A stretch of 39,562 nt of DNA from an uncultured Dokdonia sp. (GTDB lineage Bacteria; Bacteroidota; Bacteroidia; Flavobacteriales; Flavobacteriaceae): NCBI GenBank assembly GCA_913060645.1, contig CAJXSW010000014.1:1-39562 (forward strand), in the 5' to 3' direction. Of the stretch, positions 1 to 39,562 are shown piece after piece (the stretch's first letter is position 1; each line of letters begins with the position of its first letter). Under the pieces are notes generated by a model. The model made no database searches, was not told the DNA's origin, and saw nothing but the letters and a program-made list of their open reading frames with translations. A program made the position numbers and the translations under genes.

Positions 1-50
1 GATCTACACTATCCTCTTCGTCGGCAGCGTCAGATGTGTATAAGAGACAG
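1..50. other. Illumina Nextera adapter left in the assembly
   Basis: Bases 1-9 match the tail of the P5 oligonucleotide, 10-17 are TATCCTCT (the i5 index known as N503/S503), 18-31 are TCGTCGGCAGCGTC, and 32-50 are the 19-base transposon mosaic end AGATGTGTATAAGAGACAG. Genomic sequence begins exactly at 51, in frame with murC. This is library-preparation sequence and marks the end of a contig. Confidence 0.98.
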
Positions 51-305
51 CATTTTAGGAATGGCAGGAGTAAACACCACTAGGGTATCTTCCTTACTAC
101 TAAAAGAATTATCAATCCCCTCTTTTTTATCTTCAAAATGAACCTTAATACCAGAGTCTTGCAAAGCTGCAGTAACATCTGAAGGCGTTTTATCATAACC
201 CGCCACATTCTTGCCCTCCCTATGGAAGTACAAAGCTAGTGCGCTCATACCTATCCCACCGATACCGATGAAGTAAATGTTCTGTATGTTTTTTAAAGGT
301 TTCAT
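51..305 (-). CDS. murC: UDP-N-acetylmuramate--L-alanine ligase, N-terminal fragment
   Basis: MurC adds L-alanine to UDP-MurNAc, the first step of the peptidoglycan stem peptide, in the cytoplasm. Only the first 85 residues are present: the Rossmann-like UDP-binding domain with GIGGIGMSALAL at about residues 14-25. The ATP-binding and C-terminal domains are cut off by the contig end. If the reading frame is run into the adapter it gains a false tail LSLIHI before a stop, which is not biological. The ATG at 303-305 follows murG by 55 bp, and murG-murC is the usual order. Identity is secure from the motif and the position; a related ligase such as Mpl is excluded by the dcw context. Confidence 0.93.
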
Positions 306-360
306 TTATCTATGCTACACACCATAGTTTAAAAACTATAGCTATTATGTTTTCAAATTA

Positions 361-1449
361 TTATTTCAATAATTGCTCTACCTCATCCACAATGTCTGCT
401 GTGGCATTTGGTAATGCAAGTGTTTTTATCTTTCTTCCTAGCTCAAAGCAAACTTTCTCATCGTTGAGTAGCCCCTTAAAAACAAGCTCAAATTTTTTAT
501 CGAGGTCTTTTTCTGCTATTAAAATTGCAGCACCCGTCTTCTCGATAGCTTGCGCATTTTTAGTCTGGTGATCCTCGGCAACGTTTGGAGAAGGGATAAA
601 AATGGTCGCCTTTCCTACAATACATAATTCTGATACAGATCCTGCTCCTGCTCTAGAGATAATAATATCTGCTGCTGCATAAGCCATATCCATCTGGTCG
701 ATGTATGCCATTACTTGAACACCATCTGCTTGATGATGTTTGTACTTGTCATAATACAGTTTACCCGTTTGCCATAAAACCTGTACTCCTTTGCGTTTAA
801 AAAATGGAAGTTGCTTCTCTATCAATTCATTTATAGCTCTTGCACCTAGACTTCCTCCTATAACTAACACTACTTTTGAACTATGAGACAAGTCATATTT
901 CGCGAATGCAGTACTACGTTTACTTTCTATATCCAATAGATCTGCACGTACTGGGTTACCGGTTTTTACAATATTTTCTGCTGGAAAAAAGCGGTGCATA
1001 TCATCGTAAGCCACGCATACTTTCTTCACAGACTTACCTAACAGTTTATTTGTAATACCTGCATAGCTATTTTGCTCTTGAATCACTGCTGGTATCCCTG
1101 CAATGGTAGCCATCTTAAGCAATGGCCCACTTGCAAATCCGCCAGTACCTATCACAACATCTGGCTTAAATTTCTTAATGATCTTACGAGATTTCATCAA
1201 GCTACTAATGAGCTTAAATGGAAACATAAGATTATCTACCGTGAGCTTGCGCTGTATTCCAGCAATCCACAACCCTTCTATCTCAAAGCCTGCTTGGGGT
1301 ACTTTTTCCATCTCCATGCGATCACTAGCTCCTACAAATAGAAATTGTGTATCAGGATGACGGCGCTGGATTTCCTTTGCAATAGCAATAGCAGGATAGA
1401 TATGACCTCCCGTTCCTCCTCCAGATAATATGACTCTATATGGCTTCAC
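361..1449 (-). CDS. murG: Undecaprenyldiphospho-muramoylpentapeptide beta-N-acetylglucosaminyltransferase
   Basis: MurG transfers GlcNAc from UDP-GlcNAc to lipid I to make lipid II on the inner face of the cytoplasmic membrane. The protein has 362 residues, a normal length for this GT-B glycosyltransferase. The glycine-rich loop GGGTGGH is at residues 10-16, a second loop (GTGGFASG) near 101, [11 protein letters not shown] in the middle, and the UDP-GlcNAc pocket motif [11 protein letters not shown] in the C-terminal domain. The start is GTG: an in-frame TAG lies just upstream and no ATG is near. It overlaps the end of ftsW by 14 bp, which points to translational coupling. Confidence 0.96.
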
Positions 1450-2644
1450 TAAGTATGTCTAAAGGGTTTAACTCACTTTCTTCTTTTGGCACAACTGGTG
1501 CTCGTTTTGCACTTACACTAAGTACAATCCCTACGGCAAGACAGGTCATCCATATAGAAGTACCTCCACTACTCACTAGTGGTAATGTTTGCCCCGTAAC
1601 AGGAAATAACTCTACGGCAACTGCCATATTAATTAAAGCCTGAAAGACAATAGGCAATCCTACACCTACCACAACTAGCTTTGCAAAGACTGTATCTGCT
1701 TTATGAGCAACTACGGTTATTCTAAACAATAGCAACATATATAAAAACAGTAAAAATCCTGCTCCCGCAAGACCAAACTCCTCTACAATTATTGCATATA
1801 TAAAATCTGAGGATGATTGTGGCAAGAAGTTTTTCTGAACACTTTTTCCTGGACCTAGACCAATTACTCCGCCTGAGGCTATGGCAATTTTTGCTTTTTC
1901 GATTTGGTAATCTGCATCTGCGTCTACTTCATTATTTGCAAAATTTTCTACACGGCTTATCCACGTATCTACACGGTTAGGGAATACACCTGGAAAAGCT
2001 TTAGCTAATAGCACAAAGAACAAAAGCGCAACGACACCAGTTGCAATAATAATACCCAAATATTTTAATGGATAGCCTCCCAGAAATACTAGAGCAACCA
2101 CCATTGCTGCAATAATCGCAGTAGTAGAAAAGTTAGCCGGAAGTATCAATGCAAGAACAGCAGCCACTGGCAACCATAGAGGCACAATAGTTTCCTTAAA
2201 TGTTACTGCGGTATCCTTAATTTTTGCAAGATACCTAGCCACGTATACCATCAACACAACACCTGCAAATGTAGAAGTCTGAAAACCAACTCCCAGAATC
2301 GGGATTTTAATCCATCTACTTGCATTTGCTCCACCCATGGTAGTTCCTTGAGCGAGTGTCACTATGAGCAGTATGATCACAACTGGAAGCGCAATAAAGG
2401 AAAGCCCTTTAAAGTAATGATGTGGTATTTTATGAACCCCATATAACATTGCAAATCCTAATACTAAGTGCATGCCATGCTTGATAAGAAACCTCACCGT
2501 ATTTCCGTCACCTTTAATATATGCTAGGTTACTTGCCGCGCTGTACACAGGTAAAAATGAAAACAACGCAAGAAGGGCAACAATAGCCCATATAGTCTTG
2601 TCACCTTGTAATCCTGCAAATATGTTTTTAAATGTGGTACTCAA
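1436..2644 (-). CDS. ftsW: SEDS-family septal peptidoglycan glycosyltransferase FtsW
   Basis: FtsW polymerises lipid II at the division septum together with the class B PBP FtsI. The 402 residues form a polytopic membrane protein with about ten helices. SEDS landmarks are the loop [14 protein letters not shown], the periplasmic stretch [20 protein letters not shown] leading into VEEFGL, and the C-terminal signature PLVSSGGTS. The only usable start is TTG, because TAA GCG TTG precedes the reading frame. RodA is the main alternative for a SEDS protein, but the position between murD and murG identifies FtsW. A 102-bp spacer with a long hairpin separates it from murD. Confidence 0.95.
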
Positions 2645-2684
2645 CGCTTAGTAATTATTTATTATTCGGTTTCTTAAGCTTATA

Positions 2685-2748
2685 AATTCTGATAAGCTGA
2701 TTGCCTTACACGGGGGAACGAAGTACAATCAGCTTTCAAATCAGAATT
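2685..2748 (-). repeat. Long imperfect hairpin in the murD-ftsW spacer
   Basis: The left arm at 2685-2702 (AATTCTGATAAGCTGATT) is complementary to the right arm at 2727-2748 in two 9-bp blocks, with a 4-nt bulge in the right arm. The loop is 24 nt (2703-2726). The right arm contains the murD stop codon. There is no U-run after it on the minus strand, so it looks like a processing or attenuation structure, or the remains of a small insertion, rather than an intrinsic terminator. Confidence 0.7.
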
Positions 2749-4084
2749 AAAGGTTACGTACAGCCTCCTTAAACTGGCGGCCACGATCTTCATAATTTTC
2801 AAACAAGTCAAAACTTGCACAAGCAGGAGAAAGCAATACGTTATCTCCGCGCTCAGATACTTTGTAAGCTATTTTCACAGCCTCTGTCATGGATGGTGTC
2901 TCTACAATAATATCAACCATATTACCAAAGTGACTCATCAATTTTGCATTATCAACACCTAAACAGATAATGGCTTTTACCTTCTCGTTAACAAGTGGAT
3001 ACAAATCACGGTAATCATTACCCTTATCTACGCCACCTACAATCCAAACCGTAGGCTCACTCATACTATCCAACGCATAAAAAGTTGCGTTTACATTAGT
3101 CGCTTTACTGTCATTAATGTATTGTACATTATTAATCTTAAGCACCTGCTCTAATCTATGCTCAACTCCTTGAAAACCCTCTAGACTCTCACGAATAGTA
3201 GCCTTACGGATATTTAATAGATTTGCTACAGTAGAGGCAGCCATTGCATTTTTCTTATTGTGTTGCCCTTTTAAAGCGAGGTTATTTGTAGCCATGGTAA
3301 AGGTGTTATTATCGAGTTGCACTGTTAGGTTATTATCTTTTATAAATGCGCCATTTTTAAATTCTTCATCAAGTGAAAAAGGCAATAATTTTGATTTGAC
3401 TGGATGGTTTTTGAGCCAGTCTACACTCACAGGGTCATCTGCATCGTAGATGAGATAATCTGTTTCTTTTTGGTTCATTGCTATTCTAAATTTTGAAGCA
3501 ATGTAATTTTCAAACTTATAATCGTATCGGTCTAAATGATCTGGTGTCACATTTAATACCACCGCGATATGTGGTGCAAAATCTGCGATTCCATCTAGCT
3601 GAAAACTGCTTATTTCTAGCACATACGTATCAATCTCTTTCCGTGCCACCATCTTTGCGTAGCTATCACCTATGTTTCCGGCAACTCCTAGATTGATTCC
3701 TGCTTGCTCTAGAATAAACCCAGTGAGCATCGTTGTCGTGGTTTTTCCGTTACTTCCAGTAATACCCACAATAGTGGCGTCAGTATATTGAGAAGCAAAT
3801 TCTATCTCAGAGATTACAGCCACTCCCTTTTCGAGTAACCTCTGCACAATAGGCGCTTTGTCCGGTATCCCAGGACTTTTCATCACTACATCTGCATTGA
3901 GAATAAGCGCTTCTGTATGCCCTTCTTCTTCCCAAGCAAAATCTTCGGTAGCAAGTATCTCTTTGTAGTGATCCTTAATTTTTCCAAAATCAGATAAGAA
4001 TACATCATACCCTTTGGCCTTACCTAAAATGGCAGTTCCTACGCCAGATTCTCCGGCTCCTAATATGACTAATCGTTTCTTCAT
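2747..4084 (-). CDS. murD: UDP-N-acetylmuramoyl-L-alanine--D-glutamate ligase
   Basis: MurD adds D-glutamate to UDP-MurNAc-L-Ala in the cytoplasm, using ATP. The protein has 445 residues, normal for the family. The N-terminal UDP-binding Rossmann domain starts with VILGAGESGVG. The ATP P-loop GITGSNGKTTT is at about residues 107-117, with catalytic Lys114. A HLDR-type motif (DHLDRY) follows in the central domain, and the C-terminal domain carries SPACASFDLFENYEDRG, typical of MurD. The start is ATG. A copy of the dispersed palindrome lies in the 25-bp gap between this gene and mraY. Confidence 0.97.
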   Translation of the reverse strand: MKKRLVILGAGESGVGTAILGKAKGYDVFLSDFGKIKDHYKEILATEDFAWEEEGHTEALILNADVVMKSPGIPDKAPIVQRLLEKGVAVISEIEFASQYTDATIVGITGSNGKTTTTMLTGFILEQAGINLGVAGNIGDSYAKMVARKEIDTYVLEISSFQLDGIADFAPHIAVVLNVTPDHLDRYDYKFENYIASKFRIAMNQKETDYLIYDADDPVSVDWLKNHPVKSKLLPFSLDEEFKNGAFIKDNNLTVQLDNNTFTMATNNLALKGQHNKKNAMAASTVANLLNIRKATIRESLEGFQGVEHRLEQVLKINNVQYINDSKATNVNATFYALDSMSEPTVWIVGGVDKGNDYRDLYPLVNEKVKAIICLGVDNAKLMSHFGNMVDIIVETPSMTEAVKIAYKVSERGDNVLLSPACASFDLFENYEDRGRQFKEAVRNL

Positions 4085-4091
4085 TTTTTAT

Positions 4092-4105
4092 GCTTTCGCG
4101 AAAGC
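4092..4105. repeat. Dispersed palindrome GCTTTCGCGAAAGC (perfect copy)
   Basis: A perfect 14-bp palindrome fills most of the 25-bp gap between murD and mraY. Its flanks are the reverse complement of those of the 17796 copy (AATCAC before the palindrome, read on minus), so the element has an orientation beyond its palindromic core. Confidence 0.95.
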
Positions 4106-4109
4106 GTGA

Positions 4110-5348
4110 TTATCTAATTTTCAATGTTATAATTGAAAGTACAGCCAGTAAAATCCCTACAATCCAAAATCTGGAAACAATTTTACTCTCGTGGATACCT
4201 TTCTTTTGATAATGGTGGTGTAGTGGTGACATCAAAAAGATGCGTCTACCTTCACCAAATTTCTTTTTTGTGTATTTAAAATATCCCACCTGCAACACCA
4301 CCGAAAGATTCTCCATTAAGAAAATTCCGCATAGTATTGGGATAAGCCATTCTTTTCGAGTTGCAATAGCAAGCACAGCAATAATTCCTCCTATGGTAAG
4401 ACTACCTGTGTCACCCATAAAAACTTGCGCTGGATACGCATTGTACCATAAGAACCCAATAAGCGCTCCTACAAATGCAGCAATAAATATGAGCATCTCA
4501 CCAGTACCAGGTATGTACATCACATTGAGGTAATCACTAAAAATGATGTTACCAGATATAAATGCAAAAATCCCGAGGGTGAGTACAATAATCGCACTTG
4601 TTCCTGCTGCCAGGCCGTCAATACCATCAGTGAGGTTTGCACCATTAGAAACCGCAGTGATTATAAATATTACAATAGGTATAAATATGATCCACGCATA
4701 TCCTTTCCAATCTTCGTTAATGCTTGTAAGGATTGTTTCATAATTGAGTTCGTTATCCTTGACAAATGGTATGGTAGTTTTTAAACTCTTATGCGCTTCA
4801 TCAAATTTTGCATCCCCTCTTACAGTTGTAATTTCTACTTTTTCTGTACCAGCAGTTTGTTTGATCTCTTCACGGATAGTGATATCACTATGAAAAAACA
4901 TCGTTGCACCTACTATAATTCCTAATCCTACTTGACCTATTACTTTATACTTACCAGCAAGTCCGTCTTTATTTTTTTGCATTTTCTTCTTATAATCATC
5001 TAAGAAGCCTATGATTCCCATCCATACCGTTGTAACGATAAGAAGAAGGATATATATGTTTTGTAAGTCACCTAACAGTAGTACAGGAATAAGCGTAGCA
5101 CCTATGATAATAAGGCCTCCCATCGTAGGAGTTCCTGCTTTTTCTGCTTGACCTTCTAGACCTAAATCGCGTATTTGCTCCCCCATCTGCTTGCGCTGCA
5201 AGAGCTTAATAATGCGCTCTCCATAAATAGTAGAAAGTCCTAATGATAATAACACCGCAAGTGCAGCACGAAACGTACTGAACTGAAACAACCCTGCTCC
5301 AGGCAAGTTATAAGCTTCGTCTAACCATTGAAAAAGATGATACAGCAT
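4110..5348 (-). CDS. mraY: Phospho-N-acetylmuramoyl-pentapeptide-transferase
   Basis: MraY moves phospho-MurNAc-pentapeptide onto undecaprenyl phosphate to form lipid I at the membrane. The 412 residues form about ten transmembrane helices. Catalytic motifs visible are DDYKK at 117-121, [12 protein letters not shown] starting at 238, and HHHYQKKG near the C-terminus. It is longer than the roughly 360 residues of proteobacterial MraY because of a hydrophilic insert at about 155-215. I know longer MraY proteins from Bacteroidota, so this is probably lineage-typical. The ATG overlaps the murE stop by one base (TAATG), a coupled arrangement. Confidence 0.97.
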
Positions 5349-6811
5349 TACTTATTAAGTTGTTTAAGGGTTTCTTGTACTATTTTATAATCGTCAAAAT
5401 CAAATCGCTCTCCCATTATCTCTTGGTAAGTCTCATGACCTTTACCCGCGATTAGAATTATATCTCCAGGATTTGCAAGTTGGCAAGCTGTTTTTATAGC
5501 TTGCTTTCTATCTGTGATAGATAAAATCTTTTTGTAGTTAATAGGCTCAACACCTGCTTCTACTTGCTCGATAATTGCTTCTGGCTTTTCTGAGCGCGGA
5601 TTATCACTTGTGATAATTGTCTTTGTACTCAGAGCACTTGCAATATGCCCCATTTTAGGACGCTTTGTAGTATCTCTATCTCCACCAGCTCCTACCACCG
5701 TAATGAGCTCCTCATTTTTAGTGCGGATATCATTTATAGTCTCTAGCACATTTTTAAGTGCATCTGGGGTGTGTGCATAATCTACAATTGCCGTCACATT
5801 CCCTTCAGAAATAAAATACTGAAATCGACCTGACACGCTTTCTAACTCACTTAGGAGCTTAAGCGCCTCTATTTGATCAAGCCCCAAAAGCTCTGCAGTT
5901 GCAAAAATGGCTAGTAAATTATAAGCATTAAATGACCCTATAAGCTTTACCCAAACTTCTTGATCTTGAATTTTAAGTAATAATCCAGACAATTGGTTTT
6001 CTAAAATCTGCGCTTTATAATCTGCATATGATTTTAAGGCGTAGGTTACTTTCTTTGCCTTAGTATTTTGAACCATTACCGCTCCGTTCTTGTCATCTGT
6101 GTTTACAAGTGCAAAAGCAGTTTTAGGTAACTCGTCAAAAAATTTCTTTTTTACGTCCCTATATTCTGCAAAGGTGTCGTGGTAATCTAGATGGTCGTGA
6201 GATAGATTTGTAAAAATTCCTCCCTCAAAATGTAAGCCTTCTGTTCGCTTTTGATGAATCCCATGTGAACTCACCTCCATAAAACAATACTCTACACCTG
6301 CCTCAGACATCTCTGCCAGGTATTTATTTATTGTTAAACTATCTGGAGTAGTATGCGTCGCTTTATACTCAGTCTTATCTACTAAAATCTTTACCGTAGA
6401 AAGCAATCCTGTTTTATAACCTGCATTTTGAAACAGTTGGTATAACAAACTAGCGATAGTGGTCTTACCATTAGTTCCCGTAATACCTATAAGTTTTAAG
6501 TTAGCAGAAGGGGTTCCATAAAAATTAGAAGCTATTGTAGCGAGTGCGCTAGAAGTATCTGCTACCTTAACGTATGTTATTCCGTTTACGATTTGCTCTG
6601 GAAGTTCCTCACAAATAATCGCTAGTGCACCTTGATTTACAGCTTTTGCTATGTAATCATGACCATCACTTTGCGTACCACGCACTGCAACAAACACGTC
6701 ATTAAGTGACACTTTGCGCGAGTCAAAATGAACATTAGTAATTGCCACGGCAGTGTTACCCACCACAGTTTCTAGCGTTACTTTATATAATATGTCTTTA
6801 AGTAGTATCAA
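5348..6811 (-). CDS. murE: UDP-MurNAc-L-Ala-D-Glu--2,6-diaminopimelate ligase
   Basis: MurE adds the third stem-peptide residue in the cytoplasm. The 487-residue protein has the ATP loop [10 protein letters not shown] at 109-118 and, in the C-terminal domain, DNPR at 403-406. In this family that motif goes with meso-diaminopimelate rather than lysine, so A1-gamma peptidoglycan is expected. The start is TTG, overlapping the ftsI stop as TTGA. No ATG lies nearby and the family N-terminus fits this start. It is tightly packed between ftsI and mraY. Confidence 0.96.
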
Positions 6812-8799
6812 GATAATTGTAGCGTGATCGTTTTATTCTTCTCTAATTTATCACCAGCTTTTATAGACTGACTTTTTACTTTTCCGCTTCCGCGAAAATT
6901 TACTTTTAAACCCAGGTTTTCTAGTAATGCAATAGCATCCATCCCTGGCATTCCTTTTACATTAGGCATCTTGCTATGTGCTTTATTCACATTTGCATAA
7001 TACTTCTGATAATCTCCCTCAATAACCTTTGAATTACCTGTAGGCAACTTCACCTCATCAATTACTGGAGTATCTGTATAAATCTTTTGGGCAATCTCTT
7101 TAAATACGGGTGCAGCAACAATATTTCCGTAAAATCCGAGAGACTTTTTAGGTTTGTTTACCACTACAATACAAGAGTACTTAGGTTCATCTGCTGGAAA
7201 ATAACCCGCAAATGATGAAATATACCTCCCCGCTTCTATCCAATATTCCGTCTGGCAAGTACCCGTCTTTCCAGCCATTGAAAACTCTTCGCTATAAATA
7301 TTTCTCGCTGTCCCACGCTCAACAGTTTTTTTCATCATCTCCTTCACTACATTAATAGTAGCCTGAGAAGCGATACGAGAATTGATTACCTCTTTATCAA
7401 AAGTCTCAATGGTTTGATCCCATTCCTTTACCTCTTTAATAAAGCGAGGCTTTACCATCTCCCCATTATTTGCTATTGCATTATAAAATGTAAGCGTCTG
7501 TAATGGCGTCAACTCTATTCCGTAACCAAAAGCCATCCATGGAAGGGTTGTTCCGTACCAGTTTTTATCGCCTGGGTAAGGAAAGTTCGGCTTTCCTTCT
7601 CCTTTAATTTCAAGTCCTAATTGATCGTTAAGCCCCATATTAAAAAGTCGTTTTACAAACTTTTCTGGCTCTGACGCGTAGTTATCGTTTATCATTTTGG
7701 CGAAAGCCGTATTACTACTCAGCTCAAAAGCCTTTGCTGCTGTTATCTTACCATAACCTCCACGCTTAGAATCTATCGCGGTGCGATCATAAAATTTTAC
7801 ACGACCATTTTCTGTGTCAAAAACTGTACTTGAGTCTATTACTTTATCCTCAAGTGCTGCTACCATAGACATCAACTTAAATGTAGAACCCGGCTCATGC
7901 GCCTCGCCCACTGCATAGTTAAGACGCTCATAGTATTTACCTTCAGGAGTTCTACCTAGATTTGAGATTGCTTTAATCTCTCCAGTTTTTGTCTCCATTA
8001 CAACCACACATCCGTGGTCTGCTTGATATTTTTGCAAACTCGCTAGTAATGCATTGTGCGCTACATCTTGGATATTTACATCTATAGTTGAGATTACATC
8101 ATAACCATCTCGTGGCTCGATCACATTACCTACACCAAGAGGCTTCCATTCTCCTTTTGCAATCTTTTGCTTAAGACGACGTCCTTCCTTACCGCGTAAG
8201 TAATATCCATATGCTCCCTCAAGACCTACGCGTGTGTAGTAGCCACTATCATCTTGACGTTCATACCCTACGGTACGCTCTGCCATTTTCTCTAGTGGAT
8301 GCTCACGCTCTGTATGCTCCTCGATAATAATTCCACCTCTGAATTGGCCCTTATTAAATAATGGTAGAGACTTAATCTTCACATACTCTGCGTATCCGAG
8401 TTTTCTAGCAATAAACAGGTAGCGGTTTTTTGTATTACGTGCTTTACGCAGTCTATTCTCATAATAAGATTGAGGCTTACCTAAAACACCAGAAAGTCCC
8501 TTAGAAAGACCAACTATATTCTCGTTGAAATTTTCCTTAGATGGCGCCACTGCGTCCCATCGTATATCGTACTTGATTTGTGAAGTAGCAAGAAGACTCC
8601 CATCTTCTGCATAAAGATTACCACGAGTAGCTGGGATGGTTACCATCTTCTCTGTGCTGGTAGTAGCAAGCTCACGATACTTAGCACCCTGAAACACCTG
8701 AATCGCGATAAGCTTGTATGCAATTATGATCGCTAGGAGGAACATACATCCAGCGACGAAATAAAGGCGGTTTAATATGTGCTTCTCTGTGGTTGCCAC
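6808..8799 (-). CDS. ftsI: Class B penicillin-binding protein FtsI with C-terminal PASTA domain
   Basis: This is the septal peptidoglycan transpeptidase (PBP3), anchored by one N-terminal transmembrane helix at about 13-35. The PBP dimerisation domain runs from about 50 to 230. The transpeptidase domain shows all three active-site motifs: STFK with nucleophile Ser305, SSN at 361-363 and KTG at 511-513. A PASTA domain occupies about 610-663, a feature common in Bacteroidota FtsI. The start is GTG, 4 bp after the ftsL stop. At 6886-6899, within the PASTA coding region, there is a weak match (3 mismatches) to the dispersed palindrome. Confidence 0.95.
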   Translation of the reverse strand: MATTEKHILNRLYFVAGCMFLLAIIIAYKLIAIQVFQGAKYRELATTSTEKMVTIPATRGNLYAEDGSLLATSQIKYDIRWDAVAPSKENFNENIVGLSKGLSGVLGKPQSYYENRLRKARNTKNRYLFIARKLGYAEYVKIKSLPLFNKGQFRGGIIIEEHTEREHPLEKMAERTVGYERQDDSGYYTRVGLEGAYGYYLRGKEGRRLKQKIAKGEWKPLGVGNVIEPRDGYDVISTIDVNIQDVAHNALLASLQKYQADHGCVVVMETKTGEIKAISNLGRTPEGKYYERLNYAVGEAHEPGSTFKLMSMVAALEDKVIDSSTVFDTENGRVKFYDRTAIDSKRGGYGKITAAKAFELSSNTAFAKMINDNYASEPEKFVKRLFNMGLNDQLGLEIKGEGKPNFPYPGDKNWYGTTLPWMAFGYGIELTPLQTLTFYNAIANNGEMVKPRFIKEVKEWDQTIETFDKEVINSRIASQATINVVKEMMKKTVERGTARNIYSEEFSMAGKTGTCQTEYWIEAGRYISSFAGYFPADEPKYSCIVVVNKPKKSLGFYGNIVAAPVFKEIAQKIYTDTPVIDEVKLPTGNSKVIEGDYQKYYANVNKAHSKMPNVKGMPGMDAIALLENLGLKVNFRGSGKVKSQSIKAGDKLEKNKTITLQLS

Positions 8800-8803
8800 G
8801 TTA

Positions 8804-9124
8804 TTAATCTGTTTCTTTTGTTGTTACTTTTATCTTTTTTGGCGGCACATTAGAAGGTTTAATTCCTCTTGCTTCTAGCGCTCTTGCCACACTACTATTT
8901 GTTTTTAACTTCCAGAGATTTACTCGGCTGTCTACCGCTTCGCTTCTCAGCTCGGCTACTTCTTCTTTTAACCTTGCAATCTCATAGACCTTCTCATCTG
9001 CTCTGTGCGAACTAGCAATCATGATTAATGCTAGTACAGAAATAAAGATGATCATCCTCCAGTTTTTAAAGGCATCCTCGTCTACTAGAAATTTACCCTT
9101 GAGTATATTATTAAACTTGCTCAC
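8804..9124 (-). CDS. ftsL: FtsL-like cell division protein
   Basis: A small bitopic division protein of 106 residues: cytoplasmic N-terminus, one transmembrane helix at about 23-39, then a periplasmic heptad-like segment (YEIARLKEEVAELRSEAV) suited to a coiled coil with FtsB/DivIC. The sequence is too variable to name by itself; the call rests on topology and on its place between rsmH and ftsI, where ftsL is always found. The start is GTG, 8 bp after rsmH. The C-terminal tail is short and basic. Confidence 0.85.
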   Translation of the reverse strand: MSKFNNILKGKFLVDEDAFKNWRMIIFISVLALIMIASSHRADEKVYEIARLKEEVAELRSEAVDSRVNLWKLKTNSSVARALEARGIKPSNVPPKKIKVTTKETD

Positions 9125-9132
9125 TGTGTCCC

Positions 9133-10029
9133 TTAAAGTTTTTCAGCGATTCTCAACTTTGCACTACGTGCTCTGTTGTTTAATTTTACCTCTTTATTGT
9201 CTGGAATAATGAGCTTCCCTACTTTCTTAAAAGGAACTTCAAAATTTCCATACATATCTTTCTCCGGCTCACCTTCAAACATCCCACTTCTTATATACCT
9301 CTTCACGAGACGATCTTCAAGCGAGTGATAGCTTATCAGGCTTATTCTCCCACCCGCATCAAGTAATTGCTCTGTTTGCATTAAGAACTCCTTAAGCACT
9401 TCAATCTCCTGATTTACTTCAATGCGAATCGCTTGATAAATCTGAGCGAGTATCTTATGCTCTCTATGCTTAGGCAAAAACGGAGCTAACACTTTTTTGA
9501 GATGCTCACTTGTTTTTATAAACTGATTATTGCGCTCTTGCACAATAGTGCTAGCAAGCTTAGGCGCATTACGAAGTTCTCCGTACTGCCAGAACACTTG
9601 TCTTAAATCTTCCTCCTCATAATCATTGATCACATTATAGGCAGATAAAGCGTCTTTTTGATTCATTCTCATATCGAGATCACTCTCAAAACGAGTAGAA
9701 AAACCACGCTCTGCAACGTCAAATTGATGCGAACTCACCCCAAAATCACCAAGAATTCCATCTACTTTTTTTACACCATGAAAACGCATAAATCGCTTGA
9801 TGTATCTAAAGTTTTCTGGAATAAGCGTGAATCGCTCATCCTCAATAATATTCTCTTGAGCATCTATATCTTGATCAAAACCATAAAGTTTACCCTGAGG
9901 ACCTAGTCTACTCAAAATCTCACGAGAATGACCACCACCACCAAAGGTGACATCTACATAGACGCCATCTGGCTTGATATTGAGACCATCTACGGTCTCT
10001 TTTAATAATACTGGGTTATGATAATCCAT
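9133..10029 (-). CDS. rsmH: 16S rRNA (cytosine(1402)-N(4))-methyltransferase
   Basis: RsmH (MraW) methylates N4 of C1402 in the decoding centre of 16S rRNA, using S-adenosylmethionine. The 298 residues start with the family opening YHNPVLLKE, then the SAM-binding loop VDVTFGGGGHS near 25-35. Further typical stretches are GDFGVSSHQFD and the C-terminal SYHSLEDRLVK. The ATG start overlaps the end of mraZ by 14 bp. This gene is the usual second gene of dcw clusters. Confidence 0.97.
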   Translation of the reverse strand: MDYHNPVLLKETVDGLNIKPDGVYVDVTFGGGGHSREILSRLGPQGKLYGFDQDIDAQENIIEDERFTLIPENFRYIKRFMRFHGVKKVDGILGDFGVSSHQFDVAERGFSTRFESDLDMRMNQKDALSAYNVINDYEEEDLRQVFWQYGELRNAPKLASTIVQERNNQFIKTSEHLKKVLAPFLPKHREHKILAQIYQAIRIEVNQEIEVLKEFLMQTEQLLDAGGRISLISYHSLEDRLVKRYIRSGMFEGEPEKDMYGNFEVPFKKVGKLIIPDNKEVKLNNRARSAKLRIAEKL

Positions 10030-10486
10030 CTGGTATATCGCTATCTCCCATCACTTCCTCAGCAAGATCTGCAAAATCTACTGCTGCCTCATCAATGGCT
10101 TTTTCGTATAAATCCTTATCCCAAATCTCAAGAATATTGAAAGCAGCATTTACCACAATCGACTTCTCAAGTTTTGCAAAATTTCCTAAATCTTTCGATA
10201 CTAAAACTCTTCCTGTTCCATCAACTTCTACTGGCTTAACACCTGCATTGAAACGACGTATAAACTCATCATTCTTCTTATTAAAACGATTAAGCTTATT
10301 CACCTTTGCACTTAGCGTGTTCCACTCTGCAATAGGATATAACTCAAGGCACTTTTGAAACACAGCGCGCTTAAGCACAAAACCATCCTGAAGGATAGGA
10401 GCCAGCTGCTTTTTAAACGCTTGAGGCAACATGAGTCGGCCCTTAGCGTCTATTTTACATTCGTATGTTCCAATGAGGTTAATCAC
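10016..10486 (-). CDS. mraZ: Transcriptional regulator MraZ
   Basis: MraZ is a DNA-binding protein of the AbrB/SpoVT fold that controls the dcw operon from its own promoter. The 156 residues carry the two tandem motifs of the family, DAKGRLMLP at 13-21 and DGTGRVLVSKDL starting at 89. The start is GTG. It is first in the cluster, and the region just upstream holds five direct repeats that fit MraZ operators. The C-terminal tail (from about 140) is acidic. Confidence 0.95.
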   Translation of the reverse strand: MINLIGTYECKIDAKGRLMLPQAFKKQLAPILQDGFVLKRAVFQKCLELYPIAEWNTLSAKVNKLNRFNKKNDEFIRRFNAGVKPVEVDGTGRVLVSKDLGNFAKLEKSIVVNAAFNILEIWDKDLYEKAIDEAAVDFADLAEEVMGDSDIPDGLS

Positions 10487-10516
10487 TCGAGATAGGTTAG
10501 TTTTTATGTATTAACT

Positions 10517-10524
10517 CAAATATA
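10517..10524 (-). promoter_or_regulatory. mraZ/dcw promoter -7 element TATATTTG
   Basis: It exactly matches the Bacteroidota -7 consensus TAnnTTTG, read on the minus strand 31 bp before the mraZ GTG. No clear TTG -33 element is present at 17-23 bp; the MraZ boxes occupy that position instead. Confidence 0.65.
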
Positions 10525-10534
10525 GCGCAAATAT

Positions 10535-10591
10535 TACCACTTTTTACCACATTCTACCACTTTGTTGATAAGTTGTACCACCTTCCTCCAC
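10535..10591 (-). promoter_or_regulatory. MraZ operator array (five GTGGTA-type direct repeats)
   Basis: On the minus strand GTGGTA occurs at 10535-10540, 10545-10550, 10555-10560 and 10576-10581, and the variant GTGGAG at 10586-10591. Start-to-start spacings are 10, 10, 21 and 10 bp, so the boxes lie on one face of the helix. Known MraZ sites in E. coli (TGGGN) and mollicutes (AAAGTG) are also short direct repeats with a period near 10 bp. The array covers the -33 region of the promoter, which fits autorepression. Confidence 0.8.
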
Positions 10592-10659
10592 TTGTTAACA
10601 ATATGTTGATGAGTAGAAATTTTTATTTTTTTCTATTTTGAGCTTAATTTTCTTTTTTT

Positions 10660-10673
10660 GCTTTCGCGAAAGC
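10660..10673. repeat. Dispersed palindrome GCTTTCGCGAAAGC (perfect copy)
   Basis: Perfect 14-bp copy in the mraZ-hydrolase spacer, 94 bp before the plus-strand -7 element. The right flank GCACCAAAAC resembles that of the 23881 copy (GCAACAAAC). Confidence 0.95.
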
Positions 10674-10766
10674 GCACCAAAACAACTTGTTATAACCTTA
10701 AAAATGCTCAGTATCATGCATTAAGACCATTGTAAAAAAAGAGCAACTAATCAAAACCGAAATAAC

Positions 10767-10774
10767 TATATTTG
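10767..10774 (+). promoter_or_regulatory. Promoter -7 element TATATTTG of the hydrolase gene
   Basis: Exact match to TAnnTTTG. Transcription should begin near 10781, after the in-frame TTG at 10776 but before the ATG at 10800, so it decides the start of the hydrolase gene. I see no clear -33 element. Confidence 0.6.
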
Positions 10775-10799
10775 CTTGTACCGATTACTAACCACTTTT

Positions 10800-11564
10800 A
10801 TGAAACACGACTTAATTACCGAAGGGAAATTTACTTATCTAGAAAAAGGCGAAGGGACACCAATTATCATTCTACATGGTTTAATGGGAGGCTTGAGTAA
10901 TTTTGATGCAGTGACTTCTCATTTCTCGGAAAATGGGTATAAAGTGGTAATTCCTGAACTTCCAGTATACACGATGCCTCTTATCAAAACAGGGGTAAAA
11001 TCGTTTGCAAAATATCTTGACGAATTCATTGAAATGAAAGGCTATGAAGAAGTAATTCTTCTAGGTAATTCTATGGGTGGTCATGTGGGACTGTATCACA
11101 CAAAAATGTCTCCAGAAAAAGTAAAGGCTCTTGTAATTACAGGCAGCTCTGGACTTTATGAAAGCGCAATGGGAGAAAGCTACCCTAAGCGTGGAGATTA
11201 TGAGTACATCAAAAAGAAGGCACAAGGAGTATTTTATAATCCAGAGTGTGCTACTAAGGAAATAGTAGACGAAGTATATGATACAGTAAACGATCGCAAC
11301 AAATTACTTAAGACGCTTGCTATAGCAAAAAGCGCAATACGTCATAACATGGCACAAGACCTTCCAGACATGAATACTCCTACTTGTATTATCTGGGGAC
11401 GTCAAGATGGTGTTACACCACCAGAGGTTGCAGAAGATTTTAATAAACTACTTCCAGACTCAGATCTATTTTGGATAGAGGAATGTGGTCATGCAGCTAT
11501 GATGGAAAAACCAACAGAATTTAACGATATTCTATTAAAGTGGCTTAAGGAGAGAGCATTTTAA
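10800..11564 (+). CDS. Alpha/beta hydrolase
   Basis: A cytoplasmic alpha/beta-hydrolase-fold enzyme of 254 residues with no signal peptide. The oxyanion-hole motif HGLMGG is at about 26-31. The nucleophile elbow GNSMGG gives Ser91, and the rest of the triad is probably Asp203 (WGRQDG) and His231 (CGHAAMMEKP). The substrate cannot be read from sequence; esterase, lipase-like and C-C hydrolase roles are all possible. I chose ATG 10800 because the -7 element implies transcription starting just upstream of it. It runs in the same direction as engB, 113 bp ahead. Confidence 0.9.
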   Translation: MKHDLITEGKFTYLEKGEGTPIIILHGLMGGLSNFDAVTSHFSENGYKVVIPELPVYTMPLIKTGVKSFAKYLDEFIEMKGYEEVILLGNSMGGHVGLYHTKMSPEKVKALVITGSSGLYESAMGESYPKRGDYEYIKKKAQGVFYNPECATKEIVDEVYDTVNDRNKLLKTLAIAKSAIRHNMAQDLPDMNTPTCIIWGRQDGVTPPEVAEDFNKLLPDSDLFWIEECGHAAMMEKPTEFNDILLKWLKERAF

Positions 11565-11665
11565 TAACCCTCAGCCACAACAAGCATACATAGACAACTC
11601 ATACTCATTCTTGAGTCTTTGAGCATATAATGTGCTCCATATTCTTTATTAAACGATTACATTAC

Positions 11666-11673
11666 TATTTTTG
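11666..11673 (+). promoter_or_regulatory. Possible -7 element TATTTTTG before engB
   Basis: Matches TAnnTTTG but ends only 4 bp before the engB ATG. If used, the transcript would be almost leaderless, so this may be a chance match in AT-rich DNA. Confidence 0.35.
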
Positions 11674-11677
11674 CGAT

Positions 11678-12289
11678 ATGAAAATCAAGTCTGCCTCTTT
11701 TGTAGTAAGTAACTCCGAAGTCACAAAGTGTCCTAACACTCGCATCCCAGAATACGCCTTTATAGGCCGCTCTAATGTAGGAAAGTCTTCGCTTATTAAT
11801 ATGCTTACTAATCGTAAGAGTCTAGCAAAAACATCTGGGAGACCTGGTAAGACACAGCTTATTAATCACTTCTTGATTAACGAAAATTGGCACCTCGTAG
11901 ATTTACCTGGTTACGGATATGCTCGTGTATCTAAGAAAGATAAAAAATACTTCCAAAAATTCATTACAGATTACTTTGAGCAACGCGAGCAAATGATCTC
12001 TGCCTTTGTGCTTGTAGATTGTCGTCACGAGCCTCAAAAAATAGACATGGAGTTTATGGAATATTTAGGCGAAAAAGAGATTCCATTCTCTATCATTTTT
12101 ACCAAAGCAGATAAGCTACGTCCACAAGCACTAGAACGTAATATAGAAGTCTACAAGAAAATTATGCTTGATGGCGTATGGTGGGAATTTCCTAAATACT
12201 TTGTGAGTAGCGCATCTCATGGTGATGGTCAAGATGAAATTTTAGGCTACATAGAAGACCTCAATGAAAACCTAAAGCCGGGTTACTAA
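11678..12289 (+). CDS. engB: Ribosome biogenesis GTP-binding protein YihA/YsxC/EngB
   Basis: EngB is a small TRAFAC GTPase needed for late assembly of the large ribosomal subunit. The 203-residue protein shows G1 GRSNVGKSS at 31-39, G3 DLPGYG from 75, G4 TKAD at 142-145 and a G5-like SSASHG near the end. The start is the ATG at 11678, which gives the family N-terminus MKIKSASFV; an upstream in-frame codon at 11630 would add 16 unlike residues. It is convergent with the next gene, with 12 bp between stops. Confidence 0.96.
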   Translation: MKIKSASFVVSNSEVTKCPNTRIPEYAFIGRSNVGKSSLINMLTNRKSLAKTSGRPGKTQLINHFLINENWHLVDLPGYGYARVSKKDKKYFQKFITDYFEQREQMISAFVLVDCRHEPQKIDMEFMEYLGEKEIPFSIIFTKADKLRPQALERNIEVYKKIMLDGVWWEFPKYFVSSASHGDGQDEILGYIEDLNENLKPGY

Positions 12290-12301
12290 TAACTAGGTCA
12301 A

Positions 12302-12688
12302 CTAATAGGATTCTATAATTTTATTGACTTGCTCAATAAGTTCTTGAGAAGATGCAATACCAGCAAATGCATCTGCACTTATTACAACTCCCAGACCAGC
12401 TTCTGTAACTGCTAGCACCAAAGGAAATTCATACTTAGGCAACCACTTAGATTTATAAGCTTTTAAAAACTCATCCTTGTGAAGAAATTCTAATGGAGTA
12501 TGTACGCTTTCGCGAAAGCGTAACCATTCCTCCTTTTCCTTAAACACTCCATGAGTAATCTCACAGAGTGCACATTGATAAGTTTGTGGACGCACCACTT
12601 TATGAGCTGCGTCTAAAAGGGCGTTTATTGCGCCAGAGTTTGCGTTGTACACAAACAATAGCTTGTGAAGCTTACTTTTTATCTTCAA
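12302..12688 (-). CDS. Conserved hypothetical protein beside gldC
   Basis: I do not recognise a named family. The conserved core begins at HKLLFVYNANSG and carries a CxxC pair (CALC) near residue 40. The start is uncertain: only TTG or GTG codons are available. TTG at 12688 (chosen, 128 residues) overlaps gldC by 17 bp; TTG at 12718 would overlap by 47 bp, and TTG at 12658 would trim into the core. A perfect copy of the dispersed palindrome lies in frame at 12506-12519, where it encodes RFRES. Because it follows gldC closely, it may be co-transcribed with the gliding genes, but nothing in the sequence assigns it to gliding. Confidence 0.75.
   Translation of the reverse strand: MKIKSKLHKLLFVYNANSGAINALLDAAHKVVRPQTYQCALCEITHGVFKEKEEWLRFRESVHTPLEFLHKDEFLKAYKSKWLPKYEFPLVLAVTEAGLGVVISADAFAGIASSQELIEQVNKIIESY
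12506..12519. repeat. Dispersed palindrome inside a coding sequence
   Basis: Perfect 14-bp copy (18-bp palindrome ACGCTTTCGCGAAAGCGT at 12504-12521) within the hypothetical gene next to gldC. It is read as LRFRESVH on the minus strand, so it keeps the frame open. Confidence 0.95.
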
Positions 12689-13013
12689 GGTCAAGGTGTT
12701 CTGCAAAATAATCTGCAAAATCTTTCATGGTATCTGCCATTTTCTCATCATTTGTAGCACGACGAAAAGACTCTGTCATACCCACAAGTACTTGGTGGAA
12801 AAATTGCTGCATTTCATCTACAGGCATATCTTTTGTCCATAAATCAATACGTACAGTTTCCTTTTGATTAGGATCCCACAAAGAAAGAAGCATTGCTTTT
12901 GCTTCCTCGTTTGCTACTCCACCATCACGTGCGGTCCAAGCCATACTTTCTGGAACACGATTCTCATCAAGTTCGATTGCTATTTTAATTTCAGATTTTT
13001 CTTTCTTAGCCAT
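12672..13013 (-). CDS. gldC: Gliding motility protein GldC
   Basis: GldC is a small soluble protein of the flavobacterial gliding system. The 113 residues have no signal peptide, are acidic and end in a helical stretch (MKDFADYFAEHLDLEDKK). The call rests on overall similarity to remembered GldC sequences (start MAKKEKSEIKI, middle TKDMPVDEMQQFF) and on its place directly after gldB, 3 bp apart, as in gliding Bacteroidota. The molecular role of GldC is not well defined; gldC mutants glide poorly. Confidence 0.9.
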   Translation of the reverse strand: MAKKEKSEIKIAIELDENRVPESMAWTARDGGVANEEAKAMLLSLWDPNQKETVRIDLWTKDMPVDEMQQFFHQVLVGMTESFRRATNDEKMADTMKDFADYFAEHLDLEDKK

Positions 13014-13016
13014 TCC

Positions 13017-13970
13017 TTAGGGTTTGTATTTTGCGTTTGCAAAGATAATAGTTGCATCTTGATTCAATAAGACTTTAAGCGATACATCGTTGTTATCCAT
13101 ATATGATTTTACAATCTCATGACCTATATATCTCCCCACTCGACCAGGTGTCTCATTGTCAAAGGAAAGATAGAATTTTGAGAAAGGCGCTGGATTTATA
13201 AAACGACCTAAAAGCTTTCTATCTGTACTATATAACAGTTCGTTTTTTACAAAGAACTCCCACATATTTTTTTCATTCTCTTGTGCAAACAATAACTCCT
13301 CAGGTGTATAACCTAATATTTCATGTGCAGGTGTCTCACTAAGCAATAGCTGCATGAGGTATAGTTTTTTACCTTCATGTATGATCTCAGAAAGGAAATC
13401 CTTTTGACGTAATCTATTAGCTTTAGTTTTTGCAAATGCAGCTGCTATATCAACTGGCATCTGCTCTTTTCTAAAAATCTTGCTTTGAAATTTTGGAATA
13501 CCTACATAAAAATGATGGTCTGCACCTAAGTACGTATCTAATCCTATTAACAAGAGGCTATCTGCTAGTACCACTTTATTTCTATAATCTACCTCTGTCG
13601 TTAAGGTTACAATCTTAGGAACTGTAGTTTCTGGGAAGTAATACTTAATATGACGAAAAAGATCTTCTATAGAAGCTTTTTCACTCTCAAAATCCGGAAA
13701 TACTTTTGCAATCTCCTCGTTAATTTCTAGCTGTATAGTATCTGTAAAACGTTGTGCCCAGTACTCATCAGGAAATTTATTTGAAAACAAATACGGAAAC
13801 TCTGCTTTTAGTGGCGCTAGATCTTCCTTTGAAGCAGCTGCAAACAGTTGATCAAATCTTCTCACCTTCATATCTACAGATATTGCTTTGATTTCTGGTG
13901 GAGTCTTTGTGTCTTCTGTACAACTAGTAAGGCATACCAGCAATGACAGAATTATAAGTATTTTATTCAT
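13017..13970 (-). CDS. gldB: Gliding motility lipoprotein GldB
   Basis: GldB is an essential lipoprotein of the Gld/T9SS gliding machinery of Bacteroidota. The ATG at 13970 gives a lipoprotein signal MNKILIILSLLVCLTSC with lipobox Cys17; an in-frame codon at 14033 would bury this signal and is rejected. The mature protein of about 300 residues is mixed alpha/beta, with the family stretches RRFDQLFA near the N-terminus and GYTPEELLFAQENEKNMWEF in the C-terminal half. gldC follows directly. The gene is divergent from nadE, and a TACTTTTG element lies 73 bp before its start codon. Confidence 0.93.
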   Translation of the reverse strand: MNKILIILSLLVCLTSCTEDTKTPPEIKAISVDMKVRRFDQLFAAASKEDLAPLKAEFPYLFSNKFPDEYWAQRFTDTIQLEINEEIAKVFPDFESEKASIEDLFRHIKYYFPETTVPKIVTLTTEVDYRNKVVLADSLLLIGLDTYLGADHHFYVGIPKFQSKIFRKEQMPVDIAAAFAKTKANRLRQKDFLSEIIHEGKKLYLMQLLLSETPAHEILGYTPEELLFAQENEKNMWEFFVKNELLYSTDRKLLGRFINPAPFSKFYLSFDNETPGRVGRYIGHEIVKSYMDNNDVSLKVLLNQDATIIFANAKYKP

Positions 13971-14042
13971 AGAGTTTGTATCTTTATATTCAAGAAAAAC
14001 GAGTCCTTTTCTTAAAGTGTATATTTCATACATTTAAGGATA

Positions 14043-14050
14043 CAAAAGTA
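14043..14050 (-). promoter_or_regulatory. Promoter -7 element TACTTTTG of gldB
   Basis: Exact TAnnTTTG match on the minus strand, with TTTG 16 bp upstream (14067-14070) as a possible -33 element. It predicts a leader of about 66 nt for the gldB-gldC transcript. Confidence 0.55.
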
Positions 14051-14082
14051 CCAATTTAAAGCACTTCAAAACAGAGCAACCT

Positions 14083-14892
14083 ATGCAAACCGATAAAGTA
14101 GTAGACCACATTGTAAACTGGCTTAAAGAATATGCAACAAACGCCCGAATGACTGGCTTTGTAATAGGTATAAGTGGCGGTATTGATAGTGCACTTACCT
14201 CAACACTTTGTGCAAAAACTGGACTACGTGTTCTCTGTGTAGAAATGCCTATACATCAAGATGAGCGGCAGGTAACTCGTGCTAAGGAGCATATCAACCA
14301 GCTCAAAAAGCGTTTTGCAAATGTCTCGAGCTTAGAGGTGAATCTTACAGAAACCTTTGAACAATTGAAAAGCGCAGTCCCAACCGCAGAAGACAGCGAG
14401 CAGCTCAACCTAAGCCTAGCAAACACAAGAGCTAGACTTCGCATGAGTACCTTATATTATTTTGCGGGTCTTCATAAATACCTCGTTGCTGGTACAGGTA
14501 ATAAAGTAGAAGACTTTGGCGTAGGATTTTACACAAAGTATGGTGATGGCGGCGTTGACCTCAGCCCTATTGCAGACCTTATGAAATCTGAAGTTTTTGA
14601 ACTTGCAGCAGCAGTTGGCGTTCCAGAAAGCATACAGAACGCTGCACCTACAGATGGACTATGGGGAGATGATCGTACAGATGAAGATCAAATAGGCGCA
14701 ACTTATGACCAACTTGAATGGGCAATGCACCAAGATGAGCTACTTAAAAGCAATGATAATAACAAAACTGTTGAATCTTTTACTACAGAACAACGACGAG
14801 TTTTTGATCTTTATAAGAAATTAAACACTGCCAATTTGCACAAAATGAACCCTATACCGGTCTGCAATATCCCCGTTAACCTAAAAAAGTAG
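14083..14892 (+). CDS. nadE: NH3-dependent NAD(+) synthetase
   Basis: NadE converts deamido-NAD and ATP to NAD in the cytoplasm. At 269 residues it is the short form without a glutaminase domain, so it uses ammonia. The PP-loop SGGIDS is at 31-36. Other family landmarks are GTGNKVEDFGVGFYTKYGDG and the later DLSPIADLMKSEV. It is divergent from gldB across a 112-bp spacer. A weak -7-like TATATTTC at 14020-14027 is the only promoter candidate seen for it. Confidence 0.96.
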   Translation: MQTDKVVDHIVNWLKEYATNARMTGFVIGISGGIDSALTSTLCAKTGLRVLCVEMPIHQDERQVTRAKEHINQLKKRFANVSSLEVNLTETFEQLKSAVPTAEDSEQLNLSLANTRARLRMSTLYYFAGLHKYLVAGTGNKVEDFGVGFYTKYGDGGVDLSPIADLMKSEVFELAAAVGVPESIQNAAPTDGLWGDDRTDEDQIGATYDQLEWAMHQDELLKSNDNNKTVESFTTEQRRVFDLYKKLNTANLHKMNPIPVCNIPVNLKK

Positions 14893-15016
14893 GTATTTGA
14901 ACGAATAAATCATCAAAAAGGTTTAAACTATAAACAATTGAGCGTACTTTGCAGTGCAAACAAACAAGTACTACCCCTCAATCACTTGTTTCATTACTTG
15001 TTAAACAAAATAACTA

Positions 15017-15655
15017 ATGAACAAAGTTTTAATAGCAGACCACCACCCAATAACGCGTAAAGGAATTACTTCCATACTTCTCGCGGAAGGGAACTATGAA
15101 GTTATAGGACATGTTAACGATGGTAATGACCTTCTTAACACCCTGACTACAACAGAGATTGACATCCTCATTCTCGAGATAGACATTCCCAACCTCAATA
15201 GTATTACTGCACTAAAGGCAATCAAAAGAGAATTTCCTCATATCAAGATATTAGTATTGAGCTGTCATCCAGAAGAGATGTACGCTTTAAGCGCTATAAA
15301 ATATGGTGCTTCTGGTTATGTAGCAAAGACCGCTTCTATACAGCGCGTGCTTAATGCTATAAACCAAGTACAGCGAGGAGGAATCTACCTTAATGAAGCG
15401 CTTAGCCAGAGACTCGTAAGTGATGGTAACGCAACACAAGGACTAGCATTTAAGTATAAAAAACTCTCTAGTAGAGAGATAGAAGTATTAAACTTATTAT
15501 CTAATGGAAAGCGCAATAAGGAAATTGCAGCAGAGCTAGACATTAACGAGAAGACAGTAAGTACTTATAAAATGAGACTCCTTAAAAAACTAGAAGCACA
15601 AAACGTTGCAGAGCTTATAAAGCACGCAAGATTATTACAGAGCAGTCACGTTTAG
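15017..15655 (+). CDS. LuxR/NarL-family response regulator with an atypical receiver
   Basis: A 212-residue protein with an N-terminal receiver domain (about 1-120) and a C-terminal LuxR-type helix-turn-helix (about 145-205: LSSREIEVLNLLSNGKRNKE, then EKTVSTYKMRLLKKL). In NarL-type receivers the phosphorylated Asp lies four residues before the loop Pro; here that position is Glu54 (LEIDIP, Pro58). The usual acidic pair ADDHP is ADHHP, so the second Asp is His9. Lys104 (VAKTAS) is kept. No histidine kinase is adjacent. It is therefore probably phosphorylation-independent or held in one state; this is inference. It lies between nadE and dnaG, with its stop overlapping the dnaG stop by 4 bp in convergent orientation. 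Confidence 0.9.
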   Translation: MNKVLIADHHPITRKGITSILLAEGNYEVIGHVNDGNDLLNTLTTTEIDILILEIDIPNLNSITALKAIKREFPHIKILVLSCHPEEMYALSAIKYGASGYVAKTASIQRVLNAINQVQRGGIYLNEALSQRLVSDGNATQGLAFKYKKLSSREIEVLNLLSNGKRNKEIAAELDINEKTVSTYKMRLLKKLEAQNVAELIKHARLLQSSHV

Positions 15656-17628
15656 ACAGATAGTACTCGCCCTAGTTTATTACCTAGCAATGTATTGAGA
15701 GATTGATAATCGAGAATATCTTTTATAATTTCTTTATTGTCTGTACTATCCTTGGTTTGATTCATCAACTCTTTTATCTTTTCTGTAATAAGATATTTTC
15801 TAAGACTCAATACTGTTTCCGTAACAAACTGCCCGACAGAAGTATCTTTCTTACGCACATAAACCTCTCGTGTATCCCAGCGGTGAAGCTCATACTTCTC
15901 ATCATTGAGAATAATATTAGATATCTCACTAGCTTCCTCTGGAGCTAGCTCGTTGATAAAGTTCTGAACCTGGAAATTATTATCCAAATGCATTTGTGCC
16001 ACTATTTTACCATAGAGCACCTTGAAGAGGTCATTTGTAAATTCCACCTCATCATCTTGAAGGTCAAGATAGATCTTCTCAAAAACTCTCGCCTTATGAA
16101 TGATAGGCTCTAGCTCAAGACTACCATCCTCATTTTCTTTAAGAACAAGATCTTCAAAATCCTCCTCTACTTGACCATATAAAAGCAATGACTCTATAAG
16201 CTTGCGCTCAAGCTCATAAAGTACATTAACCTTCTCGACAGCATTAGGCATCTCATCTGGCACCACAGACATATATTCTGGTGGTGGTGATTGATTACCT
16301 CGATCCTGTTTTACAGTTTCCTTTTTATCTTTTTTGAGTATTTGAGCTAGCGTATTATAAAGAACTGTTTCAGAAACCTCCATGATACGTGCACACTCTT
16401 GCACATATATTTCTTGCTTTATGGCATCAGGTATTTTTGAAATACTCTCCACCATATCGCGTACAGTATCTGCCTTTTTAATAGGATCACCAGCTGCCTC
16501 TTTTACAAGAAGATTTGCTTTGTACTGTATAAAGTCTTTTGCATTCTCATCAAAGAAAGCGACGATTTCTTCTTTACTATGCTTTCGCGAAAATGAATCT
16601 GGGTCCTCACCCTCTGGAAAAGAACACACCTTTACGTTCATTCCCTGCTCAAGAATCAAATCGATTCCTCTTAGTGCAGCTCGCTGTCCTGCGGCATCAC
16701 CGTCAAAGAGAACCGTAATATTTTTTGTCAAACGATTTACTAATCGTATTTGCTCTGGAGTAAGCGCTGTTCCAGAAGAAGAAACCACATTCTCTATCCC
16801 AGACTGTACCATCTGGATTACATCCGTATAGCCTTCTACTAGGTAACAGTTATCTTCCTTTGCTATAGATTGCTTTGCATAATAGATACCATAAAGCACT
16901 TTACTCTTGTGATAGATATCACTTTCTGGAGAGTTAAGATACTTTGCAGCTTTCTTACTACTATCTAATATTCTACCTCCAAAACCAAGCACACGACCAC
17001 TCATAGAATGTATAGGGAACATCACTCGACCTTTAAATCGGTCAAATTGTTTCTCCTCCTTTACAATGGAAAGTCCGGTTTTTTCTAAGTAATCTAGTTT
17101 GTATCCTTGACGTATTGCCTCACTTGTAAAAGCATCCCATTGATCAGGATTATATCCTAACTCAAATTTTTCAATAGTCGCTGCAGTGAAGCCTCTTTCC
17201 TTAAAATATGAAAGACCTATTGCCTTTCCTTGCTCAGAGTTGAGCATTGTTTTATGGAAATAATCACGAGCATACTCACTCACGAGATACATACTCTCAC
17301 GCTCATTTGCAGCCTCCTTTTGCTCATCTGTACGCTCTGTCTCCTCTATCTCAATATTATACTTTTTAGCAAGGTACTTTATGGCTTCTGGATAGCTAAA
17401 ATGCTCATGTTCCATTAAGAATGAAACAGCAGAGCCTCCTTTACCTGTAGAGAAATCTTTCCAAATTTGCTTAACAGGACTCACCATAAAACTAGGCGTA
17501 CGCTCGTCAGAAAATGGAGAGAGCCCTTTAAAGTTTGATCCCGACTTTTTAAGAACCACAAAATCCCCTATCACCTCCTCTACACGAGCAGTTTCAAAAA
17601 CTTTATCTATGGTTTCTTTGGATATCAA
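15652..17628 (-). CDS. dnaG: DNA primase with a degenerate zinc-binding motif
   Basis: DnaG makes RNA primers at the replication fork. The 658 residues show the N-terminal domain, a TOPRIM core (YLVEGYTDV, then LFDGDAAGQRAALRG, then PEGEDPDSF) and a C-terminal helicase-binding region. The CHC2 zinc finger is unusual: the normal C-x2-H-x17-C-x2-C ligands are Ser37, Ser40, Asp58 and Thr61 with the spacing kept, so it should not bind zinc there. The start is TTG, preceded by a good TACTTTTG promoter. A near-perfect dispersed palindrome at 16581-16594 lies within the gene and encodes SFSRKHS between the TOPRIM core and the helical region. Confidence 0.95.
   Translation of the reverse strand: MISKETIDKVFETARVEEVIGDFVVLKKSGSNFKGLSPFSDERTPSFMVSPVKQIWKDFSTGKGGSAVSFLMEHEHFSYPEAIKYLAKKYNIEIEETERTDEQKEAANERESMYLVSEYARDYFHKTMLNSEQGKAIGLSYFKERGFTAATIEKFELGYNPDQWDAFTSEAIRQGYKLDYLEKTGLSIVKEEKQFDRFKGRVMFPIHSMSGRVLGFGGRILDSSKKAAKYLNSPESDIYHKSKVLYGIYYAKQSIAKEDNCYLVEGYTDVIQMVQSGIENVVSSSGTALTPEQIRLVNRLTKNITVLFDGDAAGQRAALRGIDLILEQGMNVKVCSFPEGEDPDSFSRKHSKEEIVAFFDENAKDFIQYKANLLVKEAAGDPIKKADTVRDMVESISKIPDAIKQEIYVQECARIMEVSETVLYNTLAQILKKDKKETVKQDRGNQSPPPEYMSVVPDEMPNAVEKVNVLYELERKLIESLLLYGQVEEDFEDLVLKENEDGSLELEPIIHKARVFEKIYLDLQDDEVEFTNDLFKVLYGKIVAQMHLDNNFQVQNFINELAPEEASEISNIILNDEKYELHRWDTREVYVRKKDTSVGQFVTETVLSLRKYLITEKIKELMNQTKDSTDNKEIIKDILDYQSLNTLLGNKLGRVLSV
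16581..16594. repeat. Dispersed palindrome, degenerate copy inside dnaG
   Basis: GCTTTCGCGAAAAT matches 12 of 14 positions. It is read as FSRKHS on the minus strand, just after the conserved PDSF stretch of DnaG. Confidence 0.75.
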
Positions 17629-17670
17629 GGCAGTACAGCGTGTTAATTAAGAAGTGCCAATGGCAGCTTG

Positions 17671-17701
17671 CAAAAGTACTTTAAATTACAACAGTTTTCA
17701 A
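17671..17701 (-). promoter_or_regulatory. Promoter of dnaG (TTG-n20-TACTTTTG)
   Basis: On the minus strand a TTG at 17699-17701 is followed after 20 bp by TACTTTTG at 17671-17678, the full Bacteroidota vegetative promoter pattern. The predicted transcript starts about 36 nt before the dnaG TTG start codon. Confidence 0.65.
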
Positions 17702-17749
17702 TATAACATACCTCATCGTTGATAAAAAATTGAATCACCCTCAAATAGA

Positions 17750-17781
17750 AATAGCCCAGACATTTAAATATCTGAGCTATT
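17750..17781. terminator. Hairpin terminator between the outer-membrane protein gene and dnaG
   Basis: The 11-bp stem AATAGCCCAGA / TCTGAGCTATT has one wobble pair and a 10-nt loop. The outer-membrane protein gene (minus) ends 40 bp before it, so it should stop that transcript ahead of dnaG. The longest T-run lies on the plus-strand side, and a U-rich tail (TCTATTTG) follows on minus, so it may work both ways. Confidence 0.7.
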
Positions 17782-17795
17782 CTTTTTTTAATCAC

Positions 17796-17809
17796 GCTTT
17801 CGCGAAAGC
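17796..17809. repeat. Dispersed palindrome GCTTTCGCGAAAGC (perfect copy)
   Basis: Perfect copy between the terminator and the stop of the outer-membrane protein gene, with the fuller flanks ATCAC before and GTAAC after the core. Confidence 0.95.
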
Positions 17810-17821
17810 GTAACAACTAAC

Positions 17822-18916
17822 CTATAAGTCTAATCGCAATCCAAGAGAAACATTATTTACCTCTCCCAGCTCTACCGTTTTAAACGCCGAACTCAAATCG
17901 TACTTAGCATACAAGCTAAGGTCTCCAGTCACTCTTATGTAACTTGATAATCCATAAACTAGGTTATCACCGTCGTAGTCTTGACGCGACTTCGTTTTTA
18001 TACGGTCGCCATTTTCTTTGTATTTCAACTTTTGCTGAGTTCCTAAGCGCACCCCTGCATATCCACCTATTCCCATTCTAAATTTACCACCCGTTCTGTA
18101 ACGCACATAATCTTCCTTCTGTTCTTTTTTCCATCCTCCAAATTCAAAATGCAACGGCACCACAAGGTTTGTCACTCTGATTTTTGCCTTTTTAAGATCA
18201 AATGGAAATTCTTGAAAAGTATTTTCTCCATCTACACTTTCTAAAGTTCTGTTGTCTTTAATAGATAAAAAATTGCTTTGTAAGGAGAGTCCATACTTAA
18301 AATGTAGCGCTCCAGAATTTTGGAAAACTCTAGTTTTCCAAGCGTACCCCAACTCCACAAACGTAGATTTACCTATAGAAAAGTCATCACCTATATCTGC
18401 ATCATCACTTATCGCATTATTGAGACCCATTGCAAAAACGGTTTCTCCATAGGTACGTCTGTCGTAATTTGTTACTCCAGGTTTATTTCTATTTACAGCA
18501 ACACCTAATACTCTATTACCATCTCGATCAACACCTCCTAATCCAATCTCAACCGAAGTTCCATAATAGGGATTCATGTGTCCGGTACGCTTCACTAATT
18601 CTATTTGATTATCAATAATTGCTAACTCATTTTCTATATTAAGTGCTATTTCTTCTGCTGCTTCTTTTTTTCTCTCCTCTACTTCAGCAGCGCTTAGATC
18701 TAGCTTCTCTTGTTGCGCATTTATATATTCAATACGTCTTTTAAGTGTTTGTTTCCAGTTTTCTGTTAGTTGCTCTTTTCTTTTTTCTAGAGCCGACACT
18801 TGGCTCACGATATCCCCAGAGACTTCTTTCTTGACTTCCTCAACCTCTTGCGCATGCACATTTTGGGCAAAGATAATCACTGTTGCCGCTAGGGCAATTT
18901 TAAAAATTGACTTCAT
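17822..18916 (-). CDS. Exported coiled-coil plus beta-barrel outer-membrane protein
   Basis: The product has 364 residues with a Sec signal peptide at about 1-22 (ends NVHA). Residues 25-110 are charged and heptad-rich, very likely a periplasmic coiled coil. From about 113 on the sequence alternates polar and hydrophobic residues with many Gly and aromatic positions (GTSVEIGLGG, YGLSLQSNF, KFRMGIGGYAGVRLG) and ends in SLGLRLDL, as outer-membrane barrels do. I do not recognise a named family. It is the third gene of a set with an ECF sigma factor and a membrane protein, 51 bp after the latter, so it may be a sensor or a target of that sigma system. Confidence 0.8.
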   Translation of the reverse strand: MKSIFKIALAATVIIFAQNVHAQEVEEVKKEVSGDIVSQVSALEKRKEQLTENWKQTLKRRIEYINAQQEKLDLSAAEVEERKKEAAEEIALNIENELAIIDNQIELVKRTGHMNPYYGTSVEIGLGGVDRDGNRVLGVAVNRNKPGVTNYDRRTYGETVFAMGLNNAISDDADIGDDFSIGKSTFVELGYAWKTRVFQNSGALHFKYGLSLQSNFLSIKDNRTLESVDGENTFQEFPFDLKKAKIRVTNLVVPLHFEFGGWKKEQKEDYVRYRTGGKFRMGIGGYAGVRLGTQQKLKYKENGDRIKTKSRQDYDGDNLVYGLSSYIRVTGDLSLYAKYDLSSAFKTVELGEVNNVSLGLRLDL

Positions 18917-18967
18917 AATTGTTTGTGTTTTGTGCGCTCGATGATGGCGCGTTATTGATGAATTTTC

Positions 18968-19765
18968 TTAATTATCTTTATTTGCAACTGCTTCTACAGC
19001 TCTATTAAACTCTTTTTTGAGCGTGCGGAACATTCTATCTTTAAAGGAGTCTGGATCAACCTCTGCCTCTACATCTAGCAGTAATTCGTTTGCATTTACT
19101 ACTGGAGTTTGTGCTTCATAGATTTTCTGTCGCTTTATTTCAGTTTGTGCATTTTTAAGTAGCATATCGACCTCATCATCCGTTACAGAATAGTCACTTA
19201 CATCAACGACTGTAACTCCATTATTTTCTTGAGACACATAAGCCTTGTTAAGTGACTTATCACTTAACATTCCGTCATTAACGTTACCTACCTTAGCTAC
19301 GGCATTGTTTTTAGTTGAAGCAACTGTGGCTGTTGGCTTATAATTATTGCGGTATGTTTTGGTAGCAGTATTAGTTTTTTGCTTCGCATCACGCTTTCGC
19401 GAAAGCGTAACTTCATCATTCTCCACCTCTGCTGCAGCATCCTTTTCTACAACCTCCACCACCTGTATGTTCTCAGTGTTCCTTAAATTAATATTACTTG
19501 CATCTTCTTTATCGATGGTATTATTAATAGTTTCTGGCGTTTGTACTATTTGATTTTCTATTCCACCACTATCACCTCCAAAAATGATAGCTGTAAGAAA
19601 AACACCTGCAATAAAACTAGCTGCAATAGCAAGCCAGAACACCATGCCATTTTTCTTTTTACCCTGCTCCGTCTCAAGTTTACCCTCTATACGATCCCAA
19701 GCAGATGCGGTAGGTGCTATACGGCGACCTTCCAACTTTTCTTTAAAATTATCTTCTAACTTCAT
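18968..19765 (-). CDS. Single-pass membrane protein, probable anti-sigma factor
   Basis: The protein has 265 residues from the ATG at 19765; an ATG three codons upstream (19774) is equally possible. The N-terminus (DNFKEKLEGRRIAPTASAWD) is a short helical cytoplasmic segment of the kind that binds sigma factors in Bacteroidota. One transmembrane helix lies at about 41-62, and the remaining 200 residues are low-complexity and presumably periplasmic. It overlaps the end of the ECF sigma gene, the usual arrangement for a sigma/anti-sigma pair. The anti-sigma role is inferred from topology and position; no zinc-binding (ZAS) motif is seen. A perfect dispersed palindrome lies in frame at 19393-19406, encoding LSRKR. 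Confidence 0.75.
   Translation of the reverse strand: MKLEDNFKEKLEGRRIAPTASAWDRIEGKLETEQGKKKNGMVFWLAIAASFIAGVFLTAIIFGGDSGGIENQIVQTPETINNTIDKEDASNINLRNTENIQVVEVVEKDAAAEVENDEVTLSRKRDAKQKTNTATKTYRNNYKPTATVASTKNNAVAKVGNVNDGMLSDKSLNKAYVSQENNGVTVVDVSDYSVTDDEVDMLLKNAQTEIKRQKIYEAQTPVVNANELLLDVEAEVDPDSFKDRMFRTLKKEFNRAVEAVANKDN
19393..19406. repeat. Dispersed palindrome inside a coding sequence
   Basis: Perfect copy within the probable anti-sigma gene, read as TLSRKRDA on the minus strand, a different frame from the copy at 12506. It lies in the variable periplasmic region. Confidence 0.95.
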
Positions 19766-20318
19766 TGGTCCCATTATTAATTAATTCTTCTTCAAGTTTT
19801 GCTTGCAATTGCTTCCTTGCCTTAAACAACTGACTTTTTGAGGTGCTCTCACTTATTCCTAGTGTAGTCGCTATCTCCTTGTGTTTGTATCCCTCTATAG
19901 CATACATTATAAAAACTACACGGTATCCCTCTGGCAGATCATCTATTAAACTCTGGATGTGTGCCACCTCGAGATCTGTCTGGATATTATTTATAGCATC
20001 GTTGCTCTCAATCTCACCATCTTCTGTGAAGCACAACTTCTTTATCGCACGTAAGTAAGAAATGCTTTCCCTTACCATAATCCTGCGTATCCATCCTTCA
20101 AAGCTTCCTGAATTTTTAAAACTATCTAGCTTTGTAAATACTTTTAAAAACCCGTTACACATAGCCTCCTCTGCCTGATGTACATCCTTTATATAATAAC
20201 GACACACACTTAGCATCTTAGGCGCGTGCTGCTCATAAAGTACTCGTTGAGCGTCTCTATTGCCTTTTATAGCTTTTTTAATAAGCTGTTTCTCGTTATT
20301 AAACTGTATGACTTTCAT
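19749..20318 (-). CDS. ECF-type RNA polymerase sigma factor
   Basis: A sigma-70 family factor of 189 residues with only regions 2 and 4. Region 2 runs from about 20 to 90 (VLYEQHAPKMLSVCRYY, then GSFEGWIRRIMVRESISYLR). Region 4 covers about 130-180 (LPEGYRVVFIMYAIEGYKHK, then EIATTLGISESTSKSQL). It directs polymerase to promoters I cannot identify here. It is the first gene of a three-gene set with the membrane protein and the outer-membrane protein, which suggests a cell-envelope signalling pathway. It has no TonB-receptor neighbour, so it is not a typical FecI/FecR-type unit. Confidence 0.92.
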   Translation of the reverse strand: MKVIQFNNEKQLIKKAIKGNRDAQRVLYEQHAPKMLSVCRYYIKDVHQAEEAMCNGFLKVFTKLDSFKNSGSFEGWIRRIMVRESISYLRAIKKLCFTEDGEIESNDAINNIQTDLEVAHIQSLIDDLPEGYRVVFIMYAIEGYKHKEIATTLGISESTSKSQLFKARKQLQAKLEEELINNGTNEVRR

Positions 20319-20404
20319 ACTTGATTGATGGGTTTCTATCTATAAAGACGCAAGCTCTTTATAAAAGGTTGCCTCGTGTATTTAAAAAAGTTTTTAAATA
20401 AAAA

Positions 20405-20448
20405 ATTCCAAAGTCTACAATAAGCATTCTTACTATAAACTTTGGAAT
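20405..20448 (-). terminator. Intrinsic terminator of rsmG
   Basis: Read on minus, ATTCCAAAGT pairs with ACTTTGGAAT and the stem continues inward through TATAGTAAG / CTTATTGTA with wobbles, leaving a 4-nt loop. A U-rich tail (TTTTTTATTT) follows. It lies 23 bp after the rsmG stop. Confidence 0.88.
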
Positions 20449-20470
20449 CCAAACTATGATTATAACAGTG

Positions 20471-21100
20471 TTACCCTTTAAACTTCATAGGTAAGTGTAC
20501 TACCTTTTTAGTTTCAAAAAACTCTTCTTCAAAAAATGAAGGAAGCTCATAAATGGTGGTAGTCGTATATTTTTGAAGCTCTTCTGTAAGATCGCCACCT
20601 TTTAAGTAGAGAATTCCATTCTTGAGTTCGTGAGTAGACTTTTTTGCAACTCTACCTTTTACCCAGTGTACAAATGTTTCCATTTGAGCTACTGCGCGAG
20701 AAACTACAAAGTCATATTGATCTTTTACGGTCTCAACGCGATCGTTTGTTGTCTTTACGTTTGTAATACCAAGTCCTTCTACAACCTCGTTTACTACTTT
20801 GATTTTTTTACCAATGCTATCTACTAGGTGAAAATTCACCTCTGGGTGTAGTATCGCTAGTGGTACTCCTGGAAATCCTCCTCCAGTACCCACGTCAAGA
20901 ATTTTACTTCCAGGGTTAAATCGCTGTACCTTTGCAATGCCCAGTGAGTGTAGTACATGACGTAAGTATATTTCATCAATATCCTTACGGCTCACAACAT
21001 TGATTTTAAGATTCCAGTCGTGGTATAAATCCTTCAATTTTGAGAATTGCTCGATTTGAGTTTCGGTGAGATCAGGAAAGTATTTTAATATGATATCCAT
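20471..21100 (-). CDS. rsmG: 16S rRNA (guanine(527)-N(7))-methyltransferase
   Basis: RsmG (GidB) methylates N7 of G527 in 16S rRNA. The 209-residue protein has the SAM-binding motif LDVGTGGGFPGVPLA from 68, preceded by the family stretch NLKINVVSRKDIDEIYLRHV and followed by VVSRAVAQ. Length is normal. It is a single-gene unit with its own terminator; on minus a weak -7-like TACTTTTA lies at 21120-21127. It is divergent from the desaturase gene. Confidence 0.96.
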   Translation of the reverse strand: MDIILKYFPDLTETQIEQFSKLKDLYHDWNLKINVVSRKDIDEIYLRHVLHSLGIAKVQRFNPGSKILDVGTGGGFPGVPLAILHPEVNFHLVDSIGKKIKVVNEVVEGLGITNVKTTNDRVETVKDQYDFVVSRAVAQMETFVHWVKGRVAKKSTHELKNGILYLKGGDLTEELQKYTTTTIYELPSFFEEEFFETKKVVHLPMKFKG

Positions 21101-21215
21101 TAGTAGTATATTAGGACTGTAAAAGTACCATTTTACTCCCTATTATTTTAACGCAGGTTCATAGCTGTGAGCGGGATTAAGTATTACTTTTACAAGGCTA
21201 TTATAAAAGAAAAAC

Positions 21216-21229
21216 TTTTTCGCGAAAGC
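21216..21229. repeat. Dispersed palindrome, degenerate copy
   Basis: TTTTTCGCGAAAGC keeps 12 of 14 positions. It lies in the rsmG-desaturase spacer, about 70 bp before the desaturase start. Confidence 0.6.
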
Positions 21230-21299
21230 GAGAGAAAAACGCTATACACAGTGCAATATCTTGAATTAAAGTGCGCTATGTTAGAGTAATTACAACATT

Positions 21300-22397
21300 A
21301 TGGAAAATACAATTAAATTTTCGCGCACGGACTCAGCAAAATTCTTCAGAACGCTGAACAAACGTGTAAATTCTTATTTTAAAGAAAACGACATCAAACG
21401 CACAGGTAACTGGAAATTGTACCTCAAGGCAATTATCATGTTTGCTATATACTTAGTACCTTATTTCTTATTCTTAACTCTTGATATGCCTACGTGGCTG
21501 CAATTACTTCTTACTGTTGTAATGGGTGTAGGAATGGCTGGAATAGGTATGAATGTTATGCATGATGGAAATCACGGTTCATTTTCTAGTAAAAAATGGG
21601 TCAACAAATTAATGGGTAGTAGTATCTATATACTAGCTGGTAATGTGTACAACTGGCAAGTACAACACAATGTACTTCACCACACTTATACTAATATACA
21701 CGGCCACGATGAAGATATGGAAGCTGGACGCGTATTACGTTTTTCAAAACATGGAAAATGGCACTGGGCTCATAAATTCCAGCAGTACTACTCTGTGTTT
21801 TTATATGGACTTCTTACTTTTAACTGGGCACTTACTACAGATTTTTTCCAAATGAAACGCTACATGAAGCGCAAACTATCTTATGGAAAACTACAAAGTC
21901 CTGCGAGACAATGGAGCACACTTCTTATCACTAAATCTATTTATCTAGGTATGTGGATCGTGATCCCGATGATTGTGATGGATCTTGCATGGTGGAAAAT
22001 TCTAATAGGATTCTTTATTATGCACTACGTAGCTGGAGTAATTTTAAGTGTGATTTTCCAACTTGCACACATGGTTGAAGATGCTCACATGCCATTACCT
22101 GATGAAACAGGAACCATGAAAAATACTTGGGCGATACACCAACTATTTACTACAGTAAATTTTTCTACTAAAAATAAAATCATGAACTGGTTTTCTGGAG
22201 GTTTAAACCACCAGGTAGAACACCACATCTTCCCTCACATTAGTCACGTACATTATACAAAGATTAGTAAGATTGTAAGAGAAACAGCAAATGAGTTCAA
22301 CCTTCCTTATCATGAGTATGAAACAACAAGAAAGGCGCTCGTTGCTCACTTCAACCACCTTAAAAATATGGGAATGAAACCTGCGATTACTGCATAA
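21300..22397 (+). CDS. Membrane fatty acid (acyl-CoA/acyl-lipid) desaturase
   Basis: A di-iron membrane desaturase of 365 residues that introduces a double bond into a fatty acyl chain. All three histidine boxes are present: HDGNH at 88-92, HNVLHH at 123-128 and HQVEHH at 304-309. Two pairs of transmembrane helices lie at about 42-86 and 205-255. A third box beginning with Gln or His before VEHH is typical of the front-end/linoleoyl-type group, but there is no fused cytochrome b5 domain. The position of the double bond cannot be read from sequence. It is a single-gene unit with a strong terminator. Confidence 0.93.
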   Translation: MENTIKFSRTDSAKFFRTLNKRVNSYFKENDIKRTGNWKLYLKAIIMFAIYLVPYFLFLTLDMPTWLQLLLTVVMGVGMAGIGMNVMHDGNHGSFSSKKWVNKLMGSSIYILAGNVYNWQVQHNVLHHTYTNIHGHDEDMEAGRVLRFSKHGKWHWAHKFQQYYSVFLYGLLTFNWALTTDFFQMKRYMKRKLSYGKLQSPARQWSTLLITKSIYLGMWIVIPMIVMDLAWWKILIGFFIMHYVAGVILSVIFQLAHMVEDAHMPLPDETGTMKNTWAIHQLFTTVNFSTKNKIMNWFSGGLNHQVEHHIFPHISHVHYTKISKIVRETANEFNLPYHEYETTRKALVAHFNHLKNMGMKPAITA

Positions 22398-22424
22398 AAC
22401 AAGCGTAATTTTTCAGAAAATATC

Positions 22425-22455
22425 AAGTGCCAAATCTCTTAAGGATTTGGCACTT
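22425..22455 (+). terminator. Intrinsic terminator of the desaturase gene
   Basis: A perfect 12-bp stem AAGTGCCAAATC / GATTTGGCACTT with a 7-nt loop and a T-run, 28 bp after the stop codon. Confidence 0.92.
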
Positions 22456-22508
22456 TTTGTTAACTTGCAGTACAAAACTTATATCAACATAATATATAAT
22501 CTCCTAGT

Positions 22509-23693
22509 ATGAATAAACTATCTACCCGTGTAACAGAAATGGCTACCTCTGCAACACTAGCAATGGCTGCCAAAGCAAGAGAATTAAGAGCAGAAGGAAA
22601 AGATATCATAGGTTTAAGCTTAGGAGAACCAGATTTTAATACTCCAGACTTTATAAAGGATGCCGCAATACAGGCGATAAATGACAATTATAACTCATAC
22701 ACTCCTGTAGATGGCTATGTAGAGTTAAAAGAGGCAATCATCACAAAATTTAAAAGAGACAACAAGCTCGATTATAAACTACCGCAAATTGTAGTTTCTA
22801 CTGGAGCAAAACAATCACTTGCTAATATTGCATTAGTATGTCTTGATCCAGGTGACGAGGTAATACTACCATGCCCTTACTGGGTAAGCTACTCAGATAT
22901 TGTAAAAATAGCAGAAGGTGTGCCTGTTGAAGTACCAACTTCTATAGATACTAATTTCAAAATGACTCCTGAGCAGCTTGAGGCAGCTATTACTCCTAAG
23001 ACTAAGATGCTTTGGTATAGCTCTCCTTGCAACCCTTCTGGATCTATTTACAGTAAAGAAGAATTACGTGGTCTAGCAGACGTTCTTGTTAAGTATCCAA
23101 ACATCATCGTTGTAAGCGATGAGATATATGAGCACATCAACTATGTAGGTGAGCACGCTAGTATGGCTCAGTTTCCAGACATGTACGATCGTACGGTTAC
23201 TGTAAACGGTGTGTCAAAAGCTTTTGCAATGACGGGATGGCGTGTAGGTTACATAGGCGGACCAGAATATATAGCTCGCGCTTGTAATAAAATGCAAGGA
23301 CAGGTTACTAGTGGTACAAACTGTATCGCTCAACGCGCTGTGATAACAGCTCTAGAAGCTCCAGTAAGCAAAGTACAATACATGATAGACGAGTTTAAAA
23401 GTCGTCGAACTTTGATATTAGACTTACTAAATGATATTGAAGGTTTTAAATGTAACGAGCCAGAAGGTGCATTTTATGTATTCCCGAATATCTCATACTA
23501 CTTCGGAAAAACACTAGGTGGAACAAAAATTGAAAACGCTTCAGATTTTTCACTCTACTTACTTGAAGCGGCAAATGTTGCGACGGTTACTGGTGAAGCA
23601 TTTGGAAATCCAGACTGTATACGTATATCTTATGCAGCTAGTGTAGACAACATAAAGAATGCAATGAAGCAGATTAAAGCTGCTGTTTCATAG
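22509..23693 (+). CDS. aspC: Aspartate aminotransferase, class I/II PLP enzyme
   Basis: A cytoplasmic PLP-dependent transaminase (fold type I) of 394 residues that should exchange amino groups between aspartate and 2-oxoglutarate. The sequence shows SLGEPDFNTP near the N-terminus, YSSPCNPSG near 170, the PLP-contact SDEIYE at 203-208 and the Schiff-base lysine Lys237 in SKAFAMTGWRVGY. The subgroup is the bacterial aspartate/prephenate type (I-gamma-like). Substrate assignment is from the family; a related aminotransferase for another amino acid cannot be excluded. It is a single-gene unit ended by a strong terminator. Confidence 0.9.
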   Translation: MNKLSTRVTEMATSATLAMAAKARELRAEGKDIIGLSLGEPDFNTPDFIKDAAIQAINDNYNSYTPVDGYVELKEAIITKFKRDNKLDYKLPQIVVSTGAKQSLANIALVCLDPGDEVILPCPYWVSYSDIVKIAEGVPVEVPTSIDTNFKMTPEQLEAAITPKTKMLWYSSPCNPSGSIYSKEELRGLADVLVKYPNIIVVSDEIYEHINYVGEHASMAQFPDMYDRTVTVNGVSKAFAMTGWRVGYIGGPEYIARACNKMQGQVTSGTNCIAQRAVITALEAPVSKVQYMIDEFKSRRTLILDLLNDIEGFKCNEPEGAFYVFPNISYYFGKTLGGTKIENASDFSLYLLEAANVATVTGEAFGNPDCIRISYAASVDNIKNAMKQIKAAVS

Positions 23694-23707
23694 TTCTTAT
23701 TAATTAC

Positions 23708-23721
23708 GCTTTCGCGAAAAC
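23708..23721. repeat. Dispersed palindrome, near-perfect copy
   Basis: GCTTTCGCGAAAAC differs at one base. It lies 15 bp after the aspartate aminotransferase stop, before its terminator, with the flank AATTAC before and ATAACA after. Confidence 0.85.
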
Positions 23722-23731
23722 ATAACAAATC

Positions 23732-23760
23732 AAAACCCGCTAATCTCTTAGCGGGTTTTT
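23732..23760 (+). terminator. Intrinsic terminator of the aspartate aminotransferase gene
   Basis: A 12-bp stem AAAACCCGCTAA / TTAGCGGGTTTT with a TCTC loop and following T-run, 38 bp after the stop. Confidence 0.93.
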
Positions 23761-23880
23761 TAATATCTCTAATTCCACAATAAGTCTTAATATTCTTCTG
23801 CGTAATAAGGCACCCAAGCGACCATATAATTTACTTGTGAATAAGTATCTTAGTAACGTAATAGTGAGTGAGAGAATACC

Positions 23881-23894
23881 GCTTTCGCGAAAGC
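23881..23894. repeat. Dispersed palindrome GCTTTCGCGAAAGC (perfect copy)
   Basis: Perfect copy 66 bp before the DUF885 lipoprotein start and 173 bp from the degenerate copy at 23708. An open frame runs through it into the gene, but that extension has no lipoprotein signal and is not real coding. Confidence 0.95.
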
Positions 23895-23960
23895 GCAACA
23901 AACACTTTAAAACAACGTAAACTGCAGAAAACTATAGCTGCAACTTCTATAATCTTCCTT

Positions 23961-25745
23961 ATGAAAAAAACACTACTCGCAGGAATAATGGCCTTAAGCC
24001 TAATAGCCTGTAAAAACGATGCCCCAACAGAAACAGCTAGTACAGCAGACACATCACTAGCTTTTAACAATGTGCTAGACAACTATTATGAAGACGGACT
24101 AAAGCTTAACCCGCTTAACGCGACGATGTCTGGAGATAATAGATATAATGACAAATTTCCGGACGCATTATCTCAATCACATAAGGATGCAGTAAAGATA
24201 TATTATACTTCGTACCGCGACTCTATCCAGCAATTTAACGACAGTGACCTCACAGACACAGAGAAGATGAGTAAAGAGGTACTACTCTGGGATATTGCCA
24301 TCAATATAGAAGGTATGGAGTTTAAAAAAGATCTCACTCCTATAGACCAGATGTGGTCTCCACATCTTATGTTTGGCCAGCTTGCGAGTGGAGCGAGTGC
24401 GCAACCATTTAACACTGTAGAAGATTACCGCAACTGGCAGCAGCGCGTAGATGAGTACCTAGTATGGCTCAACAGCTCAGAACAGAATATGCGCCAAGGA
24501 ATGAAAGAAGGCTACGTACTTCCTAAGTCTCTTATTAAAAAAATTATCCCACAAATGGATGCTATGACAGAGGCAACTGTAGAAAATCACTTGTTTTACA
24601 AGCCTGTAGCAAAATTCCCAGAAGGAATAACAGACGAAGATAAAAACACTTTACGCACAGATTACGTTGCGATGATAGAAGGTAAAGTTATCCCTGCTTA
24701 TGCAAAGATGCGCGATTTCCTACAAAATGAGTACCTAGCTGCTGGTCGCGATAGCTCTGGCTATAGTGACCTACCTGCAGGTAGCGATTATTATGACTAT
24801 GCTATCAAACTTTATACTACCACTACAATGAGCGCAGACGAGATACACCAACTCGGCCTGAGCGAGGTTACTCGCATACGTACTGAGATGGAAAAAGTAA
24901 AAGAGCAAGTTGGCTTTAAAGGAGACTTAAAAGCATTTTTTGATGATGTACGTACTAACAAAAAACTAATGCCCTACAGTACTCCAGAAGAAATCATTGC
25001 AAATTTTAATGCAATGCATGAGACCATTAAACCTCAAGTAGATTTACTTTTTAGCGTACAACCTAAAACAGCTTTTGAAGTGAGACAGACAGAAGCATTT
25101 AGAGAGAACTCTGCAAGTGCAGAGTATAATCCTGGATCGCTTGATGGAACTCGACCAGGTATTTTTTACACACCTATACCAGATGCTAGTACATATAATG
25201 TATATTCAGATGAGTCATTATTTTTACATGAGGCTGTTCCTGGACACCACTTCCAGGTGTCACTCACGCAAGAGAGCGAGACACTCCCACAGTTTAGAAA
25301 AACATTATGGTATAGCGCATATGGTGAAGGCTGGGCATTGTATACAGAATCGCTTGGTAAAGAGCTAGGACTTTATACAGATCCTTATCAATATTTTGGA
25401 ACACTGGGAGCTGAGATGCACCGCGCAGTTAGACTTGTGGTAGATACAGGAATCCACACTAAAGGATGGAGCCGCGAGAAAGCGATTGCTTATTGTCTAG
25501 AAAATGAAGCAGAAAGCGAAGCAGGTATTACATCAGAAATTGAGCGCTATATGGCAAATCCGGGACAAGCGCTTTCTTATAAAATTGGCCAACTTAAAAT
25601 TAGAGAGTTGCGCACAAAAGCAACCCAAGAGTTAGGTGATAAATTTGATATCAGAGAGTTTCACAAAGAAGTACTTGAGACGGGATGTATCCCACTTGCA
25701 CTACTTGAGGAAAAAATTAATGCTTGGATAGAAGAAAGTAAATAA
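23961..25745 (+). CDS. DUF885-family lipoprotein, putative metallopeptidase
   Basis: A lipoprotein of 594 residues with signal MKKTLLAGIMALSLIAC and lipobox Cys17. The ATG at 23961 is chosen for this signal; an upstream in-frame ATG at 23868 would start a protein with a non-signal N-terminus read through a repeat. The DUF885 signature is clear: HEAVPGHH at about 423-430 followed by EGWALYTE at about 456-463, which look like metal ligands and a catalytic Glu, so a zinc peptidase-like activity outside the cytoplasm is likely. The substrate is unknown. purT follows 60 bp downstream on the same strand, with no terminator between. Confidence 0.92.
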   Translation: MKKTLLAGIMALSLIACKNDAPTETASTADTSLAFNNVLDNYYEDGLKLNPLNATMSGDNRYNDKFPDALSQSHKDAVKIYYTSYRDSIQQFNDSDLTDTEKMSKEVLLWDIAINIEGMEFKKDLTPIDQMWSPHLMFGQLASGASAQPFNTVEDYRNWQQRVDEYLVWLNSSEQNMRQGMKEGYVLPKSLIKKIIPQMDAMTEATVENHLFYKPVAKFPEGITDEDKNTLRTDYVAMIEGKVIPAYAKMRDFLQNEYLAAGRDSSGYSDLPAGSDYYDYAIKLYTTTTMSADEIHQLGLSEVTRIRTEMEKVKEQVGFKGDLKAFFDDVRTNKKLMPYSTPEEIIANFNAMHETIKPQVDLLFSVQPKTAFEVRQTEAFRENSASAEYNPGSLDGTRPGIFYTPIPDASTYNVYSDESLFLHEAVPGHHFQVSLTQESETLPQFRKTLWYSAYGEGWALYTESLGKELGLYTDPYQYFGTLGAEMHRAVRLVVDTGIHTKGWSREKAIAYCLENEAESEAGITSEIERYMANPGQALSYKIGQLKIRELRTKATQELGDKFDIREFHKEVLETGCIPLALLEEKINAWIEESK

Positions 25746-25749
25746 TACC

Positions 25750-25797
25750 GCTTTCATGCAAGTGAAGTTTACACCGAGCTTGCCGAAGTGCGAAAGC
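25750..25797. repeat. Dispersed palindrome split by a 34-bp insert
   Basis: GCTTTC at 25750-25755 and GCGAAAGC at 25790-25797 rebuild the palindrome exactly. The 34 bp between them (25756-25789), read on minus, contain CTTCGGCAAGCTCGGTGT, which resembles short TTCGACAAGCTCAGTGT-type repeats I know from Bacteroidota genomes. The following AAAAC matches the right flank of the 30810 copy. Confidence 0.6.
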
Positions 25798-25805
25798 AAA
25801 ACATT

Positions 25806-26969
25806 ATGAATAAAAAGATAGTATTACTAGGCTCAGGAGAACTGGGAAAGGAATTTGTAATTGCAGCACAACGCCTTGGTCAAACTGTAATTGCGGTAGA
25901 TAGTTATGATAACGCTCCTGCAATGCAAGTAGCAGATGGTCGCGAGGTGATAAATATGCTAGATGGCGACGCTCTAGATAGACTAGTCGAGAAGCATAAG
26001 CCAGATTTTATTGTTCCAGAAATTGAAGCAATTCGCACAGAGCGTTTTTATGAATATGAAAAGCAGGGATATACCGTAATCCCAAGTGCAAAAGCTGCTA
26101 ACTTCACAATGAATCGCAAATCTATACGCGACTTAGCGGCTAAAGAGCTTGGCTTAAAAACTGCAAATTATCGCTATGCAACATCTGCAGAAACATTACA
26201 AAAAGCAGTTATGGAAGTAGGAATTCCTTGCGTGGTAAAACCCCTAATGTCTTCTAGCGGAAAAGGGCAGTCTACCATCAAAACACCAGATGATATTCAA
26301 CGAGCTTGGGAATACTCTCAAGCTGGATCAAGAGGAGATGTCGCCGAGGTGATTGTGGAGTCTTTTGTAAATTTCAATTACGAGATTACACTTCTCACTG
26401 TTACACAAAGAGATGGTGAGACGCTGTTTTGCCCTCCTGTAGGTCACCGTCAAGAACGAGGCGACTACCAAGAAAGCTGGCAACCAGCAACCATGACGGA
26501 TGTTCATCTCAAAACCGCTCAAGAAATGGCAGCTAAGGTTACTGCTGCTTTGGGAGGAGCTGGTTTATGGGGCGTAGAATTCTTTGTAGGTGATGATGGT
26601 GTTTACTTTTCTGAACTCTCACCTAGACCACATGATACGGGTATGGTAACTCTGGCAAACACTCAAAACTATAATGAGTTTGAGCTTCACTTAAGAGCGG
26701 TTTTAGGACTACCTATAAAAGAAATTACTCAAGAACGTATAGGTGCAAGTGCAGTGATTCTTGCAACTAAGGATTCTGATAATCCATCTTTTACGGGTAT
26801 AGAAAATATTGCCGCAGCTTCTAAATGTGACTTCAGGCTTTTTGGAAAACCTACTTCTCGCCCATATAGACGTATGGGAGTTGTAGTAACGTATGACGAA
26901 CTGAATGGTGATATTAAAAACGTTACCAAAAGAGCAAAAGAGCTTGCTGCGAAGGTCACTGTGAATTAA
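25806..26969 (+). CDS. purT: Formate-dependent phosphoribosylglycinamide formyltransferase (GAR transformylase 2)
   Basis: PurT makes formyl-GAR from GAR, formate and ATP in de novo purine synthesis, without folate. The 387-residue ATP-grasp protein starts with the pre-ATP-grasp loop [11 protein letters not shown], continues with [10 protein letters not shown] and the ATP-binding stretch [15 protein letters not shown] near 140-155, and has the metal/ATP motif [10 protein letters not shown] near 275. The start is the ATG at 25806, giving [11 protein letters not shown]; an upstream in-frame codon at 25788 lies in the end of the split repeat. mepB follows 6 bp after the stop. Confidence 0.96.
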
Positions 26970-26975
26970 CAAATA

Positions 26976-27479
26976 ATGACCTCTAACCTGAAACAAATTA
27001 AAGCGAGCATTTACGACAAATGCTCGCTTTATATTTCGGATTATCATGACGAGCTCGAAAGCAAATCCTACGGTGCCTGTACATTTACGCTATCAGGCTT
27101 TAATATTACATGTAGAGATGCGAAAGTAACGCCTAAAAAAGTAGGCCAATTTGTAACGTTCTGGAAGCGCTTGCAAAACGGGGAAATCTCACCTTTTCAC
27201 GAAAGTGATCTTATTGATTTTTATGTAGTAAATGTAAAGACCGAAAACAAGTTAGGTCAATTTGTCTTTCCTAGATCAATACTTATCAAAAAAGAAATCA
27301 TCTCAACTCAAAGTAAAGAAGGCAAAAGAGCTTTTAGAGTTTATCCAGCATGGGACACTCCAAATAACAAACAAGCTCTAAAAACCAAAAAATGGCAATT
27401 AGATTTTTTTTATGAGGTAAGTAAAGACGTAGATATAGATCTTATTACATCACTTTTTACATCCTGTGAAAAACAATGA
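26976..27479 (+). CDS. MepB-family protein
   Basis: A cytoplasmic protein of 167 residues matching the MepB family, whose members take the name of mepB in the staphylococcal mepRAB operon and have no settled function. The core SYGACTFTLSGFNITCRDAK followed by VTPKKVGQFVTFWKR, and later GQFVFPRSIL, is what I recognise. It sits 6 bp after purT and is probably co-transcribed with it. It is convergent with the next gene, 18 bp apart. Confidence 0.8.
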   Translation: MTSNLKQIKASIYDKCSLYISDYHDELESKSYGACTFTLSGFNITCRDAKVTPKKVGQFVTFWKRLQNGEISPFHESDLIDFYVVNVKTENKLGQFVFPRSILIKKEIISTQSKEGKRAFRVYPAWDTPNNKQALKTKKWQLDFFYEVSKDVDIDLITSLFTSCEKQ

Positions 27480-27497
27480 AATACGTTAATAAAACAG

Positions 27498-28412
27498 CTA
27501 CTCCCTTATAAGCGGCAATGTACTACATCTGAGTAATCCTTCTTGCTTTGCAATCTCTGCATAAGCAACTTCTTCAACAGTAATATTTTGATCTCTTAAC
27601 CAAGTATTTAGACGAGTAAAATTACGTTCAGAAATTACTACTTCTGGCGATATACTGAATATATTAGAATTCATATTAAACATCTCTTGAGACGAGATTT
27701 CAAATACATTTTCTTTTCCGTAATGGTTTAACAACCAGTTATACTCATTTTCTTGAAGGAACCCATTTTTATGTAATATCGCTTTTCCATCTCCTACTGG
27801 CTGGAAACAGCAATCTAAGTGAAGTGCGTTACTGTATGGATCTGTGTTTGATTTTCTAAGATCAAATGACATTACTTTTTTATTTGGAAACAACTCCTGT
27901 ATCATCCCTACGGCAAGCATATTTGTACGAGCAATGATATAATCTGGATAGTCTGCCCCTCTGTAAGTCCCGATAAAGATATGATCATCTGCAAGCATCA
28001 CATCTCCGCCTTCAATATGCGCTTCTTCTGGCAATCTAAACACATGTGTTGACGCCACTTGCTTTATAACATGTTCAATAGCATCTATTTCTTCTTCCCT
28101 ATCAGGGAGAATATTAGCCTTAAAAAACTTATCGTCAATCACAAATCCTATATCCCTAGTAAAGATCTGATTCATATCTTTTATAAGTTTAGGTCTATAT
28201 ACCTCTACATCATACTTCTTGAATATAGTCGCTACTGCTTCCATCTCTGGAACCATGTCTTTTTCAAGAGGATATGTACCTTCTTTAATATGAAGCGCTG
28301 ACTTAGGATCGTAAGCATCTTCAAGTGATGGCGTAGGTCCATTACTTTCTGCAGTTCCTAAAACCACGGCTTTAAGACGTGACGTTTCGTTTTTTACATT
28401 GAGTTTAAGCAT
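27498..28412 (-). CDS. Amidinotransferase-fold hydrolase (arginine deiminase/DDAH-like)
   Basis: A guanidine-modifying enzyme of 304 residues. Catalytic positions of the superfamily can be placed: FTRD (Asp87), EGGD (Glu134, Asp137), His198 (LHLDCC) and Cys296 (LRCSTLPL). It probably hydrolyses or transfers an arginine-type guanidino group in the cytoplasm; arginine, methylarginine, agmatine-like and N-terminal-modified substrates cannot be told apart from sequence. No arginine-catabolic genes (carbamate kinase, ornithine transcarbamylase) are adjacent, so a classical arginine deiminase pathway is not supported. Confidence 0.85.
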   Translation of the reverse strand: MLKLNVKNETSRLKAVVLGTAESNGPTPSLEDAYDPKSALHIKEGTYPLEKDMVPEMEAVATIFKKYDVEVYRPKLIKDMNQIFTRDIGFVIDDKFFKANILPDREEEIDAIEHVIKQVASTHVFRLPEEAHIEGGDVMLADDHIFIGTYRGADYPDYIIARTNMLAVGMIQELFPNKKVMSFDLRKSNTDPYSNALHLDCCFQPVGDGKAILHKNGFLQENEYNWLLNHYGKENVFEISSQEMFNMNSNIFSISPEVVISERNFTRLNTWLRDQNITVEEVAYAEIAKQEGLLRCSTLPLIRE

Positions 28413-28498
28413 AGCGTGAAATTACAAATTCCACTCTTGAAATCCCAACAACAACGATTAAGTAAAATAAAAAATATAGTAATTGAATGTGAGTAAAA

Positions 28499-28996
28499 CT
28501 ATACGATTGGAATCCAGACTTCTTCTTGCGCATCTGGGTGATTAGGTCCTAAATAATCCGAACCCATGTACTCATAATGTGGTCTATGATCTAATTGATA
28601 CCCAGACTGCGGAAGCCACTCTTGATACACATATTGAGCAAATTTACCAAAATCACGTGTGGTCCCTTTATATGGAAACACAGCCCATTTACCCTTTGGG
28701 ATTTTCAACACTTCTAACTCTTTTGGAATATCATCTTCGTTAAATACCGCTACTGCCGCCCATTTTGCAAACTTGGTTTCTGGTGTAAAAGGAATAGACA
28801 TAAAATTATCTGCGTAGCACTGCACGCTATAACTTCCACCATTAGACTTGTTATGAATTGACTTTTTTAATGGCCCAAAGGTTTGCCATAATTGCATTGT
28901 TGTATTATGAGATAAAGACATTGTAGTCTTTAAACCTGCAAGTATAAGTTCTGCTTGCTCTACAATAACTGGTAATGGATGGTTGGTATCTTTCAC
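28499..28996 (-). CDS. GyrI-like small-molecule-binding domain protein
   Basis: A protein of 165 residues that looks like a stand-alone GyrI-like/AraC-effector-binding domain (SOUL-like fold): GLKTTMSLSHNTTMQLWQTF near the N-terminus, a central KFAKWAAVAV strand, KGKWAVFPYKG, and a C-terminal QEEVWIPIV that closes the fold. No DNA-binding domain is present, so it may bind or sequester a small molecule. The best start is GTG at 28996. A degenerate CTTTCACGAAAG at 28990-29001 covers the start codon and recalls the dispersed palindrome, but is too diverged to call. Confidence 0.8.
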   Translation of the reverse strand: MKDTNHPLPVIVEQAELILAGLKTTMSLSHNTTMQLWQTFGPLKKSIHNKSNGGSYSVQCYADNFMSIPFTPETKFAKWAAVAVFNEDDIPKELEVLKIPKGKWAVFPYKGTTRDFGKFAQYVYQEWLPQSGYQLDHRPHYEYMGSDYLGPNHPDAQEEVWIPIV

Positions 28997-29049
28997 GAAA
29001 GTGAATTTACAAATTATAAACAGTCACATTCTGACTTTTTGAGCATAAA

Positions 29050-29078
29050 AAAAGAGCAAACGAAATGTTTGCTCTTTT
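29050..29078 (-). terminator. Intrinsic terminator of gltA
   Basis: Read on minus, a 12-bp stem AAAAGAGCAAAC / GTTTGCTCTTTT with a 5-nt loop is followed by a run of T, 19 bp after the gltA stop. Confidence 0.92.
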
Positions 29079-29097
29079 ATACTTTATTACTGAGTTC

Positions 29098-30384
29098 TTA
29101 TCTCTCCGAAACTTCTTTAAAAGATCTTAAGTTTTCACCAGTATATACCTGACGTGGACGTCCGATAGGCTCTTTACCTAATCTCATCTCTCTCCACTGA
29201 GCAATCCAACCTGGAAGACGACCTACTGCAAACATTACAGTAAACATCTCTACCGGGATATCAAGTGCACGATAAATAATTCCTGAGTAGAAATCTACGT
29301 TTGGATATAATTTACGGTCTACAAAATATGGATCTTCAAGAGCTTCTTTTTCAAGTCCCTTAGCTATATCTAATACAGGATCTTCTATTCCTAATTGAGT
29401 AAGAACATCATCTGCAGCTACTTTAATAATCTTTGCTCTAGGGTCAAAGTTTTTATATACTCTATGCCCAAAGCCCATTAAACGGAAAGGATCTTCCTTA
29501 TCCTTAGCTTTAGCCATATATTTCTTAGTATCACCACCATCTTCTTTGATAGCTTCTAGCATTTCAATTACAGCTTGGTTTGCTCCACCGTGTAGTGGTC
29601 CCCATAATGCAGAGATTCCTGCAGAAATAGAAGCAAATAAACCAGCATGTGATGATCCTACTATACGTACTGTAGATGTAGAACAGTTTTGCTCATGATC
29701 TGCATGTAAAATTAGCAACTTATCTATAGCCTCAATAACAGCTTTGTCCACCTTATACTCCTCATTAGGCTTTGCAAACATCATCTTATGGAAGTTCTCT
29801 ACGTAACCAAGAGAATTATCTCCATAATCAAGAGGTTGACTCTTTTTCTTGCGCATTGCCCATGCAGCTAGTACTGGAAACTTCGCTAGAAGTTTTACAA
29901 TAGCAGCATACATATCTTCTTCAGAATCTACATTTACAGTAGAAGGATTAAATGCTATAAGTGCAGAGGTAAGTGCACTTAACACACCCATTGGGTGTGC
30001 AGACTTAGGAAAACCATCTAAGATTTTCTTCATATCTTCATCTACGTGAGATTCAGATTTGATATCTGCGTGAAATTTATCTAGTTGTTGTTTTGTAGGA
30101 AGCTCTCCAAAAATCAATAAATAAGCTGTTTCAAGAAAATCTGCTTTCTCTGCAAGCTCTTCTATTGAATAACCGCGGTATCTAAGAATTCCTTTCTCCC
30201 CATCTAGAAAAGTAATAGCGCTCTCACAAGACCCTGTATTTTTATAACCTGGATCTATCGTCGTGATTCCTCCAGTAGCTCCTCTGAGCGTCTTTATATC
30301 AATTGCCTGCTCCTTCTCAGTTCCTGTAATTATTGGGAACTCGTAACTTTTTCCATCTATCGTTAGGGTTGCTTTATCTGCCAT
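29098..30384 (-). CDS. gltA: Citrate synthase
   Basis: GltA condenses oxaloacetate and acetyl-CoA to citrate, entry to the TCA cycle. The 428 residues match the hexameric type II bacterial enzyme in length. Active-site regions seen are HADHEQNCSTST, GPLHGGANQAV and GFGHRVYKNFDPRAK, which carry the catalytic histidines and the Arg contacts. The N-terminal beta domain (about 1-60) of type II enzymes is present. It follows eno on the same strand across a 741-bp spacer and has its own terminator. Confidence 0.97.
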   Translation of the reverse strand: MADKATLTIDGKSYEFPIITGTEKEQAIDIKTLRGATGGITTIDPGYKNTGSCESAITFLDGEKGILRYRGYSIEELAEKADFLETAYLLIFGELPTKQQLDKFHADIKSESHVDEDMKKILDGFPKSAHPMGVLSALTSALIAFNPSTVNVDSEEDMYAAIVKLLAKFPVLAAWAMRKKKSQPLDYGDNSLGYVENFHKMMFAKPNEEYKVDKAVIEAIDKLLILHADHEQNCSTSTVRIVGSSHAGLFASISAGISALWGPLHGGANQAVIEMLEAIKEDGGDTKKYMAKAKDKEDPFRLMGFGHRVYKNFDPRAKIIKVAADDVLTQLGIEDPVLDIAKGLEKEALEDPYFVDRKLYPNVDFYSGIIYRALDIPVEMFTVMFAVGRLPGWIAQWREMRLGKEPIGRPRQVYTGENLRSFKEVSER

Positions 30385-30597
30385 CTATCGTTATATTTTT
30401 CTTTTTTTATTCTATTGTTTGAAGTTAGGCTAAATTACAAAAAAGAAGTCTCATTTTTTAACATATGGACCTCATAGAAGGTTAAAAATTAATTAAATTC
30501 TTACTAGATAAGATAAGAGAGAATTTTCCAAATATAGAAGAAACTTATATACAGGCTTTTTACACAAAGGCAGATATGCTGTTTGTAGAATAATAAA

Positions 30598-30627
30598 AAA
30601 GGACATGTACCGTAGCACATGTCCTTT
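30598..30627 (-). terminator. Intrinsic terminator upstream of gltA (module 2)
   Basis: Read on minus, AAAGGACATGT pairs perfectly with ACATGTCCTTT around an 8-nt loop, followed by TTTATT. It is preceded by TTTAAGTTGGGTA, as is the module at 30676-30716. Confidence 0.88.
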
Positions 30628-30728
30628 ACCCAACTTAAATCTAGATTTTGAATCTCTTCAAAATCCATTTAAAAAAAGAGCGAGTGTACAACATCGAAGC
30701 GTAACTGCCCGCTCTTACCCAACTTAAA
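30627..30728 (-). repeat. Direct repeat TTTAAGTTGGGTA preceding two hairpins
   Basis: On minus the 13-mer occurs at 30627-30639 and 30716-30728, 89 bp apart, and in each case runs straight into a hairpin with a T-tail. The two hairpins themselves differ in sequence, so selection seems to keep the 13-mer and the structure. Confidence 0.8.
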
Positions 30729-30733
30729 GTCAT
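30641..30733 (-). CDS. Possible small basic peptide between eno and gltA
   Basis: ATG at 30733 (or GTG at 30751) to TAG at 30641 gives 30 (or 36) residues: MTLSWVRAGSYASML, then a basic aromatic end SFFKWILKRFKI. It looks like an amphipathic, possibly membrane-active peptide. The frame runs through hairpin module 1 (30676-30716), so it could equally be non-coding terminator DNA that happens to be open. No ribosome-binding evidence or known family supports it; listed as a weak candidate. Confidence 0.25.
   Translation of the reverse strand: MTLSWVRAGSYASMLYTRSFFKWILKRFKI
30676..30716 (-). terminator. Probable intrinsic terminator upstream of gltA (module 1)
   Basis: Read on minus, AAGAGCG pairs with CGCTCTT around a 27-nt loop and is followed by a run of T (into 30671). 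The long loop makes it weaker than module 2. Confidence 0.6.
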
Positions 30734-30809
30734 ACTTGCTTGTTTATTCACTAACGATGCAACGAATGAGCCAGGTAAAAATTTAAAGAACTATATAGAT
30801 TTAAATTTC

Positions 30810-30823
30810 GCTTTCGCGAAAGC
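30810..30823. repeat. Dispersed palindrome GCTTTCGCGAAAGC (perfect copy)
   Basis: Perfect copy in the gltA-eno spacer, flanked by TTTC and AAAACCT. Confidence 0.95.
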
Positions 30824-31070
30824 AAAACCTACACAATTTTTAAAGATCATAATTTGGAAATATAAAATTAATGTATTTGAACGCGTTTACAACAGTATCT
30901 AGGTAAGATTTTACCTACTTTTCTATTTTTACATAAGACACTGAATTCAGTAGTAATAACCAATAATTTAAACAATAAAGAGTGCTACTAGTTTTAATTT
31001 TAAAAGAAAAATTACATTTCACTAAGCACATAAACCTAAAAATCCGTTATTAGACGGAAATTGAGGAAAT

Positions 31071-31101
31071 AAAAATGCCCTCTCATGGAGAAGGCATTTT
31101 T
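31071..31101 (-). terminator. Intrinsic terminator of eno
   Basis: Read on minus, AAAAATGCC pairs with GGCATTTTT, and the stem extends inward through GAGA/TCTC to a 3-nt loop. The 3' arm ends in five T. It lies 24 bp after the eno stop. Confidence 0.9.
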
Positions 31102-31125
31102 CAAATAATATAATTCTTATAATTA

Positions 31126-32427
<1,302 letters not shown>

Positions 32428-32496
32428 TTATTAGTTACGTAAAAATACGATTTTGATGATGATTTTGTGAAGTCAATGTTCTTTTGTAGCGATAAC

Positions 32497-32510
32497 GTTT
32501 TCGCGAAAGC
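32497..32510. repeat. Dispersed palindrome, near-perfect copy
   Basis: GTTTTCGCGAAAGC differs at one base, in the eno-carA spacer, 82 bp before the eno start on the minus strand. Confidence 0.85.
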
Positions 32511-32529
32511 ACAAATTTTAAAATAAAAA

Positions 32530-32560
32530 AATCCCCATCTTAGTTATTAAGATGGGGATT
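32530..32560 (-). terminator. Intrinsic terminator of carA
   Basis: Read on minus, a 13-bp stem AATCCCCATCTTA / TAAGATGGGGATT with a 5-nt loop is followed by a T-run, 6 bp after the carA stop. Confidence 0.94.
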
Positions 32561-32566
32561 AAATTT

Positions 32567-33679
32567 TTAAGCTGTGACACTTTTAATATTATCTATAAAT
32601 TGATCGAACAAATATGTTGCGTCGTTAGGTCCAGGGCTAGCTTCTGGGTGATATTGAACTGAAAAACAATTCTTATCCTTAAGCTTAATTCCTGCAACAG
32701 TGTTATCATTAAGGTGAACGTGCGTTATCTCCACATCGTTATTAGATTCTGTTTCTTCTCTATTTATAGCAAAGCCATGGTTTTGAGAAGTAATTTCTCC
32801 TTTACCAGTAACCAAGTTCATTATAGGATGATTGATCCCACGGTGTCCATTGTGCATTTTATAAGTAGAAATACCATTTGCGAGTGCTATCACTTGATGC
32901 CCTAAACATATTCCAAATAATGGATCGTTTGCACTAATGATATCTTTAGCAACTTGTATTGCGTTTTCAAGTGGCTCAGGATCTCCAGGTCCATTAGATA
33001 AAAAATATCCGTCTGGATTCCATTCTTTCATCTCCTTATAAGTAGTATTATACGGGAAGACTTTTACGTACGCTCCTCTTTTTGCAAGGTTTCGTAAAAT
33101 GTTACGTTTGATACCAATATCTAATGCTGCAACCTTAACCTCGGCATTTTCTTCGCCAAAATAGTAAGCATCAGCGGTTGATACTTTTGAGGCTAATTCT
33201 AGTCCGATCATATCAGGAACCTCAGATAACTGTTTTTTCAAACCTTCAATATCATCTACGGCTGTTGAGATAACTGCATTCATAGCACCATTATCACGTA
33301 TGTGTGCAACAAGTGCTCGAGTATCAACATCTGAAATAGCGAAAAGCTTACTGTCATTTAAGAAAGATTCCAGAGACTCTTCTGCATCTTTTCTTGAGTA
33401 TGTGTAGCTGAAATTTCTACAAATTAAACCAGAAATTTTTACAGTGTCAGACTCAGTCTCAACATCTGTTGCGCCATAATTACCTATATGAGCATTTGTA
33501 GTTACCATTAACTGACCGAAATATGATGGATCAGTAAAAATTTCTTGATAGCCTGTCATTCCTGTATTAAAACAAACTTCACCAAAAGAAGTTGCTTCTT
33601 TGTCTCCTACAGATTTACCGTGAAAGATTGTTCCGTCTGCAAGTAATATTATGGCTGGTCTTCTAGATTGATATTTCAT
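32567..33679 (-). CDS. carA: Carbamoyl-phosphate synthase small (glutaminase) subunit
   Basis: CarA releases ammonia from glutamine for the CarB subunit, feeding arginine and pyrimidine synthesis. The protein has 370 residues from the ATG at 33679. The class I amidotransferase triad is visible: Cys258 (GICLGHQ), His344 and Glu346 (QYHPEASPGP). The N-terminal CPSase domain shows TGMTGYQEIFTDPSY. The in-frame codon at 33706 is rejected because the TACTTTTG element at 33704-33711 implies transcription starting downstream of it. carB is not in the window, so the two subunits are encoded apart. Confidence 0.96.
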   Translation of the reverse strand: MKYQSRRPAIILLADGTIFHGKSVGDKEATSFGEVCFNTGMTGYQEIFTDPSYFGQLMVTTNAHIGNYGATDVETESDTVKISGLICRNFSYTYSRKDAEESLESFLNDSKLFAISDVDTRALVAHIRDNGAMNAVISTAVDDIEGLKKQLSEVPDMIGLELASKVSTADAYYFGEENAEVKVAALDIGIKRNILRNLAKRGAYVKVFPYNTTYKEMKEWNPDGYFLSNGPGDPEPLENAIQVAKDIISANDPLFGICLGHQVIALANGISTYKMHNGHRGINHPIMNLVTGKGEITSQNHGFAINREETESNNDVEITHVHLNDNTVAGIKLKDKNCFSVQYHPEASPGPNDATYLFDQFIDNIKSVTA

Positions 33680-33703
33680 TTTTTGTTTTTTCCTTACAGA
33701 AGA

Positions 33704-33711
33704 CAAAAGTA
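33704..33711 (-). promoter_or_regulatory. Promoter -7 element TACTTTTG of carA
   Basis: Exact TAnnTTTG match on minus, giving a predicted leader of about 18 nt before the ATG at 33679. No -33 TTG is visible at the usual distance. Confidence 0.55.
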
Positions 33712-33754
33712 GTGAATATACTCTTTTGAAAAAAGAATAGTTTTATCACTGACG

Positions 33755-34471
33755 TTAATTAGGAGAAGATCTAAGCGTGCTTAATTTTGAAAACATTTTC
33801 TTCAAATCATGATCTTCTTTATACGACAACTTATTTTCTTTAATATATTGAACCATTACATCCTCATAATCATTAAAAATTGAGAGTACAGAGGATTTCT
33901 TTGGTTTAAATTTCTTAAACTCTCCTTCACTTATAAGGTAATAGTTCGTATTACTTACATATTCATCAGGCTCTTGTCCAACTTGTATATCAAATTTTCC
34001 TTCTCTTATTCTGACGTTATGGTCTTTCAACAAAGAAAGGTCATCAGATTCGTATATAACTTCCATTAATCTAGATATATTATCTTGAGGATTTAAAGTT
34101 CTTTTGAAAATTAAATCATTTATACTAACAGAACTGACAACAAATTGATTTACATCTAATAGATACTCTCCCTCTTTAAAAGAAAATGTCCCTCGTTCCT
34201 TATCAAAGTTAATATTACGTACATCTATAACTTGCTTATTCTGCGTTATTACTCTAGCAGAACTAAGCCAATTATCAAACAGAAACTTATCACCCTCTAT
34301 CTTAGTTGCAGCCTTAAATGTTCTGCCCGAATAGTTGCCTCCATCAAAATTGACCAATGACCCATCGATAGCTTGATTAGAATTCAAGCTAGACATAAAC
34401 GTCACATCTTCAGATTGACCGAATGCTGTTAGGGAATTAATAAGTAAAACGGAGATTAAGAAATATTTCAT
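33755..34471 (-). CDS. Exported hypothetical protein
   Basis: I do not recognise a family. The ATG at 34471 gives 238 residues with a Sec signal peptide (MKYFLISVLLINSLTAFGQ, cleavage probably after residue 17-19); an in-frame codon at 34513 would put 14 residues ahead of the signal. The mature protein is polar and predicted mixed beta with a Lys-rich helical end. There is no lipobox Cys and no C-terminal sorting domain. It sits between rplQ and carA, separated from the ribosomal operon by a terminator and from carA by the carA promoter, so it is its own unit and looks like an insertion into a conserved order. Confidence 0.75.
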   Translation of the reverse strand: MKYFLISVLLINSLTAFGQSEDVTFMSSLNSNQAIDGSLVNFDGGNYSGRTFKAATKIEGDKFLFDNWLSSARVITQNKQVIDVRNINFDKERGTFSFKEGEYLLDVNQFVVSSVSINDLIFKRTLNPQDNISRLMEVIYESDDLSLLKDHNVRIREGKFDIQVGQEPDEYVSNTNYYLISEGEFKKFKPKKSSVLSIFNDYEDVMVQYIKENKLSYKEDHDLKKMFSKLSTLRSSPN

Positions 34472-34569
34472 AACTATAAAGTTGTTTTGTTTACTAATAT
34501 AATGCGCTAGCAACGGAACTCAACAGGAATTCGAAATCTTAACAAGATATTATGACTCTTTTGAAATCG

Positions 34570-34601
34570 AAAAAGGCCCTGCTTAATAGCAAGGCCTTTT
34601 T
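34570..34601 (-). terminator. Intrinsic terminator of the ribosomal protein operon
   Basis: Read on minus, AAAAAGGCC pairs with GGCCTTTTT with an extended inner stem (TTGCT / AGCAG with one mismatch). It lies 24 bp after the rplQ stop and ends the operon. Confidence 0.92.
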
Positions 34602-34625
34602 AAAACTGTCTAGATAAAAAATTAT

Positions 34626-35099
34626 CTATTCTTCTTCGTTAGAAGCTTTTTCTTCAGTTGCAGCAGGTGCTACAGCTTCAGCTTTTTTACTTCCACGACG
34701 AGTATTCTTCTTTTTTGCTGGTTTACCTGGGCTATAAATCTCGTTGTAATCAACAAGTTCTATCATTGCCATATCAGCATTATCCCCAAGACGGTTACCC
34801 ATCTTGATAATACGAGTATAACCTCCTGGACGATCACCAATCTTTGCCGCTACATCTCTGAATAATTCAGTTACTGCATCTTTTTGGCGAAGCTTTGCAA
34901 AAACGATACGACGATTATGAGTAGTATCTTCTTTTGACTTTGTGATCATTGGCTCAACAAACTGCTTTAAAGCTTTTGCCTTTGCCACTGTCGTGTTTAT
35001 TCTTTTATGTTCAATTAAAGAGCAAGCCATGTTTGCAAGCATAGACTTTCTATGTGCAGTCTTTCTCCCTAAGTGATTAAATTTCTTTCCGTGTCTCAT
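34626..35099 (-). CDS. rplQ: 50S ribosomal protein L17
   Basis: L17 is a large-subunit protein near the exit tunnel. Residues 1-117 are the conserved core ([20 protein letters not shown] at the start, RPGGYTRI later). The 157-residue protein has an extra 40-residue tail rich in Lys, Ala and Glu, beyond the roughly 120 of proteobacterial L17; such tails occur in Bacteroidota. It is the last gene of the alpha operon. A perfect dispersed palindrome lies 18 bp before its ATG. Confidence 0.97.
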
Positions 35100-35117
35100 T
35101 GTAATATGTATTTTCCC

Positions 35118-35131
35118 GCTTTCGCGAAAGC
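35118..35131. repeat. Dispersed palindrome GCTTTCGCGAAAGC (perfect copy)
   Basis: Perfect copy in the 57-bp rpoA-rplQ spacer, inside a highly expressed ribosomal operon and close to the rplQ translation start. Confidence 0.95.
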
Positions 35132-35156
35132 GCTAATGCATTTCTGCTATAGCTAA

Positions 35157-36149
35157 CTAGTCTTTATCTAATTTATACTTAGCTAGATCCATTCCAAAAC
35201 TAAGGCCTTTTACATTTACAAGCTCTTCAAGCTCAGTAAGTGACTTTTTACCAAAGTTTCTAAATTTCATCAAGTCATTTTTGTTATAAGAAACAAGATC
35301 TCCTAATGTTTCTACTTCTGCAGCTTTTAAACAGTTAAGCGCACGAACGGAAAGATCCATATCGATAAGCTTAGTTTTAAGCAACTGACGCATGTGTAGA
35401 GATTCTTCATCATAAGTTTCAGTCTGAGCTATCTCATCTGCCTCTAAAGTGATACGCTCATCTGAGAATAACATAAAGTGGTGGATAAGTGTCTTAGCAG
35501 CTTCAGTAAGAGCTTCTTTAGGATGAATAGATCCATCAGTAATGATTTCAAAAACTAATTTTTCATAATCAGTTTTCTGCTCAACACGATAGTTCTCTAT
35601 ACTATATTTTACATTACGGATAGGAGTATAAATAGAGTCTGTAAAGATAGTTCCAAGAGGTGCATTAGACTTCTTGTTCTCTTCAGCAGGTACATATCCA
35701 CGTCCCTTTTCGATAGTAATTTCCATATTAAGATTTACCTTCTTGTCCATGTTTGCTATCACCATATCAGGATTAAGCACTTGGAAACCAGAAATAAATT
35801 TTTGGAAATCACCAGCTGTTAATTGATCTACTCCAGATAATGAAATTGTTACAGTTTCGTTATCTATCTCTTCTATTTGTCTTTTAAAACGTACTTGCTT
35901 AAGATTAAGGATGATTTCTGTAACATCCTCAACTACTCCAGCCAATGTAGAAAACTCGTGATCTACACCTTCTATACGTACAGATGTAATTGCAAAACCT
36001 TCTAATGAAGATAACAATACACGACGTAAAGCGTTTCCTACGGTTAAACCGTAACCTGGTTCTAAAGGTCTAAACTCAAATTTACCTTCAAAATCAGTAG
36101 AGTCAATCATAATGACTTTATCGGGCTTCTGGAAATTTAATATTGCCAT
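35157..36149 (-). CDS. rpoA: DNA-directed RNA polymerase subunit alpha
   Basis: The alpha subunit dimer scaffolds RNA polymerase assembly. The 330 residues show the N-terminal assembly domain ([20 protein letters not shown] near the start) and the C-terminal DNA-binding domain ([16 protein letters not shown], then [12 protein letters not shown]) at about 250-320. Length is normal. The gene lies between rpsD (25 bp) and rplQ (57 bp), as in nearly all bacteria. Confidence 0.98.
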
Positions 36150-36174
36150 ATCGGTTTTCTAGCTTTAGTGGTTA

Positions 36175-36780
36175 TTACTTAGAGTACAGCTCGACGATGA
36201 ACTGGGTATTGATGTTTTCAGGAATCTGAAGACGTTGTGGTATTGCCACAAAAGTACCTTCCTTCTTATCGTTGTTCCAAGAAATCCACTCGTAGACGTT
36301 ACTTGAATTTTGAAGAGAGTTAGAGATTACTTCTAAAGATTTAGACTTCTCACGTACCGCAACAACATCACCAGGCTTAACCTGAAATGAAGGAATGTTT
36401 ACGATGCTTCCGTTTACAGTAATGTGACGGTGTCCTACTAATTGACGTGCACCACTTCTTGAAGGAGACATTCCCATTCTGTGTACAACATTATCAAGAC
36501 GACACTCACAAAGTTGAAGTAAAACTTCACCTGTAATTCCTGGAGCACGATTTGCTCTGTCGTACATATTTCTAAACTGACGCTCAAGGATACCGTAAGT
36601 ATACTTTGCCTTTTGCTTTTCAGCTAATTGTACAGCGTATTCAGATTTCTTTCCTCTACGTCTGTTGTTTCCGTGTTGCCCTGGAGGGTAATTTCTTTTT
36701 TCAAAAGATTTGTCTTCTCCGAAGATTGCTTCGCCAAATTTACGAGCGATCTTTGTTTTGGGACCAGTATATCTTGCCAT
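36175..36780 (-). CDS. rpsD: 30S ribosomal protein S4
   Basis: S4 nucleates assembly of the 30S body and often regulates its own operon. The 201 residues start [16 protein letters not shown], carry YPPGQHG, and have the S4 RNA-binding domain around residues 90-155 ([20 protein letters not shown], then GHRHITVNG). No N-terminal zinc ribbon Cys cluster is present (C-minus form). An 87-bp spacer with a hairpin separates it from rpsK. Confidence 0.98.
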
Positions 36781-36796
36781 TTTAAATGTATTTGTT

Positions 36797-36844
36797 GAGG
36801 GTGATTAGAAATTAAGGTCAATCCTTTGCTAATCGTTCTCCCTC
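36797..36844 (-). promoter_or_regulatory. Hairpin in the rpsK-rpsD spacer, possible S4 leader
   Basis: Read on minus, GAGGG pairs with CCCTC and, inside it, GATTAG with CTAATC, with a 5-nt bulge on one side, a single base on the other, and a 20-nt apical loop. It ends 16 bp before the rpsD ATG. S4 is an autoregulator in other bacteria and an S4 leader class has been described for Bacteroidia, so this may be the S4 site. No T-run follows, so it is not a terminator. Confidence 0.55.
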
Positions 36845-36867
36845 GAGATATTAATTATAATTTATTA

Positions 36868-37251
36868 TTAAACGCGACGTCTCTTAGGAGGACGACAACC
36901 ATTGTGCGGCATTGGAGTGATATCAATAATCTCAGTCACTTCAATTCCACTGTTGTGTACAGCACGTATAGCAGACTCACGTCCGTTACCTGGGCCTTTA
37001 ACATACACTTTTACTTTACGAAGCCCAGCTTCGTGAGCAACCTTAGAACAATCTTCTGCAGCAGTTTGAGCAGCATACGGAGTATTCTTTTTAGAACCTC
37101 TGAAACCCATTTTACCGGCAGATGACCAAGAGATAACATCTCCTTTCTTGTTTGTTAACGAAACTATGATGTTATTAAATGAAGCAGTTATATGGGCTTC
37201 CCCAACTGATTCTATAACAACCTTACGTTTTTTTGCAGTTTGCTTTGCCAT
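36868..37251 (-). CDS. rpsK: 30S ribosomal protein S11
   Basis: S11 lies on the 30S platform. The 127 residues contain [20 protein letters not shown], then GMRGSKKNT-like [36 protein letters not shown] and end in [11 protein letters not shown], all family-typical. It follows rpsM by 9 bp. Confidence 0.98.
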
Positions 37252-37260
37252 TATGCCTTA

Positions 37261-37635
37261 TTATTTAGTTGCTTTCTTCTTGTTTGCAACTGTTTTACGC
37301 TTTCCTTTTCTAGTACGAGAATTATTCTTTGTACGTTGTCCTCTTAAAGGAAGACCCACACGATGACGAATACCACGGTAACAACCGATGTCCATCAAAC
37401 GTTTAATGTTCAAAGAAACTTCTGAACGAAGTTCTCCTTCTATTGTAAATGTACCAACAGCATCACGTATGCGACCTATTTCGTCGTCATCCCAATCAGA
37501 TACCTTTTTATCTTCTGATACATTAGCAGCTGCAAGAATTTCTTCTGCTCTACTTTTTCCGATTCCAAAGATGTACGTTAATGCAATTACACCTCTCTTT
37601 TGTTTTGGGATATCTATCCCTGCAATTCTAGCCAT
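37261..37635 (-). CDS. rpsM: 30S ribosomal protein S13
   Basis: S13 contacts tRNA and the 50S subunit at the head of the 30S subunit. The 124 residues begin [20 protein letters not shown] and carry the helix-two-turn-helix [14 protein letters not shown] and the C-terminal [20 protein letters not shown] before a Lys-rich tail. It follows rpmJ by 5 bp. Confidence 0.98.
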
Positions 37636-37640
37636 AACTA

Positions 37641-37757
37641 TTAACCTTGTCTTTGTTTAAACCTAGGATTCTTTTTGTTGATTACGTATAATCTTCCTTT
37701 GCGACGAACGATCTTGCAATCGGCGCTTCTTTTTTTAATGGATGCTCTTACTTTCAT
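37641..37757 (-). CDS. rpmJ: 50S ribosomal protein L36, zinc-ligand-poor form
   Basis: This very short gene encodes 38 residues starting [19 protein letters not shown] and ending NPRFKQRQG. In the zinc-binding form the ligands are Cys11, Cys14, Cys27 and His33; here they are Ser11, Cys14, Asn27 and Phe33, so zinc should not be bound. It lies between infA and rpsM, the canonical place. The start is ATG at 37757. Confidence 0.96.
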
Positions 37758-37774
37758 ATCCAGCTTTTTTCCGC

Positions 37775-37990
37775 TTAATAGCGGTAAGTTATACGAGCCT
37801 TTGATAAATCGTAAGGACTCATTTCTAATTTTACTTTATCCCCAGGTAATAATTTGATATAGTGCATACGCATTTTACCTGAGATATGCGCTGTCACAAC
37901 GTGACCGTTTTCTAACTCTACTCTAAACATTGCGTTAGACAATGCTTCGATTATAGATCCATCTTGTTCTATTGCTGCTTGCTTTGCCAT
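37775..37990 (-). CDS. infA: Translation initiation factor IF-1
   Basis: IF-1 occupies the ribosomal A site during initiation. The 71-residue S1-fold protein carries the family sequence [17 protein letters not shown], then [17 protein letters not shown] and ends in KARITYRY. The ATG overlaps the secY stop by one base (TAATG). Confidence 0.98.
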
Positions 37991-39342
37991 TATGCTACTG
38001 CTTTTCTGTTTTTACCTGATTTCATAAGACCATCGTAGTGCTTATTCAAAAGATAAGAATTTACTTGTTGCATAGTATCTATAGCTACACCAACCATAAT
38101 TAATAGTGATGTACCTCCATAAAACAATGCCCATCCTTGTTGCATACCTAATACATTAACTGCTACTGCAGGAAATATAGCGATTAGAGCAAGAAACACA
38201 GAACCCGGAAGAGTAATCTGCGACATTATTCTATCTAAATATTCAGCAGTTTCAGATCCTGGACGTATGCCAGCTATAAAGCCACCACTACGTTTTAAAT
38301 CATCAGCCATTTTATTAGTAGGCACCGTGATTGCTGTATAGAAATATGTAAAAACAATAATCAATAATGCAAACACAAGGTTATACCAAAAACCAAAAAT
38401 ATTATTTCCGAAGTTGGTTTGTAACCAAGTTCCAGCAGTGGTATCTGCCAAGAAACTTGCACCACCTATCAACCCAGGAACAAACATAATTGCCTGCGCA
38501 AAGATAATAGGCATTACCCCAGAAGCGTTAAGTTTTAGTGGTAAAAATTGTCTACTACCAAAAACATTTTTTTCATAGGCTCCAGTCGCTGTTCTTCTTG
38601 CATATGAAACCGGCACTTGACGTACTGCCATAACAAGTAAAATACACAACAAGATTATCACAAACCAAATCACTAACTCTATGAGTATCATGATTAAACC
38701 ACCGTTAGACTCAGTAACACGAGCTACCCATTCTTGTACAAATGATATAGGCATTGTTGCAATAATACCCACCATAATTAAAAGTGAAATACCATTACCG
38801 ATACCTTTATCTGTAATCTTTTCACCTAACCACATAGCAAAAACACAACCTGTAACTAAAATAAATACAGATGATATATAGAATGTAGGTGTTAAACCCA
38901 TTACAAAAGCACTAGAAGGAACTCCTAATGCAGGTAACGCAGCGAGATATCCTGGCGCCTGTAATAAACAGATTGCAATAGTTAACCATCTAGTTATTTG
39001 GTTGATTTTTCGTCGTCCACTTTCACCCTCCTTTTGTAGCTTCTGCAGATAAGGTATTGCTATACCCATTAACTGCACCACAATAGAAGCAGATATATAC
39101 GGCATAATACCCAACGCAAAAACTGATGCATTAGAAAATGCACCACCTGTAAATGCAGCTAGAAGACCTAACAAACCTTGATCAGTACTATCCTGCAAGC
39201 CCCCAAGTTGTGAAGCATCTATACCAGGAAGTACTACTTGAGCACCAAAACGATATACGAGGAGAAGTGTGAGCGTAAGGAGTATTCTATTCCTTAGCTC
39301 ATCAATCTTCCAGATATTCTTTATTGTATCTATAAATTTCAT
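37990..39342 (-). CDS. secY: Preprotein translocase subunit SecY
   Basis: SecY forms the protein-conducting channel of the cytoplasmic membrane. The 450 residues form ten transmembrane helices; the N-terminal helix ([20 protein letters not shown]), the plug-region stretch, the [12 protein letters not shown] loop and [12 protein letters not shown] are typical. It is translated between rplO (13-bp gap) and infA (1-bp overlap). Confidence 0.98.
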
Positions 39343-39355
39343 CCTCTTATATCAA

Positions 39356-39562
39356 TTATAACGTTACAGCTTCACCGCCAGCAGCTTCAACAGCAGCCTT
39401 TGCAGTTGCAGTAAATTTATGTGCAGATACTTTAATTTTAGCCTTAAGCTCTCCTCTACCTAATATTTTAACTAGATCGTTTTTACCAACTAATCCAGCT
39501 TCCATAAGAGATTCTATAGATACTTCTTCCGTCAGGCGTCCAGCATCAACATACTCTTGTAG
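39356..39562 (-). CDS. rplO: 50S ribosomal protein L15, C-terminal part
   Basis: The last 68 residues of L15, cut by the window edge. The stretch SIESLMEAGLVGKNDLVKIL, GRGELKAKIKVSAHKFTATA and the end AVEAAGGEAVTL match the L15 C-terminal domain. It precedes secY, as in all spc operons. Confidence 0.93.
   Translation of the reverse strand, partial: LQEYVDAGRLTEEVSIESLMEAGLVGKNDLVKILGRGELKAKIKVSAHKFTATAKAAVEAAGGEAVTL

Follow-up and report, generated by a model that had tools for sequence, protein, structure and literature searches.

The window analysed here, a 39.6 kb stretch of Dokdonia DNA, holds eight exact and four near copies of GCTTTCGCGAAAGC, a 14-bp palindrome to which no strand is assigned at any position. 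When these copies are followed into related genomes (counts of aligned genomes include the window), most prove to be kept. The first (4092..4105) lies in the spacer between two ORFs that we take to be mraY and murD and is exact in all seven aligned genomes, while the second (10660..10673), in a divergent spacer beside what is presumably mraZ, is exact in seven of eight and missing from genome G004. The third (12506..12519) lies within a minus-strand ORF (12302-12718) to which no Pfam family matched. It is exact in seven of eight genomes, with a near copy about 25 bp off in G013, and in G225, which represents a sister genus, a site is found within 2 bp of the homologous codon at 51% protein identity. 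The copy at 17796..17809, in a spacer adjoining an ORF that we assume to be dnaG, is exact in nine of ten genomes (missing from G013), and that at 19393..19406, inside minus-strand ORF 18968-19774, is exact in every alignable genome, these being only the window and the two genomes closest to it. The copy at 23881..23894, 5' of or right at the start of ORF 23868-25745, is exact in six of seven. The next copy occupies 30810..30823, in the spacer between ORFs that are presumably citrate synthase and enolase: among 11 aligned genomes it is exact in three (G000, G009 and G008), has one mismatch in two (G006 and G012) and is absent from six. The last (35118..35131), in a spacer with what we read as rplQ on one side and rpoA on the other, is exact in nine of 11 and missing from G012 and G004.

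The near copies are found at 16581..16594 (two mismatches, within ORF 15652-17628), 21216..21229 (two mismatches, both in one outer end), 23708..23721 and 32497..32510 (one mismatch each). The position of the third is occupied by an exact copy in G009, G006, G008, G003 and G016 and is gapped in four more distant genomes. All eight perfect copies and all four near copies named in the original prediction are thus genuine, and its claim that they exceed chance holds, with 12 matches at up to two mismatches against 0.09 expected from dinucleotide-preserving shuffles. The "split copy" that it placed at 25750 turns out to be no interrupted copy; it is a separate, imperfect inverted repeat, which four further genomes of Dokdonia (G006, G008, G003 and G016) have as well.

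Genome-wide number and clade restriction

The whole genome from which the window comes (3.11 Mb) contains 705 exact copies, so that the density of the window (eight in 39.6 kb) is typical of the genome, and the same pattern read backwards, used as a control, does not occur at all. The genome-wide count that had been proposed as a check therefore shows a repeat neither confined to the window nor explained by composition. The proposal that copies sit mainly in spacers describes the window, where six of the eight exact copies do so by a simple ORF rule, but does not extend to a larger sample from G016, in which 66 of 134 copies fall within ORFs.

All 18 Dokdonia genomes examined carry 369-905 exact copies each. 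Outside the genus, high counts of the palindrome are limited to three Nonlabens-like genomes (578-664) and one sister genus (408), and 391 of the 397 Flavobacteriaceae genomes searched hold 0-19 copies. The palindrome is therefore confined to one or two clades; the motif-rich genera imply two changes on the tree, although a single clade is not rejected (p-AU 0.33), which makes one origin possible. Other genera might have had their own versions of such a word, but among the repeated words listed for 73 loci (10-21 kb each) in other genomes there was no palindromic 12-mer, in a screen that would miss weaker or shorter motifs. The same screen listed a few non-palindromic 12-mers with three to four copies, and one locus was a tandem array. 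The 14-mer was not found in the text of the open-licence PubMed Central papers searched, and none of the ten returned for its 10-bp core concerned such a repeat, judging by title and the start of the abstract.

The palindrome also occurs on at least 18 viral (phage-like) contigs, with 56 copies in 409 kb, a density below that of the hosts; these contigs, chosen because they bear the motif, give no frequency among viruses. No copies are present in 71 kb from two related Nonlabens phages, neither of which has an annotated integrase, and a search of phage and plasmid records with the consensus returned weak matches only (best E values of 3 and 0.2).

Symmetric arms, even spacing and conserved positions

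The conserved site is longer than its core. The 14 bp are usually lengthened by one further C/G pair, and on each side one G is followed by approximately 25 bp that are poor in G when read outward, equally so in genes and spacers (386 arms). Read outward, the two flanks share one consensus (G, T, A, then A or C), and the two arms of one site vary independently: both begin with GTA at 17% of 197 sites, compared with 14% expected under independence. The exact copies consequently have no orientation, in disagreement with the original prediction; one-sidedness is limited to some near copies. The arms match each other no better than shuffled ones, which rejects an extension of the hairpin through them, and half-sites are not enriched, so a lone half-site is not the unit. 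The best explanation of these patterns is that palindrome and arms together form one putative recognition signal in DNA, clade-specific, dyad-symmetric and approximately 64 bp long. An example would be 17771..17834, consisting of the palindrome at 17796-17809 and approximately 25 bp of outward-G-poor DNA on each side after the first flanking base, an extent taken from the averages over 386 arms and 197 sites and not from that copy individually.

Copies occur about once per 4 kb and are spread far more evenly than random placement would give. Counts per 20 kb in G016 have a mean of 6.4 and a variance of 1.9 (21 stretches, two of them overlapping), and gaps below 600 bp number three in the Dokdonia sample where 26 are expected. 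In 520 kb of G275, another motif-rich genome, the coefficient of variation of gap length is 0.43 against a random mean of 0.99, with one gap below 1 kb where 24 are expected; the corresponding values for 460 kb of G225 are 0.71 and 0.98 (the lowest of 2000 simulations reached 0.70), with no gap below 1 kb against 8.7 expected. All 21 stretches sampled around G016 hold sites, and their numbers show no trend away from parS (Spearman -0.18, p 0.42).

The positions themselves are conserved beyond their surroundings. Where local identity is 80-85%, 40 of 40 comparisons are identical, as against approximately 7-9% under neutral decay, although the pairs are not independent. At coding sites, 48 of 60 pairwise comparisons are identical and five are gapped, all five in the most diverged class; since these make up five of the 12 non-identical comparisons, gain of sites through substitution alone is only partly supported. 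Between genera, a site is common to both within 2 bp in 20 of 42 rows, equivalent to 10 of 32 distinct homologous gene places, whereas random positions of the same genes are shared in 2.3% of cases even within 12 bp. In the intergeneric pairs displayed, the 14-mer is unchanged and the adjoining codons differ. With 705 copies, even spacing and conserved positions, a chromosome-wide role, which had been proposed from the near-even spread in the window, is strongly supported.

Candidate roles of the site

We tentatively propose, as the likeliest of the mechanisms weighed, that the palindrome may mark self DNA for uptake or recombination and be kept by natural transformation; the link to transformation, the receptor and the drive are what we infer. 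DNA bearing a site would be taken up or recombined more readily, and donor copies with the site would displace recipient copies without it, so that sites would accumulate in permissive places and be restored after mutation. Their spacing would approach the length of the exchanged fragments, and it would be even because a second site close to the first brings no gain. Our guess is that the G-poor arms, with little structure as single strands, might be the stretch that is first melted or threaded.

One point against this reading is that the uptake sequences known from Neisseria and Haemophilus lack palindromic symmetry. The copy number, even spacing and conservation of the site match what is reported for the DUS of Neisseria, for which passages of one study describe exact conservation beyond that of the flanks, permissive places and a spacing that matches exchanged fragments (PMC2397512); even spacing of uptake sequences is credited to other authors in a second account (PMC1939737). 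From what these sources describe, the DUS of Neisseriaceae and the USS of Pasteurellaceae share with the palindrome exact copies that number in the hundreds and lie inside genes as well as in spacers, conservation beyond the flanks, above-chance evenness and clade restriction (PMC2397512, PMC1939737). Unlike them, the site here is a perfect palindrome with G-poor arms of approximately 25 bp, occurs once per ~4 kb and is present in viral contigs, whereas DUS are described as missing from recently acquired genes (PMC2397512).

The hosts differ too, as they mostly do not have a type IV pilus ATPase (PF00437) over the cut-off. Matches over it were obtained in four of 26 genomes, only one of them motif-rich (G275), and apart from these all 26 show weaker matches only; uptake through a type IV pilus is therefore disfavoured for eight of the nine motif-rich genomes. 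Members of the Flavobacteriaceae can transform: Riemerella anatipestifer needs ComEC, DprA, ComF and RecA for it, together with four proteins that do not resemble the machinery known elsewhere. These four include an outer-membrane protein that has a carboxypeptidase-regulatory domain, and its DUF5689 neighbour (PMC8459023). A neighbouring pair of this kind was seen in one motif-rich Nonlabens-like genome only (DUF5689 E value 4.8e-40). ComEC matches are present in nine of nine motif-rich genomes and also in 16 of 17 motif-poor ones (25 of 26 overall), so ComEC does not track the motif. R. columbina is reported to favour its own DNA in competition, and the k-mer table given there for R. anatipestifer, R. 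columbina and F. johnsoniae holds A/T-rich words only (PMC7965970), which does not tie the preference in those species to a motif of this kind. A non-exhaustive literature search gave, among the matches listed, no report of transformation in Dokdonia or Nonlabens.

The main rival to the uptake reading, which we consider rather unlikely, is that the palindrome is the binding site of an architecture protein, needed once per ~4 kb for looping, compaction, segregation or the handling of supercoils. Such a role would account for the even spacing and near exclusion below ~1 kb, for conservation as a DNA word in both genes and spacers, and for sites in 21 of 21 G016 stretches with no parS gradient; the dyad symmetry and long arms suggest a large symmetric complex. 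The evenness also exceeds what one author, in the part of the account concerned, expected of uptake sequences (PMC1939737), and may thus favour an architectural site over an uptake signal. However, it has no candidate protein: a search among proteins also present in Nonlabens or G225 yielded 139 basic soluble candidates, none convincing among those listed, which were mostly ribosomal and housekeeping proteins. Copies on viral contigs, moreover, could be explained by architecture only through an integrated life.

The original prediction had also named a nucleoid or segregation protein, and the segregation part of that suggestion, at least in its ParB/Noc form, is unlikely. ParB_N has a single match in eight of nine motif-rich genomes, which rejects a dedicated ParB/Noc paralog; second matches occur in G000 (176 aa) and in four of 17 motif-poor genomes. 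All 26 genomes tested, whether motif-rich or motif-poor, have a canonical parS, which rejects its loss. The binding site of Noc has halves TTTC...GAAA, and the palindrome resembles parS and Noc sites in length and in these halves, but it differs in its hundreds of copies, in how the halves are spaced, and in standing alongside a canonical parS with one ParB.

A Chi-like or self-marking signal, at which a helicase-nuclease of repair or defence spares or recombines DNA, seems distinctly improbable. G and T abound on the strand entering the palindrome and the 5' arms are C-poor on each strand, and a G/T-rich strand favours RecA loading; the density is near that of E. coli Chi, and viral contigs carry the palindrome. 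On the other hand, the two Nonlabens phages have none, and 14 bp is, to our knowledge, longer than any Chi, that of E. coli being moreover not palindromic. RecC matched in none of 26 genomes, which rejects a Chi of the RecBCD type specifically.

We regard as very unlikely that a methyltransferase and biased mismatch repair make and maintain the palindrome, as might be supposed from HIP1 of cyanobacteria, which with its alternates goes with methyltransferases and is likewise highly iterated, genome-wide and also in genes, in the parts of the source that treat it (PMC4390886). CGCG is mildly low outside sites in three motif-rich sets (0.82, 0.78 and 0.81, against 1.03 in motif-poor loci), but TCGCGA is near expectation (0.96 in Dokdonia, 0.79 in Nonlabens-like genomes, 1.05 in G225 and 0.88 in motif-poor loci), and hence gives no clear signal of restriction avoidance or of a methylase core. 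Fourteen bp is long for a methyltransferase (HIP1 has eight), the inner TCGCGA is not over-represented outside sites, and a HIP1-like process predicts neither the 25-bp G-poor arms nor the even spacing.

Least of all do we credit a dispersed REP- or MITE-like mobile element, a REP-like element being also suggested by the original prediction: REP elements and BIMEs are likewise short, palindromic and dispersed, and hundreds of clade-specific copies would suit one, but about half of the palindromes are coding, some at homologous, conserved codons (48 of 60 comparisons identical, the five gapped ones all in the most diverged class), the spacing is even and unclustered, and Y1 transposase (RAYT) had no match in the five Dokdonia genomes tested or in G225, with matches in three Nonlabens-like and eight of 17 motif-poor genomes.

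What the site represents is, in our judgement, probably a new class of chromosome-wide signal, approximately 64 bp long and dyad-symmetric, which divides the chromosome into cells of ~4 kb, would be read by a protein of its own, and has kept many of its copies at the same codons since Dokdonia, its sister genus and Nonlabens separated; it would serve either pilus-free transformation, as a palindromic signal for the entry of self DNA, or the architecture of the chromosome, as a regular anchor. An uptake or recombination signal of this kind would be palindromic, in hosts most of which have no type IV pilus ATPase over the cut-off, and would open the poorly understood transformation machinery of flavobacteria to direct tests. 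An architectural role would make the site a regular, genome-wide anchor of precise sequence, and chromosome spacing would be open to single-site editing.

Copy number and distribution in the family

The eight exact and four near copies of the 14-bp palindrome originally predicted in the window are all at their predicted positions, and these 12 matches (at most two mismatches) compare with 0.09 expected. What had been read as an additional split copy is instead an imperfect inverted repeat (25741-25797) that is also found in G006, G008, G003, and G016; it lies immediately upstream of an ORF that we take to be purT. Gene calls come from a simple ORF rule rather than a gene finder, and most gene names were assigned by reading the sequence, with GldB and DUF5689 checked against Pfam; the gliding-motility lipoprotein GldB (PF25594, E 5e-103) occupies 13017-14033.

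The window's genome (3.11 Mb, 219 contigs) contains 705 exact copies and none of the reversed control, the 14-mer read backwards, and the window, with 8 in 39.6 kb, is close to the genome average. All 18 Dokdonia genomes examined, the window's included, carry 369-905 exact copies, and the count of 899 for one Dokdonia genome, G016, is at least 5 too high because its contig ends (L097 and L127, G016:C1) overlap by ~18 kb (99.96% identical). Of 397 genomes drawn from the family, which included the Dokdonia genomes G000 and G012, 79 had at least one copy, and only six of those are motif-rich: two Dokdonia, three of genus g11 (578, 664, and 609 copies), and one of genus g205 (408). The others have 1-19 copies (73 genomes) or none (318), the reversed control gave a single match, in G355, and the palindrome is absent from all 23 genomes that represent other families in the order.

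A tree built from rpoA plus 640 upstream bases clusters g11 with a named Nonlabens locus (support 100/100) and places g205 as the sister of Dokdonia (100/99), the genus to which RpoA assigns the window; genus names come from one locus. Two changes explain the distribution of the palindrome on this tree, and the data do not reject placing the motif-rich genera in one clade (p-AU 0.33).

Conservation and spacing of the sites

The 40-kb region was compared across eleven Dokdonia genomes (19 kb only for G002), whose aligned parts are 75-96% identical to the window. The 14-mer is usually exact despite diverging flanks, although certain sites are absent from certain genomes, and at site 12506 G013 has a near copy ~25 bp off instead. 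At local identity above 93% the site was identical in 6/6 gene and 54/56 spacer comparisons, where neutral decay would leave 53-70%; the corresponding figures are 10/10 and 59/71 at 85-93% identity (neutral 20-24%), 2/2 and 38/38 at 80-85% (7-9%), 8/8 and 43/58 at 76-80% (2-3%), and 22/34 and 29/59 below 76% (1%), in pairs that are not independent and in which the site itself aids alignment. The 12 non-identical coding comparisons comprise seven that are gap-free and five that are gapped, and gain or loss by substitution is therefore backed only in part. Turnover also exists, since the site between rplQ and rpoA, present in the window and four named Dokdonia loci, is missing from G012, G004, the g205 genome G225, and three Nonlabens-like genomes.

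Between genera, 42 homologous coding positions representing 32 distinct target places were compared, and a site lay within 2 bp at 20 of the 42 (10 of the 32 places); one of the remaining positions had a site 64 bp off and 21 had one more than 100 bp off. Random positions of the same genes gave 2.3% within 12 bp and 18% within 100 bp. The proteins are 41-67% identical at these shared places, and in the pairs shown the 14-mer is identical while adjacent codons differ. The shared places include window site 12506, whose partner is in G225, and ORFs presumed to be recX and dxs.

The copies are evenly spaced. Twenty-one 20-kb stretches of G016, two of them overlapping, had a mean of 6.4 copies with a variance of 1.9, and in the Dokdonia sample three gaps were shorter than 600 bp (26 expected). 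A contiguous 520 kb of the Nonlabens-like genome G275 gave a coefficient of variation of 0.43 for the gaps (random mean 0.99; the lowest value in 2000 simulations was 0.75), and in 460 kb of G225, where no gap was shorter than 1 kb, the coefficient was 0.71 (random mean 0.98, lowest 0.70).

The extended site and copies on viral and possibly mobile DNA

The site extends beyond the palindrome. In Dokdonia the first three positions of the arms, read outward, are G (in 83-84% of arms), T (56%), and A (74-75%); between positions 3 and 12 the G content is 1-11% (average ~6%), rising to ~7-14% up to position 25 and 17-19% beyond. Genic and spacer copies are alike in their G-poor arms, which also occur in g11 and in copies of five mobile-looking stretches, while in G225 the depletion is much weaker (16-21% vs 23% past the fifth base). 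For coding sites in sense (n = 91), G is 9.7% vs 20.4% in the 3' arm and C is 8.9% vs 18.2% in the 5' arm. Both arms of one site vary independently, with no match between them beyond shuffling. Exact copies outnumber near copies: 757 kb of Dokdonia sequence held 197 exact (5 of them counted twice because of the G016 overlap), 18 one-mismatch, and 41 two-mismatch copies, against 0, 0, and 6 for the reversed control. Among two-mismatch copies, many lack just one outer GC, the intact side often keeping its C-poor arm, and lone half-sites are not enriched.

A stricter pattern was found in 26 stretches of viral contigs. Eighteen viral records chosen as carriers, some of them near-copies of one another, carry 2-7 copies apiece, 56 in all over 409 kb, a density of ~1 per 7 kb; in Dokdonia and G275 it is 1 per 3.5-4.4 kb. 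Ten proteins from nine viral records were scanned, and seven, in six records, match phage families with an assigned function: two match portal proteins and the other five a head, tape measure, baseplate, primase, and integrase protein. Among the 132 viral matches listed for the bare 14-mer, 46 have no more than 8 G across 48 arm positions, vs 95% of Dokdonia sites, and these low-G copies need not all be real sites. Two closely related Nonlabens phages, P12024S and P12024L, for which no integrase is annotated, have no copies in 71 kb, and their host strain may or may not be motif-rich. In several low-count genomes the listed copies are clustered, and two copies spaced exactly 933 bp apart recur in four genera (G118, G127, G141, and G248). 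In the two stretches from motif-poor genera with ORFs read (L103 and L107), the palindromes stand among what look to us like metal-efflux genes, and such clustered copies may therefore have arrived on mobile DNA.

Candidate roles of the signal

Machinery was compared in nine motif-rich and 17 motif-poor genomes. RecC (PF04257) was found in none of the 26, and the type IV pilus ATPase (PF00437) exceeded the cut-off in four, one of them motif-rich. ComEC is present in 9/9 motif-rich and 16/17 motif-poor genomes. A Y1 transposase occurs in 3/3 Nonlabens-like and 8/17 motif-poor genomes, with no match in five Dokdonia or G225. Outside the sites TCGCGA, the inner word, occurs about as often as expected (0.79-1.05) and CGCG is mildly low in motif-rich sets (0.78-0.82 vs 1.03 in motif-poor loci).

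An architectural chromosome site would have all the shown features in common with an uptake or recombination signal, the two differing in the reading protein, and we consider it the less likely of the two. ParB_N is present in all 26 genomes, with second matches in G000 and four motif-poor genomes, as is canonical parS (two copies in 23, three in two, and one in the fragmented G000). The palindrome becomes neither denser nor sparser away from parS. In the 23 Flavobacteriaceae genomes with exactly two parS sites, the listed pairs are separated by ~1.9-2.4 kb.

Uptake sequences are described as conserved above their flanks with spacing tied to exchanged fragments (PMC2397512) and as evenly spaced, according to others (PMC1939737), and the palindrome resembles them in both conservation above flanks and even spacing. 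Its spacing is, however, more even than an author of the latter paper expected of uptake sequences. Riemerella is reported to transform without known pilus machinery, using an outer-membrane protein with a carboxypeptidase-regulatory domain and a DUF5689 neighbour (PMC8459023). R. columbina is reported to prefer its own DNA, and the k-mer table of that source has no palindrome of the Dokdonia kind (PMC7965970). The same gene arrangement as the one reported essential for transformation in Riemerella is found in G275 (L352:7368-11681); a palindrome lies ~40 bp past the DUF5689 gene. Neither the Dokdonia nor the G225 pieces examined, which fall far short of whole genomes, showed the pair. Samples were part of each genome throughout.

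The palindrome is thus a long, mostly exact, symmetric, and evenly spaced DNA signal limited to one or two clades, held in place at many positions, coding sequence included, over genus-level time. We infer that a protein reads it and that the signal confers a benefit. On the basis of the likeness to reported uptake sequences, transformation in Riemerella, and the G275 gene pair, we tentatively favor, at somewhat less than even odds, a role in DNA uptake or recombination.
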